Shown: in pieces, positions 1 through 64,000 of the stretch
How positions within the stretch are numbered: the first letter of the stretch is position 1
Layout: every line of letters starts with the position of its first letter
NCBI RefSeq assembly: GCF_013409935.1
Contig: NZ_JACCCO010000002.1
Coordinates: 186,001-250,000, forward strand
Source: Streptosporangium sandarakinum
GTDB lineage: Bacteria > Actinomycetota > Actinomycetes > Streptosporangiales > Streptosporangiaceae
Direction of reading: 5' to 3'
DNA length: 64,000 nucleotides
Translations under genes and position numbers: made by a program
The notes under the pieces: model-generated
What the model was told of the DNA's origin: nothing
The model's database searches: none
Seen by the model: only the letters and a program-made list of their open reading frames with translations

Positions 1-152
1 TGACCAACCGGCAGGCCGCCGAGCAGATGTTCGTCAGCGAGCACACCGTCGCCTTCCACCTGCGGCAGATCTTCCGCAAGCTCGGCGTCCGCTCCCGGGT
101 CGAGCTGGCCCGGCTGGCCGCCCTGTCGGCCGCCGGCCCGGACGGGGGCTGA
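1..152 (+). CDS. LuxR-family regulator, C-terminal HTH (partial)
   Basis: Only the last 49 codons are inside the window; the frame runs in from the left edge and stops with TGA at 150-152. The peptide contains the classic LuxR/FixJ recognition region (TNRQAAEQMFVSEHTVAFHL, then RQIFRKLGVRSRVELARL), so this is the DNA-binding end of a LuxR-type transcription factor. Whether the missing part is a receiver domain or the large ATPase of the LAL type cannot be seen. It converges on clpB, which ends 66 bases downstream on the other strand. Confidence 0.85.
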   Translation, partial: TNRQAAEQMFVSEHTVAFHLRQIFRKLGVRSRVELARLAALSAAGPDGG

Positions 153-217
153 CCCGGCGGCTCCGCCGGCCGCCGCCGACCACCGCCGGGACCCGCGGGA
201 GCCGAACTCGGGCGGGG

Positions 218-2805
<2,588 letters not shown>

Positions 2806-2824
<19 letters not shown>

Positions 2825-3126
2825 GGCGTGCCTCCTGCGGGCCGGGAACGGGTGCGGGCGGCGGCCTCCAGCTCGGCGATCCGGTCGAGCAGGTCGATCA
2901 CCAGGCCGAGGGCGGCGTAGTTGAGGGCGAACCCGGCGCGCAGCCGCTGGATCCGCGCCATGGCCCGCAGCTGGGACTCCTCGAACCACAGGGTCCCCGA
3001 CGGGTCGGTGCGGGCCTGCAGCGCGCCGAGGACGACCAGGCGGCGCGGCAGCTCCGGGTGGACGCCCGCGGCGCGGGCGAAGGTCTCCAGGTCCAGCCGC
3101 CGGGGCCGGGCCAGGGCGTAGGTCAC
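2806..3126 (-). CDS. cbpM: CbpM-type chaperone modulator, MerR-like
   Basis: A 106-residue protein starting at GTG 3126 ([26 protein letters not shown]). It resembles the CbpM/YccB family: a short MerR-like helix-turn-helix, then [37 protein letters not shown], the segment that in CbpM binds the J domain of CbpA and blocks its action. The start codon overlaps the dnaJ stop as GTGA (3123-3126), and its own end overlaps clpB. In Streptomyces the equivalent operon slot holds HspR, the repressor of the dnaK operon. This protein lacks the full HspR layout, so its role as J-protein modulator is inferred from the family and its partner. A DNA-binding role is possible. Confidence 0.75.
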
Positions 3127-4106
3127 CGCCGCCTCCTCGGGTCGTAGGACGAGGCGGCGGCCAGCCGCTCGAACAGCTCGCGCTCCTCGCCGGACAGGTG
3201 CGGCGGAACCGCGATCCGCACCTCGGCGAGCAGGTCCCCGGGCGTGCCGCGGGGGTTGGGCATCCCCCGGCCGCGCAGTCTCAGCCGTCGCCCGCTGGAG
3301 GTGCCCGCGGGCACCTTGACCTTGGTCTCGCCGCCGGGGGTGTCGACGGTGACGGCCGCGCCGAGCGCCGCCTCCCACGGGGTCACCGGCAGCCGGACGT
3401 GGATGTCGCGCCCCTCGACCCGGTAGCGGGGGTGCGGCGCGATGGAGACGATCAGGTAGAGGTCGCCCGGCGGCGCGCCGCCGGTGCCCCGGCCGCCCTG
3501 TCCGGCCAGCCGGACGCGCTGCCCGTCGGTCACCCCCGGCGGGATGTCCACCTGGAGGGTACGGCCGCCCACGGCGATGGACCGGCGGCCGCCGCGGTAG
3601 GCCTCCTCGACGGTCAGCTCGATCCCGGCCTCCTGGTCTGCGCCCGGGATCGGCCCCCAGCCCCGCCCGGCCCGGCCCGCGCGGCCCGCCCGCCCGGCAC
3701 CGCCCGCCCGGCCGGTGAACAGGCCCTGCAGCAGGTCGTCGAGGTCGATGCCCTCGCCGAACTCCACGCCCGGCCCGAAGCCCTCCGGTCCCATGCCCCC
3801 GGCGCCGGTCCGCGTGCCCCGCCCGGCGCGGGCCGCCCTGGCGCGCGCCCAGGTCTCCGGGTCCACGTCCTCGGGCACCTGGCGGAACTCCGGGCCGAAG
3901 GCGTCGTAGCGGCGGCGGGTCGCCGGGTCCGACAGCACGCTGTAGGCCTCGGAGATGTCCTTGAACCGGTCCTCGGCCGCCGGGTCCTTGTTGACGTCGG
4001 GGTGGTTCTCCCTGGCGAGCCTGCGGTAGGCGCGCTGGATCTCCTCCTGGCCCGCTCCCCTGGGGACCCCGAGGATCTCGTAGAAGTCGCGGGCGGGCGG
4101 CATCAT
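3123..4106 (-). CDS. dnaJ: J-domain co-chaperone, DnaJ/CbpA type without zinc finger
   Basis: A 327-residue Hsp40 that stimulates the DnaK ATPase and delivers substrates. The J domain (about 5-70) has the essential HPD motif at residues 35-37. A Gly/Arg-rich linker follows (about 85-160, several GRAGRAG repeats), then the two-part C-terminal substrate-binding domain ([16 protein letters not shown] through [12 protein letters not shown]). The four CxxCxGxG zinc-finger repeats of classical DnaJ are absent, making it CbpA-like, which fits the neighbouring CbpM-type gene. The start is the first of two adjacent ATG codons at 4106, which overlaps the grpE stop as ATGA. A longer frame to 4403 is an artefact overlapping grpE. 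Confidence 0.93.
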
Positions 4107-4738
4107 TCCGCCTTGGAGACCACGACCTGGGCGGGTCGCAGCTGCCGCTCGCCGTCGCCATAGCCGGGCCGCACGACGGCGACGACCGTCCCGGCGGGCA
4201 CATCCTCGCGCGGGACCGCCGCCACCGCCTCGTGCCGGGCCGGGTCGAACGTCTCCCAGGTGTCGTCCCGGCGCGGGAACCCCAGGTGGGCCAGGACTGT
4301 CAGGCCCTGCTGCAGCACCGCCCGCAGGCCCTCGGCGAGGGAGGCGGGGTCGCCCTCGGCGTGTTCCAGGGCGCGTTCCAGGTTGTCCAGCACGGGCAGC
4401 CACTCCCCGGCCGCCCTGACCTGCTCCTCCAGCCGCACCCGCTCGGCGTCGCGGCTGACGCGCTTGCGGAGGTTGTCGAGGTCGGCCAGGGCGCGCTTCC
4501 AGCGGTCCTCCAGCTCGGCGACCCGGTCCCGCAGCCCGGCCGCCTCCGCCTCAGCCGCCGCCTCGGCCCCGGTCTCCGCACCGGTGGCCGGTCCCCCGGC
4601 CCGGCCGGCACTCCGGTCCGCGCCCTGGCCCGCGGCCCGGTCCGCCGCCCGGTCCGTGGTCTGTCCCTCGGACGGCTCCGCGGGCGGCCCGGCGGGCGGT
4701 CCCGCGGCGGTGCCCTCCCACTCCAGCGGGTCACTCAT
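4103..4738 (-). CDS. grpE: Nucleotide exchange factor GrpE
   Basis: A 211-residue GrpE that releases ADP from DnaK. The N-terminal 65 residues are disordered and Ala/Gly/Arg-rich. A long coiled coil follows ([20 protein letters not shown], about 70-130), then the compact beta domain ([20 protein letters not shown] to the end), including the usual [12 protein letters not shown] segment. ATG at 4738 overlaps the dnaK stop by 8 bases, so translation is probably coupled to dnaK. Its stop overlaps the dnaJ start. Length and domain order are normal for actinobacteria. Confidence 0.94.
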
Positions 4739-6626
4739 CGGTCGTGAACTCCGCGTCGATGACGTCCTCGTCCCCACCGGCGCCCGGCCCGGCACCGGCG
4801 GTGCCCGTGCCGACCCCCGGCCCCGCCCCGACCCCGGCCGCGCTCAGGCCCTGGTAGACCTGCCGCAGGTCCTCGGCCAGCGACCGCAGCCGCTCCAGCG
4901 GGGTGTCCTGCCGCTCGATCGCCCCGCGGGCCTCGGAGACGAGCATCTCGGCCCGCGCCTTCTCGTGCACCGGGGCGGCGTCCCCCAGCTCCCGCAGGCG
5001 GCGTTCCACCTGGTAGGCGGCGCTGTCGACGGTGTTGCGGGCATCGACCGCCTCGCGCAGCCGCCGGTCCTCGTCGCGGTGCCGCTCGGCGTCGCTCACC
5101 ATCCGCTCGATCTCCCCCTGGTCGAGGGTCGAGCTCTCGCTGATCGTGATGCGCTGCTCGGCGCCGGTGTCCTTGTCCCGGGCGGAGACGTTCAGGATGC
5201 CGTTGGCGTCGATGTCGTAGGTCACCTCGATCTGCGGCTCGCCGCGCGGCGCGGGCCTGATGTTCTCCAGCCGGAACCGGCCCAGCACCCGGTTGTCGGC
5301 GGCGCGCTCGCGCTCCCCCTGCAGCACCACCACGTCCACCGCGCTCTGGCCGTCCTCGGCGGTGCTGAACACCTCGGTACGGCGGGCCGGGATCGTCGTG
5401 TTGCGGTCGATGACCTTCGTCATGATCCCGCCGAGGGTCTCGATGCCCAGCGACAGCGGGGTAACGTCGAGCAGGACGACGTCCTTCAGCTCGCCCTTGA
5501 TGACGGCCGCCTGGACCGCGGCGCCCAGCGCCACGACCTCGTCGGGGTTGACCGTCATGTTGGGTTCCTTGCCGCCGGTCATGCGGCGCACCAGCTCCTG
5601 TACGGCGGGCATCCGGGTCGAGCCGCCGACCAGGATCACCTCGTCGATGTCGGCCGCGGTGAGCCGGGCGTCGGACATGGCCTGCTCCACCGGCCCCCGG
5701 CACCGTTCCAGCAGGTCGGCGGTGATCTCCTCGAACGTCGCCCGCCGCAGCGTGGTGTTCAGGTGCTTGGGCCCGCTCGCGTCCGCGGTGATGAACGGCA
5801 GGCTGATCTGCGTCTGGGTGACGGCCGACAGCTCCACCTTCGCCTTCTCCGCCGCCTCGAAAAGCCGCTGCAGCGCCTGGGGGTCGCCGCGCAGGTCGAT
5901 GCCGGTGTCGCGCTGGAACTCGTCGGCCAGCCGGTCGACGATGCGCCGGTCGAAGTCGTCGCCGCCCAGGTGGGTGTCGCCGGCGGTCGCCCGCACCTCG
6001 ACGACGCCCTCGCCGACGGTCAGCACGCTGACGTCGAACGTGCCGCCGCCCAGGTCGAAGACCAGGACGGTCTCGTTCTCCTTGCGGTCCATGCCGTAGG
6101 CGAGCGCCGCCGCGGTGGGCTCGTTGATGATCCTCAGCACCTCCAGGCCCGCGATCTTCCCCGCGTCCTTGGTCGCCTGGCGCTGGGAGTCGTTGAAGTA
6201 GGCCGGTACGGTGATGACCGCCTCGGTGACCTTCTCCCCCAGGAACTTCGAGGCGTCGTCGACGAGCTTGCGCAGGACCTGGGCGGCGATCTCCTCGGGC
6301 GCGTACGGCTTGCCGCGCACGTCGAAGCGGACCGCGCCGTCCGGGCCGGACACCACGTCGAAGGAGACGGCGTTGATCTCGCTGGAGACCTCGTCGTAGC
6401 GGCGGCCGATGAACCGCTTGGCGGAGTAGATCGTCCCCTTGGGATTGAGGATCGCCTGCCGCCGGGCCAGCTGGCCGACCAGGCGCTCGCCCTCCGGGGT
6501 GAAGGCCACGACCGACGGCGTCGTCCGCGACCCTTCGGCGTTGGGGATGACCGTGGGCGTGTCGCCCTCCATCGTGGCGATCACCGAGTTGGTGGTTCCC
6601 AGGTCGATCCCGACTGCTTTGGCCAT
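4731..6626 (-). CDS. dnaK: Molecular chaperone DnaK (Hsp70)
   Basis: A 631-residue Hsp70, the ATP-driven core of the chaperone system encoded by the following four genes. The N-terminal ATPase domain starts [21 protein letters not shown]. Phosphate-2 and adenosine motifs are seen as [16 protein letters not shown] and [13 protein letters not shown]. The linker [18 protein letters not shown] (about 380) leads to the substrate-binding domain and helical lid, ending in an acidic [12 protein letters not shown] tail. ATG 6626 is fixed by the invariant N terminus. First gene of the operon; 195 bases separate it from the stress gene upstream. I found no CIRCE or HAIR element, but a 20-base motif at 6734-6753 is shared with that neighbour. 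Many actinomycetes have a second dnaK, so this may be an accessory copy. Confidence 0.97.
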
Positions 6627-6733
6627 GCTGACCTCCGACGAGTGCGCTCTGGCCTCCGGCGGGCGGGCGCCCCGCGGGACGCCGCGGGGCAGGGTCTCGC
6701 CCCACGCGGCCCACAATCGCTCCGCACGGCCCG

Positions 6734-6753
6734 CCGCCACATCCTCAGACCTG
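6734..6753 (-). promoter_or_regulatory. 20-base motif upstream of dnaK, shared with the stress gene
   Basis: On the minus strand this reads CAGGTCTGAGGATGTGGCGG, 108 bases before the dnaK start. An 18/20 match in the same orientation lies at 7486-7505, 51 bases before the next stress gene. A 12-base perfect palindrome GGCCGATCGGCC lies just upstream at 6761-6772. The match between two stress-related promoters suggests a shared sigma-factor or activator site; its identity is unknown. Confidence 0.5.
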
Positions 6754-6820
6754 ACGGTTCGGCCGATCGGCCGGTCCCGGGGACGCGGGGTCCCAGGGAC
6801 GCCGTCTCAGGGGCGCCGTC

Positions 6821-7435
6821 TCAGGGACGCGGCGGAACGGCGCCGGGCGGCATCGCCCCCGGTGCCCCGTGCGCTCCCGGCGGCATCGTCCCGGGCCCGC
6901 CGGTCGCCGGAGGGGGAACGGTCCCGCCGGGCGTGGCCGAACCGGGCGGCATCGTCCCCATGGGCGTCCCGCCCGGGGACATCGACTCCAGGACCCTGCG
7001 CGCCTCGACGACGTGCGGCGCCGTGGCCAGCACCTCGTAGTGGTCGGCGACCAGCTCGCTGGAGGAGATGAAGTCGCGCTTGCCCCCGGTGAGCGCGTGA
7101 CCGACCAGGCCGAAGATCGCACCGGCGATCACACCCCAGATCAGGCCCCACAGGATCAGCAGGAGGCCGAACCGCCCGGGAACGAAGATCGCCAGGAACA
7201 GCCCGACCAGCAGTCCGATCCAGGCGCCCGACGCCGCGCCCATCCCGGTCGCGCGCAGGTAGGTCAGCCGCCCGAGCACCTTCTCCACGAGCCGGAGGTC
7301 CACCCCGACGATCGAGGTGTTCTCGACCGGGAACTTCTGATCCGACAGGTAGTCCACGGCGCGCTGGGCCTCCGCGTAGGTGCGGTAGTTCGCCACCGGC
7401 TCGCGGGCGGCCGGCGGCGTCTCGGCGGGTCGCAT
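6821..7435 (-). CDS. General stress membrane protein (YflT/GSP17M-like)
   Basis: A 204-residue protein. Residues 15-55 form the general-stress-protein 17M-like fold (VANYRTYAEAQRAVDYLSDQ then VENTSIVGVDLRLVEKV). Two adjacent transmembrane segments follow (about 70-115, IGLLVGLFLAIFVPG and LLLILWGLIWGVIAGAIFGL). The C terminus is a low-complexity Pro/Gly/Met tail with repeated PPG and GAMPPGA units. ATG 7435 follows a GAGGAG site by 8 bases. Family members are induced by general stress but their biochemical role is unknown. It lies upstream of the dnaK operon in the same direction, with its own promoter region carrying the shared 20-base motif. Confidence 0.8.
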   Translation of the reverse strand: MRPAETPPAAREPVANYRTYAEAQRAVDYLSDQKFPVENTSIVGVDLRLVEKVLGRLTYLRATGMGAASGAWIGLLVGLFLAIFVPGRFGLLLILWGLIWGVIAGAIFGLVGHALTGGKRDFISSSELVADHYEVLATAPHVVEARRVLESMSPGGTPMGTMPPGSATPGGTVPPPATGGPGTMPPGAHGAPGAMPPGAVPPRP

Positions 7436-7485
7436 GTGGCCCTCCTCAGGTAGGTCGTACACCCACCGTGACCGGACCGCGACGA

Positions 7486-7505
7486 CCACCACATCCCCAG
7501 ACCTG
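7486..7505 (-). promoter_or_regulatory. 20-base motif upstream of the stress membrane protein
   Basis: Minus-strand reading CAGGTCTGGGGATGTGGTGG, differing at two positions from the element before dnaK (6734-6753). It lies 51 bases before the start at 7435, close enough to be a promoter or an activator site. Seen directly; function is inferred from the duplication. Confidence 0.5.
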
Positions 7506-7578
7506 GTAGTCAGACGCCGGGCACGGCCCTCAGAGCCCTGAAGACCCGCAACGCCAGGGAAGCACCGGCCGGCCCGGC

Positions 7579-8217
7579 TCAGGCGGCGCCGACCGGCTTG
7601 CCGTGCTCCTCCTTCGCCGCCGCCCTGGCGGCCCGCCGCTTGACGAACACCGTGGTGGCCAGGCCGAACAGCACCGCCGCGACCAGCCCCACCCAGGAGA
7701 AGCCCTTGAGCCACTGCTCGGCGACCCGGCCCACCGAGTAGACCGCGGCGGTGGTGCCGCCCGCCCACACGATGCCGCCCAGCACGTTGGCGACCAGGAA
7801 CCGCCAGTACGGCATGCGCAGCGCGCCCGCCAGCGGCCCGGCCAGGATGCGCAGCAACGCGATGAACCGGCCGAAGAAAACCGTCCACATGCCGTAGCGG
7901 TGGAAGTAGTGCGCGGCCCTGGCGATGTGCTCCGGGCCGAAGTGCTTGGGGAACCTGCGTCCCAGCCGGTCGAACAGCGGCTGGCCCCCCTTGCGGCCGA
8001 TGGCGTAGCCGATCGAGTCGCCGATGATCGCCCCGGTGCTGGCGCAGACGCCGACCCACACCGGGTCGACCACCCCCTTGGCCGCCAGCAGCGCGGCGCT
8101 GACCAGGACGATCTCCCCCGGAAGCGGGATGCCCAGGCTCTCCACCCCGATCACCAGGCCGACGATCAGGCAGACCCACAGCGGCGGGATCGACTGGAGC
8201 AACGCGTCGACATGCAT
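7579..8217 (-). CDS. DedA-family membrane protein
   Basis: A 212-residue integral membrane protein of the DedA/SNARE-associated family, thought to help flip undecaprenyl phosphate or phospholipids. Family landmarks are IPLPGEIVLVSAALLAAKG, the GDSIGYAIGRKGG segment, FFGRFIALLRILAGPLAGALRM (the conserved F-x-x-R-F/G motif) and W-rich C-terminal helices. A basic tail (VKRRAARAAAKEEHGK) should face the cytoplasm. I chose ATG 8217 because an AGGGTGG lies 5 bases upstream; a GTG three codons earlier (8226) is the alternative. It stands alone, 202 bases from menD. Confidence 0.88.
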   Translation of the reverse strand: MHVDALLQSIPPLWVCLIVGLVIGVESLGIPLPGEIVLVSAALLAAKGVVDPVWVGVCASTGAIIGDSIGYAIGRKGGQPLFDRLGRRFPKHFGPEHIARAAHYFHRYGMWTVFFGRFIALLRILAGPLAGALRMPYWRFLVANVLGGIVWAGGTTAAVYSVGRVAEQWLKGFSWVGLVAAVLFGLATTVFVKRRAARAAAKEEHGKPVGAA

Positions 8218-8418
8218 GGATGCCACCCTATTGGGTCCGGTGCCGCGATCTTCGCCATCCGGACCGTCCGGGCACGGCGGGACCCTCCGTACCGGGCGGG
8301 CGGAACCGGAGGCCGGGCACGGCGCGGGGCCGGCCGTACCGGCGGGTGGACCCGGGACGGGGCCGGGCGCGCCGGACCGCGCCGCCGCACCCGGGCGCCG
8401 GTCCGGGTGCGGGGACCG

Positions 8419-10074
8419 TCAGACGGCCCCGCGGATCGCGGCGTGGGCCGCCTCGCGCATCGCGGCGTGCAGCGCCGCGTTGGGCTCCCGCTCGGTGCGG
8501 GCCTCGACGATCCGGATCCCCTCCCCGCGCAGCGCCTTGGGCAGCTGCCCGGCCTCGTCCACGAAGGTGTACGGCGTGCCGGTCGCCGCGGCCACGTGCG
8601 CCAGGTCCACCCCGTGCGCGGTGCCGAAGACCCGCTCGAACGGCTCGCGCAGCGCGGCCTGGGGCAGCAGCGAGAAGATCCCGCCGCCGTCGTTGTTCAC
8701 CACGACCAGGCACAGGTCGGGGCGGGGCTCGCGGGGCCCGAGGATCAGGCCGTTCTGGTCGTGCAGGAACGTCAGGTCGCCCAGCAGCGCGTAGGAGGGG
8801 CCGTTGTGGGCCAGCGCCGCGCCGATCGCGCTGGAGACCACGCCGTCGATTCCGGCGGCCCCCCGGTTGGCCATGATCCGCAGGCCCCGGCGGGGCCGCA
8901 TCGCCTGGTCCAGGTCGCGGATCGGCATGGAGGAGCCGGAGAACAGCAGCGACCCGTTGGGCAGCGCCTCGGCCAGGTCGCGGGCCAGGCGCGGCTCGCT
9001 GAACCCGGCGCCGTCCAGCACCTCGTCGACCGCGGCCCGGACCGCGGCGTCGGCGCGGCGCCAGGAGCGCAGCCAGGCGTCGTCGCCGGCCGCGACCGGG
9101 ATCTCCACCGCCTGCGCCACCTGGGTGGCCGAGCGGGTCGGGTCGGGCCAGCGGGTCAGGTCTCCGGTGACCACGATGTGCTCGGCGGCCTGGCCCAGCC
9201 AGCCCAGCAGCGACCGTGACAGGCTCGGGCGGCCCAGGGTGACCACCACCTCGGGCCGGTGCCCCTCGGTGAACTCCGGGGCGCCGAGCAGGAAGTGGTG
9301 GGCCGACATCGCGTGGTCGCCGTAGCGGGCGTTGCCGTGCGGCTCCGACAGCACCGGCCAGCCCGCCATGCCCGCCGCCGCGACGTACCGCCGCACGTTG
9401 GCGGCGCCGTCGCCGACGACCAGCACCCCGCGCCGGGTCGGCGGCAGGTGCAGCGCCGACGCCGGGGGCGCCACCCGGGTGCGGACCCACGGCCCGGCGG
9501 CGCCGCCGTCCAGGGGCTCGCACCAGGAGGTGTCGCCGTCGGGGACGAGCGGCTCGCGGAAGGGGACGTTCAGGTGGACCGGCCCGGGATCGGACGGGCC
9601 CAGGGCGCGCTGGTAGGCGCGGCAGGCCAGCGAACGCCAGTAGGCGACCTGGCCGGGGCGGTTCTCCGGCACGCCGACCTCGCTGAACCAGCGGACCGCC
9701 GTGCCGTACATCTTGATCTGGTCGACGGTCTGGCTGGCGCCGGTGTCGCGCAGCTCGGGCGGCCGGTCGGCGGTGAGCACCAGCAGCGGCACCCCCGACT
9801 CGTGCGCCTCGATCACCGCGGGGTGGAAGTTGGCCGCGGCGGTGCCGGAGGTGCAGACCAGCGCGACCGGCCGCTCCCCGCGGCGGGCCAGGCCCACCGC
9901 CAGGTAGGACGCCGACCGCTCGTCGACGCGCACGTGCAGCCGCAGCCTGCTGTCGGCGTGCACGGCCAGCGCGAGCGGGGTCGAGCGGGATCCGGGTGCG
10001 AGCACCACGTCGGTCAGGCCGCAGCGGGCGAGCTCGTCCACCAGCACGGTCGCGAGCGCGGTGGCGGGGTTCAC
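8419..10074 (-). CDS. menD: SEPHCHC synthase MenD (menaquinone)
   Basis: A 551-residue thiamine-diphosphate enzyme that joins isochorismate and 2-oxoglutarate, the first committed step of classical menaquinone synthesis. Features are the N-terminal pyrimidine-binding domain with DVVLAPGSRSTPLALAVH, the catalytic-region segment VDERSASYLAVGLARRG, CTSGTAAANFHPAVIEA, the MenD-specific DRPPELRDTGASQTVDQ, and a C-terminal PP domain with the metal site GDLTFLHDQNGL. GTG 10074 follows GGAGGG. It is 85 bases downstream of menB on the same strand and probably co-transcribed with it. Confidence 0.96.
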   Translation of the reverse strand: MNPATALATVLVDELARCGLTDVVLAPGSRSTPLALAVHADSRLRLHVRVDERSASYLAVGLARRGERPVALVCTSGTAAANFHPAVIEAHESGVPLLVLTADRPPELRDTGASQTVDQIKMYGTAVRWFSEVGVPENRPGQVAYWRSLACRAYQRALGPSDPGPVHLNVPFREPLVPDGDTSWCEPLDGGAAGPWVRTRVAPPASALHLPPTRRGVLVVGDGAANVRRYVAAAGMAGWPVLSEPHGNARYGDHAMSAHHFLLGAPEFTEGHRPEVVVTLGRPSLSRSLLGWLGQAAEHIVVTGDLTRWPDPTRSATQVAQAVEIPVAAGDDAWLRSWRRADAAVRAAVDEVLDGAGFSEPRLARDLAEALPNGSLLFSGSSMPIRDLDQAMRPRRGLRIMANRGAAGIDGVVSSAIGAALAHNGPSYALLGDLTFLHDQNGLILGPREPRPDLCLVVVNNDGGGIFSLLPQAALREPFERVFGTAHGVDLAHVAAATGTPYTFVDEAGQLPKALRGEGIRIVEARTEREPNAALHAAMREAAHAAIRGAV

Positions 10075-10159
10075 CGCGCCGCCCTCCGCGGCCGGCGGGC
10101 GCGGTGCCGCACCGCACCCGCCCCGCGGCCGCCGGGGCGGCGCGACAGCGTCTCGTCCA

Positions 10160-11065
10160 TTACGGCCGGCGCGGGAACTTGTCGAAGTCGGGGCTGCGCT
10201 TCTCCTTGAAGGCGTCGCGGCCCTCCTGCGCCTCCTCGCTCATGTAGAACAGCAGGGTGGCGTCCCCGGCGAACTGCTGCATGCCGGCGGCGCCGTCGCT
10301 GACGGCGTTCAGCGCGCCCTTGAGCATGCGCAGCGCCAGCGGCGACTTCTCCAGCATCTCCTTGGCCCACTTGACGGTCTCGGTCTCGAGCTCGGCCAGC
10401 GGGACGACGGCGTTGACCAGGCCCCAGTCCAGGGCGGTCTTCGCGTCGTACTGGCGGCACAGGTACCAGATCTCGCGGGCCCGCTTCAGGCCGACGGTCT
10501 CGGCCAGCAGCCAGGAGCCGTAGCCGCCGTCGAAGGAGCCGACCTTCGGGCCGGTCTGGCCGAAGACGGCGTTGTCGGCGGCGATGGACAGGTCGCAGCA
10601 GACGTGCAGCACGTGGCCGCCGCCGATGGCGTAACCGGCGATCATCGCGATGACCGGCTTGGGGCAGCGGCGGATCTGCACCTGCAGGTCCAGCACGTTC
10701 AGCCGGCCGACGTGCGGGGTGGACTTGTCGACGTAGCCGTCGTCGCCGCGGATCTTCTGGTCGCCGCCGGAGCAGAAGGCGCGGTCGCCGGCTCCGGTGA
10801 GAATGATCACACCGACCTCGCCGTCCTCCTGGGCGACGTCGAAGGCCCGGCGCAGCTCGAACAGCGTGGTCGGGCGGAAGGCGTTGTGCCGTTCGGGCCG
10901 GTTGATCGTGATCTTCGCGATGCCCTCGCCGGTCTCGTAGACGATGTCCTCGTAGTCGCCCAACCGCTTCCAGTCGACCGCGCTCTTCTGGACGCTCTCC
11001 GGCAGGGGACGCCCCTCGCCCGCCGCCGGCTCGTTGCTGCCCGGCTCGGCCCGCTCGGTGCTCAC
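10160..11065 (-). CDS. menB: 1,4-Dihydroxy-2-naphthoyl-CoA synthase MenB
   Basis: A 301-residue crotonase-fold enzyme that cyclises O-succinylbenzoyl-CoA in menaquinone synthesis. It has the oxyanion-hole segment [16 protein letters not shown], the MenB-type [19 protein letters not shown], the catalytic-region [18 protein letters not shown], and the C-terminal [11 protein letters not shown] that closes the active site of the neighbouring subunit. The N-terminal 30 residues are a disordered extension. GTG 11065 is used. It is divergent from menE across a 71-base gap. Confidence 0.96.
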
Positions 11066-11136
11066 GATCGTCTCGCCCCTTCCTCACCAGGGTCTCCCCC
11101 GGTCGTCACTCGGCATTCGGCACTAACCTTACGACC

Positions 11137-12324
11137 GTGACGACCGGACCCGCACATGTGGAGCCCCCTTCCGGGGGGCGGGAGCTGCACGCCCTGACGC
11201 TGCCCCCCGGCCCTCGCCTGACCGCCGCCGTCGCCGCGGCGCTCGGCGGGGACGGCCCCGCGGTCCTCCCCCTGCCGCCCGACCTGCCCGCCCCGGCGCT
11301 GCGGGCGACGCTCGCGGCGCTGCGCCCCACCCACCTCGACGGCGCGCCGTACGCCGGCGGCGTCCCGGCGGCGCCGGAGGTGGCCGTGGTCATCGCCACC
11401 AGCGGTTCGACCGGCACCCCCAAGGGGGTCCAGCTGTCGGCCGCCGCGCTGCGCGCCTCGGCCGCCGCCTCGCTGCGCCGGCTGGGCGCCCGGCCCGGCG
11501 AGCGCTGGCTGTGCTGCCTGCCGCCCTCTCACGTCTCGGGCCTGCAGGTGCTGGTGAGGTCGCTGCTCGGCGGGACCGAGCCGATCGTGCACGGGAGCTT
11601 CTCGCCGGAGGCGGTGCTGGCCTCAGGGGCCGACCACGTCTCGCTGGTGCCGACCCAGCTGCGCCGCCTGCTGGCCACGGACCCGGCCGGTCCGGCGGCC
11701 TTCCGGACGATCCTGCTGGGCGGCGCCGCCGCCCCCGCCGATCTGCTCGCCGCCGCCCGCGACGCGGGCGCCCGGGTCGTCACCACCTACGGCATGAGCG
11801 AGACCTCCGGCGGATGCGTTTACGACGGCGAGCCCCTTGACAATGTAGATCTCAAAATCGGCGCCGACGGGCGGATCCGCCTCACCGGGCCCGTGCTGTT
11901 CTCCGGCTACCGGCTGCGTCCCGACCTCACCGCCGCCGCCCGCGACGGCGACTGGTTCCTGACCTCCGACCTCGGCGAGGTGTCCCGGGGGCGGCTGCGG
12001 GTCATCGGCCGGGCCGACGACATGATCAACACCGGCGGCGAGAAGGTCGTCGCGGCGCAGGTCGCGGCGGTCGTGGCCGAGCACCCCGCGGTCGCCGACG
12101 CCGCGGTGGTCGGCCGCCCCGACCCCGAGTGGGGCGAGCGGGTGGTCGCCGTCGTGGTCTCCCCGGCCCCGCCGTCCCTGGCCGAGCTGCGCGCCTTCGT
12201 CAAGGAGCGGCTCCCGGCCCACGCGGCCCCGGCCGAGCTCGTCGTGCTGCCGGAGATGCCTCTTCTGTCCAACGGGAAGCCGGATCTCGCCGCCCTCCGT
12301 TATGGTCGTCATCCGGAACCGTGA
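11137..12324 (+). CDS. menE: O-succinylbenzoate-CoA ligase MenE
   Basis: A 395-residue ANL-superfamily acyl-CoA ligase that activates o-succinylbenzoate for MenB. Visible motifs are the P-loop VVIATSGSTGTPKGVQLS, the adenylate-binding TTYGMSETSGG, the hinge WFLTSDLGEV and the C-terminal GRADDMINTGGEKVVAAQ, ending with the catalytic lysine region PLLSNGKPDLAALR. It is shorter than many ligases, as usual for actinobacterial MenE. GTG 11137. Divergent from menB, so menB-menD and menE probably share the 71-base promoter gap. MenA, MenC and MenF are not in the window. Confidence 0.93.
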   Translation: MTTGPAHVEPPSGGRELHALTLPPGPRLTAAVAAALGGDGPAVLPLPPDLPAPALRATLAALRPTHLDGAPYAGGVPAAPEVAVVIATSGSTGTPKGVQLSAAALRASAAASLRRLGARPGERWLCCLPPSHVSGLQVLVRSLLGGTEPIVHGSFSPEAVLASGADHVSLVPTQLRRLLATDPAGPAAFRTILLGGAAAPADLLAAARDAGARVVTTYGMSETSGGCVYDGEPLDNVDLKIGADGRIRLTGPVLFSGYRLRPDLTAAARDGDWFLTSDLGEVSRGRLRVIGRADDMINTGGEKVVAAQVAAVVAEHPAVADAAVVGRPDPEWGERVVAVVVSPAPPSLAELRAFVKERLPAHAAPAELVVLPEMPLLSNGKPDLAALRYGRHPEP

Positions 12325-12459
12325 CGGTCCGGAGTCATGGCCGTGACCCGGAACCGTTACGGGGCGGCGCGCGTCAATAGGGAGAAACCGGCATCGCCGG
12401 GCGCTCCCGGCGGACATCGGCGGGCCGGCGCGCGTCAACGGAGACAACCGGCACAGCCG
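12303..12459. repeat. Two pairs of imperfect direct repeats
   Basis: Two duplications lie at and after the end of menE. A 30-base unit at 12303-12332 recurs at 12338-12367 (shared core CCGGAACCGT). A second unit of about 33 bases at 12366-12399 recurs at 12427-12459 (shared GGCGCGCGTCAA and ACCGGCA). They fill most of the gap before the exported protein at 12480. They look like local tandem duplications; a regulatory role is possible but unsupported. Confidence 0.6.
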
Positions 12460-12479
12460 ATACGGAAGGGACAGAACGG

Positions 12480-12881
12480 ATGAGGATCGACCGCAGGACA
12501 CTGGTCTCGGCGGCGGTCGTCGGCGTGGTCCTGGCCGGCGGCGCGTCCGTCGCGGCGGCCGCCTCGGCGGGCAGGCTCGGCGACGGCGCCGGACCCACGA
12601 GGACCGGCGAGGCCGGCGACCCCGGAAAGCCCACGGGCCTCCCGGTGGAGGCCGCGGAGCCGGGAGACGTGGCTCCGGTCCGGCCCCTGACGCCGGGCGA
12701 GACCGCCCGGCCCCTCCCCTCCCCCACGGAGGCGGCGCCCTCCCCGGAGGACTACGTGATCTCCCGCCGGGTCAACCCCGACCCGGGCAAGGCCGTGGAA
12801 TACTGGACCGAGAGCCGCCTGGAGCAGGCGGAGCCGTTCCCCATGCCCGCGGCCGAAGGCCCGGTGAACGTGACGGAATAG
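12480..12881 (+). CDS. Exported or membrane-anchored Pro-rich protein
   Basis: A 133-residue protein of unknown function. The N terminus MRIDRRTLVSAAVVGVVLAGGASVAAAASA is a basic n-region, a hydrophobic core and an Ala-rich region, so it is a signal peptide or signal anchor. The rest is hydrophilic and rich in Pro, Glu, Gly and Ala with no cysteines and no recognised domain. The last 50 residues (SPEDYVISRRVNPDPGKAVE onward) look more ordered. A purine-rich GGAAGGGA precedes ATG 12480 by about 7 bases. It is monocistronic. Confidence 0.65.
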   Translation: MRIDRRTLVSAAVVGVVLAGGASVAAAASAGRLGDGAGPTRTGEAGDPGKPTGLPVEAAEPGDVAPVRPLTPGETARPLPSPTEAAPSPEDYVISRRVNPDPGKAVEYWTESRLEQAEPFPMPAAEGPVNVTE

Positions 12882-13002
12882 GCCCGAAGCGGGCCGTCTC
12901 CTCGCAGGTCACCGGCCTGCCACCGGACCCGCCGTACGGGCGCCCGGAGCGGCGGGTCACAATGGGCCACGAACTGCCCATCATATTTTCCCCGTCAAGT
13001 CG

Positions 13003-13028
13003 GGAACAGAAAGTTCTTGGATGGGGTT
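13003..13028 (+). promoter_or_regulatory. ECF-type promoter (GGAAC-N18-GTT) before the sigma factor
   Basis: GGAAC at 13003-13007 and GTT at 13026-13028 are separated by exactly 18 bases. This is the pattern used by SigR/SigE/SigH-group ECF sigma factors; principal sigma genes of Streptomyces (hrdB) are known to carry such a stress promoter. It lies 90 bases before the start codon, giving a 5' leader of roughly 80 bases. The match is seen directly; use by an ECF sigma factor is inferred. Confidence 0.6.
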
Positions 13029-13118
13029 ATTGGTACTGGTGCGCTGAGCGGCCCCCACGCCGCCCCACCCGACAGACAAACCGTATGCAGACGACTCCGT
13101 GATGGAGGAGGTGTCCTC

Positions 13119-14561
13119 ATGCCCCCAACCGCCGCGGCGACCTCACCTGAGGCCCCGACGACCCTCGACCAGCTCCTCGACCGAGGGCGAGTTCAGGGTA
13201 ACCTCTCCCTCGCGGAGCTGCGCCACGCGTTCGCCGAGGCAGGGGTCAGCCCGACCGAGGGCAGGGCCATCCTGCGGGAGCTCACCGAGGCGGGCGTCAG
13301 CCTGTCGGCCGAGGACGAGCCCACGCTCGCCAAGGCCACGGCCAGGCCCGCCCGCAAGACCGGCGCGCGCAAGACCGGGACGGCCGCGAAGACCGCCGCC
13401 GGGTCCGCCGCCGAGCTCGCGGAGCCGGCGTCCGGGGACGACCCGGAGCCCACCCCCGGGACCAGGGCCACCCGCGCCTCGAAGGCCACCGGCTCGAAGA
13501 CCACCAGGGCGCCGAAGGGCGTCAAGGCGAAGACGGCCGCCAAGGACAAGGCACCGGCCGACGAGTTCGACGAGGACGAGTGGACCGCCCCGGACGACAC
13601 CGAGCTGGAGGCCGACGCCGAGCAGGCGCTCGACCTGGACGACCAGTCCTCGGTCATGGGCGACTCGGTGCACACGTACCTCAAGTCCATCGGCCGCCGC
13701 ACGCTGCTGACCGCCGCCCAGGAGGTCGAGCTGGCCAAGCGGATCGAGGCGGGCCTGTACGCCGAGGCCAAGCTGGAGGCCGAGCCGGGCCTGTCCGCCG
13801 CCATGCGGGACGACCTGGAGTGGGTCGCCGAGGACGGCCGCCGGGCCAAGGACCACATGCTGGAGGCCAACCTCCGCCTGGTGGTCTCGGTCGCCAAGAA
13901 GTACACCGACCGCGGCATGGCCCTGCTGGACGTGGTCCAGGAGGGCAACCTCGGCCTGATCCGCGCGGTGGAGAAGTTCGACTACACCAAGGGTTACAAG
14001 TTCTCCACCTACGCCATGTGGTGGATCCGGCAGGCCATCCAGCGTGGTTTCGCCGACTCCGCCCGCACCATCCGCCTGCCGGTGCACGTGCTGGAGATGC
14101 TGTCCAAGCTGTCGCGCGTCGAGCGTGACATGCACCAGCGTCTCGGCCGCGAGCCCACCCCCGAGGAGCTGGCGGTGGAGCTGGACAAGTCCCCCGACCA
14201 GATCGAGGAGCTGCTGCGCACCAGCCGCCAGCCGATCAGCCTGAACGCCACGATCGGTGAGGACGGCGAGACCACCATCGGCGACCTCATCGAGGACGTC
14301 GACTCGCCCGAGGCCTCGGAGGTGGTCGACCGGCAGCTGCTCGGCGAGCAGCTGCGCGGCGTGCTGGGCAACCTCTCCCCCAGGGAGGCGAAGATCATGG
14401 CGTTGCGCTTCGGCCTCGTCGACGGCAAGCCCCACACCCTCGACGAGATCGGCAAGCACCTCGGCCTGACCCGCGAGCGCATCCGGCAGCTGGAGAAGGA
14501 GTCGCTGTCCAAGCTGCGCCACCCCAGCAACACCCGGCCGCTGCTCGACTGGGCCAGCTGA
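13119..14561 (+). CDS. Principal RNA polymerase sigma factor (HrdB/SigA type)
   Basis: A 480-residue group 1 (or close group 2) sigma-70 factor. The N-terminal 190 residues are Ala/Lys/Thr-rich with KTGARKTGTAAKTA-like repeats and an acidic stretch (EFDEDEWTAPDDTELEADAE), typical of actinobacterial HrdB/SigA. Region 1.2 is DSVHTYLKSIGR. Region 2 is complete (ANLRLVVSVAKKYTDRGM, DVVQEGNLGLIRAVEKFDY, KGYKFSTYAMWWIRQAIQR). Region 3 starts TIRLPVHVLEM. Region 4.2 is GLTRERIRQLEKESLSKLR, and the protein ends in PSNTRPLLDWAS. ATG 13119 sits 7 bases after GGAGGAGG; the open frame upstream to 13017 has no similarity. A 13-bp hairpin follows the stop. An ECF-type promoter precedes it. Confidence 0.95.
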   Translation: MPPTAAATSPEAPTTLDQLLDRGRVQGNLSLAELRHAFAEAGVSPTEGRAILRELTEAGVSLSAEDEPTLAKATARPARKTGARKTGTAAKTAAGSAAELAEPASGDDPEPTPGTRATRASKATGSKTTRAPKGVKAKTAAKDKAPADEFDEDEWTAPDDTELEADAEQALDLDDQSSVMGDSVHTYLKSIGRRTLLTAAQEVELAKRIEAGLYAEAKLEAEPGLSAAMRDDLEWVAEDGRRAKDHMLEANLRLVVSVAKKYTDRGMALLDVVQEGNLGLIRAVEKFDYTKGYKFSTYAMWWIRQAIQRGFADSARTIRLPVHVLEMLSKLSRVERDMHQRLGREPTPEELAVELDKSPDQIEELLRTSRQPISLNATIGEDGETTIGDLIEDVDSPEASEVVDRQLLGEQLRGVLGNLSPREAKIMALRFGLVDGKPHTLDEIGKHLGLTRERIRQLEKESLSKLRHPSNTRPLLDWAS

Positions 14562-14575
14562 CCGTACGGACGACG

Positions 14576-14604
14576 CGCCGCCCCCGGGTCCCCCGGGGGC
14601 GGCG
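14576..14604 (+). terminator. Hairpin terminator after the sigma factor gene
   Basis: Perfect 13-bp GC stem (14576-14588 with 14592-14604) and a 3-base loop, starting 15 bases after the sigma-factor stop. The following T content is low (TCTCC), as usual in actinobacteria. Confidence 0.7.
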
Positions 14605-14676
14605 TCTCCATGTCGGCGTGCCGGCGCGACCGTCCCGGGGCCCGGGGCGCCGCCGCCGGACGCGGCCCCGGCCACC

Positions 14677-15597
14677 TCAGGAAGCGGTGTCCAGGAGCCG
14701 CTTGGCGAGGTCGCCGACGCGGGTCCGCCAGGCGGCGAGGGCCTCGTCGCGGGCCCCGGGCAGGTCGCGCGGGCCCGTCTGAGTGACGACGAGGCGGGCG
14801 CCGTGCCCGGTGCCGGGCGCGAGCTCCCAGCGGACGGTCCCGGCGGGCCGGCCGCCGTGTTGCCAGCCGTACTCCAGCAGGTCGGGGGCGTGGACCTCGG
14901 TGACCGCCCCCGGCGTGACCCCGGGGACGGTGAAGCCGGCCGGCACGGCCTCGCCGGGGGTGGGGGCGGTGCCCGGGTGCAGCTCGGCCCAGACCCGTTC
15001 GGCCGGGCGGACGAGCTGGCGCTCGAACCGCACCCGCCAGCCGCCCGCGACGTCCTCGCTCGTCCCCTCGTCCAGGCCGAACTTCGCGACCAGCTCCTCG
15101 TGCAGGCCCTCGGCCCGTCCGGGCGCCCGGACGAGCCCGCCGTCGAGGGCCTGGATCAGCATGCCGGTGCACGTCCGCCAGCCCGCGGCGAAGCTGGCCG
15201 CGCCGAAGCGGTCGGCGAAGGTGTGGGTGAGGATCAGCAGGGTGCCCGCGCCGTCGGGCCGCGCCTCCCAGCGCAGCAGGGCGTCGCCCCAGGTGTAGGC
15301 GATGACCCGCGGCGGGTCGAACTCGGTGATCACACCGTCCGTCGGCGGGTGCCCGCCGCCGGGGTCGAAGCTGATCCTTCCTCCGGCCCGCAGGTCCGCC
15401 TCGACGCGGGCGGGGAACCACTGGGCGAGGTGCGCGGGGTCGGTGACGGCCCGCCAGACCTTCTCCGGCGGGTGTCCCAGGCGGCGCTCCATCCGCAGGA
15501 CGGTGCGGTCGCCGTCCACGGCCAGGGTCTCGTTCACCGAGGACTCCGGGGACTCCGGGGATCGCGAGGACGTCGGGGACACCGGGGTTTCGTTCAC
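14677..15597 (-). CDS. Tandem SRPBCC/AHSA1-domain protein
   Basis: A 306-residue protein with two consecutive START-like AHSA1 domains. The first (about 25-150) has ERRLGHPPEKVWRAVTDPAHLAQWFPA. The second (about 160-300) has FERQLVRPAERVWAELHPG and is more divergent. Each forms a hydrophobic ligand pocket, but the ligand is unknown. GTG 15597 overlaps the stop of the ArsR gene as GTGA, so the two are translationally coupled. ArsR-AHSA1 operons are a common arrangement in actinomycetes. A second in-frame VNET (GTG) about 20 codons later could be an alternative start. Confidence 0.85.
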   Translation of the reverse strand: MNETPVSPTSSRSPESPESSVNETLAVDGDRTVLRMERRLGHPPEKVWRAVTDPAHLAQWFPARVEADLRAGGRISFDPGGGHPPTDGVITEFDPPRVIAYTWGDALLRWEARPDGAGTLLILTHTFADRFGAASFAAGWRTCTGMLIQALDGGLVRAPGRAEGLHEELVAKFGLDEGTSEDVAGGWRVRFERQLVRPAERVWAELHPGTAPTPGEAVPAGFTVPGVTPGAVTEVHAPDLLEYGWQHGGRPAGTVRWELAPGTGHGARLVVTQTGPRDLPGARDEALAAWRTRVGDLAKRLLDTAS

Positions 15598-15935
15598 GGG
15601 GACTCCTTCGGACAGGGCTCGCCGTCCTCGTCCGGCATCGCGTCGAGGTGATCTTCCAGAGCGTACAGGCGGCCGGCCCACAGCCGCCGGTACGGCGCGA
15701 GCCAGGCGTCGAGCTCGCTCAGCGGCTCCGGGCGCAGCTCGTACCACCGGCGCTGGGCGTCCCGGCGCACCGTCACCAGGCCGGCCTCGCGCAGCACCCG
15801 CAGATGCTTGGAGGTGCCGGGCTGGGTCAGGCCCAGCTCGTCGGTCAGCTCCCCGACCAGCCGGGGACGCTCCAGGAGCAGGTCGAGGATGCGGCGCCGG
15901 ACGGGTTCGGCGAGCACGTCGAGCGGTGATGACAC
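15594..15935 (-). CDS. ArsR-family winged-helix repressor
   Basis: A 113-residue regulator. VSSPLDVLAEPVRRRILDLL opens the winged helix, LVGELTDELGLTQPGTSKHLRVLREAGLV is the recognition helix-turn-helix, and RRDAQRRWYELRPEPL is the beta wing. No metal-binding cysteines are present, so it is not a metal sensor of the classic kind. I took GTG 15935; the open frame extends to 16082 but that part has no similarity. It is first in a two-gene unit with the downstream AHSA1 protein, which it probably controls together with itself. Confidence 0.88.
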   Translation of the reverse strand: MSSPLDVLAEPVRRRILDLLLERPRLVGELTDELGLTQPGTSKHLRVLREAGLVTVRRDAQRRWYELRPEPLSELDAWLAPYRRLWAGRLYALEDHLDAMPDEDGEPCPKESP

Positions 15936-16106
15936 CCTCTGAACATACTCTCCCGGATATATAACCGCAATGGAATGTATGGGTTTCCCGGCGTGGAAAA
16001 CACCCGCCGCGAAGGGCGCGACGGGTGCGGAGGCGGCCGGCCGTACGAGACGGCGGCCTGTGCGGGAGACGCCCGGCCGCACGGGAGGCGGCCGGGCGTG
16101 CGGGCG

Positions 16107-16505
16107 TCAGCCCACCCAGCCGGCCGGCCGGGGGACGCGGATGAGACCGGTCAGGCGGTTGCGCTCACGCAGGGTGCGCAGCCGGTTGACCTCGTCGGTC
16201 CACTCGGCGCCCTTGGGGGTGGCCCTGGCCTTGCGGCGGCGGATCCGGTCGTCGTAGGACCGGACGCCGAACGTCGCCCGCTGATTGGCCTCGGCGGCCC
16301 GCAGCGCCGCGGTGAGCGCCATGTCGAAGGCCCGGGCCGCGACCCGCAGCTCCTCGGTGGAGACCCCGGCGGCCTGGGCGCGGCGCAGCTCGGCCTCGGC
16401 GGCCCGCGCCTTCCTCAGGAGCTCGGGGAAGCTCTTCCCGACCTCCTGGTCAGCGTGGTAGCGAACCTCCGCCTCCCGGCTCACGCCCGGTCGGAAAAAC
16501 GCCAT
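16107..16505 (-). CDS. Hypothetical protein, helical and basic
   Basis: A 132-residue cytoplasmic protein that I do not recognise. The middle is Ala/Glu/Arg-rich and probably a long alpha helix or coiled coil (FPELLRKARAAEAELRRAQA, about 25-75). The C-terminal part is basic (RSYDDRIRRRKARATPKG). There is no signal peptide, membrane segment or cysteine. ATG 16505 is used; no strong ribosome-binding site is visible. Monocistronic, flanked by the ArsR unit and divergent from TetR. Confidence 0.6.
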   Translation of the reverse strand: MAFFRPGVSREAEVRYHADQEVGKSFPELLRKARAAEAELRRAQAAGVSTEELRVAARAFDMALTAALRAAEANQRATFGVRSYDDRIRRRKARATPKGAEWTDEVNRLRTLRERNRLTGLIRVPRPAGWVG

Positions 16506-16613
16506 CGTCTGCCCTCTCTCTATCGCCGGGCGTTCCCCGGCTGATCACGGCTCGTAGCCTACGCCGTTCCCGTCCGCCCCACACATCCAGGGACCGGTGT
16601 CACGGCGCGCCTG

Positions 16614-16629
16614 CCTTTACGCAGTAAGG
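16614..16629. promoter_or_regulatory. Palindrome upstream of TetR, probable operator
   Basis: CCTTTACGCAGTAAGG contains the inverted repeat TTAC-GCA-GTAA. It ends 23 bases before the TetR start, where an autorepressor would bind. TetR-family operators of this odd-spaced form are common. Seen directly; binding is inferred. Confidence 0.55.
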
Positions 16630-16652
16630 TCACGGCTGGCAGGATGGCCGCC

Positions 16653-17240
16653 ATGCCAGCCAAACGACCGCCCATCCCCCTGTCCCGGGAACGCATCATC
16701 GACGCCGCCCTGCACATCGCCGACACCCAGGGCCTGCGACGGCTGACGATGCGCCGACTGGGAGACGCCCTGCAGGTGGAGGCGATGGCCATCTACCACC
16801 ACCTGCCCCGCGGCAAGGACGCCCTCATGGACGCGCTGGCCGAGCACGTCACCGCCGTCCACGTGGATCCCTCCCCCGACTGGCGCGAGGGCGCCCGGCA
16901 GTGGTGCCGGGCCAGCCGGGCCCTGCTGCGGGAGCACCCGGGCGTGCTGGCGCTGGCGCTCACCAGGCCCCCCAAGGGGCGGGCGGCGATGGCGCTGCGC
17001 GAGCAGACCGACCAGCTCGCCGAGGCGGGGCTGCCGGACGCGCCGCGGGCCGTCCGGGCGCTGCGCGCCTACGTCTTCGGCGCGGTGGCGGTGGAGGTGC
17101 AGCAGTCGGGCTGGGCCGAGCCGATGGGCGAGGACGACGAGCCCTGGCGCCCGCCGTCGGCGGGCGGCGGCGACCCGGCGTCCGACGCCGACTTCGAGGT
17201 CGGGCTGGAGGCGCTCCTGACCGGGCTGGCCGCCCGCTGA
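16653..17240 (+). CDS. TetR-family transcriptional regulator
   Basis: A 195-residue regulator. The N-terminal helix-turn-helix is LSRERIIDAALHIADTQGLR followed by LTMRRLGDALQVEAMAIYHH; the remaining helices carry the ligand-binding domain of TetR_C type (ALREHPGVLALALTRPP and FGAVAVEVQQSGWAEP). I chose ATG 16653 (MPAKRPPIPLSRERI), which has AGGATGG 5 bases upstream; ATG 16644 three codons earlier is possible. The palindrome at 16614-16629 is a likely autoregulatory site. The regulated target is not evident: the gene is divergent from an unknown protein and followed by about 490 noncoding bases. Confidence 0.85.
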   Translation: MPAKRPPIPLSRERIIDAALHIADTQGLRRLTMRRLGDALQVEAMAIYHHLPRGKDALMDALAEHVTAVHVDPSPDWREGARQWCRASRALLREHPGVLALALTRPPKGRAAMALREQTDQLAEAGLPDAPRAVRALRAYVFGAVAVEVQQSGWAEPMGEDDEPWRPPSAGGGDPASDADFEVGLEALLTGLAAR

Positions 17241-17733
17241 CCGCTCCGCCTCCCGCACGGCCGGGAGGCACTCGACCTCGTCGCGGAAGGCGGTGGCGCG
17301 CCGCTCCCCCTCCCTCACGGCCGGGGGCTCGGACGCCGCCTCCTTCGCGGCCGGAGACTCGGGCGGCGTCAAGGCGGCGATGCCGGCCGGCCGCCCCGCC
17401 TCTCGCACGGGCGAGGGATTTTACCTGGTCCCAGGCGTGTCGAGGTTGGCCGGGTATCTTCCTATAAGGCATGCTGTGTCATAGAACACACCCTCGACAT
17501 ACCGGCGGGGCCCACTCCTGTTCAGGGTGCAAACAGTCCTAACGGGCTATGTCGCCTGGGGCGTGCGGATCGCACACTTGATCTGCCTGATGTGCGCGCC
17601 TCAGCGCCGAGACGCGCACGACCATACATGTCCACCAGACGCTCGTCCCGCATGCGCGGGTATCGGAGCCCGACGCCGGTCGTCCGGCGGAACGGTCCCG
17701 GCGAGCCGAGAAGAGAGATCCGGAGGCACGCCG
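17241..17733. other. Noncoding stretch between TetR and the DUF5999-type gene
   Basis: About 490 bases with no convincing gene. The first 160 bases are GC-rich with repeated Ser/Pro-type low-complexity codons in shadow frames. From about 17405 the base composition drops (GGTATCTTCCTATAAGGC at about 17451-17468, then an imperfect inverted repeat TGTGTCATAGAACACA near 17475). This lower-GC part is the likely promoter and leader of the small downstream gene, but I cannot assign a consensus promoter. Confidence 0.4.
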
Positions 17734-17925
17734 ATGTGCCCGCATGAGCCGTCCTGTCCTTCCGCCGACGCGCAGAACCGCGAGGCCGCCCGCACGCTGG
17801 CATCGCACCCCGAGCAGGGCTGGTCCCTGCTGTGCAACGGTGTGGTGCTGTTCGAGGACACCGGCGAGCTCCTCCCCGACGGCGCCGTCATCGAGCCGCA
17901 TCGGCCGCTGGCCGGGGTGTCCTGA
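17734..17925 (+). CDS. Small DUF5999-type protein
   Basis: A 63-residue protein, MCPHEPSCPSADAQNREAAR onward, with the conserved core HPEQGWSLLCNGVVLFEDTG and the ending DGAVIEPHRPLAG. It matches my memory of a small-protein family widespread in Streptomyces (DUF5999). Cys2, Cys8 and an internal Cys with nearby His residues could bind a metal, though this is only a guess. ATG 17734 follows a GGAGG by 7 bases; a longer open frame from 17527 has no similarity upstream. Function unknown. It is preceded by a long, relatively AT-rich leader. Confidence 0.75.
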   Translation: MCPHEPSCPSADAQNREAARTLASHPEQGWSLLCNGVVLFEDTGELLPDGAVIEPHRPLAGVS

Positions 17926-17949
17926 TCCCTCACGTTCCCGCATCGGGAG

Positions 17950-18579
17950 TCATACCGGGGCCGGCGGCATCCTCGCGCCGAGCCACTCCGCGACGGCCTC
18001 GCCCACCCGGCCGGGGTCCTTCTTGAACTCGTGACCCTCACCCGGCAGCACCACCAGCCGGGCGGTGTCGGCTGCCTCGGGCACGCCGAACGGGTCGCGG
18101 TCTCCACTGACCGCGAGGACGTCCACCCCGGCGGCACGCAACTCCCCCGCGCGGGAGCGTTCCGGCTTGCCCGGCGGGTGCAGCGGGAACGCCAGCGCGA
18201 CGACCGCCCCGGCCCCGGCCTGCCGCGCCGTACGGCAGGCGACCCGCGCGCCGTTGCTCCGCCCGCCCTGCACGAGCGGCAGATCCGGGTGACGGGCGCG
18301 GAGCGCGGCCACCAGGGCCGTCCACGCCTCGTCCTGCTTGACGGCCGAGCCCGGCGCGCGGGCGCCCCGCACCCGGAACGGCTGCGTCACCCGGGCGACC
18401 AGGCCGCCGATCGGCGTCACGGCGTCCCGTACGGCCAGCAGGTCGGGGGCCTCCACCCCGCCGCCCGCGCCGTGCGTGAGCACCAGCAGGAAGCGCGGAC
18501 GGGCGATCCCGTCGATCTCGGCCACGGCCGGGCCATGCGGGGTCGGGATCTCCAGGGTGGCCGCTTGACGCAGGGACAC
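17950..18579 (-). CDS. Alpha/beta hydrolase, KANL3/Tex30-like
   Basis: A 209-residue cytoplasmic alpha/beta-hydrolase-fold protein. The oxyanion region is VLTHGAGGGVEAPDLLAVRD, the nucleophile elbow is GGRSNGARVA (Ser in G-R-S-N-G), the acid lies near VSGDRDPFG, and the catalytic His is in LPGEGHEF. This set is typical of the KANL3/Tex30 group, whose substrates in bacteria are unknown. GTG 18579 is the start. It is convergent with the small DUF5999-type gene, 24 bases away, and divergent from a small membrane protein. Confidence 0.82.
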   Translation of the reverse strand: MSLRQAATLEIPTPHGPAVAEIDGIARPRFLLVLTHGAGGGVEAPDLLAVRDAVTPIGGLVARVTQPFRVRGARAPGSAVKQDEAWTALVAALRARHPDLPLVQGGRSNGARVACRTARQAGAGAVVALAFPLHPPGKPERSRAGELRAAGVDVLAVSGDRDPFGVPEAADTARLVVLPGEGHEFKKDPGRVGEAVAEWLGARMPPAPV

Positions 18580-18634
18580 GGATGTCGTCCTAAAGGCCGA
18601 TCCCGGGAGCCGGAATCGGGTAGAGAATCGAAGC

Positions 18635-19003
18635 GTGCAGGAGCATCACGATATCCGACAGGACATGCGCGCCGCTCTGGAGGCCCGCCGGGACCTGGGT
18701 CCCGAGTACGAGGCCGCGCTGGTGGAGTCTTTCGTCGACCGGATCGACGCCACCATCGCCGCCCGGGTGCGCGCCGAGGTTCGTGCCGAGATACGCGCCG
18801 CGGACGCCGACCCCCAGTCCCCGGGGAACCGGCGCAAAGGCGACGGGACGGTGGCGATCGCGCTGGGCTCCCTGGGCATCGGCGTCCCGCTGACCGCGAT
18901 CGCCGCGGGTGAGGCGGGGGCCGCGGGGCTGCTGCTCGCCTGGGGCGGCATCGTCGCGGTCAACATCGCCCACGCCCTGAGCCGCCGCCGCACCCGCGAC
19001 TGA
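18635..19003 (+). CDS. Small membrane protein with N-terminal helix
   Basis: A 122-residue protein. Residues 1-55 are charged and helical (RQDMRAALEARRDLGPEYEA then RIDATIAARVRAEVRAEIRA). Residues 70-115 contain two membrane helices (VAIALGSLGIGVPLTAIAAG and GLLLAWGGIVAVNIAHAL), and the C terminus is RRRTRD. No known domain; small proteins of this plan are common in Streptomyces and relatives. GTG 18635. Its TGA at 19001-19003 is followed immediately by a copy of the dispersed GC-rich repeat. Confidence 0.65.
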   Translation: MQEHHDIRQDMRAALEARRDLGPEYEAALVESFVDRIDATIAARVRAEVRAEIRAADADPQSPGNRRKGDGTVAIALGSLGIGVPLTAIAAGEAGAAGLLLAWGGIVAVNIAHALSRRRTRD

Positions 19004-19118
19004 CCCCGCGAGGGGGCGCCGGTGCCTGGACCGAGGAGAGAACGAGCGCAGCGAGCGAACGCCGAGGGAAGACACCGGACTTAAGCCCCCGAGCCGCGAC
19101 GCGCAGCGTCGCCATGAG
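19004..19118 (+). repeat. Dispersed GC-rich element, copy A
   Basis: Starts directly after the TGA of the small membrane protein with CCCCGCGAGGGG, a hairpin with a GCGA tetraloop, and runs about 115 bases to an inverted repeat CGACGCGCAGCGTCG near 19098. Related copies begin after the stop of gcvP (two in tandem) and of the sugar nucleotidyltransferase gene. The far end of this copy supplies the last 12 or so codons and the TAA of the convergent methyltransferase gene. Confidence 0.75.
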
Positions 19119-19764
19119 CCCGCGAGCCCCGGACGTAGTAGAGCAGGACCGGCAGCTCCCCCTCCTCCTCGACGCGGAACCCGGCGGCCGGGATGAGGTC
19201 CCCGAGCAGTTCCCGCGGGTCGTGCCGCATCGCGGGACTGCCCAGCGCGTCGGCGAGCCGGGCCGCCAGGCGGCCGGTGGGCCGGCGGGACTCGGCGACC
19301 AGCAGGCGCCCGCCCGGCCGCAGCACGCGGAACATCTCCCGTACGGCGGCGCCGCGCTCGGCGGCCGGCACGTGGTGGACGGCCAGGCTGGAGACCACCA
19401 CGTCGAAGGAGGCGTCGGGCAGGTCGAGCCGCTGTCCCTCGCCCACCAGGTAGGAGCAGTTGGCCGGGGCGCGGCGGCGGGCGTGGCCGATCATGGCCTC
19501 GGACGGGTCGACGCCGGTCACGTGCCCCTCCAGGCCGGCGACCGGGGCCATGATCCGGGTGAGGTAGCCGGTGCCGCAACCGACGTCGAGCACCCGGTCG
19601 CCCCGGCGCACCCCGGACAGCGCGGCCAGGCGGGTGAACGCCTCGCGCCGCCGTCCCAGCATCCCCACGCCGGTCACGACGTCGTAGGCGCGGGGCCGGT
19701 CCATCGTCCCGGCGCCGTGGTCGTGGTCGTGGTGGTGGTTGTGCAGCAGCTTGCTCGGTCCCAT
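19081..19764 (-). CDS. SAM-dependent methyltransferase with His-rich N terminus
   Basis: A 227-residue class I methyltransferase of the Methyltransf_11/UbiE type. Motif I is DRVLDVGCGTGYLTRIM, with the acidic ribose ligand in VTGVDPSEAM, then LDLPDASFDVVVSSLAVHHV and LRPGGRLLVAE. The substrate is unknown. The N terminus HNHHHDHDHGAG is a possible metal-binding tail. ATG 19764 follows AAGGAGAAG, supporting a start that includes this tail. The last residues (RGSRAHGDAARRGSGA) are encoded inside the dispersed repeat, so the native C terminus was probably altered by that element. Confidence 0.83.
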   Translation of the reverse strand: MGPSKLLHNHHHDHDHGAGTMDRPRAYDVVTGVGMLGRRREAFTRLAALSGVRRGDRVLDVGCGTGYLTRIMAPVAGLEGHVTGVDPSEAMIGHARRRAPANCSYLVGEGQRLDLPDASFDVVVSSLAVHHVPAAERGAAVREMFRVLRPGGRLLVAESRRPTGRLAARLADALGSPAMRHDPRELLGDLIPAAGFRVEEEGELPVLLYYVRGSRAHGDAARRGSGA

Positions 19765-19996
19765 CGTCTTCTCCTTCCGGACGGCCTGCCAGGCCGTGAA
19801 CGATCGGTTCGCCGACGTGGCCGGGCCGGCGACCGATCACATATCTTCGCAGGTCACCTTCGCACGCCGCCGGGCGGGAACGGCGCGACGGGCGAAGACA
19901 CACCGGCGGGCGGATGCCAGGAGGGACCGGCGGGCCGGACACGGGAGTGGCCCCTCCCCCGGGGGCTCCGATCGCGGCGTCCCGGGGAGAGGGTCA

Positions 19997-20776
19997 TCAG
20001 ATGTCGCGGTCGCGCCGGAGGCGGACCTCGGCGGCGAGGTCGGCGTCGCCGTCCAGGCCGTAGCGCCACACCCGCTCGGCGTCCTCGTCGCGGCCCCGGA
20101 GCGGGAGCGTGCGGGCCAGCAGCTCGATGGCCAGCGCGCTGGTCTCCACGTCGCCGTCCTCCTCGACGGCGGCGGCGAACTCCGCGCACGCCAGGTCGAG
20201 ATGGGCGATGCCGAGCAGCACCCGCAGCCGGGCGGCGTCGGCGACGTCGGGTACGGTCAGCGCCGCGAGGACCGCGTCGGCGGCCTGCCCCGCCTCGCCC
20301 TCCTGGAGGAAGAACTCCGCCAGCCGCTGAGCCGCCCGGGAGGCGATCTCCGGGTCCCCGGTGGCCAGTGCGGCGCGCAGCGCCTCCTCGGCCTCCTCAT
20401 CCCCCGTGGCCAGCCGGGCCAGGGCCATGTGCGCCAGCGGCACGTAGGCCGGGTTGCCGATGCCGAGGGCGGCCTGCCAGGCGGCCCGCGCCTGGTCCGG
20501 CAGTTCCTCGCGCTCGAAGCTGCGGGCGAGCAGGCAGGCGGCCTGGGCGGCGAACTCCGGATGCCCTGTCGCCAGCGCGGTGCGCGCGGCCGACCGGGCG
20601 CCGGGCACGTCGCCGCGTTCTTCCAGCACCACCGCGAGCCCCACCGCCGCCTGGGCGCGGTCGGGCTCGGCGGGGTCGGCGGCGAGCTCCGCGAAGATCG
20701 CCGCGGCGGCGTCCAGGTCGCCGTCCTCGGCCAGCCTGCGCGCCGTTTCCAAGGGACGCGTGTCCACCTCTGGCAT
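19997..20776 (-). CDS. TPR-repeat protein
   Basis: A 259-residue, acidic, Ala-rich protein built of degenerate tetratricopeptide repeats from about residue 8 to the end (for example RRLAEDGDLDAAAAIFAELA, ALATGHPEFAAQAACLLARS, LATGDPEIASRAAQRLAEFF). TPR proteins scaffold protein-protein contacts; the partner is unknown and there is no signal peptide. ATG 20776. It lies after a terminator-like hairpin (20802-20829) that separates it from gcvP, so it probably has its own transcript. A 232-base gap follows before the methyltransferase. Confidence 0.72.
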   Translation of the reverse strand: MPEVDTRPLETARRLAEDGDLDAAAAIFAELAADPAEPDRAQAAVGLAVVLEERGDVPGARSAARTALATGHPEFAAQAACLLARSFEREELPDQARAAWQAALGIGNPAYVPLAHMALARLATGDEEAEEALRAALATGDPEIASRAAQRLAEFFLQEGEAGQAADAVLAALTVPDVADAARLRVLLGIAHLDLACAEFAAAVEEDGDVETSALAIELLARTLPLRGRDEDAERVWRYGLDGDADLAAEVRLRRDRDI

Positions 20777-20795
20777 GCGGGGTCCTCTCCGGGTG

Positions 20796-20829
20796 AGGGA
20801 AACGCCCCGAGCCTAACGACTCGGGGCGT
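20796..20829 (-). terminator. Hairpin terminator downstream of gcvP
   Basis: A 10-bp stem (20802-20811 with 20820-20829) followed on the minus strand by TTTCCC. It lies past the tandem repeat element after gcvP and before the TPR gene. Confidence 0.65.
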
Positions 20830-20944
20830 CCCGCGTCCCGCGGACGGACGGTGCCGGCATCTCTTGTCGATCATTCCCTGGACGGCGCCGGGGCGACGGC
20901 GAGGAAGCCCCGGGCCGGCGCCGGGACCCCCTCGCTGTACTCAT

Positions 20945-21167
20945 GGCGACGCTGCGCGTCGCGGCTCGAGGGCTCTTGCCCGGTGCCTTCCCTCGTCACT
21001 CCGCCGCTCCGCGGCTGCGTTCCTCAGTCCAGACACCGGCGCCCCCTCACGGGCTCACGGCGACGCTGCGCGTCGCGGCTCGAGGGCTCTTGCCCGGTGC
21101 CTTCCCTCGTCACTCCGCCGCTCCGCGGCTGCGTTCCTCAGTCCAGACACCGGCGCCCCCTCGCGGG

Positions 21168-21172
<5 letters not shown>
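20945..21172 (-). repeat. Dispersed GC-rich element, tandem copies B and C
   Basis: Two head-to-tail copies of 114 bases (20945-21058 and 21059-21172) that differ at about one position plus their edges. Read on the minus strand the inner copy begins at the gcvP TGA (21168-21170) with CCCGCGAGGGGGCGCC. Both contain the CCGGTGTCTGGACTGAGG block and end in the hairpin CGACGCGCAGCGTCG. Near identity of the pair points to a recent duplication. Confidence 0.9.
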
Positions 21173-24023
<2,851 letters not shown>

Positions 24024-24078
24024 GGAAAGCCTCCCGGGGCTGGTGGAGACCGGCGCTGAGCGCGGGCGTATGCCGGAT

Positions 24079-24273
24079 CTCCCCCTCTGTCATCTCCACC
24101 TGAGAGCTTCACCTTCCCCACCGGGGAGGGTTTTCACCGTCGGTGAGACACGCCTGGCGGGCGTACCTGCTTTCCAGAGTCGCCTCGTCCGTGCGGTACA
24201 GGGTGCCTGAGAGATTCCGGGGAGGGTTGCTCCTTCGGCGCCCCGGTCCAGCCGGGGACTCTCCCGCACGGCG
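24079..24273 (-). ncRNA. Tandem glycine riboswitch controlling gcvP
   Basis: The 268-base gap before gcvP, read on the minus strand, has two consecutive glycine aptamers. The first (about 24273-24170) starts GCGGGAGAGTCC and includes GCGCCGAAGGAGCAA and AATCTCTCAGGCACC. The second (about 24150-24079) includes CACCGACGGTGAAAACCC and AAGCTCTCAGGTGGAGATGA. These conserved bulge and P3 sequences are diagnostic. Such riboswitches normally turn on gcv genes when glycine is abundant. I did not identify a separate terminator, so control could act on transcription or translation. Confidence 0.92.
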
Positions 24274-24291
24274 TCTGCGGCCAGACCAACT

Positions 24292-24912
24292 TTACCCGGT
24301 TCGCCGGGCTCTGCGACGGCGGGCCAGTTCATCCGCGTGATGATCGCCTAAAGGGCTCTGGGACGCCTCCGCGCGCTCGCCGGGCAGATCGGCCAGGGAG
24401 CCCTCCACCTCCTGCCAGACGCGGCCCAGCGCGATGCCGAAGACGCCCTGGCCGCCCTGGAGGAGGTCGATGACCTCGTCGGGCGAGGTGCACTCGTAGA
24501 CGCTGACCCCGTCGCTCATCAGGGTGATCTGGGCGAGGTCGCTGACCCCGCGGTCACGGAGGTGCTGTACGGCGATGCGGATCTGCTGGAGGGAGACGCC
24601 GGTGTCGAGGAGGCGTTTGACGACCTTGAGGACGAGGATGTCGCGGAAGCCGTACAGTCGCTGGGAGCCGGAACCCTGGGCGGCCCTGACGGTGGGCTCG
24701 ACGAGCCCGGTGCGGGCCCAGTAGTCGAGCTGGCGGTAGGTGATGTCGGCGGCGGCGCAGGCGGTGGGGCCGCGGTAGCCGATGTCGGCGGGCGGGTTCA
24801 CCGGTGCCCCGTCGAACAGCAGGCCCTCTTCACCCGCACGCTGGTGGGCCTTCCCGCGCCGTTCCGGGTCATCCTGATCGGCGTTTCTACCCTCGCCGCT
24901 GCTGACCGCCAC
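24292..24912 (-). CDS. MerR-family regulator upstream of gcvP
   Basis: A 206-residue MerR-type regulator. The helix-turn-helix lies at about 52-75 (AAADITYRQLDYWARTGLVEPTV), then the wing and coiled coil (FRDILVLKVVKRLLDTGVSLQQIRIAVQHLRDRG), then a small effector-like domain (LMSDGVSVYECTSPDEVIDLLQGGQGVFGIALGRV). It is the orthologue type of the second MerR in the GarA-MerR-BFN-MerR cluster (Rv1830-like). GTG 24912; the first 45 residues are disordered. An inverted repeat at 24991-25004 upstream is a possible operator. Confidence 0.88.
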   Translation of the reverse strand: MAVSSGEGRNADQDDPERRGKAHQRAGEEGLLFDGAPVNPPADIGYRGPTACAAADITYRQLDYWARTGLVEPTVRAAQGSGSQRLYGFRDILVLKVVKRLLDTGVSLQQIRIAVQHLRDRGVSDLAQITLMSDGVSVYECTSPDEVIDLLQGGQGVFGIALGRVWQEVEGSLADLPGERAEASQSPLGDHHADELARRRRARRTG

Positions 24913-24990
24913 GCGGACCTCCGGCTTTCTCTCATCCCGCGGCCTGATCTGGGGGTTTACGCGCGGCCCCGGGGTTCACTTGCACCGTAG

Positions 24991-25004
24991 GCTTGGGGCC
25001 AAGC
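24991..25004. promoter_or_regulatory. Inverted repeat upstream of the MerR gene
   Basis: GCTTGGGGCCAAGC, six-base perfect arms around two bases, 79 bases before the MerR start and after the BFN stop. Placement suits an autoregulatory MerR operator or promoter spacer. Inference only. Confidence 0.4.
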
Positions 25005-25056
25005 CCAGTCAACGACCCCACCCGGCGCGTCGTGAAGCGTAAATGCACCGAAATAC

Positions 25057-25539
25057 CTACCCCGCGCGGCCGAAGTCCTCGGGCGTGATTGTGTCAAGGA
25101 ACTCCCTGAACTTCTCCACCTCGTCCTCCTGGTCGTCGGGGATGACCACCCCGGCCTCGGCGACCACGTCCTCGCTGGCGAAGATGCGTGCGCCGGTGCG
25201 CAGCGCGAGGGCGATCGAGTCCGACGGGCGGGCGCTGACCTCGGCCCCGTTGGAGAACACGAGATCGGCGAAGAAGATGCCGTCCCGGAGGGCGACGATG
25301 TTGACGGTGCTCAGCCGGACGCCCAGGGCGTCGAGCACGTCGCGGAAAAGGTCATGGGTGAGCGGCCGCGGCGGCGGCTCGTCGGCCTGGGCCATGGCGA
25401 TCGCCGTGGCCTCGGTCATGCCGATCCAGATCGGCAGATAGCGCTCCCCATGTGCCTCCTTGAGCAGAACAATGGGCTGGTTGGAAGGCATCTCAACCCG
25501 AACGCCCACGACCTCCATCTGCAACACGGGCTGCTCCAT
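25057..25539 (-). CDS. Bifunctional nuclease-family protein
   Basis: A 160-residue BFN/DUF151 protein. The family signature is clear: MEVVGVRVEMPSNQPIVLLKE, RYLPIWIGMTEATAIAMA, RPLTHDLFRDVLDALG, FFADLVFSNGAEVSARPSDSIALALRTGARIFA. The C terminus is acidic. Plant BFN has nuclease activity; the bacterial proteins are conserved but poorly understood. ATG 25539. It lies between the two MerR genes, 66 bases from the upstream one, in an order conserved from Mycobacterium (Rv1829-like) to Streptomyces. Confidence 0.92.
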   Translation of the reverse strand: MEQPVLQMEVVGVRVEMPSNQPIVLLKEAHGERYLPIWIGMTEATAIAMAQADEPPPRPLTHDLFRDVLDALGVRLSTVNIVALRDGIFFADLVFSNGAEVSARPSDSIALALRTGARIFASEDVVAEAGVVIPDDQEDEVEKFREFLDTITPEDFGRAG

Positions 25540-25605
25540 CTTCGCTGGATTTCGACCGGTTCGTTCAACGTAACATCCGGGGGGCTACGGCCGTCCGGCC
25601 AGGGC

Positions 25606-26286
25606 TCACCGGCCCAGGGCCCCTCGAACGCCGGAACGCAGCAACGAGGCGTGTAATTCCAGCAGGAGCCCGGATATCTCCCCGGCCGTCTCGTCGGCCT
25701 TGGCGATCGCGCCGGGACCCCGGCGGCGCAGCAGCGGCGCGATGGCCTGCTCCACCAGGCCGGCCTCGCGCTCGGCGGCGGCCTTGACCACCCGCAGGTG
25801 GCGGGCGCGCAGGCCGAAGGCGGCCAGGGCGCCGACGCTGCGGGCCACCGCCAGGGCCTCGGCGTCGTAGTGGCGGGCCACGGCCTCCACCAGGCCGAAG
25901 TCCTCCAGCTCGGTCAGGGCCTCCTCGGAGAGCGAGGCGGCGGCCAGCAGCTCCTGGCGGGTGAGGCGGACCTCCCTGACCGGCTCGTCGGGCAGGGCCC
26001 GGGGTGGGGCGACGGGCCGCTCCTCGCGGTCCGCCGCGTCCAGCCGGTCCTTGATCACGCGCAGCGGAAGGTAGCGGTCACGCTGCTCGCTGAGGATGTA
26101 GCGGAGCCGCTCGACGTCGGCGTAAGTGAACTTGCGGTAGCCGGAGGGGCTGCGCTCCGGCTCGATCAGCCCCTCGCCCTCCAGGAAACGAATCTTGGAG
26201 ATGCTGACGTCGGGGAACTCGCCCTGCAGCAGGGCGAGCACCTCCCCGATGCTCATGTGCGCACGAGCGGCCTGCGAGCTCATCAT
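25606..26286 (-). CDS. ftsR: MerR-family regulator FtsR-like
   Basis: A 226-residue regulator with an N-terminal MerR helix-turn-helix (MSIGEVLALLQGEFPDVSIS, KIRFLEGEGLIEPERSPSGY, RKFTYADVERLRYILSEQRD) and a C-terminal helical domain. It matches the FtsR/Rv1828 family; in Corynebacterium, FtsR activates ftsZ. No ftsZ is present here, so the target is outside the window. The first of two ATGs (26286) overlaps the stop of garA as ATGA, so it is translated with GarA. BFN follows 66 bases downstream. Confidence 0.88.
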   Translation of the reverse strand: MMSSQAARAHMSIGEVLALLQGEFPDVSISKIRFLEGEGLIEPERSPSGYRKFTYADVERLRYILSEQRDRYLPLRVIKDRLDAADREERPVAPPRALPDEPVREVRLTRQELLAAASLSEEALTELEDFGLVEAVARHYDAEALAVARSVGALAAFGLRARHLRVVKAAAEREAGLVEQAIAPLLRRRGPGAIAKADETAGEISGLLLELHASLLRSGVRGALGR

Positions 26287-26795
26287 CCTCCAGAGGCGCC
26301 GCGGGTGAGGAAGACCAGCCGGAACTTGCCGATCTGCACCTCGTCCCCGCCGTAGAGCGGCACCTCCTCGATCCGCTCACGGTTGACGTAGGTGCCGTTC
26401 AGGCTGCCGACGTCACGGACGGTGAACATGCCGCCGCCGCGCCGGTAGAACTCCACATGGCGGCGCGAGACGGTGATGTCGTCCAGGAAGATGTCGCTGT
26501 CGGGGTGACGCCCCACGGTGGTCAGATCGCTGTCCAGCAGGAAGCGGCTGCCGGCGTTGGGGCCGCGCATGGCGACGAGCAGGGCGGAGCCCGGGGGCAA
26601 CTGCTCGACGGCCTGCCGCTCGGCGAGGAGCGTCTCTCCGGTCTCCGCCTCGTACGCCTCGATCCCGGAGAGGGAGATGGTGGACGTGCTGTCTCCGGGT
26701 GACTCGTACTTGGTCAGCGGCGAACCGCATTGGGAGCAGAAACGGGCATCCTCAGGGTTGGCGTGCCCGCACTGCGTGCAGTAGACGCTCGGCAT
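26283..26795 (-). CDS. garA: FHA-domain protein GarA-like, with zinc ribbon
   Basis: A 170-residue signalling protein. The N terminus is a zinc ribbon (CTQCGHANPEDARFCSQCG, two CxxC pairs), then a Ser/Thr-rich segment GDSTSTISLSG that is the likely target of Ser/Thr kinases. The C-terminal FHA domain (about 75-165) has VGRHPDSDIFLDDITVSRRH and VGSLNGTYVNRERI, the phosphothreonine-binding loops. In mycobacteria and corynebacteria GarA/OdhI controls 2-oxoglutarate dehydrogenase and glutamate metabolism according to kinase state. ATG 26795 is the family start. First gene of the GarA-FtsR-BFN-MerR unit. Confidence 0.92.
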   Translation of the reverse strand: MPSVYCTQCGHANPEDARFCSQCGSPLTKYESPGDSTSTISLSGIEAYEAETGETLLAERQAVEQLPPGSALLVAMRGPNAGSRFLLDSDLTTVGRHPDSDIFLDDITVSRRHVEFYRRGGGMFTVRDVGSLNGTYVNRERIEEVPLYGGDEVQIGKFRLVFLTRGASGG

Positions 26796-27028
26796 CGATC
26801 GGCTCGGCCTCCTACCGCGAAGACGCGGCAACGGTGCTCAGGGATGCGCGCCTCGCTTCTTCGCTTCTCAAGTATTTTCTCTGACTGCGAATGCCGCAAC
26901 ATACACCAATGAGACGCAAAGATCAAGGCCGACGCTCGACCGCGGGTTCGGTCGGGACAAAGTTACCGCCGGGTGGCACTTCCGGTCCATGCCGCCGCGC
27001 TGGAGTGTCGCACTTCACTGTATTCACG
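26796..27028. other. Leader/promoter region of garA
   Basis: About 230 noncoding bases with lower GC (for example CTTCTCAAGTATTTTCTCTG at about 26864-26883 and AAGATCAAGG), upstream of garA on the minus strand. It should hold the garA promoter, but I see no clear consensus. It is followed on the right by the dispersed repeat (27029-27160). Confidence 0.4.
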
Positions 27029-27162
27029 GCGACGCTGCGCTGTGTTCACGGCGACGCCGCGCGTCGCGGCTCGGGGGCTGGTGTCCGATGTCTTCCCTCG
27101 TCGTCCGCTCGCTGCGCTCGCTCCCTCCTCAGTCCAGACACCGGCGCCCCCTCGCGGGGCTC
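27029..27162 (-). repeat. Dispersed GC-rich element, copy D
   Basis: Minus-strand reading begins right at the stop of the nucleotidyltransferase gene with CCCCGCGAGGGGGCGCC and the GTGTCTGGACTGAGG block, then diverges in the middle (GAGCGAGCGCAGCGAGCGG, which resembles copy A) and ends with the CGACGCGCGGCGTCG hairpin. A second truncated start of the unit (CGGCGACGCTGCGC) lies at about 27027-27040. Confidence 0.8.
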
Positions 27163-29662
27163 AGATGCCGGCGGCCTCCTCCACGACCCGGGCCCAGTGC
27201 TCCAGCATGCCCTGCGCCGTGTCGACGTCGTTGCCCTCGGCCCACAGGTGGGTGACGGCCTCGGCCGGGTCGGGCAGCACCAGCGCCCAGGCTCCGTCGT
27301 CGGCGACGATCCGCACCCCGTCGGTGGTATCGATGCGGTGGTGCTGGGCGGCCTCGATGACCGAGCGCATCACCACGCCCTTGGCGGCCCACGGCGTCGG
27401 CACCGTACGGCGCAGCAGCTTGGCCTCGGGGATCCTGGCGTCGATCTGGCTGAGCGACAGGCGGGTCCTGGCGACCAGGCCGAGCAGACGCAGGAACGCG
27501 GCCAGGCCGTCCACGGTGGGGCCGAACTCCGGCACGACGAAGCCGCCCCGCCCGTCCGCCGCGAAGATCATCTCCTGGTTCCGGACGGCGCTCGTGAGCG
27601 CGTCGACCGCGGTGGCGGTCCACTCGACCTGTACCCCGTGGAAGCGGCAGACCTGCTCGGCCACCCGGGTGGTGGTGACCGGCAGCGCCACCCGGCCGGC
27701 GCACCGCTCGGCCGCCACCAGGTCCAGGACCACCAGCAGGGCACGCTCCTCGCTGATCAGGTGGCCCAGCTCGTCCACCAGTGCGATCCGCTCCCCCACC
27801 GGGTCGAACCGCACCCCGAAGGCGGCACGGGAGGAGCTGACGAGCTCCGACAGCCGCTGCAGGTCGCGGCGGCGCTCGGCGAGGGTCTCGGTGGGCGAGG
27901 CATCGTCCAGCCGGTTGTTGACGGTCAGCACCTCCACCCCGACCCGGCCGAGGAGGCTCGGCAGCACCAGCGCGGAGGTGCCGCCCGCGCAGTCCACGAC
28001 GATCTTCATGTCGGCGTCGCGAACTCCCCGCATGTCCACGTGGCGCAGCAGCTCGTGGGTGTAGTCCTCGACCGTCCGGGGCGGGAAGCGCAGCTCGGCG
28101 ATCTCTCCGGGGAAGGCCCGCCGGAACTCCTGGCGGGCGAAGACCCGGTCGAGCTTACGCTGGGCCGCCTGCGACAGGTCGGCGCCGTGCTCGTCCATGA
28201 AGACGATGTCCACGCTCTGCGGGTCGCCGGGGGTGGTGCGCAGCGCGATGCCGCCGACCGCGTTCTCCCGGGCGGTGTGGAAGCGCGACACCGGCAGCGG
28301 GGTGGCCTCCAGGTCCAGCACGTTGATGGCGCTGGCGTTCAGCGCGCTGATCACCGCCCGCTTCAGCGCCCGCGCGGCGCGGGAGGAGTCGCGGGAGGTG
28401 ACGACGGAGGCGCCCTTGCTGAGCGTGGTGGCGTAGGCGCTGGCCAGCCGTACGCACAGCTCGGGGGTGATCTCGACGTTGACCAGCCCGGAGACGCCGC
28501 GCGGGCCGAAGAGGTCGCGCTGGCCGCGCGGCTCCCAGATGACGCTGGTGTTGACCACCGCGCCGGCCTCGATGGTCTTGAAGGGGTAGACCTTGACGCC
28601 GGAGGAGAGGTAGGCGCCGGCCTCGATGATGCACTCGTCGCCGACGACGGCGCCCTCCTCGATCCGGACGCCGGTCATCAGGTCGGTGTTCTTGCCGACG
28701 ACGCAGCCGCGCATGTGGGTGCCGGGCCCGACGTAGACGTTGTCGCAGACCACCGCCCGGTGCAGGAAGGCGCCCTCGCGGACCACGGCGTTGCTGCCCA
28801 GCACGGTGTACTCGCGCAGCTCGGCCCCGGGCTCGACCTTGGCGTAGTCGCCGATGAACAGCGGGCCCTTGAGCACGGCGTCGGGGTCCACCGAGGCGCC
28901 CTCGGCCACCCAGACGCCGGGCGAGACCTCGAAGGCGTCGATGTCGAGCTTCACCCGGCCCGATAGGGCGTCGGCCTGGGCCTTGAGGTAGCTCTCGTGG
29001 GTGCCGACGTCCTCCCAGTAGCCGTCGGCGACGTAGCCGTACAGCGGGGCGCCGCGGGCCAGTAGCCGCGGGAAGACGTCCGCCGACCAGTCGACCGGCA
29101 CGCCGGGGGCGATCTCGTCGAGGATCTCCGGCTCCATCACGTAGACGCCGGTGTTGACGGTGTCGGAGAAGACCTGGCCCCAGGTGGGCTTCTCCAGGAA
29201 CCGTTCGACCCGGCCGTGCTCGTCGACGATGACGATGCCGAACTCCAGGGGGTTGGGCACCCGTTTGAGGCCGATGGTGACCATGGCGCCGTTCTCGCGG
29301 TGGAAGCGCACCATCTCGGTCAGGTCGATGTCGGTGAGGGCGTCGCCGGAGATGACGAGGAACGGCTCGTCGCGGAGCTTGTCGGCGGCGTTCTTGACGC
29401 TGCCGGCGGTCCCGAGGGGCGTCTCCTCGGTGGCGTAGTGCAGGCTCATGCCGAGCTCGTCGCCGTCGCCGAAGTAGTTGCGCACCAGGACGGCCAGGAA
29501 CTGCACGGTGACGACGGTCTCGGTGAACCCGTGCCGCCGCAGCAGCCGCAGCACGTGTTCCATGATCGGCCGGTTGATCACAGGGAGCAGGGGCTTGGGC
29601 TGGTTGGCGGTCATCGGCCGGAGCCGTGTCCCCTCCCCGCCCGCCATCACGACGGCCTTCAT
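27161..29662 (-). CDS. Sugar nucleotidyltransferase/phosphomannomutase fusion
   Basis: An 833-residue two-part enzyme. Residues 1-235 are a nucleotidyltransferase (MKAVVMAGGEGTRLRPMT, then KPLLPVINRPIMEHVL, SGDALTDIDL, EKPTWGQVF). Residues 250-370 are left-handed beta-helix hexapeptide repeats. The C-terminal half is a phosphohexomutase with the active-site serine in VVTSRDSSRAARALKRA and a metal-loop-like EHGADLSQAAQ. Actinobacterial members are annotated as mannose-1-phosphate guanylyltransferase/phosphomannomutase, suggesting GDP-mannose or another NDP-sugar for the cell wall. ATG 29662 follows AAGAGGTGA. It lies 10 bases after the phosphatidyltransferase gene, a pairing also known in Streptomyces. 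Confidence 0.88.
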   Translation of the reverse strand: MKAVVMAGGEGTRLRPMTANQPKPLLPVINRPIMEHVLRLLRRHGFTETVVTVQFLAVLVRNYFGDGDELGMSLHYATEETPLGTAGSVKNAADKLRDEPFLVISGDALTDIDLTEMVRFHRENGAMVTIGLKRVPNPLEFGIVIVDEHGRVERFLEKPTWGQVFSDTVNTGVYVMEPEILDEIAPGVPVDWSADVFPRLLARGAPLYGYVADGYWEDVGTHESYLKAQADALSGRVKLDIDAFEVSPGVWVAEGASVDPDAVLKGPLFIGDYAKVEPGAELREYTVLGSNAVVREGAFLHRAVVCDNVYVGPGTHMRGCVVGKNTDLMTGVRIEEGAVVGDECIIEAGAYLSSGVKVYPFKTIEAGAVVNTSVIWEPRGQRDLFGPRGVSGLVNVEITPELCVRLASAYATTLSKGASVVTSRDSSRAARALKRAVISALNASAINVLDLEATPLPVSRFHTARENAVGGIALRTTPGDPQSVDIVFMDEHGADLSQAAQRKLDRVFARQEFRRAFPGEIAELRFPPRTVEDYTHELLRHVDMRGVRDADMKIVVDCAGGTSALVLPSLLGRVGVEVLTVNNRLDDASPTETLAERRRDLQRLSELVSSSRAAFGVRFDPVGERIALVDELGHLISEERALLVVLDLVAAERCAGRVALPVTTTRVAEQVCRFHGVQVEWTATAVDALTSAVRNQEMIFAADGRGGFVVPEFGPTVDGLAAFLRLLGLVARTRLSLSQIDARIPEAKLLRRTVPTPWAAKGVVMRSVIEAAQHHRIDTTDGVRIVADDGAWALVLPDPAEAVTHLWAEGNDVDTAQGMLEHWARVVEEAAGI

Positions 29663-29672
29663 GAATCACCTC

Positions 29673-30272
29673 TTAAGGCGTTTTAAGGCGTTTGGCTCCT
29701 TTGACGAGCTGCCGCACCTGTACCCAATACAGCACTCCCGACCACCAGTACAGGCCCGTTCCCCAGATGGCCAGCGACCAGCCGACGATCCGGGCCGGAT
29801 CGGCGTACCAGGAGTCGTGGTGGGCCAGGAACAGCAGGGGGAAGGCGTAGAGCAGGTTGGCGGTGGCGGCCTTGCCGAGGAAGTGCACCGGCAGCGCGGG
29901 GCCGTACCCGAGGCGGCGCAGGATGGGCGGGATGCCCAGCATCATGACGTCGCGCAGCGGGATCGCCAGCGCCAGCCACCAGGGGATGATGTCGCGCAGG
30001 GCCAGGCCGAGCAGGGTCGCCAGGATGTAGAGGCGGTCGGCCAGCGGGTCCAGCAGGCGGCCGAGCCTGCTGGTCTGGTTCCACGCGCGGGCGATCTTGC
30101 CGTCCAGCCAGTCGGAGAAGCCGGCCAGCATCAGCAGCCCGACGGCCCAGCCGTCGGCCTTGGGGCCCAGCACCAGCCACAGAAAGACCGGCACACCCAG
30201 GAGCCTGGCCAGGCTGAGCGCGTTGGGGACCGTCCAGATACGGTCCTCGGTTTCCGATGCTTCCGGATTCAC
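29673..30272 (-). CDS. CDP-alcohol phosphatidyltransferase
   Basis: A 199-residue integral membrane enzyme with the full CDP-alcohol phosphotransferase motif DWLDGKIARAWNQTSRLG followed by RLLDPLADR (D-x2-D-G-x2-A-R-x8-G-x3-D-x3-D). It has about six membrane helices. It makes a phospholipid such as phosphatidylglycerophosphate, phosphatidylinositol phosphate or a similar product; the alcohol acceptor cannot be told. GTG 30272 has a strong GGAGGGGAGA site upstream; an open frame to 30323 is not supported. First gene of a two-gene operon with the NDP-sugar enzyme. Confidence 0.9.
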   Translation of the reverse strand: MNPEASETEDRIWTVPNALSLARLLGVPVFLWLVLGPKADGWAVGLLMLAGFSDWLDGKIARAWNQTSRLGRLLDPLADRLYILATLLGLALRDIIPWWLALAIPLRDVMMLGIPPILRRLGYGPALPVHFLGKAATANLLYAFPLLFLAHHDSWYADPARIVGWSLAIWGTGLYWWSGVLYWVQVRQLVKGAKRLKTP

Positions 30273-30589
30273 CGGTATGTCTCCCCTCCCGTACTTGATG
30301 CCGACCCTACCTGTGCGGGGCATGCGCGAACCGTATCCCTGTTACGGGTACGGCCCGCGGCCTCCCCCCTCCCTTCCGGCGGCGTCCCCGCCCGGCCCGC
30401 CCCGTACGGCGCCCGGTCCGACCGGGTCGCGCCGGTCCGGACGGCCCGGCGCCGGGAACGCCGAAACGCCGTGGTCCCGGGGGACCACGGCGGCGCGGGG
30501 GTCTTCCGCACGCCCGCCGGGGACGGCGCGCGACGCGGACTCGGTCAGCAGCGGACCGGCCAGGAGAGGGCCGGCCAGGAGAGGGGCTG
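30273..30589. other. Intergenic region with terminator and short repeats
   Basis: About 317 bases between the phosphatidyltransferase start and the stop of the next membrane protein. It holds a GC-rich promoter-side stretch, a perfect hairpin (30468-30491) and, near 30555-30600, three imperfect 16-base tandem units around GGCCAGGAGAGG that run into the end of the membrane protein gene. I see no gene in it. Confidence 0.5.
30468..30491 (-). terminator. Hairpin terminator after the small membrane protein
   Basis: Perfect stem GCCGTGGTC with GACCACGGC (30468-30476 and 30483-30491; two more G-C pairs possible), about 100 bases after the stop of the 30590 gene on the minus strand. No T-run. Confidence 0.55.
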
Positions 30590-31006
30590 TCAGGAGCGGC
30601 GCACCGCCGCGCGGGACGACCAGGCCCAGATCAGCACGGCCACGGCCAGGCCGAACAGCGCCAGCCCGCTGGGCACGTGCGTGCCGAGCATCTCCCAGCT
30701 GAAGTGCTGGCCCAGGCCGATCAGCAGCAGGCCCAGGCTGGCCAGCGCGGGCCAGCCGGCGCCCCGGCCGGGCCGCCAGACCAGCACGGCGGCGACGACC
30801 TGCAGCAGCGCGATCAGGTGCACCACCATCCCGGCCATGACGTGCGTCTCGGCCAGTGCCTCCCCGCCGCGTACGGCCTGGCCGGCGAACGAGGCCGCGA
30901 CGATCAGGCCGGCCGCCTGGGCGGTGACCAGGACGCGCAGGCCGTACAACAGGCCGGCGGGGACGGGACGGCCGTCCGCCGTCGGCCGGGCGATGACCTC
31001 CTGCAT
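30590..31006 (-). CDS. Four-helix membrane protein
   Basis: A 138-residue integral membrane protein of unknown function with four predicted helices: LLYGLRVLVTAQAAGLIVAA, HVMAGMVVHLIALLQVVAAV, ALASLGLLLIGLGQHF and GLALFGLAVAVLIWAWSS. His residues near the helices (THVMAGMVVHLIAL and GQHFSWEMLGTHV) could in principle bind heme, but no known cytochrome motif is complete. ATG 31006 has AAGGA upstream. Located 66 bases after the response regulator on the same strand, so possibly part of its transcript. Function not assigned. Confidence 0.65.
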   Translation of the reverse strand: MQEVIARPTADGRPVPAGLLYGLRVLVTAQAAGLIVAASFAGQAVRGGEALAETHVMAGMVVHLIALLQVVAAVLVWRPGRGAGWPALASLGLLLIGLGQHFSWEMLGTHVPSGLALFGLAVAVLIWAWSSRAAVRRS

Positions 31007-31072
31007 GAGAGGTGTCCTTCCTCGGATGAACGATTCGTGACACATCGTGGCGGAGCAGGGGCCGCCGCGTCG

Positions 31073-31774
31073 TCACCCCCGGGGCGGATGCGCCGATCCG
31101 CCCCGGGGCGGATACCCGACCGGACGGAAGCCGGCGTCGACCAGCCCGATCCGGTGCGCGACCACCGCGGCCTGGGTGCGGTTGCGCACGCCCAGCTTGT
31201 CCATGGCGGTGGAGACGTGGCTTTTGACCGTGGTGACGCCCACGTGCAGCGCCTCGGCGATCTCGGCGTTGGACAGGCCCGCCCCGACCAGCGCCAGCAC
31301 CTCCAGCTCCCGGTCGGTCAGCCCGGCCGGGACGTGCGCGGCGGCCTGCTCCTCCGCGGCCAGCGCCCGCTCCACGACGCGGCGCAGCACCGAGGGGGCG
31401 AGCAGCGGCTCGCCGGTGGCCGCCCGGCGCACCGCGTCGACCATCCGGCCGGGCTCGTCGTCCTTGACCAGGAAGCCGATCGCCCCGGCGCGCAGCGCGG
31501 CGTAGACGTTCTCGTCCTCGGCGAACGTGGTGAGGATCACGATCCGCGCCGCGGGCCAGGCCGCGAGGACGCGCCGGGTGGCCTCCAGGCCGTCCATCCG
31601 GGGCATGCGCAGGTCCATCAGCATCACGTCGGGGCGCAGCCCCTCGGCCAGCCGTACGGCCTGCGCGCCGTCCACCGCCTCCCCGCAGACCTCCATGTCA
31701 CCGGCCGCCTCCAGCAGCATCCGCACGCCGGCGCGCACGAGCGCCTGGTCGTCGGCGACGACCACCCTGATCAC
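31073..31774 (-). CDS. NarL-family response regulator
   Basis: A 233-residue response regulator. The receiver domain starts MIRVVVADDQALVRAG with the acidic pair DD, the phosphorylation Asp in DVMLMDLRMPRMDG and the conserved Lys in FLVKDDEPG. The C-terminal LuxR-type DNA-binding domain is LTDRELEVLALVGAGLSNAE onward. GTG 31774 overlaps the stop of the histidine kinase as GTGA, so the pair is translationally coupled. The tail VGYPPRGGSAHPPRG is unusual, low-complexity and probably disordered. Confidence 0.95.
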   Translation of the reverse strand: MIRVVVADDQALVRAGVRMLLEAAGDMEVCGEAVDGAQAVRLAEGLRPDVMLMDLRMPRMDGLEATRRVLAAWPAARIVILTTFAEDENVYAALRAGAIGFLVKDDEPGRMVDAVRRAATGEPLLAPSVLRRVVERALAAEEQAAAHVPAGLTDRELEVLALVGAGLSNAEIAEALHVGVTTVKSHVSTAMDKLGVRNRTQAAVVAHRIGLVDAGFRPVGYPPRGGSAHPPRG

Positions 31775-33633
31775 GTTGCCTCCTCCGGGACCGTCCGCTC
31801 CTCATGGCACACCCTGTTCCAGCCCGTCCATCCCGGCCGGCCGGTCCGTCCCTCCAGAGCCGCCGGGTCCGCGGGGTCGGCGGGGAGCGTCACCGCCAGA
31901 CGCCATCCTCCCGCCCCGTCGGGGCCGGCGGACAGCCGCCCGCCCAGCGCCCTGGCCCGCTCGCGCATCCCCGCGACGCCCTGCCCGGCGCCGGGCAGGG
32001 CGTCGCGGAGCCCCCGGGCCCCGGACTCCGTGGCCTCCGGGATCTCCCGTGGCTCCGGCGCATCCGGATGCGCCGGGGGGGGCGGGGGCGCGCCGTCGGA
32101 GGAGGCCGTGAGAGCGCCGTCGCGGGAGTCCGGGGGCGCACCGTTGACCACGTCCACCGTGAGCCCGTCGCCGGTCACGGCGAGCTCGACGGCGACGGAG
32201 GTGCCGGGGCCGGCGTGCTTGAGGACGTTGGTCAGCCCCTCCTGGACGATCCGGGCCGCCGAGGCCCGGCTCACCAGGGGCAGCCGCCCCACCTCGGGGT
32301 CGAGGCGCAGTTCCGCCCGCAACCCGGCCGCGTTCATCCGCTCCACCGCCTCGCGCACGACGTCCTCGGGGTCGAGCAGCGGGGGGTGGCCGAGGTCCGG
32401 GTCGCGCACCACGCTGAGCAGGCCGCGCAGGTCCTCCAGAACCTGGTGGCCGGTGGCGCGGATGTCGGCCAGCGCTTCGGCCACCGGGCCCGACGGCGCG
32501 GCGTACTGGGCGGCTCCGGCCCGCAGCACCATGGCCCCGACGTGGTGGGCCACGATGTCGTGGACGTCGCGGGCGATGCGCTCGCGCTCGGCCAGCAGGT
32601 CGGCCCGGGCCCGTTCGGCGGTGAGCAGCCTGGCCTCCTCGGCCATCGCCAGCCGCAGCTCGGTCGTGGCCCGGCGGATGCCGACGTAGCGGCCGATGGC
32701 GACCGGCGCGGCGACCATCGCCAGCAGCGCGATCACCCTGGGCGGGGTGATCCGGGACAGTTCGTCGCCCACGAAGCTCAGCGCCGTGACGATGGAGGCG
32801 GTCACGTAGGCGACGCCCGTCCACGACCAGGAGGCCCGCATCGCGAACACGCCCAGCGTGACGAGGAACAGGCCCTGCATCGGTCCGACGGCGAAGCCGG
32901 CGGTGCGGTCGGCCATCAGCACCAGCAGCGCCTGTACGGCGAAGGCCGTGCCGGGCAGGGTGCGCGCCAGCCCGGCGGTGAGGCCGCAGCAGATGGTGAA
33001 CCAGCCCGCCCCCCACACCGGCAGCGGCCCGTCGTGCCACTTGGTCCAGGTGTCGAGCACCATGAAGGCCACCCCGCCGCCCGCGAGCAGCAGGTCGAGG
33101 CCGGGACGCCGCTCCACCAGCGCCATCGGCTCGATGGGGTGGCGCAGGTAGCGGCCGACCGCCACCGGGATGACGCCCGCCACGGCCGGGACGTACCAGG
33201 AGGCGGTGGTGAGGGCGATCCCGGGGTCGGCCACGTTGACCGCGGTGGCGGCCGCCGTCAGGACCGCGGCGGCCGCGGCGCGGCGCCGGTCGCCGCGGTG
33301 GGCGGCCACGCCCGCCGCGACGGACAGCAGGATCTGCGCGGTGTTGGCGGTGTAGGCGCCGACCTGGTCGCACACGACGAGGACGGCCGCCAGGAGGGCG
33401 CAGACCGTCAGGGGGAACCGCCGGACGAACCCCATGGGCGCCCCGGCCAGCAGGGCGAACCCCCAGGTGATCAGCGCCGGGACGGTACCGCCGGAATACG
33501 TGCCGCCCGAGATGAGCCGGTCCAGGGCGACCGCCGCGGCGGCCAGGCAGACGTCCACGGCCCAGCCGCGGCGCCCCCCGCCTGGCGCCGGGCCGCGGGA
33601 CGGCGGGGCCGCGGACGGGTCACGGAATCTCAT
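31771..33633 (-). CDS. Sensor histidine kinase (HisKA_3 type)
   Basis: A 620-residue membrane sensor kinase. After a short basic N terminus it has about ten hydrophobic segments (residues 25-320), then the dimerisation/phosphoacceptor domain with ERERIARDVHDIVAHHVGAM (phosphorylated His in the DVHDIVAHH box), and a HATPase_c domain (VQEGLTNVLKHAGPGTSVAV as N box, then GVAGMRERARALGG). A Pro-rich insert (GAPPPPPAHPDAPEPR) lies inside the ATPase domain. ATG 33633 gives the conserved cytoplasmic start; the frame stays open to 34608 over another gene and is spurious. The signal sensed is unknown. Divergent from a methyltransferase gene. Confidence 0.92.
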   Translation of the reverse strand: MRFRDPSAAPPSRGPAPGGGRRGWAVDVCLAAAAVALDRLISGGTYSGGTVPALITWGFALLAGAPMGFVRRFPLTVCALLAAVLVVCDQVGAYTANTAQILLSVAAGVAAHRGDRRRAAAAAVLTAAATAVNVADPGIALTTASWYVPAVAGVIPVAVGRYLRHPIEPMALVERRPGLDLLLAGGGVAFMVLDTWTKWHDGPLPVWGAGWFTICCGLTAGLARTLPGTAFAVQALLVLMADRTAGFAVGPMQGLFLVTLGVFAMRASWSWTGVAYVTASIVTALSFVGDELSRITPPRVIALLAMVAAPVAIGRYVGIRRATTELRLAMAEEARLLTAERARADLLAERERIARDVHDIVAHHVGAMVLRAGAAQYAAPSGPVAEALADIRATGHQVLEDLRGLLSVVRDPDLGHPPLLDPEDVVREAVERMNAAGLRAELRLDPEVGRLPLVSRASAARIVQEGLTNVLKHAGPGTSVAVELAVTGDGLTVDVVNGAPPDSRDGALTASSDGAPPPPPAHPDAPEPREIPEATESGARGLRDALPGAGQGVAGMRERARALGGRLSAGPDGAGGWRLAVTLPADPADPAALEGRTGRPGWTGWNRVCHEERTVPEEAT

Positions 33634-33786
33634 GTGGCACGCCACGCAGTCGCATACACAGCACGGTATAGGCCCCAAGGAGGGGAGGTTCATCCTCCGG
33701 AAGGACGGCCGCCTCCTCCAAGTGGCCGCCGGGTCCGGCCGCCCGATGGGGCGATTTCCCAGCTCACAACACCTATGGTGCACTGC

Positions 33787-34401
33787 ATGAGCAGTGACGC
33801 CGCACTCTTCCTCAGGCAGTGGATGCGCTCCCCGGCGACCGTCGGGGCGGTGGCCCCCAGCTCGCGCCGGCTCGCCGAGGCGGTGACCGCGCCGATCCCC
33901 CGCCGGGGCGACCCGGTGGTGGTGGAACTCGGCGCGGGCACGGGCGTGTTCACGGCGGAGATCCAGCGGCGGCTCGGCGGCCGGGGGCACCACCTGGCCG
34001 TGGAGATCAACCCCCGGATGGCCGGGCTCCTCGCCGCCCGGCATCCCCGGGTGGACGTCGTCGCCGCCGACGCGGCGCGGCTGCCCTTCCTGCTGCGGGA
34101 GCGCGGGCTGGCCGGCGCCGACGTGGTGGTGAGCGGCCTGCCGTGGGCGGCGTTCCCCGACGATGTCCAGGTGGGGCTGCTGGGCGCGGTCCGCGCGGTC
34201 ATGGGGCCCGACGCGGCCTTCACCACCTTCGCCTACGGTTTCGCCCGCCATCTGCCGCCCGCCCGGCGCTTCCGGCGGCGCCTGTCGAACGCCTTCGAGG
34301 AGGTCGTGACGGGCCGGACCGTGTGGGGCAACCTGCCGCCGGCCTTCGTCTACCACGCGCGCCGGCCGCGCCCCGCCGCCGAGGCGGGCCGTCCCGGCTG
34401 A
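33787..34401 (+). CDS. SAM-dependent methyltransferase (phospholipid/rRNA-adenine type)
   Basis: A 204-residue class I methyltransferase. The N terminus LFLRQWMRSPATVGAVAPSS and the motif VVELGAGTGVFTAEI resemble phospholipid N-methyltransferases and the KsgA group. Then come the acidic loop LAVEINPRMAGLLAARHP, VVAADAARLPFLL, and VVVSGLPWAAFPD, where rRNA methyltransferases have NLPY. So a lipid or small-molecule amine is the more likely substrate, by family. ATG 33787 is preferred; ATG 33775 in frame four codons earlier is possible. A 153-base divergent promoter gap separates it from the kinase gene. Confidence 0.82.
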   Translation: MSSDAALFLRQWMRSPATVGAVAPSSRRLAEAVTAPIPRRGDPVVVELGAGTGVFTAEIQRRLGGRGHHLAVEINPRMAGLLAARHPRVDVVAADAARLPFLLRERGLAGADVVVSGLPWAAFPDDVQVGLLGAVRAVMGPDAAFTTFAYGFARHLPPARRFRRRLSNAFEEVVTGRTVWGNLPPAFVYHARRPRPAAEAGRPG

Positions 34402-34512
34402 GTCCGTACGGCGGCGGGCGGCCCGGAGGGCGGGCGGCGGGCACGGGCTCCGAGGCGGTGGAGACGGGCTCCAAGGAGACGGGCGGCGGGCGCGTGACAC
34501 TGGATCGGGAAC

Positions 34513-34525
34513 AGAACTTCGTTCT
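34513..34525. promoter_or_regulatory. Palindrome upstream of acyl-CoA dehydrogenase
   Basis: AGAAC-TTC-GTTCT, perfect five-base arms, 34 bases before the start of the dehydrogenase. The form is that of TetR-family operators controlling fatty-acid or sterol catabolism genes in actinobacteria; the three-base spacer differs from the KstR consensus. Operator function is inferred. Confidence 0.5.
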
Positions 34526-34558
34526 AAGATCGCGCGACCGGAATGGAGTTGATCGCCC

Positions 34559-35740
34559 GTGGACTTCACCCTTCCCGAGAGCGCGCTCGCCGTCCAGCGC
34601 GGCGTCACCGACGTCTGCGCCCGCTACGACCTCGGCTACTGGCAGCGCTGCGAGTCCGAGAAACGCTGGCCGCAGGAGGTCTGGGACGACCTGGCCCGGG
34701 GCGGCTGGCTCGGCCTGGCCGTACCGGAGGAGTACGGCGGGGGCGGCCAGGGCCTGCTGGAGCTGGCCGTGGCCACCGAGGCCCTGTCGGCGTCCGGCGC
34801 GGCCGGCGGCTCGGCGTTCACCTACGTCCTCACCCCCGGGTTCGGCGCCCTCACCCTGGCCCGGCACGGCAGCCCCCGGCAGCGCGAGGAGCTGCTGCCG
34901 AAGCTGGCCACCGGCGAGGTGGAGACCTGCTTCGCCCTCACCGAGCCCGACGCCGGGTCCGACTCCCTGGGCATCTCCACCTTCGCCCGCCGCGACGGCG
35001 ACGAGTTCGTGGTCGACGGCCGGAAGGTCTGGATCACCGGCGTGCAGCGCGCGACCTGGATGCTCCTGGTCACCCGGACCGTCCCGGCCGCCGAGGCGAA
35101 GCCGCGCAGCCACGGCCTGACGGTCCTGCTGGTGAACGTGCCCGAGGCGGTCGCCGCCGGATCGCTGTCCTACCGGCCGATCCCGAAGATGGGCGCCAAC
35201 ACCACCCCCTCCAACACGGTCTTCGTCGACGGCCTGCGGGTGCCCGCGGCGAACGTGGTGGGCGAGGTTGACCAGGGGTCGCGGGTGCTGTGGGACATCC
35301 TCAACCCCGAGCGGATCCTGCTCGCCGCCGGCGGGCTGGGCGCCGCCGAGGTCGCCCTGTCGGTGGCGGTGCGCTACGCCGGGGAGCGGGAGGTCTTCGG
35401 CCGGCCGATCGGCGCCAACCAGGCCGTCGCCTTCCCCCTCGCCCAGGTCAAGGCGAAGATCGAGCTGGCCAGGCTGATGGTCCACAAGGCCGCCTGGCTG
35501 TTCGACGCCGGGCTGCCCTGCGGGACCGAGGCCGGCATCGCCAAGCTGGCCGCCTCCCAGGCCGCGTGGGAGGCCGCCGATCGGGCCTTCCAGACGCTGG
35601 GCGGCATGGCCTACTCGCTGGAGTACCCGGTGGCGCGGCTGCTGGCCGACGCCCGCATCGGCAAGGTCGCCCCGGTCACCGAGGAGCTCCTGCTCAACCA
35701 CCTGGCCACCCGGGTGCTGGGACTGCCCAGGAGCTTCTGA
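34559..35740 (+). CDS. Acyl-CoA dehydrogenase
   Basis: A 393-residue FAD-dependent acyl-CoA dehydrogenase, normal family length. Features are the N-terminal helical domain (VWDDLARGGWLGLAVPEEYG), the flavin-binding segment CFALTEPDAGSDSLGISTFA, WITG, and the C-terminal domain YAGEREVFGRPIGANQAVAF with QTLGGMAYSLEYPVARLLAD. It oxidises an acyl-CoA to the enoyl-CoA in a catabolic route; chain type is unknown. GTG 34559 is used. A palindrome upstream suggests TetR-type control. A hairpin terminator follows. The SRPBCC gene and the divergent enoyl-CoA hydratase are nearby. Confidence 0.92.
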   Translation: MDFTLPESALAVQRGVTDVCARYDLGYWQRCESEKRWPQEVWDDLARGGWLGLAVPEEYGGGGQGLLELAVATEALSASGAAGGSAFTYVLTPGFGALTLARHGSPRQREELLPKLATGEVETCFALTEPDAGSDSLGISTFARRDGDEFVVDGRKVWITGVQRATWMLLVTRTVPAAEAKPRSHGLTVLLVNVPEAVAAGSLSYRPIPKMGANTTPSNTVFVDGLRVPAANVVGEVDQGSRVLWDILNPERILLAAGGLGAAEVALSVAVRYAGEREVFGRPIGANQAVAFPLAQVKAKIELARLMVHKAAWLFDAGLPCGTEAGIAKLAASQAAWEAADRAFQTLGGMAYSLEYPVARLLADARIGKVAPVTEELLLNHLATRVLGLPRSF

Positions 35741-35778
35741 CCCGGTTGCGGAGCCGTCCCGGGGGGCAGACTCCCCTC

Positions 35779-35803
35779 GGGCCCGGCGATCACCGCCGGG
35801 CCC
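35779..35803 (+). terminator. Hairpin after acyl-CoA dehydrogenase
   Basis: Perfect 10-bp stem GGGCCCGGCG with CGCCGGGCCC and an ATCAC loop, 38 bases after the stop. Weak T content downstream; may be leaky and allow readthrough into the SRPBCC gene. Confidence 0.55.
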
Positions 35804-35848
35804 GACGACGGCGAAGAGCGTGAGACCAGCGACGAGGGGAAGCAGCCG

Positions 35849-36310
35849 ATGCCCGCCTACGCCAGCACCGTGATCGACGCCTCCGCGGACGAGGTGTGGA
35901 GCTACCTGAGGGATTTCGGGAACCTCGCCGAGTGGCTGCCCGGGATCTCCTCCTGCGTGTTCGAGGAGGGCGAGGGCGGTCCGGGCACGGTGCGCCGGAT
36001 CGAGGGCGCGGGCGGGCTCTTCCGGGAGCGGCTGCTCACCCTCGACGACGACTCCCGCTCGGCGACCTACGAGATCCTGGAGAGCCCCCTGCCGGTCCGG
36101 GAGTACCGGGCGGTCTACCGGGTCCACCCCGTCACCGACACCGGCCGGGCGTTCGTGGAGTGGTCGGCGGCCTTCGAGACGGACGGCGGGGCGGACGAGG
36201 CCAAGGTGACCAGGAACATGGTCCGGTACATCTTCGCGCCCGGCCTGGCGGCCCTGGGCGAGCGGCACGCCGGGCACCGCTCCGCGGCGGGCGCCGAACC
36301 GGTCGGCTGA
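35849..36310 (+). CDS. SRPBCC-family (MxaD/polyketide-cyclase-like) protein
   Basis: A 153-residue START-like protein. The N terminus [20 protein letters not shown] followed by [13 protein letters not shown] and the core [20 protein letters not shown] are typical of the SRPBCC (Polyketide_cyc2) family; the C terminus is a long amphipathic helix. It binds a hydrophobic ligand, unknown here. ATG 35849. It follows acyl-CoA dehydrogenase by 108 bases on the same strand and may be co-transcribed. It converges on the enoyl-CoA hydratase across a hairpin terminator. Confidence 0.85.
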
Positions 36311-36334
36311 CCCCGGCCTCCGGATGTCCCGGAC

Positions 36335-36367
36335 GGGCGGCCCCGGACCGGTTCGGCGGGGCCGCCC
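36335..36367. terminator. Bidirectional hairpin between convergent genes
   Basis: 10-bp stem GGGCGGCCCC with GGGGCCGCCC (36335-36344, 36358-36367), 13-base loop. It sits between the SRPBCC gene (+) and the enoyl-CoA hydratase gene (-). Confidence 0.6.
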
Positions 36368-36373
36368 GGCCCG

Positions 36374-37165
36374 TCAGGTGAACTCCGGCGGTCGCCGCTC
36401 CCGTACGGCCCGCACCCCCTCGGCCACGTCCGGACCGGTGAAGCCGAGGAACTCCATGGCAAGGGAGGCGTCGAAGGAGGGGCCGGCCAGGCGCAGCCAG
36501 TTGTTGAGCGCGTACTTCGTCAGCCGGATCGCCTCGGCCGAGCCCGCGGCCAGCCGTACGGCGATCTCCAGTGCCCGCTCGTGCACCTGGTCGTCGTCCA
36601 CGCACAGGCTGACCAGCCCCATCGCCTCGGCCTGCTCCCCGGTGACCGGCTCGCACAGCAGCAGGTGGTACTTGGCCTTGGCCAGTCCGCACAGCAGCGG
36701 CCAGACGATGGCGGCGTGGTCGCCGGCCGCCACGCCGAGGCGGGTGTGGCCGTCGATGACGCGCGCCGTACGGCCCGCCACGGAGACGTCGGCCAGCAGC
36801 GCGACCGCCAGGCCCGCGCCCACGGCCGGGCCCTGGACGGCCGAGACGATCGGCTTGGAACAGTTGATCACGTTGTAGACGATGTCGCGGGCCTCGGTGA
36901 AGACGCGCATGCGCGTGGCGTGGTCGCGGGTCATCTCCTCGATCATCGCGAGGTCGCCGCCGGCTGAGAACGCCTCGCCCTCGCCCCGGACGAGCACCGC
37001 GCGCACGGCGTCGTCGCGGTCGGCGTCGAGCCAGACGCCGGCCAGCTCGCGGTGGCCGACGGTGTCCACGGCGTTGAGCCTGCGCGGTTCGCTGATCGTC
37101 ACCCGGAGCACCCCGTCGGCGGCCCAGTCGATCCTCAGCTTCTCGTAGTCCTCGTATCCCCTCAT
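36374..37165 (-). CDS. Enoyl-CoA hydratase/isomerase
   Basis: A 263-residue crotonase-fold enzyme. It has [10 protein letters not shown] and [14 protein letters not shown] (first oxyanion loop), then [24 protein letters not shown] (second oxyanion loop and hydrophobic core). The usual catalytic Glu region is [20 protein letters not shown], where the first glutamate of classic hydratases is not evident, so it may be an isomerase or other crotonase activity. ATG 37165 overlaps the stop of the amidotransferase gene as ATGA, so they form an operon. An open frame continues to 38035 but belongs to a shadow. Confidence 0.88.
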
Positions 37166-37926
37166 CGCCGGGCCTCCTCCGGCAGCGCGGCGGCGCCGGG
37201 CAGGTCCCGCGCCCCGGGACGGGCTTCGGACCGTGGTCCGGATCGCGCCGCGGCCTCGACCAGCGCCGCGACGAGCCGGTCGTCGTCGCCGCGCTCGGGG
37301 TGCCACTGGACCCCGACGCCGAAGGGGTGGTCCCGCAGCTCGACGCCCTCGACGATCTGGTCGTCGGCCCAGGCCACGGGGGTCAGGCCGGCGCCGAGCC
37401 GCCGGATCGCCTGCCGGTGCGGCGCGGTCGCCTCGACGCGGTCGCCCACCGCCTCGCCCAGCCTGCTCGACACGCTGACCTGGACGACGTGCCCGCCCCC
37501 GGTGTGGAGCTCGTGGCTGTCGACCGCGTCGGGAAGCCACGGGATCAGGCTGCCGCCCTGGGCGACGTTCAGCACGTGCATGCCCCGGGCGACGCCCAGC
37601 AGCGGCAGGCCGGCCTGGACGGCGGCGCGGGCCAGGGCCAGCTCGAAGCGGTCGCGGTGGGGCTGGGGCTCGCCGAGCCGTTCGTCGCGGGCCGCGCCGT
37701 ACAGGGTGGGGTCGAGCTCGCCGCCGCCGGTGAGGATCACCCCGGAGAGGTGACGCGCGTGCTCGGCGGCCACGGCCGGGCCGAGCGACGGGAGCAGCAC
37801 CGGGACGCCGCCCGCCCGCTCCACCGCCCGGGCGTAGGCGGGCGGGGACAGGACGGCTTCGCGGACCCAGTCGCCCCAGCGGGCGGCCTCGAGGTAGGAG
37901 GTGATGCCGATCAGAGGTCGGGGCAT
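37162..37926 (-). CDS. Peptidase C26-type glutamine amidotransferase, active-site Cys missing
   Basis: A 254-residue class I amidotransferase-like protein of the gamma-glutamyl-GABA hydrolase (PuuD/peptidase C26) group. The fold is clear: [34 protein letters not shown] and [12 protein letters not shown]. In this family the nucleophile is Cys in a GVCRGMQ-type elbow; here it is Ala113 (codon GCC at 37588-37590), while the His and Glu of WHPE are kept. It should therefore lack hydrolase activity or use an altered mechanism. ATG 37926. It overlaps the enoyl-CoA hydratase start, suggesting a joint role, maybe as a regulator or ligand-binding partner. About 540 noncoding bases precede it. Confidence 0.85.
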
Positions 37927-38465
37927 GGGCTCTCCAGTGGCCGTGCGGGAGGCGGCGCCCTGTTCCCGGACGGCACCTGTCCCGTCTTTCGGCAACATCC
38001 CTATCATGCCGCGCGCCATTTCGGTTATGCCACACATATCAGATCTCAACGGCCCGGTACGGCGAACCCGCCGCGGCGGTCCTCTCCGGGGGAATGGAGC
38101 ACTCCATCGGCCGGCGGCGTCCCGGGGCGATGGAACGATCCACCTGCCGGAGATGCCCCAGAAAAGGCCCGAGGGCCGACCGGACGGTCCGACACGACAT
38201 TAAATACGAAATATTACGAATATCCCTCATTTTCCACACACCTGGCCGCCAAGAGGTTATTACCCGTGACGCCCTCGCAATTACGGAAGGCCAGATTTCG
38301 CACCATATTCCAGAGAAACGGTTGTGACGCCTATGGGAAACTGCAAGAATTCAATTTGAGCGAACCGGCGGGCCGGGGTCACCGGGCGCTCGCCACCCGG
38401 AACCGTCATGGAGGTGGTCTGCGTGATCGGACTTTGATCCGGTCGGTGGGGTGAGGTCCGATCAC
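37927..38465. other. Low-GC intergenic region before flavohemoglobin
   Basis: About 540 bases between the divergent amidotransferase and flavohemoglobin genes, the longest gap in the window. The centre (about 38195-38360) is markedly A/T-rich for this genome. It contains TACGAAATAT directly followed by TACGAATAT (38206-38224) and the palindrome ATATT-ACG-AATAT (38212-38224). Nearer the left are two TGGA...TCCA palindromes (38095-38106, 38131-38142). No ORF is convincing. I infer a complex regulatory region. Confidence 0.5.
38212..38224. promoter_or_regulatory. AT-rich palindrome upstream of flavohemoglobin
   Basis: ATATT-ACG-AATAT is a perfect inverted repeat inside a tandem TACGAA repeat, about 240 bases before the flavohemoglobin start. 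Flavohemoglobins in actinobacteria are often controlled by the NO-sensing Rrf2 protein NsrR, which binds AT-rich palindromes. This site is a candidate only. Confidence 0.4.
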
Positions 38466-39575
38466 ATGTCGTTGAATCCGCGTCTCGTCAAGGAAAGCTT
38501 CGCCGTCATCGAGCCCGTCGCGGACCGGGCCGCGGCATACTTCTACGGGCGGCTGTTCGCCGTCAATCCGCACATGCGTGGCATGTTCCCCCCGGCGATG
38601 GACGCCCAGCGCGACCGACTGTTCGGCGCGCTGACCCGCATCGTCTGGAGCATCGACGGCCCCGACGGCATGGCGCCGTTCCTCGGCCGCCTGGGCCGCG
38701 ACCACCGCAAGTACGGCGTGCTCACCGAGCACTACGCCGTGGTCCGCGACGCGCTGCTGGCCACCGTACGGCACTTCGCCGCCGAGGTCTGGACCCCCGA
38801 GGTCGAGCGGGCGTGGGAGGCGGCGTACGCCGTCGCCGCCGACTTCATGATCAAGGCCGCCGAGGCCGACGCGGGCGTCTCCCCCGCCTGGTGGCTGGCC
38901 GAGGTCACCGGCCACGAGCTGCGCACCCCGGACGTCGCCGTCCTCACCCTGAGGCCCGCCCAGCCCCTGCCGTACCTGCCGGGACAGCACGTCAGCGTGC
39001 AGACCCCCCGCTGGCCGCGCGTGTGGCGGCCCTTCTCCATCGCCAACGCCCCGCGGCCGGACGGCACCGTACGGCTGCACGTCCGCGCGGTGCGGGGCGG
39101 GTGGGTCTCCGGCGCGCTGGTCCGGCACACCCGCGCCGGCGACACCCTCATGCTCGGCCCGGCGTCCGGGTCGATGGCCCCGCCCGTCTCCGGCCGCGAC
39201 GTCCTGTGCGTCGCGGGAGGCACCGGGCTGGCCCCGCTGAAGGCGATCATCGAGCACGTCATCGCCTCCGGGCGGCGGTCCGGCATCCACCTCCTGTACG
39301 GCGCGCGCCGCGCGGCGGAGCTGTACGACCTGCCCGACCTGGTGCGGATGGAGTCGGAGTTCCCCTGGCTGCGGGTGCTGCCGGTCGTCTCCGACGAGCC
39401 GGGCCACGACGGGGTGCGGGGCACCGTGGGCGAGGTGCTGGACCGCTTCCCCTCCTGGGCCGGCCACGAGGTCTACGTCTGCGGCCCGCCCGCCATGGTC
39501 GGCGACGCGGTCCGGCGGCTGCGGCGCGGGGGCGTCCCCCTGACCGACATCCACCGGGACATCATCGAGTCCTGA
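38466..39575 (+). CDS. Flavohemoglobin-type NO dioxygenase
   Basis: A 369-residue cytoplasmic protein with an N-terminal globin domain (about 5-135; RAAAYFYGRLFAVNPHMRGM with the B10-type Tyr, and proximal His in GRDHRKYGVLTEHYAVV), then a ferredoxin-reductase-like FAD domain (RPFSIANAP, close to the usual RxYS) and an NAD-binding domain (VAGGTGLAPLKAIIEHV, VYVCGPPAMVGDAV). It detoxifies NO to nitrate using NAD(P)H and O2. It is somewhat shorter than classic Hmp (about 400). ATG 38466 has GGGGTGAGG about 14 bases upstream; GTG 38451 is an alternative. It converges on the MFS gene. Long low-GC regulatory region upstream. Confidence 0.88.
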   Translation: MSLNPRLVKESFAVIEPVADRAAAYFYGRLFAVNPHMRGMFPPAMDAQRDRLFGALTRIVWSIDGPDGMAPFLGRLGRDHRKYGVLTEHYAVVRDALLATVRHFAAEVWTPEVERAWEAAYAVAADFMIKAAEADAGVSPAWWLAEVTGHELRTPDVAVLTLRPAQPLPYLPGQHVSVQTPRWPRVWRPFSIANAPRPDGTVRLHVRAVRGGWVSGALVRHTRAGDTLMLGPASGSMAPPVSGRDVLCVAGGTGLAPLKAIIEHVIASGRRSGIHLLYGARRAAELYDLPDLVRMESEFPWLRVLPVVSDEPGHDGVRGTVGEVLDRFPSWAGHEVYVCGPPAMVGDAVRRLRRGGVPLTDIHRDIIES

Positions 39576-39602
39576 GGTCGTCTCCGAAGTCGTCCCCGCC
39601 GC

Positions 39603-40865
39603 TCAGGCCGTCTCCCCCGCCCGGATCTCCTCCGCACGGGCCGCCTCCGCCGCACGGGCCGCCTCCTCCGCCGCGGCGACCGAGGCGGTCGTGACGGAGC
39701 GGGAGACCACGGCGACGGCGACGACGCACAGCACCGCCGCGGCGCAGAACACCGCGGGCAGCCCCGCCCGGTCGGCGAGGAACCCGCCCGCCGCGGCGCC
39801 CAGCGGGGTGGCCCCCATCCCGATCAGGCGGGCGGTGGCGTTGATGCGGCCGAGCATCGCCCCGGGGACGATCCGCTGCCGCAGCGAGACGATGACGACG
39901 TTGGAGACGGCGTTGGTCGCCCCGAGCAGGACCGCGGTGACGGCGATACCGGGCACGGTGGGCAGCAGGACCGGCACGAACAGCAGGAGCCCGTTGACCA
40001 GGTCGGCGACGATCAGCGTCCTGACCTGGCCGGCCCGGCGCGTCAGCCGGTCGGCGACCAGCGAGCCCGCCACCGCGCCCGCCGCCAGCGCCGCGGTGAG
40101 CACGCCGTACCCGGCGGAGGTCAGTCCCACCCGGGACTCCTCGCCGACCACCCACAGCACGAACACCGCGAAGTAGGCGGCGTTGGCGAAGTTGAGCACG
40201 CCCGAGAAGAGGGCCAGGCTCCGCAGCACCCGGTGACCCCATAGGTAGCGCAGACCCTCGGCGATGTCGGCGCGCAGCGGCCGGGTGGAGGGGGTCTCGA
40301 CGCGGAACCGCCCGCGCATGCCGAGCAGCGTCAGGGCCGCCGCCGCGTACAGCAGGGCGGGCGTCCCGAGGGTGGCCGTCGCGCCGATCCCGACCAGGAC
40401 CCCGGCGACCGGAGCGCCGAGGAAGTTGTTGCCGACGGTCTGCACCGCGACGAGCCGGCCGTTGGCCTCGCCCAGCCGCTCGCGCGGCACGACCATCGGC
40501 AGCACCGACTGCGCGGAGGTGTCGGCGAGGACCTCCGCGACGCCGGTCAGCAGCGCCCCGGCCAGCAGCACCGGCAGGCTCAGCAGCCCCAGCCAGGCGG
40601 TCAGCGCCACCCCGGCCAGCGCGGCCGCCCGCAGCGTGTTGGCGGCGACCATGATCCGGCGGCGGTCGTGCCGGTCGGCCAGGGCGCCCGCGTGCAACGC
40701 GAGCAGCAGCCACGGCAACGTGGCCGCCGCGCTGACCAGGGAGACCAGGACCGGCGAGCGGGTCAGCGTCACCGCGACCAGCGAGACGCCGACGACGGTG
40801 ATCCCGTCGGCGACGTTCGACAGGCCGGAGGCGGCCACCAGCCGGCGGAAGGGTCGTCCGGTCAT
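39603..40865 (-). CDS. MFS transporter (EntS/DHA3 type)
   Basis: A 420-residue 12-helix major-facilitator exporter. The loop 2-3 signature is GALADRHDRRRIMVAANTLR, with the DTSAQSVLPMVVPRERLGEANGRL segment characteristic of the DHA3/enterobactin exporter-like group and VADRLTRRAGQVR in the C-terminal half. Likely a drug or siderophore exporter. The C terminus is Ala/Glu-rich. ATG 40865. It is divergent from an ArsR-family regulator across a 64-base gap with two palindromes, so that regulator probably controls it. Confidence 0.87.
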   Translation of the reverse strand: MTGRPFRRLVAASGLSNVADGITVVGVSLVAVTLTRSPVLVSLVSAAATLPWLLLALHAGALADRHDRRRIMVAANTLRAAALAGVALTAWLGLLSLPVLLAGALLTGVAEVLADTSAQSVLPMVVPRERLGEANGRLVAVQTVGNNFLGAPVAGVLVGIGATATLGTPALLYAAAALTLLGMRGRFRVETPSTRPLRADIAEGLRYLWGHRVLRSLALFSGVLNFANAAYFAVFVLWVVGEESRVGLTSAGYGVLTAALAAGAVAGSLVADRLTRRAGQVRTLIVADLVNGLLLFVPVLLPTVPGIAVTAVLLGATNAVSNVVIVSLRQRIVPGAMLGRINATARLIGMGATPLGAAAGGFLADRAGLPAVFCAAAVLCVVAVAVVSRSVTTASVAAAEEAARAAEAARAEEIRAGETA

Positions 40866-40893
40866 GTGCGCTCCCGGTATCGTGGAAAGAGAA

Positions 40894-40917
40894 GTTTGCA
40901 AACGATTCTTTGCAAAG
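40894..40917. promoter_or_regulatory. Pair of palindromes between MFS and ArsR genes
   Basis: GTTTGCAAAC (40894-40903) and CTTTGCAAAG (40908-40917), both perfect 10-base palindromes sharing TTTGCAAA, start to start 14 bases apart. They lie in the divergent promoter gap, 29 bases before the MFS start and 13 bases before the ArsR start. Almost certainly the operator of the ArsR-family repressor; its identity with that protein is inferred from position. Confidence 0.75.
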
Positions 40918-40929
40918 ATATGGCTGCAC

Positions 40930-41580
40930 ATGACGGATGACAAGACCCGTTCCATCGACGCCGCCGCGCTCAAGGGGCTGGCGCACCCCTCCCGGCTGCG
41001 CCTGCTGGAACTGCTGGAGCGGCACGGCGAGGCGACCGCGACCCAGCTGGCCGCCCTGACCGGGGAGAACACCGGCGCGACGAGTTACCACCTGCGACAG
41101 CTCGAACGGTACGGCTTCATCGAGGACGTCCCGGGACGCGGCAGGGGCAAGGAACGCTGGTGGCGCGCGGGCAGCTTCTCCATGGACGGCGACCGCTTCC
41201 GGCGCGACCCCGACACGGCCCAGGCCGCCGAGATGGTGCTCGCCCAGGTGGTCCGCCAGCGCGGGGCCGAGCTCACCCGCTGGCTGGAGGAGTCACGGAC
41301 CACGCCCCGGGCGTGGATCGAGGCCAGTGTCACCTCCAGCAGCGGCATGCGCCTCACCCGCCAGGAACTCGCCGACCTGGTCGGTGAGGTCTCCGCCGTC
41401 CTGGACATCTACCGGAAGCGGGCCCGGGACCGCCCCGGTGACACGCCGGACACCGCCCAGGTCGTCGTCCACTTCGACGCTCTGCCCTTCGGCGTCGGCG
41501 AGGCGGATCCCGACGGGGCGGACGCCGGCCGGACGGGCTCCGGCGGGCCGGACTCCGGGGAGGCTGATCAGCCGGGATGA
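40930..41580 (+). CDS. ArsR-family regulator with C-terminal extension
   Basis: A 216-residue regulator. An N-terminal winged helix (LKGLAHPSRLRLLELLERHG, ATATQLAALTGENTGATSYHLRQLERYGFI, RGRGKERWWRAGSFSMDGD) is followed by a helical extension (VLAQVVRQRGAELTRWLEES) common in ArsR proteins that pair with MFS exporters, and a disordered Gly/Asp tail. ATG 40930. It is divergent from the MFS exporter with palindromes between them, so it likely represses both. Its end overlaps the convergent AraC gene by 13 bases. Confidence 0.87.
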   Translation: MTDDKTRSIDAAALKGLAHPSRLRLLELLERHGEATATQLAALTGENTGATSYHLRQLERYGFIEDVPGRGRGKERWWRAGSFSMDGDRFRRDPDTAQAAEMVLAQVVRQRGAELTRWLEESRTTPRAWIEASVTSSSGMRLTRQELADLVGEVSAVLDIYRKRARDRPGDTPDTAQVVVHFDALPFGVGEADPDGADAGRTGSGGPDSGEADQPG

Positions 41581-42404
41581 GCCCCCGGCCACGCGATGTC
41601 GTCGACCGCCAGGAACGGCTCGCCGGCCACGGCCGCCGGGGTCGCCCCGGTGAACGCCATGACGTCCCGATGCAGGTGGGACTGGTCGGCGTAGCCGGCC
41701 TCCGCCGCGACCCCGGCCGTGCCCTCACCCGCGACCAGGCGGTGGGCGGCGTGGTCGAAGCGGACCAGCTTGGCGGCGCGCTTGGGCGACAGGCCGATCT
41801 GCGACCGGAACCGGGACCACAGGCGCTTGCGGCTCCATCCGGTCTCGGCCGCCAGCCCGTCGATCCGGACCATCCCGCGACCGGCGACGATCCGCTCCCA
41901 GGCCCAGGCCACCTCCGGGTCCACGGACGCCTCCGCCGCATGCCGCCGGGCGAGCAGCGCGTCCGTCAGCGCGAAGCGGTCCTCCCACGAGGAGACCTCG
42001 CCCAGCCGTTCAAGGATCCGCGCCGCCTCCCGTCCCCACAGGTCGTCGAGGGCCGCCACGGCGCCGCCCAGGTCCGCGGGAGAGACGCCCAGGACCGCGC
42101 GGGCGACCACCGGGGACAGGCGCACCTGCACGCACTCGACGTTCTCACCCCGCGCCCGGACCGCGCCGCCCGACCCGAAGCCGGGCCCGGCGGCCATGCT
42201 TCCCCGCTGCCGCCCGGCGGCGTGGTCCAGGACGGGTGAGCCGGAGCCGAACTCCAGAAGCAGCGTCACGGCCGGGTGCGGGACCATCCGGAGCGTGTCC
42301 AGCTCACGGACGCGGAACCCCGCCATGGTGACGCCGGCCACCCGGCTGGGCCGCCGCGGGCACGCGATGTCCCACGTGACCGCGCCGTGCATGAACCTCC
42401 GCAC
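41568..42404 (-). CDS. AraC-family transcriptional regulator
   Basis: A 278-residue AraC/XylS regulator. Residues 1-160 form an AraC-type sensing domain without a recognised ligand signature (FRVRELDTLRMVPHPAVTLL, then a Gly-rich loop). The C-terminal two helix-turn-helix units are at about 165-265 (VRIDGLAAETGWSRKRLWSR, FRSQIGLSPKRAAKLVRFDH, VAAEAGYADQSHLHRDVMAF). ATG 42404. It is divergent from a broken alpha/beta hydrolase fragment, which may have been its former target. Its end overlaps the ArsR gene tail-to-tail. Confidence 0.88.
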   Translation of the reverse strand: MRRFMHGAVTWDIACPRRPSRVAGVTMAGFRVRELDTLRMVPHPAVTLLLEFGSGSPVLDHAAGRQRGSMAAGPGFGSGGAVRARGENVECVQVRLSPVVARAVLGVSPADLGGAVAALDDLWGREAARILERLGEVSSWEDRFALTDALLARRHAAEASVDPEVAWAWERIVAGRGMVRIDGLAAETGWSRKRLWSRFRSQIGLSPKRAAKLVRFDHAAHRLVAGEGTAGVAAEAGYADQSHLHRDVMAFTGATPAAVAGEPFLAVDDIAWPGAHPG

Positions 42405-42442
42405 GGCGCCATGCTACGCGGGCCCGGCCGAGGGAGGAGCGG

Positions 42443-42651
42443 AGGGAACACTCGGCAAGCCGCTACTGGTGATCTTCGGCGAGGACGACCGCAGGTGGCG
42501 ATCCTCGTCCGCCGCCGACTACCTGACGGTTCCGGGCGCGGAGGTCGAGGTGCTGCCCGGCCTCGGGCACTCCCCCGTCCTGGAGGATCCGCCGCGGACC
42601 GCCGCCCCCTTCCTGGCCTTCGCCGCGGCCCATGCCGTGCGGACCGGATGA
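42443..42651 (+). pseudogene. C-terminal remnant of an alpha/beta hydrolase
   Basis: The frame encodes GKPLLVIFGEDDRRWRSSSA, ADYLTVPGAEVEVLPGLGHS, then PVLEDPPRTAAPFLAFAAAH. This is the acid-to-His end of an alpha/beta hydrolase: Asp in FGEDD and catalytic His in GLGHSP. The nucleophile half is absent; the region to the left is the AraC gene. The only in-frame ATG (42391) lies in the antiparallel AraC start region. I read this as a 5'-truncated gene. Confidence 0.7.
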
Positions 42652-42662
42652 GGTAGGGGTGG

Positions 42663-42688
42663 CCGGTGCGCCGAAGCCGGCGCACCGG
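42663..42688. terminator. Hairpin after the hydrolase remnant
   Basis: 11-bp stem CCGGTGCGCCG with CGGCGCACCGG and an AAGC loop. It lies between the remnant and thyX, where both transcripts converge. A 22-base direct repeat follows immediately. Confidence 0.6.
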
Positions 42689-42725
42689 TCACGAGAGCAC
42701 GCCGCACCGGCCACGGGAGCACGCC
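42682..42725. repeat. Tandem 22-base repeat
   Basis: Two consecutive units of 22 bases (42682-42703, 42704-42725) sharing GCACCGG and GAGCACGCC, differing at two positions. Located between the hairpin and the thyX stop. Confidence 0.7.
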
Positions 42726-42774
42726 GCCGGAGACGGCGCCTTCCGGCGGGCCGTGCGCCGCCGTGAGACGCCGG

Positions 42775-43500
42775 TCAGGGGGCGACGCGGCCGTTGGCGA
42801 CGAACGCGGCGTGGGTGAGGGGCATCAGCCCCGCCCAGACGGCCTCCATCTTCTCGGCCACCATCTCGATCTCCCGCTGCGGGAACGAGGGCACCTTGGC
42901 CTGCTCGCTCTTGGTGCGCAGCGACAGGAAGTGCATCAGGGACCGGGCGTTGCAGGTGGCGTACATCGAGGAGAACAGGCCCACCGGCAGCACGGCCCTG
43001 GCCACCTCGCGGGCGACGCCGGCCTCCAGCATCTCCTGGTAGGCGGCGTAGGACTGCCGGTAGGAGTCCTCCATCGCCTCGGTCACCAGCTTGTGCTGCT
43101 CGTCGGTCCCCTCGACGAACACGTACTTGCCCGGCCGCCCCTCCTGGACGAGCCTGCGCTCCCGGCCCGGAACGTAGAAATCGGGCTGGAGCTCCCTGTA
43201 TCTCCCGCTTTCCTCGTTGTACGACCATCCCACTCTGTGGCGGTGGAACTCCCGGAAGACGAAGATGGGCGCCCTGATGAAGAAGGTCATGGAGTTGTGC
43301 TCGAACGGGCTCCCGTGCCTGTCGCGCATGAGGTAGTTGATCAGTCCCCTGGACCGCTCCGGGTCCTTGTTGATCTCCTCCAGGGACTGCTCCCCCGCGG
43401 TCGACACCCGCGCGGCCCAGAGCACGTCGGTGTCCGAGGCGCTGTGCCTGACCAGCTCGACGGTGACGTCGTCGAGGAAACGCGGCTGACTGTCGTCCAT
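42775..43500 (-). CDS. thyX: Flavin-dependent thymidylate synthase ThyX
   Basis: A 241-residue ThyX, which makes dTMP from dUMP with FAD, NADPH and methylene-tetrahydrofolate. The diagnostic motif RHRVGWSYNEESGRY matches RHRxxSxNExSxRY, and FLSLRTKSEQAK is the substrate-loop region. Length and sequence are typical of actinobacteria. ATG 43500 starts MDDSQPRFLDDVTVELVRH. Monocistronic; the neighbouring trpEG ends 211 bases upstream. Confidence 0.96.
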   Translation of the reverse strand: MDDSQPRFLDDVTVELVRHSASDTDVLWAARVSTAGEQSLEEINKDPERSRGLINYLMRDRHGSPFEHNSMTFFIRAPIFVFREFHRHRVGWSYNEESGRYRELQPDFYVPGRERRLVQEGRPGKYVFVEGTDEQHKLVTEAMEDSYRQSYAAYQEMLEAGVAREVARAVLPVGLFSSMYATCNARSLMHFLSLRTKSEQAKVPSFPQREIEMVAEKMEAVWAGLMPLTHAAFVANGRVAP

Positions 43501-43666
43501 GGGCGGTAGACCTTCCGGTGGCGGTTCGCGGGCACAGGCAAGCCTAGCGCCGTCCGCCGGAGCCGCCCGGAGGGGACGGGCCGGTGCGCCGCGACCGGAA
43601 CCGGGCACGTCACGGGCTCGGGGGAACCATCGGGCACGGGCCGGGCGCGGCGGAGGAACCAGGGGT

Positions 43667-43704
43667 CCCGGCGGGCGCGGGCCGTACCGCCCGCGCCCGC
43701 CGGG
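43667..43704 (-). terminator. Terminator downstream of trpEG
   Basis: 16-bp GC stem (43667-43682 with 43689-43704) and a CGTACC loop, 8 bases beyond the trpEG stop on the minus strand. Confidence 0.75.
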
Positions 43705-43711
43705 GCGCCGG

Positions 43712-45868
43712 CTACCGGGTCCGCTGCGCGCCGGCCGCGTCGGCGCGGCAGAGCCTCAGCACGTTGGAGATGATGCGGGCCCCCGCGCCACCCTCGGCGG
43801 TGAGGATCGACTCGGGGTGGAACTGCACGGCGAAGCGCCGCCGTTCGGTGTCCTCGATCGCCATCACCGCGCCGTCGGGGGTGAGGGCGGTGGCGGTGAA
43901 GCCCACCAGGCCGGGCTGCTTGGCGTGCAGCGAGTGGTAGCGGGCGGCGACGAACTCCTCGGGCAGGCCGTCGAGGAGGGCGCTGTCGCCGGTCCTCCTG
44001 ACCTGGCCGCGCTTGCCGTGCTCGGGGTTGGCCAGCAGCTCCAGCGTGCCGCCGGCCTGCTCGACCATCCCCTGCAGGCCGAGGCAGACGCCGAACACCG
44101 GCAGGTCGCGCTCGTAGAGGGCGTCGATGAGCGACGACAGGCCGAAGTCGACGGGCCAGCCCGGGCCGGGCGAGAGCACCACGAGGGACGGCGCGATCTC
44201 GTCGATCATGGCGGCCGGGAAGCCGTGGCGCAGCGTGACGACCTCGGCGCCCTGCTGGCGGAAGTAGTCGGCGAGGGTGTTGACGAAGGAGTCCTCGTGG
44301 TCCACGAGCAGCACCTTCAGGCCCTCCCCCGTCCTGGGGGTCTCGGGGGCCGGCGCCTGCTCACGCTCCTCGCCGACCGCGGCCAGGGCTTCGAGCAGCG
44401 CGCTGGCCTTGAGCTCGGTCTCGCGCTCCTCGGCCTCGGGGTCGGAGTCGAACAGCAGGGTGGCGCCCGCCCGGACGGCGGCGACGCCGCCGCGGATCTG
44501 CGCGGTGCGCAGGGTCAGGCCGGTGTTCATCGAGCCGTCGAAGCCGATGTAGCCGACGGCTCCGCCGTACCAGCGGCGGGTGGTCTCCTCGTGGTCCTCG
44601 ATGAACTGCATCGCCCAGGTCTTGGGGGCGCCGGTGACGGTGACGGCCCACATGTGGGTGAGGAAGGCGTCCAGGGCGTCGAACTCCGGGCGCAGGCGGC
44701 CCTCGATGTGGTCGACGGTGTGGATCACGCGGGAGTACATCTCGATCTGGCGCCGCCCGATGACCTGGACGCTGCCCGGCACGCAGATGCGGGACTTGTC
44801 GTTGCGGTCGACGTCGGTGCACATGGTCAGCTCCGACTCCTCCTTGACGCTGCTCAGGAGGGTGCGGATGGCCTCGGCGTCCTCGATGGGGTTGCCGCCG
44901 CGGGCGATGGTGCCGGAGATGGGGCACGTCTCGACGCGGTCGCCGTTGACGCGGACGTACATCTCCGGGGAGGCGCCGACCAGGTGCTCGCCGTCGCCGA
45001 GGTTGAACAGGAACTCGTACGGTGCCGGGTTGCGCCTGCGCAGGGTGCGGTAGAAGCCGGCCGGGTCGGTGCACACCCCGTGGAAGACCTGGCCGGGGAC
45101 GACCTCGAACAGGTCACCGCGGACGAACTTCTCCTTGGCCGCGGCGACGACCTCGGCGTAGGCGCCCTTGGCGGGGGCGGCGGGGACCTCGGCGGGGGCG
45201 GGAGGCAGCGGGACGCTCTCGCCCTCGCGGGCCAGGCCGCGGGTGGAGACGCCGTCCACGGTGAACTCGTAGAGGTACTCCCTGCTGGTCTCCCGCTTGC
45301 GGTCGACCACCATGATCCGGTCGGGCAGGTGCAGCACGAGGTCGCGCTGGTCGTCGGCCCGGGTGAGGACCTGCCGGATCGGCTCGAACTGGAAGGCCAG
45401 GTCGTAGCCGAAGGAGCCGTACAGGCCCAGGTGCTCGTCCTCGCCGCTGAAGGCGGCGATGATCTCGCGGATCGCGGTGAAGACGGTGGGCCGGCGGCTG
45501 CGCATCTCCTCGGGGAGGATGTCCTCGGACTCTGCGACGTGGACCTCGACGTGGTCGGCGGTCGGCTCGCCGGTGGGCTTGCCGGCGGCCAGCATGCACG
45601 AGGCGACGGCGGGCAGCACGACCCGGCCGCGGTCGTTCAGGGCGCGGGCCGAGATCCTGCGCCCGCGGGCGACGATCTCCAGGCAGGGGTCCGCGTAGGC
45701 CAGGTGCCACCGGCTGTAGCGGCCGGGATACTCCATCCCCGAGGAGAGCACGCCGCCGCGGCGCTCGCCGAGAGCGGTGACGACGTCCTCCAGCATGCTC
45801 TCCGGCACATCGGACGTCGTGACTTCGACGCCGATGCCGCCGGCAGTGGTATATCCGCTGGTCTCCAC
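43712..45868 (-). CDS. trpEG: Anthranilate synthase, fused TrpE-TrpG
   Basis: A 718-residue fused enzyme that makes anthranilate from chorismate and glutamine. The N-terminal chorismate-binding half (about 1-500) has FEVVPGQVFHG, CPISGTIARGGNPIEDAEAI and MWAVTVTGAPKTWAMQFIED. The C-terminal amidotransferase half starts LKVLLVDHEDSFVNTLADYF and has the catalytic Cys in VFGVCLGLQGM and FAVQFHPES. GTG 45868. An attenuator with a Trp-Trp leader peptide precedes it, so it is controlled by charged tRNA-Trp. No other trp gene is nearby, as often for this fused form in actinomycetes. A strong terminator follows. Confidence 0.96.
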   Translation of the reverse strand: METSGYTTAGGIGVEVTTSDVPESMLEDVVTALGERRGGVLSSGMEYPGRYSRWHLAYADPCLEIVARGRRISARALNDRGRVVLPAVASCMLAAGKPTGEPTADHVEVHVAESEDILPEEMRSRRPTVFTAIREIIAAFSGEDEHLGLYGSFGYDLAFQFEPIRQVLTRADDQRDLVLHLPDRIMVVDRKRETSREYLYEFTVDGVSTRGLAREGESVPLPPAPAEVPAAPAKGAYAEVVAAAKEKFVRGDLFEVVPGQVFHGVCTDPAGFYRTLRRRNPAPYEFLFNLGDGEHLVGASPEMYVRVNGDRVETCPISGTIARGGNPIEDAEAIRTLLSSVKEESELTMCTDVDRNDKSRICVPGSVQVIGRRQIEMYSRVIHTVDHIEGRLRPEFDALDAFLTHMWAVTVTGAPKTWAMQFIEDHEETTRRWYGGAVGYIGFDGSMNTGLTLRTAQIRGGVAAVRAGATLLFDSDPEAEERETELKASALLEALAAVGEEREQAPAPETPRTGEGLKVLLVDHEDSFVNTLADYFRQQGAEVVTLRHGFPAAMIDEIAPSLVVLSPGPGWPVDFGLSSLIDALYERDLPVFGVCLGLQGMVEQAGGTLELLANPEHGKRGQVRRTGDSALLDGLPEEFVAARYHSLHAKQPGLVGFTATALTPDGAVMAIEDTERRRFAVQFHPESILTAEGGAGARIISNVLRLCRADAAGAQRTR

Positions 45869-45914
45869 TTGCAGCCTCGTCCCTTTTGGTCGCTCGATGC
45901 CCGGAAGGAGGCGG

Positions 45915-45944
45915 AAACAGAAAAGGCCGCCTTCCCGGGCGGCC
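45915..45944 (-). terminator. Trp attenuator (rho-independent terminator)
   Basis: Minus-strand GGCGGCC-CGGGAA-GGCCGCC followed by TTTTCTGTTT, a classic intrinsic terminator, between the Trp leader peptide stop and the trpEG start. It should stop transcription when the leader is translated smoothly, and be prevented when ribosomes stall at the Trp codons. I did not map the competing antiterminator hairpin. Confidence 0.9.
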
Positions 45945-45979
45945 GTCTGTCCACTTCGCGAATGCGAAACACGCGCCGC

Positions 45980-46021
45980 CTAGCAGCGGCGCCACCACTG
46001 GAGGGTGTCGAGGTCTCGCAT
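45980..46021 (-). CDS. trpL: Trp leader peptide TrpL
   Basis: A 13-residue leader peptide, MRDLDTLQWWRRC, with two adjacent Trp codons (residues 9-10), 111 bases before trpEG and directly upstream of an intrinsic terminator (45915-45944). This is the standard architecture of ribosome-mediated attenuation. ATG 46021 lies about 7 bases after a TACCCT -10-like box, so the leader message may be leaderless. No ribosome-binding site is evident. Confidence 0.9.
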   Translation of the reverse strand: MRDLDTLQWWRRC

Positions 46022-46027
46022 GTCGCA

Positions 46028-46057
46028 AGGGTACCGGCGGAAACCGTGATCATGCAA
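46028..46057 (-). promoter_or_regulatory. Putative promoter of the trpL-trpEG unit
   Basis: Minus-strand TTGCAT (46057-46052) and TACCCT (46033-46028) with an 18-base spacer. The predicted transcript start falls at or next to the trpL ATG. Moderate match to the sigma-70 consensus. Confidence 0.5.
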
Positions 46058-46212
46058 CGTGCCCGCACCGGGCCGGGCCGCACGGTGAGCGGGTCGTACG
46101 GCGGGGACTGCGGCCCGGTGCCCGGATCCGGAGGCTCACGGCGGAGACCGTACGGCGGCGCGGCGCTCGGGGGCGGGGCCGGGCCGTACGGCGGGCGGGT
46201 TAGGGTCGGCGG

Positions 46213-47187
46213 GTGCGTGCGGCCAGGCTGATGTCGTTGCTGTTGCTGCTCCAGGCGCGCGGCGGGATGACCGCCGCGGAGCTCGCCCGTGAGCTGGAGG
46301 TCTCCGAGCGGACCGTCCACCGCGACGTGCTCGCCCTGGCCGAGGCCGGGGTGCCGGTCTACGCCGACCGCGGCCGGGGCGGCGGCTACCGCCTGCTGGA
46401 GGGCTACCGCACCCGCCTGACGGGCCTGGACCGGGCCGAGGCGGAGGCGCTGTTCCTGTCCGGGGTGCCACGGGCGCTGCGGGAGATGGGGCTCGGCGAG
46501 GTGGCGGCCTCGGCGCGGCTGAAGGCGGCGGCGGCGTTGTCGCCCGGCGCGCGCGACGCCCCCGCGAGCGCCGCGCAGCGCTTCCACCTCGACGCCCCCG
46601 GCTGGTTCGCCGGGGGCGGGCCTCCTCCGGAGGCGCTGGCCCCGCTGGCCAGGGCTGTGTGGGGCGACCACCCCGTCACCGGCCTCTACCGGGGCGGGCC
46701 CCGGACGCTGGAACCGTACGGGCTGGTGCTCAAGGCCGGGGTCTGGTACCTGGCGACGCGGTCGGCGATCTACCGGGTGGACCGCTTCTCGGGGGTCGAG
46801 GCGCACACCGACCGGCGCTTCGAGCGCGACCGCGGCTTCGACCTGGCGGCGTTCTGGGAGGAGCGGGCCGCCGAGTTCGCCCGTTCGCTGCTGCGGACGC
46901 GGGTCACCGTACGGCTCAGCCCCGTCGGCCACCGCCGGTTGCGGGTCTTCGCCGACCCGGCGGCCCTGGACGAGGCGCTGGCGTCGGCCACCGGGCCCGA
47001 CGGGCAGGGCCGGGTCACGGTGTCGCTGCCCGTCGAGTCGCTGGAGGTCGCCTACGGCCAGCTCCTGGGGTTGGGGCCCGAGGTGGAGGTCCTCGATCCG
47101 CCGGAGCTGCGCGCGCTCCTGGCCGGGGCGGCCGCGCGGATGAACGCCCTGTACGGCGGGCCCGGGGACGAGGACGCGCCGGGCTGA
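46213..47187 (+). CDS. WYL-domain DeoR-like transcriptional regulator
   Basis: A 324-residue regulator. The N-terminal HTH_11 is MSLLLLLQARGGMTAAELAR, ELEVSERTVHRDVLALAEAG with the wing DRGRGGGYRLLEGY. The central WYL domain contains LEPYGLVLKAGVWYLATRSA (the W-Y-L motif as VWYLATR) and RVDRFSGVEAHTDRRFER, followed by a WCX-type domain. WYL domains sense small ligands or nucleic acid. GTG 46213. The convergent SDR gene ends 21 bases downstream; WYL-SDR neighbours are frequent in actinomycetes, but here they are not co-oriented. Confidence 0.9.
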   Translation: MRAARLMSLLLLLQARGGMTAAELARELEVSERTVHRDVLALAEAGVPVYADRGRGGGYRLLEGYRTRLTGLDRAEAEALFLSGVPRALREMGLGEVAASARLKAAAALSPGARDAPASAAQRFHLDAPGWFAGGGPPPEALAPLARAVWGDHPVTGLYRGGPRTLEPYGLVLKAGVWYLATRSAIYRVDRFSGVEAHTDRRFERDRGFDLAAFWEERAAEFARSLLRTRVTVRLSPVGHRRLRVFADPAALDEALASATGPDGQGRVTVSLPVESLEVAYGQLLGLGPEVEVLDPPELRALLAGAAARMNALYGGPGDEDAPG

Positions 47188-47208
47188 GGACGGACCGGAT
47201 GGGGCCGG

Positions 47209-48123
47209 TCAGCGGTAGCCGGTGGTGTCGGCCGGCTTGCCCTTGCTCTGCACCTCCTCCATGTAGCGCCAGGCGTCGGGCACGCTGCCGTCGACGTCGG
47301 TGACCCCGTACGCGCGGGCGAGCCGGACGCTGGAGACGGTCTGCCCCGACCAGCGGGCGCGGTCGTCGGCGGCGGCCAGCGCGGCGACGGCCCGGCCCGC
47401 GAAGGCCGGTGACTCGGAGATCGCGAAGTGCGGCTCCCGGGCGGTGGCGTCGCGCCAGTCGGCCTCGGTGACGCCGTAGTGCTCCAGCATCGCCTCCGAG
47501 CGGATCCAGCCGGGCGTCAGCGTGACGGCGGCGCAGCCGTGCGGGCGCAGCTCGTGGTCCATGGAGAACGCCAGGCGGTTCAGCGAGGTCTTGGCCAGGT
47601 CGTAGAAGACGGAGAGGCGGTAGTTGGCGGCGTTGTACTCGGCGGTGCCGTCGGTCACCTCGACGAGCAGGCCGCCGGGGTTCCTGATCATCAGGGGCAG
47701 GAGGTGGTGGCTGGTGATGAGGTGGGTGTCGATCGCCAGGCGCATCAGGCGCAGCCCGTCGTCCAGCGGGTGCTCCCAGACCGGGACGTCCCATTTGGCG
47801 AACATGTCGCCGCCCCAGATGTCGTTGACGAGGATGTCGAGACGGCCGTGCTCGCGGTCGATCCGCTCGGCCAGCGCGCGCACCTGGTCGCTCTCCAGGT
47901 GGTCGACCCGCTGGGCGACGCCCCGGCCGCCGGCGCGGGTCACCAGCTCGGCGGTCTCCTCGATGGTCTCGGGGCGGTTCATCTCCGAACGCGCCCCGCG
48001 GGTGGTCCGGCCGGTGCAGTAGACCGTGGCGCCCGCCTCGCCCAGCGCCACCGCGATGGCCCGGCCGGTCCCCCTCGTCGCCCCGGCGACCAGGGCGACC
48101 TTTTCCTTCAGCGTGTTGTGCAT
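47209..48123 (-). CDS. Short-chain dehydrogenase/reductase
   Basis: A 304-residue SDR oxidoreductase. The Rossmann motif VALVAGATRGTGRAIAVALG (TGxxxGxG variant) and ILVNDIWGGDMFAKW are seen; the catalytic region is YNAANYRLSVFYDLAKTSLN, where the SDR Tyr-x3-Lys motif appears as Y-DLA-K. The substrate is unknown. I chose ATG 48123 (MHNTLKEKVALVAG); ATG 48153 is in frame but has no better ribosome-binding site. It converges on the WYL gene. Confidence 0.87.
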   Translation of the reverse strand: MHNTLKEKVALVAGATRGTGRAIAVALGEAGATVYCTGRTTRGARSEMNRPETIEETAELVTRAGGRGVAQRVDHLESDQVRALAERIDREHGRLDILVNDIWGGDMFAKWDVPVWEHPLDDGLRLMRLAIDTHLITSHHLLPLMIRNPGGLLVEVTDGTAEYNAANYRLSVFYDLAKTSLNRLAFSMDHELRPHGCAAVTLTPGWIRSEAMLEHYGVTEADWRDATAREPHFAISESPAFAGRAVAALAAADDRARWSGQTVSSVRLARAYGVTDVDGSVPDAWRYMEEVQSKGKPADTTGYR

Positions 48124-48243
48124 GGCGACGATGCTGCCGCCGAAAGAGGACATCTCATGTCATGTTTTCCCGGCGATCCTCCGATGCCGGGCGGCGGCCG
48201 TCACGGCCGGGCCGCACCGTCGCGGCCAGGCCGTTCGGCCGGG

Positions 48244-48283
48244 CCGGAGACGGCGCGGGCCCCGCGGCCCGCGCCGTCTCCGG
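48244..48283 (-). terminator. Long hairpin terminator after the permease gene
   Basis: 18-bp perfect stem (48244-48261 with 48266-48283), CCGC loop, starting 2 bases past the permease stop on the minus strand. Strong GC hairpin without a T-run, marking the left edge of the stress island. Confidence 0.75.
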
Positions 48284-48284
48284 A

Positions 48285-49577
48285 TCACACCAGGTAGCGC
48301 AGCCACAGGTACGGCGTGGCGACCGCGACGGTGGCGAAGGTGACGACGAGGCCGTACTTGGTGAACTCCCAGAAGCTGATCGGCGTCCGGTTGCGCGCGG
48401 CGATGCCGAGGACGACCACGTTGGCCGCCGCGCCGACCGCGGTGGCGTTGCCGCCCAGGTCGGCGCCGAGGGCCAGCGCCCACCACAGCACCTGCGCCGG
48501 GCCGTTGCCGCCGTTGGCGTTCACCAGCTCGGCGACGATCGGGCTCATGGTCGCAACGTAGGGGATGTTGTCCACGATCGCCGAGATGACGGCGGAGATC
48601 CACAGCAGGCCCAGCGTGGCCACCCCCAGGCGGCCCTGGGTGGCCTCGACGGCGGCCTGGGAGACCTGCTTGATGACGCCGGTCTCGACCAGCGCGCCGA
48701 CCATGACGAAGAGCCCGGCGAAGAACACCAGGGTGGGCCACTCGACCTCGCGGATCGCCTCCTCGGTGGTGACCCTGGTGACCGCCACCAGGATCCCGGC
48801 GCCGAGGATCGCCACCACCGACGGCTCGTAGTGCAGCACCGGGTGCAGGACGAAGGCGGCCAGCACCAGGACGAGCACCGTGAGGCTCTGCCACAGCAGC
48901 CGGCGGTCGGCGATGGCCTCGCGCTCGTTCAGCTGCATGATCTCCGCGGCGCGCTCGGGGTCGTAGACGAACGCCCTGCGGAACAGCAGGCGGCACAGGC
49001 CGATGAACACGACCATCAGCACCACCGCCAGCGGCGCCAGGTGGACGAGGAAGTCGTTGAAGGTCAGCCCGCCGCGGCTGGCGATGATGATGTTGGGCGG
49101 GTCGCCGACCAGGGTGGCGGCGCCGCCGATGTTGGACGCCATGGCCTCGGCGATGAGGAACGGCGCGACCGGCAGCGCGAGCCGCTCGCACACCAGGAAC
49201 GTCACCGGGGCGATCAGCAGGACCGTGGTGACGTTGTCCAGCAGCGCCGACGCGAGCGCCGTGATCACCAGGAGCAGCACCATGAGCCGGAAGGGGCGGC
49301 CCCTGGCCCGTTTGGCGGCCCAGATCGCCAGATACTCGAAGACGCCCGTCTGTTTGAGCACCCCGACGATGATCATCATGCCGAGCAGCAGGAAGATGAC
49401 GTTCCAGTCGATCCCGGAGTGCTCGGAGAAGAACGCGGCCCGGCCGTCGGTGGCGTGGATGACCAGCATGATGCCGGCTCCGCCGAGCGCCGCCGCGACG
49501 CGGTTGACCTTCTCGGTGGCGATCAGCGCGTACGCGACGAGGAAGATCGCGACCGTCAGCCACGCGGTGACCGTCAC
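48285..49577 (-). CDS. ArsB/NhaD-family ion permease
   Basis: A 430-residue membrane transporter of the ion-transporter superfamily (ArsB/NhaD, CitMHS-like), about 11 helices. Signature segments are [55 protein letters not shown] and the mirrored repeat [40 protein letters not shown]. By family it exports or exchanges anions or protons/Na+; the exact ion cannot be told. GTG 49577 overlaps the CBS gene stop as GTGA, so the CBS protein probably regulates it. Confidence 0.88.
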
Positions 49578-50017
49578 GACGAGAGCACCCGGCCCAGCAG
49601 CCTGGTCAGCAGGACGGCTCCCAGCAGGCGCCCCTCGTCCATGACCGCGACCAGCGGGCTGGAGGTGCGCGCCATGAGCGCGGCCACCTCCAGCACGGTC
49701 GCGTCGGGGTCGGTCACCGGCAGCTCACGGGGGTCGTCCGGCATGCAGTCGCGGACGGTGCGCCCGGCCAGCGACCGCAGGAACGCGTCGGCGTGCGCCT
49801 CGTCCACCACCCGGGCCAGCGCGGGATCGTCCAGGCAGTAGCGCGGCACGGCCTGGCGCAGCACCGCGGTGGCGGGCAGCACGCCGGCGGGCGAGCCGTC
49901 GGCGTCGACGACGATCAGCGCCAGCAGGTGCCGGTCGGCCACGATCCGGGCGGCGTCGGCCGCCGGGGCGTCGAGAGGGATGGTCGGGAACTCGCTGACG
50001 AGGTCGCGGGCGCGCAT
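49574..50017 (-). CDS. CBS-domain protein coupled to the permease
   Basis: A 147-residue protein with two CBS motifs ([37 protein letters not shown], and [30 protein letters not shown] with [10 protein letters not shown]). A CBS pair normally binds adenine nucleotides and gates transporters or enzymes. The stop overlaps the permease start as GTGA, consistent with control of that permease. ATG 50017 was chosen as the canonical MRARDL start; GTG 50077 gives 20 more residues without similarity and is possible. Confidence 0.82.
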
Positions 50018-50129
50018 CGGATGCACCGGCACTTTCGGGGTCGACGACGGAAGCGCCGACCAGACTTCCCGGCTCACCCCGCCGGATAACCTATCAAGCC
50101 GACGCGGAACGACTTCGGAGGGGCCGGGC

Positions 50130-50969
50130 TCAGCGCTCCGGCGGGCCGGGGACCACGATCAGCGGGCAGGCGGCGTGGTGGATCAGCGAGTGGCTCACCG
50201 AGCCGAGCAGCAGGCCGCCCAGCTCGCCGCGCCCGCGTGACCCCACGACCAGCAGGTCGGCCCGCGCGGACAGGTCCCTGAGCACGGCGACCGGGTGGCC
50301 CTGCTCCACCTGCTCGATGACCTTGACGTCCGGGTGGCTCTCGCCCCGGCCGGCCAGGGCCTCGGCCAGTGCCCGCCGCTCGCTCCCGGCCGCCGCGCGC
50401 ACCTGGAGCGGGACGGCGGGCCGTCCCCAGGCGTGGACGGCCCGCAGCGGGGCGCCGCGCAGGGCCGCCTCGGTGAAGGCGAGGTCGACGGCCGCCGCGC
50501 CTTCCGGGGAGCCGTCGACACCGACGACCACCTCGCCGCGCGAGTGGGCGGGCAGGTCGCGCACGATGGCCACCGGGCAGGGGGCGCGGCCGGTCACGCC
50601 GAGCGCGACCGAGCCGAGCAGCATCCCCCGGAAACCGCCCAGCCCGTGGCTGCCCACCACCAGCAGCTCCGCCTCCCGGGCGGCCTCCAGCAGCGCGCTC
50701 CGGGGCTCGCCGGGCAGCAGCTCCGTGTCCGTCTCGACGCCGCCTCCCTCCTCCTCCACTCGCCCCAGCGCGTCGGTCAGCGTGGCGGCGGCCCCGTCGC
50801 GCATCCACCGGCCCACGTCGGCGTACGGGGCGTCCTCGGCCATCTGAAGCGGCCAGGCCGGCATGACGTGCACGATGCGCAGTGCGGTCCGGCGCAGGCG
50901 GGCCTCCTGGACCGCCCAGCCCACGGCGTCCAGAGCGGCGCGCGAGCCGTCGGTTCCCACCAGGATCAC
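50130..50969 (-). CDS. Tandem universal stress protein (UspA x2), no. 1
   Basis: A 279-residue protein of two UspA domains. Each ends with the ATP-binding signature G-x2-G-x9-G-S: GSHGLGGFRGMLLGSVALGV in the first and GSRGRGELGGLLLGSVSHSL in the second. USPs of this group bind ATP and protect cells under hypoxia or stationary phase. GTG 50969 is preferred because GGGGAGG precedes it by 4 bases; the frame is open to 50990. A 9-base minisatellite lies upstream (51014-51148). It lies 112 bases before the CBS/permease pair and may head that transcript. Confidence 0.9.
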   Translation of the reverse strand: MILVGTDGSRAALDAVGWAVQEARLRRTALRIVHVMPAWPLQMAEDAPYADVGRWMRDGAAATLTDALGRVEEEGGGVETDTELLPGEPRSALLEAAREAELLVVGSHGLGGFRGMLLGSVALGVTGRAPCPVAIVRDLPAHSRGEVVVGVDGSPEGAAAVDLAFTEAALRGAPLRAVHAWGRPAVPLQVRAAAGSERRALAEALAGRGESHPDVKVIEQVEQGHPVAVLRDLSARADLLVVGSRGRGELGGLLLGSVSHSLIHHAACPLIVVPGPPER

Positions 50970-51013
50970 GGTGTCCTCCCCTGCTCTCACGGGCCCGCGG
51001 CCCGGTCGTACGG

Positions 51014-51148
51014 TGTTCCCCCGGCTTCCCGGTTCCCTCGGTTTCTCCGGTTCCCCTGATTCCCCTGGTTACCCCGGCTCCTCCGGGCTCCCTGATTCCC
51101 CCGGTTCCCCGGTTTCCCGGTTCCCTTGGTTCTCCCGGCTCCCCGGGC
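51014..51148. repeat. Nine-base minisatellite
   Basis: About 15 tandem units of 8-9 bases around the consensus GGTTCCCCT occupy nearly the whole gap between the nitroreductase stop and the universal stress protein start. The frame on the minus strand would encode a GEPGEP-like stretch, but there is no start or domain, so it is noncoding. Such an array can change copy number. Confidence 0.8.
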
Positions 51149-51191
51149 CGCCGGCCGGTGATCGCCGCGCGAGCCGGCGGGGCCCGGCGGG

Positions 51192-52193
51192 TCAGCGCGG
51201 CGGGCGTTCCTCCAGCACCTCGGAGACCGGCCGCCGGGTGGCGGCGTTCTCGTCGAAGGTGAACCCGAGGCGCATGATCATCTGCGGGTACTCGCCGGAC
51301 AGCAGCTCCTGCCGGATGAACTCCCGCAGGTGTTGCGCCTCCAGCGCCTGGGTGTGGAAGGCGGCGCTGAGGCCGTACGCCGAGGCGTGCAGCAGCACGC
51401 GCTGCAGGGCCTGGCCGGCGGTGACCCAGTCCTCGCGGGAGTCGCCGCGCGTGGTCAGCACGGCCACCGTGCCGGTGGAGGTGCCGAAGAACTGGTCGCT
51501 GTCGTTGCCCCAGGGGTGGCCGTGGGCGTAGTCGCGCTGGGCGAAGTGCGGGCGCGTCCGCCGGGGCTCGCGGGGGTAGCCGCCGGCCGGGACGCCGTCG
51601 CCGCGCGTGCTGCCCGGCGGCCGGGCCCAGCGGACCACCTCCAGGGAGAACAGCCGGTCCTGCGACTGCACGTCCTGGGCGGCGCAGGTGAGCGCGGCGA
51701 GCACCCGGACGGCGGCCTCGGCGCGGATCGGCGTGAGCCGCGCCCCCTCGGCGGCGGCCTGGGCGGCCAGCGTCTCCTCCAGGCGCTCGGGGACGGGCAG
51801 CTCGGTGAACCCGGCGCGGTGGGTGCGGCGGCGTTCGATCTCGGCGTGCAGCCGGACGGTGTGCTCGTCGGGGACGACCGTCCCGCCGACCCGCACGGTC
51901 GCCACCAGGGCGGGACGGTCGGGATCGGGCAGGATCCGCACGAGGGGTTCGTGGCCGAGGCGGCGCAGCGTGAGCCGGACGTTCATCAGGGCCGCGCCGC
52001 AGCTGATCAGCAGCTCGCGGCCGGCGGCGTCGCCGATCCGCAGCCTGCGGTCGCTGTCGGCGCGCATGGCGATCTCGTCGCCCTCGACGGTGAAGGACCA
52101 CGGCTGGGTGTTGTGCACCGACGGCGCCCACACCGCGGCCTGGACCGCCGCCCTCGTCGCCGAGATGATCTCCTCCATCGGGTGAGCGCTCAT
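51192..52193 (-). CDS. Acg-family nitroreductase
   Basis: A 333-residue protein of the Acg family (the nitroreductase-fold group of Rv2032, a member of the Mycobacterium DosR regulon). The first half binds flavin-like ligand (AAVWAPSVHNTQPWSFTVEG, ADSDRRLRIGDAAGRELLIS, CGAALMNVRLTLRRLGHEP). The second half has DWVTAGQALQRVLLHASAYG and EYPQMIMRLGF. Acg binds FMN but seems to have lost nitroreductase activity in mycobacteria. ATG 52193 follows GGAGGA by 6 bases. A DosR-like palindrome lies 134 bases upstream, after the stop of the ATPase gene. Confidence 0.9.
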   Translation of the reverse strand: MSAHPMEEIISATRAAVQAAVWAPSVHNTQPWSFTVEGDEIAMRADSDRRLRIGDAAGRELLISCGAALMNVRLTLRRLGHEPLVRILPDPDRPALVATVRVGGTVVPDEHTVRLHAEIERRRTHRAGFTELPVPERLEETLAAQAAAEGARLTPIRAEAAVRVLAALTCAAQDVQSQDRLFSLEVVRWARPPGSTRGDGVPAGGYPREPRRTRPHFAQRDYAHGHPWGNDSDQFFGTSTGTVAVLTTRGDSREDWVTAGQALQRVLLHASAYGLSAAFHTQALEAQHLREFIRQELLSGEYPQMIMRLGFTFDENAATRRPVSEVLEERPPR

Positions 52194-52310
52194 GACCGTC
52201 CTCCGCCGGGCGTCCACGCGGAGGCGGTCCGCGCGCCCGTGCCATCCTTGGTCGTCATCATCGCCTCCTGTGTCGATCGTCCCCGGGCGGCGGCCGGGCG
52301 GTCAGCGGCG

Positions 52311-52340
52311 AAAGTCCCCGATGGCAGGGACCATGGCCCC
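52311..52340. promoter_or_regulatory. DosR-like box upstream of the Acg nitroreductase
   Basis: GGGACCATGGCCCC at 52327-52340 is a nearly perfect 14-base palindrome resembling the DosR/DevR box; AAAGTCCCC (a GGGGACTTT half-site) lies beside it at 52311-52319. Placement is before the Acg-like gene, whose mycobacterial counterpart is a DosR target. Binding is inferred. Confidence 0.5.
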
Positions 52341-52417
52341 GGTACGGGCCCGTCCCCCACCGGGCACCCGGTCCGGCCGCGCCGGGGCCCGGCCGCCGCC
52401 CCGGACCGCGGCGGGGG

Positions 52418-54724
52418 TCACGCCGGGGAGCCGGCGCCGAGGGCGAGGGAGAAGTACGCCTCCTCCTCCTGGTCGAAGTGGAGCAGCAGCACCGCGTGCA
52501 GGCCGTACAGGCAGGAGCGCAGGTCGTCGAGCTGCTCCGGGCGGAGCCCGGCGTTCCCGGCGAGGTCGAGGTGGCGGCCCAGCCGGCGGACGAGCCGCTC
52601 GATCTCGGCGTGCGCCCTGCTCATCGTCATGGTCACCTCCGGGCCGCCGAGCACCTGCCCCATCGCCGGGTACAGCGCACGCTCCTCGGCCCGCTCGTGC
52701 GGGAGCAGCCGTCCGGTGAGGAAGCGGTGGACCTCCCGCAGACGCCCGAGATCCTCGGGGCCGGGACGTTCGCCCAGTTCGTCGGCGGTCCGGCGGATCA
52801 GCTCCAGCGGAGGCCGCAGCGAGGAGTGGTCCAGCTCGAAGCGGCGCAGCAGGGACTCGGTGGCGGCGTCCACCGCCGGGCGGGTGCCGCGCGCCGAGCG
52901 CAGCGCCCGCAGCGCGTTGACGATCACGGCGATGTCGATGGCCTCCTGCAGCAGCGCGCCGGCCGCGGGCGGCAGCATCCCGGCCGCGGCGGCGGCCATG
53001 GCGAGCAGTGACATCGCCATCCCGGCGGCGGCGCTCTGTACGGCGATGCGCCGGGAGCGGCGGGCGACGTCCATGGCGTCGGCCAGGCGGTCCAGCCGGT
53101 CGGCGGTGAGCACCACGTCGGCGGCCTGGGTGGAGGCGGCCGAACCCCGGGCGCCCATGGCGACCCCGACGTCGGCGGCGGCCAGGGCCGGGGCGTCGTT
53201 GACGCCGTCGCCGACCATCACGGTCACCGCCCGGCCGGTCTCCCGCCGTACCGCCGCGACCTTGTCCGCGGGCGTCTGCCCGGCCAGCACCCGGTCCACG
53301 CCGAGGACCACGCCGACGCTCTCGGCGACCTCGGGGCGGTCACCGGTGAGCATGACCACCCGCTCGATCCCGGCGGCGCGCATCCGGCGCAGGGTCCGCG
53401 CCGCGTCGGGCCGCACGGTGTCGCGGAGCAGGATCACCCCGACCGGGTCGCCGTCGGCGGTCACCCAGACGGTCATGGCGCCGTCCAGGGCGGCCCGCGC
53501 CCGCTGGACGCGTTCCCACTCCGGGTGGGAGGGGGCGGTGGCCTTGCCGACCTCGACGCGGCGGCCCTCCACCAGCCCCTCGGTGCCGGTGCCGGGCCGC
53601 TCGACGACGCCGGACGGCTGCGGCGGGGAGACGCCGCGCTCCCGGGCGGCGCGGACGATCGCCTCGGCGAGCACGTGGGACGACATCCGGTCCACCGCGG
53701 CGGCCCAGAACAGCACGTCACCGGGGTCGGCGCCGGGCGCGGCCACGACGCCGGAGACGTGCGGCCGGCCCGAGGTCAGCGTTCCGGTCTTGTCCAGCAC
53801 CAGCGTGCGGGCCTGCCCGAGCCGCTCCAGCGCCCCGCCGCCCTTGACGACCACGCCGTGGCGGGCGGTGCGGGACAGGCCGGAGGCGATCGCGGCGGGC
53901 GCGGCCAGCAGCAGCGGGCAGGGGGTGGCGACGACCAGCACGGCGACGGCGCGGACCGGGTCACCGGACAGCCACCAGGCCGTCCCGGCCGCGAGCAGCG
54001 TGACGGGCAGGAACCAGGCGGCGAAGCGGTCGGCGAGCCGTACGACGGGGGCGCTCGCCGCCTCGGTCTCCCTGGCCAGCCGCACGACGCCGGCGTAGGC
54101 GCTGTCGGCCGCGGTGCGGGTGGCGCGCAGGTCGAACGCGGAGCCGGCGTTGACAGTGCCGCTGCGCACCGGCCGGCCGGCGCCGTACTCCACCGGCAGC
54201 GACTCGCCGGTCAGCGCCGACTCGTCCAGCAGCGCCGAGCCGGCCGCGACCACGCCGTCGGCGGGGACGGTCTCGCCCGCGGGGACCATCAGCAGGTCGC
54301 CGGGGCGGACCACGTCCACCGGGACGAGGCGGGGCTCGCCGTCCTCGTAACGCCGGGCCGAGCGGGGGGCGCGCTCGTACAGCGCGGTGAGGTCGCGCCG
54401 GGCGCGGCGCAGCGCGTGCTCCTCCAGGGCCCGGCCGGTGGCGAGCATCACGCCGATCAGCGCGCCGGCGAGGTACTCCCGTACGGCGAGCGCGCCGCCC
54501 AGGGCGAGGACGGCGATCGCGTCCACGCCCATCCGGCCGCCGCGCAGCGCCGAGACCACCCACCACGCCGCGGGCGCCAGGGCCACGGCGGTGACCACCG
54601 CCCACACGGCATCGGCCGCGGTGACCTCGCCCGCCAGGTACAGCGCGCCGCCGCACACCAGCCCGGCCACGGTGACCGCGAGCAGGACGGCGGTGGCCCG
54701 ATGCGCGGCGCGGCCGGGGTTCAT
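52418..54724 (-). CDS. P1B-type metal ATPase fused to hemerythrin domain
   Basis: A 768-residue P1B-type cation ATPase followed by a C-terminal hemerythrin-like domain. The pump part (about 1-600) has no N-terminal metal-binding domain. It shows the A-domain LDESALTGESLPV, the intramembrane site ATPCPLLLAAPAA (CPx as T-P-C-P), the phosphorylation motif DKTGTLTSG, MLTGDRPEV and GDGVNDAPAL. Residues 627-768 carry the diiron ligand pattern of hemerythrins (HSS, PHERAEERALYP, SRAHAEI, LHAVLLLHFDQEEEAYF). The fusion suggests metal transport linked to O2, NO or iron sensing; the ion is unknown. ATG 54724 overlaps the preceding universal stress protein stop as ATGA. Confidence 0.9.
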   Translation of the reverse strand: MNPGRAAHRATAVLLAVTVAGLVCGGALYLAGEVTAADAVWAVVTAVALAPAAWWVVSALRGGRMGVDAIAVLALGGALAVREYLAGALIGVMLATGRALEEHALRRARRDLTALYERAPRSARRYEDGEPRLVPVDVVRPGDLLMVPAGETVPADGVVAAGSALLDESALTGESLPVEYGAGRPVRSGTVNAGSAFDLRATRTAADSAYAGVVRLARETEAASAPVVRLADRFAAWFLPVTLLAAGTAWWLSGDPVRAVAVLVVATPCPLLLAAPAAIASGLSRTARHGVVVKGGGALERLGQARTLVLDKTGTLTSGRPHVSGVVAAPGADPGDVLFWAAAVDRMSSHVLAEAIVRAARERGVSPPQPSGVVERPGTGTEGLVEGRRVEVGKATAPSHPEWERVQRARAALDGAMTVWVTADGDPVGVILLRDTVRPDAARTLRRMRAAGIERVVMLTGDRPEVAESVGVVLGVDRVLAGQTPADKVAAVRRETGRAVTVMVGDGVNDAPALAAADVGVAMGARGSAASTQAADVVLTADRLDRLADAMDVARRSRRIAVQSAAAGMAMSLLAMAAAAAGMLPPAAGALLQEAIDIAVIVNALRALRSARGTRPAVDAATESLLRRFELDHSSLRPPLELIRRTADELGERPGPEDLGRLREVHRFLTGRLLPHERAEERALYPAMGQVLGGPEVTMTMSRAHAEIERLVRRLGRHLDLAGNAGLRPEQLDDLRSCLYGLHAVLLLHFDQEEEAYFSLALGAGSPA

Positions 54725-55608
54725 GCCCGCACGACCGCCACCGGGCAGCGGGCGTGGTGCAGCACCCCTCGGCTGACAGAGCCCAGGATCGCCGAGCCGA
54801 TCGTGCCCATGCCCCGGGAGCCCACGACGACCAGGTCGGCGTCCGCCGACGCCTCGACGAGGGCGTCGACGGGGTGGGCGCTGGAGACGTCCTCGATCAC
54901 CTGCACCTCGGGGAGCTTCTCCCGCCAGGCGGTGAGCTTCTCCCGCACCATGCGGTCCTGGTAGCGGCGGACCTCGTCCATGTCGTAGGTGACGTCGGGC
55001 GCGAAGGCGTGCACCGGGAGCTGCCAGGCGTGGACCGCGCGCAGCGGGCAGCCGCGCGCCCTGGCCTGCTCGAAGGCGTAGGCGAGGGCGGGGTCGGACT
55101 GCGGGGAGTCGTCGACGCCGACGACGACCTCGCGGCGGTGCTCCTCGCCGCCGGGGCGGACGACGACCACCGGGCAGCGGACGTGCCCGGCGACGTAGGT
55201 GCTCACCGAGCCGAGCAGGGCGCTGGCGAAGCCGCCCAGGCCGCGGCTGCCGAGCACGATCTGGGCGGCGTCCGCGGCCTGCTCGCACAGGCTCCTCGTC
55301 CGGGACCCCTCGATCAGCTCGGTGGTCACCTCCAGCGTGGGCTGGCGGGCGCGCGCCTGGTTCTCGGCCTCCTCAAGGACGCGGCGGCCGCTCACGACGA
55401 GCGTTCCCGGCCATTCGGGGGCGGAGAACCGGGGGATGTCGTACGGCCCGCGCTCCACGACGTGCACGAGGCGCAGCGGCAGCCGCCGCCGGAAGGCGTC
55501 GTCGGCCGCCCACCGGACCGCCCTGGCGGCGTCGGGTGAGCCGTCCACCGCGACGATGACGGGGCCGGCCGCTCCAGGGACCGGCCGGGCGGTGTCGTTC
55601 GAGGACAT
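54721..55608 (-). CDS. Tandem universal stress protein, no. 2
   Basis: A 295-residue protein with two UspA domains: GPVIVAVDGSPDAARAVRWA ... VLGSRGLGGFASALLGSV, and VVVGVDDSPQSDPALAYAFE ... VGSRGMGTIGSAILGSVSRG, both with the ATP-binding G-x2-G-x9-G-S pattern. Its stop overlaps the start of the ATPase-hemerythrin gene (ATGA), so the two are made together. A DosR-like box (GGGACTTTCGGCCC) lies 85 bases upstream in the promoter gap. ATG 55608. Confidence 0.93.
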   Translation of the reverse strand: MSSNDTARPVPGAAGPVIVAVDGSPDAARAVRWAADDAFRRRLPLRLVHVVERGPYDIPRFSAPEWPGTLVVSGRRVLEEAENQARARQPTLEVTTELIEGSRTRSLCEQAADAAQIVLGSRGLGGFASALLGSVSTYVAGHVRCPVVVVRPGGEEHRREVVVGVDDSPQSDPALAYAFEQARARGCPLRAVHAWQLPVHAFAPDVTYDMDEVRRYQDRMVREKLTAWREKLPEVQVIEDVSSAHPVDALVEASADADLVVVGSRGMGTIGSAILGSVSRGVLHHARCPVAVVRA

Positions 55609-55692
55609 GGTCTCCTCCTCGGGTAGGGGGCCGTCTGTTCAAGCGTCGGCGCGGGGCGGCGGGGCTCCCAGAGCCGCTGGGCCCGCCGCCGG

Positions 55693-55706
55693 GGGACTTT
55701 CGGCCC
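55693..55706. promoter_or_regulatory. DosR-like box upstream of the stress protein/ATPase operon
   Basis: GGGACTTTCGGCCC matches the mycobacterial DosR consensus GGGACTTTNGGCCCT over its full 14 bases. It lies 85 bases before the start of the two-gene unit. This is the best match of the three in the window. Function inferred from motif and gene content. Confidence 0.65.
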
Positions 55707-55840
55707 GTTTCCCGGCCGGGGCCGTCGCCGGATCCCCTCCGGCCCGGAAAAGCCCCGTCGCGCGGCCCATCTCCCGGCCCGGCCCGCCCCGCTTCGCGAC
55801 CCGTGTCCCTCCGGGGAACGCCCGCCGGTCCGCGCGGGTC

Positions 55841-56743
55841 TCAGTCGCGGTCCTTGACCACCGCCACCGTGCATCCGGCCCGCCGGAGCAGCTCCCGGCT
55901 GACCGAGCCGAGCAGGCGGCTTCGCACCGGGCCGAGCCCGCGCGAGCCGACGACCAGCAGCCGGGCCCGGTGGCTGCCGGGCAGCAGCACCGGCAGCGGC
56001 GGGCCGCCGACCGTACTGGTCGTGACGGTCACCCCGGCGGTTCCCCGGGGCAGCGCGGTGACGGCCTCGGCGACCCACCGCTCCAGCTCCTCCCCCCGCC
56101 TGCCCGGCCCGTCCCGGCAGGCGTGGATCGCGTGCACCGGCAGCCGGTGCCCCCGGGCGTACTCGAGTGCGAACCGCAGGGCCGCCAGCGAGCAGTCCGA
56201 CCCGTCCACCCCGACCACGACGGTCTCCGCGCCCCCCGCCGCCTCGGCGGTCCCGCGTACGGCCAGCACGGGGCAGGCCGCGTGCGTGGCGACATGGGCG
56301 CTCACCGAGCCGACGAGCAGCTCTGCCATGCCGCCGCGGCCCCGGGTGCCGAGCACCAGCATCTCCGCCGTCCGGCCGAGCGAGACCAGCTCCGTCCCGG
56401 GATCCCCCCGCAGCAGCGCCGACCGCACGGCGCGGCCGGGCAGCAGCCGCTCGGCCAGTTCCACGCCCTCCGACAGGATGAGCCCGGCGAGGCCGCGTTC
56501 GCGCGTGGTCACCGCCGCCTCGCGCTCGGCCCGGGGGCCGTCCCACACGTGGCAGACGGTCAGCCTCCCGCCGCGCACCCCGCACGCCCGCGCCGCCCAC
56601 CCGACGGCGGCGCGGCTCTGCGGGGACCCGTCGAACGCGACGACGATCTCGCGTCCCGCGCGGGGGCGGGACGCGGCGCCGTACGCGACCCGGGCCAGGA
56701 AGTGGATCCGCGCGGCGAGCTGCGCGTCAACGCCATGAGTCAT
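55841..56743 (-). CDS. Tandem universal stress protein, no. 3
   Basis: A 300-residue two-UspA protein. Domain 1 ends LVLGTRGRGGMAELLVGSVS and domain 2 ends VVGSRGLGPVRSRLLGSVS; the second has a longer, Pro/Gly-rich centre. An unusual N terminus (MTHGVDAQLAARIHFLARVA) precedes domain 1. ATG 56743 overlaps the stop of the CBS gene by 17 bases, so it is the last gene of a three-gene unit (USP no. 4, CBS protein, this protein). Cysteines are scattered, not paired. Confidence 0.9.
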   Translation of the reverse strand: MTHGVDAQLAARIHFLARVAYGAASRPRAGREIVVAFDGSPQSRAAVGWAARACGVRGGRLTVCHVWDGPRAEREAAVTTRERGLAGLILSEGVELAERLLPGRAVRSALLRGDPGTELVSLGRTAEMLVLGTRGRGGMAELLVGSVSAHVATHAACPVLAVRGTAEAAGGAETVVVGVDGSDCSLAALRFALEYARGHRLPVHAIHACRDGPGRRGEELERWVAEAVTALPRGTAGVTVTTSTVGGPPLPVLLPGSHRARLLVVGSRGLGPVRSRLLGSVSRELLRRAGCTVAVVKDRD

Positions 56744-57233
56744 GCGGCAGCACCGGGACCAGGCGGAACATCCCCGTCATGAGCTCCGGTGGCTCGCCTT
56801 CGCCGGTCTCCTCGGCGATCCGGCCGGCCACCGCCCGCAGGATGTCGGTGGTGGTCACCATCCCCACGATGGTCCCCGACTCCCCCAGGACCGGGACCGC
56901 GGCGGTCCCGGCGCCGATCATGGCCGCCGCGGCCTCCCGCAGCGGCGCGCGCGCCGAGATGCGGGGGCAGCGGTGCCCGGCGATCAGGTCCTGGACGCGG
57001 ACCCTGGACTGCTCGGCCGGGCCGCCCGACCAGCGGGCGGTGATGTCCTCCCGGGTGAGGACGCCCACCAGGTGGCGGTCGCCGTCCACGACCGGCAGGT
57101 GGTGGACGCCGGCCCGGCGCATGATCTCCCAGGCCAGCAGCGGGGACTCGTCGGGGTCGACGGCGACGAGCGTCCGGCTCATCACCTGGCCGACCGTGAG
57201 GTCGCGGACGTCCGACGGGCTCTTCACGTCCAT
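56727..57233 (-). CDS. CBS-domain pair protein (Hrp1-like)
   Basis: A 168-residue protein with two CBS domains: LTVGQVMSRTLVAVDPDESPLLAW ... HHLPVVDGDRHLVGVLTRED, and VQDLIAGHRCPRISARAPLR ... AAVPVLGESGTIVGMVTTTD. It resembles Rv2626c (Hrp1), a DosR-regulated secreted or cytoplasmic CBS protein of mycobacteria. The Cys in HRCPRI is not shared by all. ATG 57233 overlaps the stop of the upstream USP by one base (TGATG). It sits between two universal stress proteins in a coupled operon. The long open frame to 58043 is a shadow. Confidence 0.87.
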   Translation of the reverse strand: MDVKSPSDVRDLTVGQVMSRTLVAVDPDESPLLAWEIMRRAGVHHLPVVDGDRHLVGVLTREDITARWSGGPAEQSRVRVQDLIAGHRCPRISARAPLREAAAAMIGAGTAAVPVLGESGTIVGMVTTTDILRAVAGRIAEETGEGEPPELMTGMFRLVPVLPHDSWR

Positions 57234-58102
57234 CACGCCTCCCCGGGGGCGCGTACCACGGCGACGGGGCAGTGGGAGTGGTGCAGCACGCCGTGGCTCA
57301 CCGAGCCGAGCAGGGCGGAGCCGGCGCGGCCCAGCCCGCGGGAGCCGACGACCACCAAGTCCGCGTTCCGCGACGCGTCGCGGATGACCGCGACCGGGTG
57401 CCCGCAGACCGCCGTCTCGGTGACCTCCACCTGCGGGTACTTGTCCCGCCACGGGGCGAGCGCCTCCTGGGTGATGTGCCGCTCGGAGGCGGCGATCTCC
57501 TCGATCAGCGGCGTGTAGGCGGTGGCGCCCGGTCCCACGACGGGCATCTGCCAGGTGTGCACGACATGCAGCCGGGCTCCGCGCCGGGCGGCGTCCTCGA
57601 AGGCGTACTCCAGGGCCGCCGCCGAGTGGGCCGAGCCGTCGAAGCCGACGACGACCTCGCCGAACGGCCGCTCCCTCGGCTCGCCCTTGACCACCACGAC
57701 GGGAACGCTCACACGCCCCGCCAGGGCCAGGGAGACCGAGCCGAGCAGCAGGCCGGTGAACCCGCCGCGACCTCGGCTGCCGACCACGACCTCCCGGGCG
57801 TCGGCGGCCTCGCGGCGCAGGACCTCCACGGTCCTGCCCGGTTCCAGCACGCTGTTCACCTCCAGCTGCGGGGCGTGTTCGTGGGCCAGGTCGACGGCGC
57901 CGTCGAGCATCCCCCGGCAGTACGCGGCCATGGAGTCGTGGAAGCCCGGCGGGGTCTGGAGCGGGAGGTCGTAGGTCCACGGCTCGCACACGTGCACGAT
58001 CCGCAGGGCCCAGCCTCGCCGGACCGCCTCGTCGGCGGCCCATCGAACCGCGGCCCGCGCCGGAGCGGAGCCGTCCGCACCCACCAGTACGTGCGCTGTC
58101 AT
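57233..58102 (-). CDS. Tandem universal stress protein, no. 4
   Basis: A 289-residue two-UspA protein starting MTAHVLVGADGSAPARAAVR. Domain 1 ends VVVGSRGRGGFTGLLLGSVS and domain 2 ends VVVGSRGLGRAGSALLGSVS, both with the ATP-binding pattern. ATG 58102 has an excellent AAGGAGGGTGA site; the open frame to 58180 is unsupported. A DosR-like box is 81 bases upstream. First gene of the USP-CBS-USP unit. Confidence 0.93.
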   Translation of the reverse strand: MTAHVLVGADGSAPARAAVRWAADEAVRRGWALRIVHVCEPWTYDLPLQTPPGFHDSMAAYCRGMLDGAVDLAHEHAPQLEVNSVLEPGRTVEVLRREAADAREVVVGSRGRGGFTGLLLGSVSLALAGRVSVPVVVVKGEPRERPFGEVVVGFDGSAHSAAALEYAFEDAARRGARLHVVHTWQMPVVGPGATAYTPLIEEIAASERHITQEALAPWRDKYPQVEVTETAVCGHPVAVIRDASRNADLVVVGSRGLGRAGSALLGSVSHGVLHHSHCPVAVVRAPGEA

Positions 58103-58182
58103 GTCACCCTCCTTGGGTCCGTCACCGTCCATCCGACACCCGGGCCCGGGGCCGCCGCAGCGGCCGAAGGACCCGTCCACCC

Positions 58183-58196
58183 GGGACTTCCGGTCC
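58183..58196. promoter_or_regulatory. DosR-like box upstream of the USP-CBS-USP unit
   Basis: GGGACTTCCGGTCC agrees with GGGACTTTNGGCCCT at 12 of 14 positions and is close to palindromic. It lies 81 bases before the start at 58102, nearly the same distance as the box at 55693 from its gene. A weaker GGGTCCTTCGGCC-like sequence is nearby at about 58164-58176. Confidence 0.6.
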
Positions 58197-58271
58197 GGGT
58201 GCCGGTACCGTCCGTGTGCCCGTCCGTGTGCCCGGCGCGGGGCGGCGCGGGCGCGCCGCGGCCGCGCACCC

Positions 58272-59183
58272 TCACTCCTCCCCCGGGGACGGCACCACCG
58301 CGACCGGGCAGTGGGCGTGGTGCAGCACGCCGCGGCTGACCGAGCCCAGCACGAGCGAGCCGAGCCCGGCCAGGCCGCGCGAGCCGACGACCACGAGGTC
58401 GGCCTGAGCCGAGGCCTCGCAGAGGGCGGACACCGGGTGGGCGCAGATCGACGTCTCGGCCGTCTCCACCTGGGGGTGGTCCCTGATCCACGACTCCAGC
58501 ACCCCGCGCACCGCCTCCCGGCCGGAGGCGAGGGCGTCCTCGGCCAGCGACGAGCAGCCGGCCGCGTACGGGGTCATCACGGGCGCGTGCCAGGCGTAGA
58601 CCACGCGGAGGCGGGCGCCGCGGCGGGCGGCCTCGGCGAAGGCGTACTCCAGCGCGGCGCGGGACTCGGCCGACCCGTCGAAGCCGGCGACGACCTCGCC
58701 CTGCACGGCCTCCTGGGCGCCGCGCACCACGACCACGGGACAGGCCGCCCGGCCGGCCAGGCCCACCCCGACCGACCCGACCAGCATGCCGGCGAAACCG
58801 CCCAGGCCCCGGCTGCCGACGACGACCTGGGCCGCCTCGCGGGACTCCTCCAGCAGCGTCTCGATGATCCGCCCGGTGACGAGCACGGGCGTCACCTCCA
58901 CGCCGGGCGCCTGATCGCGGGCCAGGTCCACGGCGGTGGCGAGCATCTCCTCGCAGGCGCGCGACACGCCCACGGGCGCTCCGGGCACCCGTGCGCCGGG
59001 CACCTGCGCTCCGGGCGCCTGGACACCGGGCACCTGCACGTACGGCAGGTCGTAGGCCCACGGCTCGCAGACGTGGACGACGCGCAGGCCGCACCCGCGC
59101 CGGGCGGCGTCGTCGGCCGCCCACTTCACCGCGATCGACGCCGGCCTCGATCCGTCCGTGCCGGCCACCACCTGCCCGCCCAT
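58272..59183 (-). CDS. Tandem universal stress protein, no. 5, with VPGxQ insert
   Basis: A 303-residue two-UspA protein. Domain 1 ends VVVGSRGLGGFAGMLVGSVG and domain 2 VVVGSRGLAGLGSLVLGSVS. Residues 49-72 are a repetitive insert (VQVPGVQAPGAQVPGARVPG...) encoded by a 15-base tandem repeat at 58977-59039; it replaces the normal loop between strand and helix of domain 1. ATG 59183. It follows the next universal stress protein gene by 18 bases and is the last member of the formate-dehydrogenase transcript if that reads through. Confidence 0.9.
   Translation of the reverse strand: MGGQVVAGTDGSRPASIAVKWAADDAARRGCGLRVVHVCEPWAYDLPYVQVPGVQAPGAQVPGARVPGAPVGVSRACEEMLATAVDLARDQAPGVEVTPVLVTGRIIETLLEESREAAQVVVGSRGLGGFAGMLVGSVGVGLAGRAACPVVVVRGAQEAVQGEVVAGFDGSAESRAALEYAFAEAARRGARLRVVYAWHAPVMTPYAAGCSSLAEDALASGREAVRGVLESWIRDHPQVETAETSICAHPVSALCEASAQADLVVVGSRGLAGLGSLVLGSVSRGVLHHAHCPVAVVPSPGEE
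58977..59039 (-). repeat. 15-base tandem repeat inside the universal stress protein gene
   Basis: About four units of 15 bases, each encoding five residues of the form (V/A)-(Q/R)-(V/A)-P-G, with a partial unit at the end. Located in the first domain of the gene at 58272. Copy-number change would keep the frame. Confidence 0.8.
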
Positions 59184-59201
59184 GGCTTCCTCCCGTCCGT
59201 G

Positions 59202-60203
59202 TCACCGGCCCCTGTCCCCTGCTCCCGGGGACATGCTCCCGGGGGATCCGTGCTGTCGGGGGTCCGCCGTCGGGGGCCCGCTCCCGGAGAGATCTGCTCT
59301 CAGGGACCCGCCGGGCCCGGCGGGTCCCGCGGCGGGGGGCACGACCGCGACGGGGCCGGAGGCATGCCTGACCAGGGAACGGGTCATCAGCCCCAGGTGC
59401 CCGGACAGCAGCGCCGACCGCCCGGCCCCGGCCACGAGGAGGGTCGCCTTCGCCGACGCGTCCAGCAGCGACTCCTTCGGCGCGGTGGTGCTGAGGCAGA
59501 CGTCGACGGCGACCTTCGGGTACTTCTCCTGCCAGCCGGCGAGACGCTCGTCCACCCACTCCCGGCAGACCCGGGCCGAGTCGTCGACGTCGGGCAGCGG
59601 GGCCATGGCGACGCCCCACGCCGTCAGGTGGTGCGGATGGCCGGCGTGCATGACGAGCAGCCGCAGCCGCCGCAGGGCCGCCTCCTCGAAGGCGAACTCC
59701 AGTACCTCGCCGCCGGTGGTGTCCTTCAGGCCGAGGACCACCGGGCCGGGATGCAGCGGCACGGGGATCGGGCCGGTCCCACGGGTGATGAGCACCGGGG
59801 CCCGCGCGTGGGCGGCGACGGCGGAGGCCGTGGAGCCGATCACCGACCGGGCCGGGGCGTTCCGGCCGCGGGAGCCGATCACGACGAGCTCGGCGTCGGC
59901 GGACAGCTCCACCAGCCGCCGGGCCGCGGGCCCCTCGTAGAGGTCGGTGGCCACCTCCACGATCGTGCTGCACGCCCGGGCGCAGTCGGCGCCGTGCCGT
60001 AGCACCCGCCCGGCCGCCGCCCGGCCCCGGTCCCCGGCGTCCTCGCCGGCCTCGCCGTACGGCCACTGCCAGGCGTGGACGACGGTCAGCGGAAGCCGTC
60101 TGAGCTCGGCCTCGTCCATGGCCCACTCCAGGGCCTGCAGCGAGTGGTCCGAGCCGTCGTAGCCGGTCACGACCCTGCGTCGTCTCGTCCGCGGTTTCGC
60201 CAT
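59202..60203 (-). CDS. Tandem universal stress protein, no. 6 (divergent second domain)
   Basis: A 333-residue protein. Domain 1 is canonical (RRVVTGYDGSDHSLQALEWA ... VIGSRGRNAPARSVIGSTAS). Domain 2 is degenerate: the ATP loop is AGAGRSALLSGHLGLMTRSL instead of GSRG..., so nucleotide binding may be lost there. The N terminus is basic (MAKPRTRRRRVV) and the last 40 residues are a Pro/Gly/Ser-rich tail. ATG 60203. It starts 57 bases after the formate dehydrogenase alpha gene, on the same strand, and is 18 bases from the next USP, so it is probably part of that operon. Confidence 0.88.
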   Translation of the reverse strand: MAKPRTRRRRVVTGYDGSDHSLQALEWAMDEAELRRLPLTVVHAWQWPYGEAGEDAGDRGRAAAGRVLRHGADCARACSTIVEVATDLYEGPAARRLVELSADAELVVIGSRGRNAPARSVIGSTASAVAAHARAPVLITRGTGPIPVPLHPGPVVLGLKDTTGGEVLEFAFEEAALRRLRLLVMHAGHPHHLTAWGVAMAPLPDVDDSARVCREWVDERLAGWQEKYPKVAVDVCLSTTAPKESLLDASAKATLLVAGAGRSALLSGHLGLMTRSLVRHASGPVAVVPPAAGPAGPGGSLRADLSGSGPPTADPRQHGSPGSMSPGAGDRGR

Positions 60204-60260
60204 GCTGTTCCCCTCGATGCTCCTCTCGATGCCCGTGTCCGGGGACGGCGGGCGGCCGTC

Positions 60261-63029
60261 TCAGCCGCCCCTGGCCAGCCGTACCGCCGTCACCTTGTAC
60301 TCCGGGCACGACGTCACGGTGTCGGTGTGGTCGGAGGTGAGGGTGTTGACCCCGCTTCCGGGGAAGTGGAACGCGCAGAACACCTGCCCGGGGGGCACCT
60401 CGTCGGTGAGCCGCGCGAGCAGCGTGGCCCGGCCGTGCCGGCTCTCCACGACCACCGGCGCGCCGTCGGCGAGGCCGTGCCGGGCGGCGTCGGCCGGGTG
60501 CAGGTCGAGCCGGTCGCCGGGGTCCAGCAGGAGGTTGCCCGTACGGCGGGTCATGGTGCCGGAGTTGTAGTGCGCCCAGCGCCGCCCGGTGACCATGACC
60601 AGCGGGTAGCGGTCGTCCGGCGTCTCACCCGGCGGCAGGTACGGCGGGGCGGCCAGGCGGGCCAGACCGTCGGGGGTGGCGAACCGCTCCCGGTACAGGC
60701 GCGCCTCCCCGGGGGCGGCGGGGTCCGGGCACGGCCAGGGGACGGCGCCCTCGGCGTCCAGCCGCTCGTGCGACAGCCCGGCGAACAGCGGGGCCACCCG
60801 GGCGCATTCGGCCAGCGCGGCGGCCGGGGTGGGGCAGCCGAGGTCCGCGCCGAGCGCGGCGGCGACGGCGTGGATCACCGCGAAGTCGGACATGGCCTCC
60901 CCCGGTGGGTCGAGCGCGGGGCGGACCCGCTGGAAGCGGCGGTCGAAGTTGACGAAGGTGCCATCCTTCTCCAGCCACGACGTCACCGGCAGCACGACGT
61001 CGGCGCGGCGCGCGGTCTCCGACGGGAACAGCTCCTGGCAGATCACCAGCGGGCAGGCGTCGAGCGCCTCGGCGACCCGGCCCGCGTCCGGGTCGGTGGC
61101 GCAGACGTTCTCCCCCATGATCCACAGCGCCCGCAGCGTCCCGGCGCGGGCGGCGGCGAACATCTCCGGGATACGCATGCCCGGCCGTTCCGGGACCGGA
61201 GCGCCCCAGACGGCCCCGGCCCGCCGCCGGGCGGCCGGGTCGGTGACCCTGCCGTAGCCGGGCAGCGTGTCGGGCAGCGCACCCATGTCGGAGGCGCCCT
61301 GGACGTTGTTCTGGCCGCGCAGCGGGTTGATCCCGAAGCCGCGGCCGGTGCCGACCGCGCCGCGCAGGATCGCCAGGTTGGCCAGCGCCCGCACCCCGTC
61401 TGTGCCGTGCAGGTGCTCGGTGACGCCGAGGCCGTAGACGATCGCGGGGCGCTCGGCCCGGCCGTACAGGCGGGCGGCGGCCACCAGGTCGGCGGCCGGG
61501 ACGCCGGTGAGGGCGGCCACCCGCTCCGGCGGGTAGCCGTCGAGGAGCACGGCCAGCTCCGGCAGGCCGGCGGCGCGCCGCCGCAGGAACTCCTCGTCGA
61601 TCATCCCCTCGGTCAGCAGGACGTGCGCCAGCCCGTGGAACAGGGCGACGTTGGTTCCGGGGCGGGGCCGCAGGTGCACGTCGGCGTGGCGGGCCAGCCC
61701 GACGGTCCGCGGGTCGGCGACGACCAGCCGCGTCCCCCGCTCCAGGACCTGCCGCAGCAGCCGGGCGCCGGCCACCGGGTGGGCCTCGGCCGGGTTGGCG
61801 CCGGCCAGCAGCAGGCAGTCGGCGCGCTCGACGTCCTCGAAGGCGTCGGTGCCGCCGGGCAGGCCCAGGGAGGCGGTCAGCCCGGCCGCCGAGGGCGAGT
61901 GGCACAGCCGGGAGCAGTTGTCGATGTTGTTGGTGCCGAGGACGACCCGCATGAGCTTCTGCAGCAGGTAGTTCTCCTCGTTGGTGGCCCGCGCCGAGGA
62001 GATCGCCGCCACCGCGCCGGGGCCGCCCCCGGCGACGGCGGCCCGCAGTCCCCGGGCGACGCGGTCGAGCGCCTCGGCCCAGGTGACCTCCTCCAGGCGG
62101 CCGTCGCGGCGCAGCAGCGGCCGGGTGAGACGGTCCGGTGAGCGCAGGAAGCCGTGGGCGAAGCGGCCCTTGACGCAGGCGTGGCCGCGGTTGACCGGGC
62201 CGTTTCGGTCGGGCAGCACGGCCGCCACCTCGCCGTCGCGGGTCAGCACTTCCAGCGAGCAGCCGACGCCGCAGTAGCCGCAGGTGGTGCGGGTGCGCGC
62301 GGTCACCGCCGCCCGGCCGCCGAGCGGCAGGCCGGGCTCGGTGAGCGCGCCGGTGGGGCAGGTGTCGACGCAGCCGCCGCAGGCCACGCAGTCGGAGTCG
62401 ATCCACGGCCCGCCCGTTCCCGGGGCGACGACCGTGGCGGCGCCGCGGCCGGTCAGCGTGAGGGCGAAGGTGCCCTGGACCTCGGCGCACATGCCCACGC
62501 ACCGGCCGCAGGCGATACACAGGTCGCGGTCGAGGCGGACGTAGGGGTGGCTGTCGTCCCGCCCGCGCCCGCCCGGCGCGCGGGCGGCCTCCGGCCCGAC
62601 GCCGAGCGCCCGGCACGCCCCGGCCAGCTCGCTGTCGGCGTCGCCGGCCAGGGCGCGCGGCGGCAGGCCCGCCACGATCAGCTCCACGGCCTCGCGGCGC
62701 AGCCCCGTCATCTCGCCCGAGGCGACCTCCACGGAGGCGCCGCCGGCCGCCGGGGTCACGCAGGCGGCCACGACGTGCCCGCCGGCCCGCACCAGGCAGG
62801 TACGGCAGGAGCCGGCCGGTGACAGGCGGTCGTCGTGGCACAGCGCGGGCAGCGTCGCCGGCCCGACCCCGGCGGCGCGCGCCGCGTCCAGCAGCGAGGC
62901 GTCCTCGCCCACCTGGACGACGACACCGTCCACCGCGATCTTCACCGCCGCCGCCCCGGGGGCCGTACCGGAGCCCGTCCCGGGGGCCGCCGCCCGGGGG
63001 CTCTTCGCCCGCGGCGGGCCGGGGCTCAC
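60261..63029 (-). CDS. NAD-type formate dehydrogenase alpha subunit
   Basis: A 922-residue molybdopterin enzyme of the FdsA/FdhF type that oxidises formate to CO2 (or the reverse). The N-terminal ferredoxin-like domain has CHDDRLSPAGSCRTC; then two 4Fe-4S motifs (CIACGRCVGMC and CVACGGCVDTC). The Mo-bisPGD catalytic part has a further cluster (CGYCGVGCSLEVL) and the active-site Cys in CSRLCHSPSAAGL, so it is a Cys enzyme rather than selenocysteine. The C-terminal domain starts PLVMVTGRRWAHYNSGTMTR. GTG 63029 overlaps the beta-subunit stop as GTGA; the open frame to 63653 is spurious. The universal stress protein at 60203 follows. Confidence 0.93.
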   Translation of the reverse strand: MSPGPPRAKSPRAAAPGTGSGTAPGAAAVKIAVDGVVVQVGEDASLLDAARAAGVGPATLPALCHDDRLSPAGSCRTCLVRAGGHVVAACVTPAAGGASVEVASGEMTGLRREAVELIVAGLPPRALAGDADSELAGACRALGVGPEAARAPGGRGRDDSHPYVRLDRDLCIACGRCVGMCAEVQGTFALTLTGRGAATVVAPGTGGPWIDSDCVACGGCVDTCPTGALTEPGLPLGGRAAVTARTRTTCGYCGVGCSLEVLTRDGEVAAVLPDRNGPVNRGHACVKGRFAHGFLRSPDRLTRPLLRRDGRLEEVTWAEALDRVARGLRAAVAGGGPGAVAAISSARATNEENYLLQKLMRVVLGTNNIDNCSRLCHSPSAAGLTASLGLPGGTDAFEDVERADCLLLAGANPAEAHPVAGARLLRQVLERGTRLVVADPRTVGLARHADVHLRPRPGTNVALFHGLAHVLLTEGMIDEEFLRRRAAGLPELAVLLDGYPPERVAALTGVPAADLVAAARLYGRAERPAIVYGLGVTEHLHGTDGVRALANLAILRGAVGTGRGFGINPLRGQNNVQGASDMGALPDTLPGYGRVTDPAARRRAGAVWGAPVPERPGMRIPEMFAAARAGTLRALWIMGENVCATDPDAGRVAEALDACPLVICQELFPSETARRADVVLPVTSWLEKDGTFVNFDRRFQRVRPALDPPGEAMSDFAVIHAVAAALGADLGCPTPAAALAECARVAPLFAGLSHERLDAEGAVPWPCPDPAAPGEARLYRERFATPDGLARLAAPPYLPPGETPDDRYPLVMVTGRRWAHYNSGTMTRRTGNLLLDPGDRLDLHPADAARHGLADGAPVVVESRHGRATLLARLTDEVPPGQVFCAFHFPGSGVNTLTSDHTDTVTSCPEYKVTAVRLARGG

Positions 63030-64000
63030 GGGTCCCACCCTTCGAGGCGGTCGCCGTAGGCGCGGGCGAGGCTGCGCACGGCGGCGGGGACCCGGCGGCC
63101 GAAGGCGCACAGGCTGGCCTGATCCATCACCCGCAGCAGCCGCGCGTACTCCTCGCCGGGCGGCCCGCCGTACCCGGCGATCTCCAGGCCGCGGCGGGAG
63201 CCGACGCGGCAGGGCGAGCAGGCGCCGCAGCTCTCGGCGGCGGCGAAGGCCCACACGTGGCGCAGCACGTCGCGCGGGGCCGGGCGCCGGTCGAAGGCGA
63301 CCAGGCCGGCGTGCCCGAGCGCGGCGCCGCGGGCGGCCAGATCCGCCTCGGTCAGCGGCACGTCCAGCCGGTCGGGGGCCAGGAAGCCGCCCAGCGGACC
63401 TCCGACCTGCAGGGCGGCGAGCTCCGCGCCGTCGCGCAGGCCGCCGCCCAGTTCGGTGACGATGCGCGACAGCGGCGTGCCCAACTCGACCTCGTGGCAG
63501 CCGGGGCGGGCGAACCGCTCCGACAGGCAGACCAGCTTCGTGCCGGTCTCGGCCGGGGTGCCGCGGCGGGCGTAGGCGGCGCCGCCCCGGCGCACGATCC
63601 ACGGCACGGCGGCGAGCGTCTCGATGTTGCCGACCACGGTCGGGTCGCCCCACAGCCCCTCCTGGACCGGGTACGGCGGGCGGGGCCGGGCGCAGCCGCG
63701 CTCCCCCTCCAGCCCGGCGATGAGGGCGGTCTCCTCCCCCGCGACGTAGGAGCCGGCTCCCGCGACGACGTGGACGTCGAGGCCGGCGCCGGTGCCGTGG
63801 ACGTCGAGACCCAGGTGCCCGGCGGCGTGGGCCCGGTCCACCGCGGCCCGCATCGCGGCCAGCGCCAGGGGGTACTCCGAGCGCACCAGCACCACGGCCC
63901 GGCGGGCGCCGCAGGCGAAGCAGGCCAGCGCGATCCCCTCCAGCACCCGGTCGGGGTCGGACTCCATCAGCAGCCGGTCGGCGTAGGAGCCCGGGTCCCC
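63026..64000 (-). CDS. Formate dehydrogenase beta subunit, NuoF-like (partial)
   Basis: At least 324 residues, with the N terminus beyond the right edge of the window. It resembles FdsB/NuoF, the diaphorase subunit that reduces NAD+ via FMN. Visible motifs are ACFACGARRAVVLVRSEYPL, VAGAGSYVAGEETALIAGLE and the C-terminal 4Fe-4S motif ESCGACSPCRVGSRRG with a fourth Cys in DQASLCAFGRR. Family members also have a gamma subunit (thioredoxin-like 2Fe-2S), either fused at the N terminus or encoded upstream, outside the window. Its stop overlaps the alpha start (63026-63029), so the genes form an operon. Confidence 0.92.
   Translation of the reverse strand, partial: GDPGSYADRLLMESDPDRVLEGIALACFACGARRAVVLVRSEYPLALAAMRAAVDRAHAAGHLGLDVHGTGAGLDVHVVAGAGSYVAGEETALIAGLEGERGCARPRPPYPVQEGLWGDPTVVGNIETLAAVPWIVRRGGAAYARRGTPAETGTKLVCLSERFARPGCHEVELGTPLSRIVTELGGGLRDGAELAALQVGGPLGGFLAPDRLDVPLTEADLAARGAALGHAGLVAFDRRPAPRDVLRHVWAFAAAESCGACSPCRVGSRRGLEIAGYGGPPGEEYARLLRVMDQASLCAFGRRVPAAVRSLARAYGDRLEGWDP

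Follow-up and report, generated by a model that had tools for sequence, protein, structure and literature searches.

A universal stress protein island of Streptosporangium sandarakinum as part of a probable DosR/OsdR-type regulon

A run of universal stress protein (USP), CBS-pair, nitroreductase, metal pump and formate dehydrogenase (FDH) genes in Streptosporangium sandarakinum raises the question of what controls it: a first-pass annotation had read it as one programme for O2 or NO limitation, resembling the DosR regulon. The window, meaning the whole 64,000-nucleotide stretch analysed (C2:186001-250000, contig NZ_JACCCO010000002.1 of a four-contig genome of 7.65 Mb), probably holds part of an actinomycete DosR/OsdR (hypoxia/NO) regulon, with the signal, the phosphotransfer, the binding and the induction as predicted steps. 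This reading is favoured because the genome encodes a DosR ortholog and a DevS/DosT-type kinase, and because DosR-type boxes lie at the promoters of Acg and of the USP2-P1B pair.

The island occupies 48285-64000 on the minus strand (Table 1), in the 5' to 3' order NuoE-NuoF fusion, FdhA, USP6, USP5, USP4, CBSb, USP3, USP2, P1B ATPase/hemerythrin, Acg, USP1, CBSa and permease. Pfam and NCBIfam models agree with the six tandem USPs, two CBS-pair proteins, Acg, P1B/hemerythrin protein, permease and FDH first described together on one strand, each family being found where it had been placed; the permease falls under the cut-off for all nine NCBIfam models listed, and the closest solved structures to USP2 are 3cis and 2jax (TB31.7; PDB about 1.5e-37). 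One CBS protein had been called Hrp1-like, a label dropped for CBSb: Rv2626c (E=1.4e-4) comes behind many other CBS proteins and is not its closest solved CBS-pair relative. Gene starts are approximate, since the genes were called with a codon-score script, and with those starts the “tight overlaps” also claimed are present at four of the 12 junctions (4, 4, 4 and 17 bp), but four gaps of about 165-240 bp (USP5-USP4, which is 91 bp if the earlier USP4 start is used; USP3-USP2; P1B-Acg; Acg-USP1) suggest several transcription units.

Table 1. Island genes and predicted DosR-type boxes, in window coordinates (gene starts approximate)
Feature	Position	Strand	Evidence and remarks
CitMHS/ArsB-type permease	48285..49577	-	Pfam CitMHS 8.8e-97, ArsB 2.3e-25
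CBSa, CBS-pair protein	49574..50077	-	Pfam CBS, 2 stretches; overlaps permease by 4 bp
USP1, tandem-domain USP	50130..50990	-	two Usp matches in C2:236148-236966
Acg-family FMN oxidoreductase	51192..52217	-	NF047509 286 bits, cut-off 199; PDB Acg 2ymv 2e-26
Tandem DosR-type boxes upstream of Acg	52304..52341	.	52304 score 8.5; 52326 score 18.1; 22 bp apart
P1B-5-type metal ATPase with C-terminal hemerythrin-like domain	52418..54724	-	TIGR01525 511.8 bits, cut-off 346.25; Hemerythrin 7.5e-15
USP2, tandem-domain USP	54721..55608	-	overlaps ATPase by 4 bp
DosR-type box upstream of USP2-P1B-5	55692..55707	.	9.5 second matrix; 11.7 S. coelicolor matrix
USP3, tandem-domain USP	55841..56743	-	Usp-domain matches
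CBSb, CBS-pair protein	56727..57236	-	Pfam CBS 4.7e-26, two stretches
USP4, tandem-domain USP	57233..58105	-	Usp-domain matches; alternative earlier start 58180
USP5, tandem-domain USP	58272..59183	-	Usp-domain matches
USP6, tandem-domain USP	59202..60203	-	Pfam Usp, 2 stretches
FdhA, formate dehydrogenase catalytic subunit	60261..62945	-	TIGR01591 731.7 bits, cut-off 666.25
NuoF part of fused NuoE-NuoF (NADH-side) subunit	63026..64000	-	runs past window to C2:250702

Twelve of the genome's 25 Usp-domain matches fall in the window and 14 in C2:236148-265039; with 14 of 25 in about 29 kb of 7.65 Mb, the clustering is far beyond chance. The island extends past the window edge into C2:250001-270000, which encodes an AAA_33-domain protein, a CBS-BON protein, a PPOX protein, a GAF-GAF-HisKA_3-HATPase kinase, two further CBS-type proteins and a seventh USP (the CBS call at 12531-13232 of this stretch is based on sequence alone). 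The families had also been described as consolidated, which is true of the USP-rich cluster but not of dosR, a second DevS, an Rv2632c-like gene, a CBS-BON gene and further USP genes, all of which lie elsewhere on C1, C2 and C3; some of these outlying USP genes have a box, others none.

The regulator had been noted as missing from the window, correctly: the DosR ortholog is at C3:1523620-1524258, 85% identical to the DosR of Herbidospora, with the next match in the genome at 40%. As this is the single outstanding match, the regulator is encoded on another contig and not beside the island; a PPOX gene and a USP gene are close to it. The Herbidospora query has DevR (3c3w, 1.1e-79) as its best solved relative, followed by VraR (6.7e-43). 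DosR matches at 1e-80 or better are found in 15 of 16 genomes of the genus, and in the sixteenth (G007) as fragments only, 85-88% identical, at contig ends. A LuxR-type response regulator within the window, at 31073-31774, was considered as the island's DosR and rejected, being nearer VraR (2e-50) than DevR (1.7e-32). Looking just outside the window for regulator and sensors, as had been proposed, leads to a kinase 8 kb beyond the edge but not to DosR.

That kinase (C2:258045-259808) is a haem-GAF histidine kinase of DevS/DosT type, with HisKA_3 and HATPase domains and a first GAF domain (GAF-A) whose best solved relatives are the GAF domains of DevS/DosT (about 1e-49). A second copy is at C1:224234-225955; identity between the two is 69% or 73%, depending on the measure. 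In DosS, His149 is given as the proximal ligand and Tyr171 as the ligand-discriminating tyrosine in the account drawn on here (PMC4082495); H125 and Y147 of the C2 kinase are 22 apart, the same spacing, and the haem-ligand His and Tyr positions are conserved in both copies, which are thus predicted to bind haem. Both have Gly at the presumed position of DosS Glu87/DosT Gly85, and both would therefore be DosT-like. A scan of named genomes with both kinases found at least 80 loci, mainly in Streptosporangiaceae and Streptomycetaceae; kinase and regulator alike have their nearest named relatives in Streptosporangiaceae. Across 25 of these neighbourhoods the recurring genes are those for USP, CBS, Acg and PPOX proteins and for a regulator of LuxR type, with not all of them in each neighbourhood.

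For OsdR of Streptomyces coelicolor, Urem and colleagues reported the palindrome AGGGCCGATCGGCCCT and a set of sites, as excerpted here (PMC5069765). The looser palindrome GGGNCNNNNGNCCC was tried genome-wide and discarded: it occurs at 785 sites, against 1591 for its reversed control, and is therefore useless on its own. A matrix built from 26 of the S. coelicolor sites (PMC5069765; threshold score 10) found 38 of 62 dosR promoters as opposed to 129 of 3000 random stretches, drawn, as in the later random-stretch comparison, from coding and intergenic DNA alike; counted from the listing, the promoters reaching 10 were 26/31 in Streptomycetaceae and 12/31 in others. In this genome the same matrix marked 6/19 regulon-family promoters versus 7/442 others, and at 24 named loci 26/105 versus 19/206; in six genus islands it gave no enrichment (4/36 family genes versus 9/95 others, p=0.50).

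The dosR promoters of Streptosporangiaceae carry a different box from that of the S. coelicolor matrix, mostly like GGGACCTTGGTCCCT and some 60 bp ahead of the coding sequence, a type that we take to be closer to the mycobacterial form, and a second matrix was made for this reason. It rests on 23 boxes chosen by eye from 26 Streptosporangiaceae dosR promoters, this genome and its relative G001 being excluded; L016, L141 and L145 were dropped from the training, and L032, L034, L035 and all Streptomycetaceae were also omitted. The box in this genome reads GGGACCTTNGTCCC. At a score of 8 or more, over 0.67 Mb with the window included, boxes precede 10/19 regulon-family promoters (the Rv2632c-like gene being a biased inclusion in this count) versus 9/442 others (p=7e-11), several of the latter nine adjoining a family gene or sharing a divergent promoter with one; the remaining nine family promoters have no box at this score. 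Since C1:188001-208000 had been included partly for box matches already seen there, the test was repeated without dosR and the Rv2632c-like gene, giving 8/17 versus 9/442 (p=1e-8). In the C2 island 5 of 11 family genes are boxed; for other genes, taken from 20 arbitrarily chosen stretches, the figure is 2 of 273 (p=6e-7). The rest of the window has a box at none of its 35 promoters. A score of 9.5 is reached by 20/5000 random 250-bp stretches of this genome and by 1/235 intergenic background regions.

The boxes also tend to come in pairs. In this genome and six relatives, 20 of 38 box pairs at regulon loci are spaced 21-23 bp, about two helical turns, and 400 kb of background yields none at the same setting (and one, at 39 bp, when the setting is loosened); at the 24 named loci, some of which contain training boxes, the count is 17 of 27.

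Within the island the boxes are unevenly distributed. The pair at the Acg promoter is strong and the USP2-P1B box moderate, so that two of the eight window-island genes with promoter space are boxed, versus 2/273 (p=0.004); outside the window, boxes are present at CBSc, PPOX, USP7, dosR and others. With the second matrix the scores at the promoters of USP1, USP4, USP6, CBSa and FdhA are about zero or less, and that of DevS (-0.3) has no box. There is no box within the FDH-USP6-USP5-USP4-CBSb-USP3 block; a weak site (score 5.1) lies at C2:250758, upstream of NuoEF and just outside the window. USP1-CBSa-permease has no box of its own and could be transcribed by read-through from Acg across the gap of about 200 bp. 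By this coverage there is fair to good support for placing Acg and USP2-P1B-5 under DosR, and for the FDH block the assignment is in doubt; “one programme” is thus not borne out for every gene, the FDH block having a weak site and USP1-CBSa-permease none.

The pump has TPC, which we take to be the P1B-5 signature, at residue 267, HxxxE and HxE motifs in its translation, and a C-terminal hemerythrin domain. P1B core, TPC, domain and motifs fit a P1B-5 ATPase, for which metal transport and diiron O2 chemistry are predicted; CtpF of Mycobacterium tuberculosis is not known to be a hemerythrin-bearing P1B-5 pump. The motif given for the P1B-5 hemerythrin-like domain, the role of which is called unclear in the text drawn on here, is H-HxxxE-HxE-HxxxxD (PMC9388753), and the last element in this protein is HxxxxE as against the reported HxxxxD. 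When 60 genomes were searched, this one included (E at most 1e-120), the pump was found in ten: this genome, 6/15 others of the genus and 3/19 of the class, with none in 21 other genomes of the family or four of the order. A USP gene adjoins it in all seven pump-carrying genomes of the genus, and in all seven, this one and G001 included, a box scoring at least 9.5 immediately precedes one of the two genes: in six it is placed ahead of the whole pair, and in G004 it separates the USP gene from the pump. Six of the seven have a DevS on the pump's contig at a distance of up to about 51 kb; G007 has no DevS match that reaches 1e-100. The first-pass annotation had suggested synteny in relatives as a check. 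Among six genus relatives' islands read, the complete window block is kept in G001 only, and G001, at about 98% likeness to this genome in island proteins, is not an independent case; the other five do not keep it. Pump, USP neighbour and control element thus travel together, and the full cargo does not.

The FDH block is where the DosR/OsdR reading meets its strongest competitor. FdhA carries N-terminal 2Fe-2S and 4Fe-4S domains (Fer2_4 and Fer4 matches) and the NuoE-NuoF fusion is a single 558-aa frame; by the TIGR01591 match over cut-off and the fused subunit, the predicted enzyme is of the NAD-linked type. One quite plausible possibility is that two programmes lie side by side: Acg and USP2-P1B-5 under DosR, and FDH-USP6-5-4-CBSb-USP3 under another regulator (for example of Crp/Fnr type, or redox-responsive), brought next to it by gene gain. 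Nothing above the 5.1 site stands upstream of NuoEF, the block has no internal site, and this FDH is present in only 4 of 16 genomes of the genus, all of which would fit such an arrangement. Against it, the FDH promoters of two relatives have site pairs 22 bp apart (scores 5.5 and 12.1 in G002, 10.1 and 10.7 in G007), the 5.1 site lies shortly before the FDH gene in G001 as well as here, and in G007 FDH is near P1B-5 and USP genes. The block probably belongs to the DosR regulon, despite the weak site in this genome.

Proteins of the USP and CBS families are responsive to stresses of many kinds, and the genes could instead form an island for stress in general, with USP, CBS, metal and anion transport functions but no link to oxygen; a sigma factor or the LuxR-type response regulator in the window would then be in control. 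We consider this unlikely, given that regulator's greater closeness to VraR, the lack of boxes at promoters elsewhere in the window, and DosR boxes and a DevS that point to oxygen. Clustering by chance or co-inheritance, without shared control, agrees with the survival of the full block in G001 only, but is very improbable beside the concentration of Usp matches, the USP gene next to every pump in the genus and the box and pair-spacing statistics.

Regulator, sensors, boxes and typical cargo therefore argue for an OsdR/DosR regulon in good part, which may work as follows. Of the two DevS/DosT-type kinases, the first is encoded next to the island and the second on C1; bound O2 would keep them off, and loss of O2, or its exchange for NO or CO, would turn them on. 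Both would phosphorylate the single DosR encoded on C3. DosR~P would bind GGGACCTTNGTCCC-type palindromes, often paired 22 bp apart, and activate two units of the window, Acg and the USP2-P1B-5 operon; the genes for CBS-BON, PPOX and USP proteins immediately beyond its edge would be activated as well, and so would dosR. The USPs and CBS proteins may gate growth by nucleotide state, formate oxidation by FDH may yield NADH, and export of an Fe/Ni-type metal by the hemerythrin-tipped pump may depend on O2 or iron. More tentatively, and with some doubt, the DosR switch may have been rewired in this lineage to run both the hemerythrin-tipped P1B-5 pump and the NAD-linked FDH, so that O2 loss would be read twice, by the haem kinases at the level of transcription and by the pump's diiron domain, with formate supplying NADH and metal export protecting the resting cell.

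Such a cluster is not without precedent: a consolidated S. coelicolor cluster under OsdR/OsdK (SCO0167-SCO0219) was published in 2016 (PMC5069765), and low oxygen and an NO donor, cited in the discussion of that paper, induce osdR and neighbouring genes. The likenesses in the portions used here are a DosR-type regulator, a haem-GAF kinase, a palindromic box and a box at the regulator gene itself; 8/11 USP genes clustered, comparable to the USP-rich island; and predicted OsdR targets that include nitroreductase, PPOX, hemerythrin and zinc dehydrogenase genes (PMC5069765). The differences there are that osdR and osdK form an operon inside the cluster, whereas dosR is here on another contig; that the S. 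coelicolor cluster has the nitrate reductase Nar2, whereas this island has FDH, the P1B-5 ATPase and the CitMHS/ArsB permease; and that the box is GGGACCTTNGTCCC here versus AGGGCCGATCGGCCCT (PMC5069765). As far as that account goes, what is new is the lineage and two passengers, the P1B-5 pump and FDH, the kind of regulon being known from S. coelicolor (PMC5069765). A literature search found no publication on this system in this lineage, nor one on a P1B-5 pump or FDH under DosR; matches for OsdR with formate dehydrogenase, judged by title and the start of the abstract, included none on actinomycetes; and the word DosR was absent from the 10 of 116 matches listed for DosR with Nonomuraea or Streptosporangi-.

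With the M. tuberculosis DosR (DevR) regulon, as covered in the sources excerpted (PMC5309233, PMC4090907, PMC4082495), the system here has in common USPs, Acg, a P-type ATPase (ctpF there) and two haem-GAF kinases per one DosR; Hrp1 and Rv1738 in that regulon, and a formate-related locus predicted at Rv0081-Rv0088, are further likenesses, the last to the FDH here. The M. tuberculosis regulon is spread over nine genome blocks (PMC5309233, in the part used), unlike the island, and the FDH here is of the NAD-linked NuoEF type, unlike M. tuberculosis. The DosR/OsdR system would reach one more group of actinomycetes, for which concrete candidate sites of binding can be named, and the island offers a non-mycobacterial setting for asking what dormancy-type genes do.

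For the pump, a literature search on P1B-5 with hemerythrin returned only one review (PMC9388753) and nothing on a USP or DosR-box setting. In the sections of that review drawn on here, the P1B-5 ATPases of Acidothermus cellulolyticus and Sinorhizobium meliloti have, as here, a C-terminal hemerythrin-like domain, HxxxE/HxE and a P1B core; unlike those described, this pump has a USP gene and a DosR-type box ahead of it, a setting that ties a domain whose sensing role is called unclear to a likely hypoxia regulon (PMC9388753). A search on dormancy regulons with hemerythrin and a P-type ATPase returned only work on Myxococcus xanthus (PMC11841059). In the excerpted account of its NmpRSTU oxygen-utilisation regulon, the members are similar (USP, CBS-domain protein, hemerythrin, P-type ATPase), but the regulator is NtrC-like and the sensors differ, which makes it an analogous solution and not a relative (PMC11841059).

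Judging from promoter sequence, genes of the DosR regulon are likely to be present some 240 kb away from the island as well, since in that stretch of the source genome (L004, C2:485001-505000) a strong DosR-type box, scoring 19.1, lies between the DoxX-match and universal stress protein (USP) genes and an M20 peptidase gene. On C1, paired boxes separate a gene named SPFH-type by eye from an Rv2632c-like gene (PF08962); Rv1738, encoded within the DosR regulon of mycobacteria, is another member of that family. Elsewhere on C2 there is a near-perfect OsdR palindrome of the S. coelicolor type (score 16.7); its promoter is absent from the best-scoring promoters obtained with the second matrix, trained on Streptosporangiaceae dosR promoters.

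Within the window, a VraR-like response regulator of the LuxR type was considered as the island's regulator and rejected. The gap between the nitroreductase gene Acg and USP1 holds degenerate tandem repeats of 17-27 bp and is without a box in the box-matrix scan.

Coordinates of boxes, genes and repeats
Feature	Position	Remarks
DosR-type box	L004 10792	One side: gene with sub-threshold DoxX match, then USP gene; other side: divergent M20 peptidase gene
Paired boxes	L008 (C1:188001-208000) 949-1002	
OsdR palindrome	L003 13078 (C2:283078)	
Gene downstream of palindrome	C2:282298-282891	Resembles ClpP subunit by eye
VraR-like regulator	window 31073-31774	
Long frame adjoining regulator	window 31771-34608	
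Tandem repeats	window 51015-51143	Between Acg and USP1

In the genus relative G007, dosR was seen solely as fragments (85-88% identical) at or near the ends of contigs C12, C34 and C7, two of them spanning the same N-terminal part; this suggests an assembly break, perhaps at a repeated gene.
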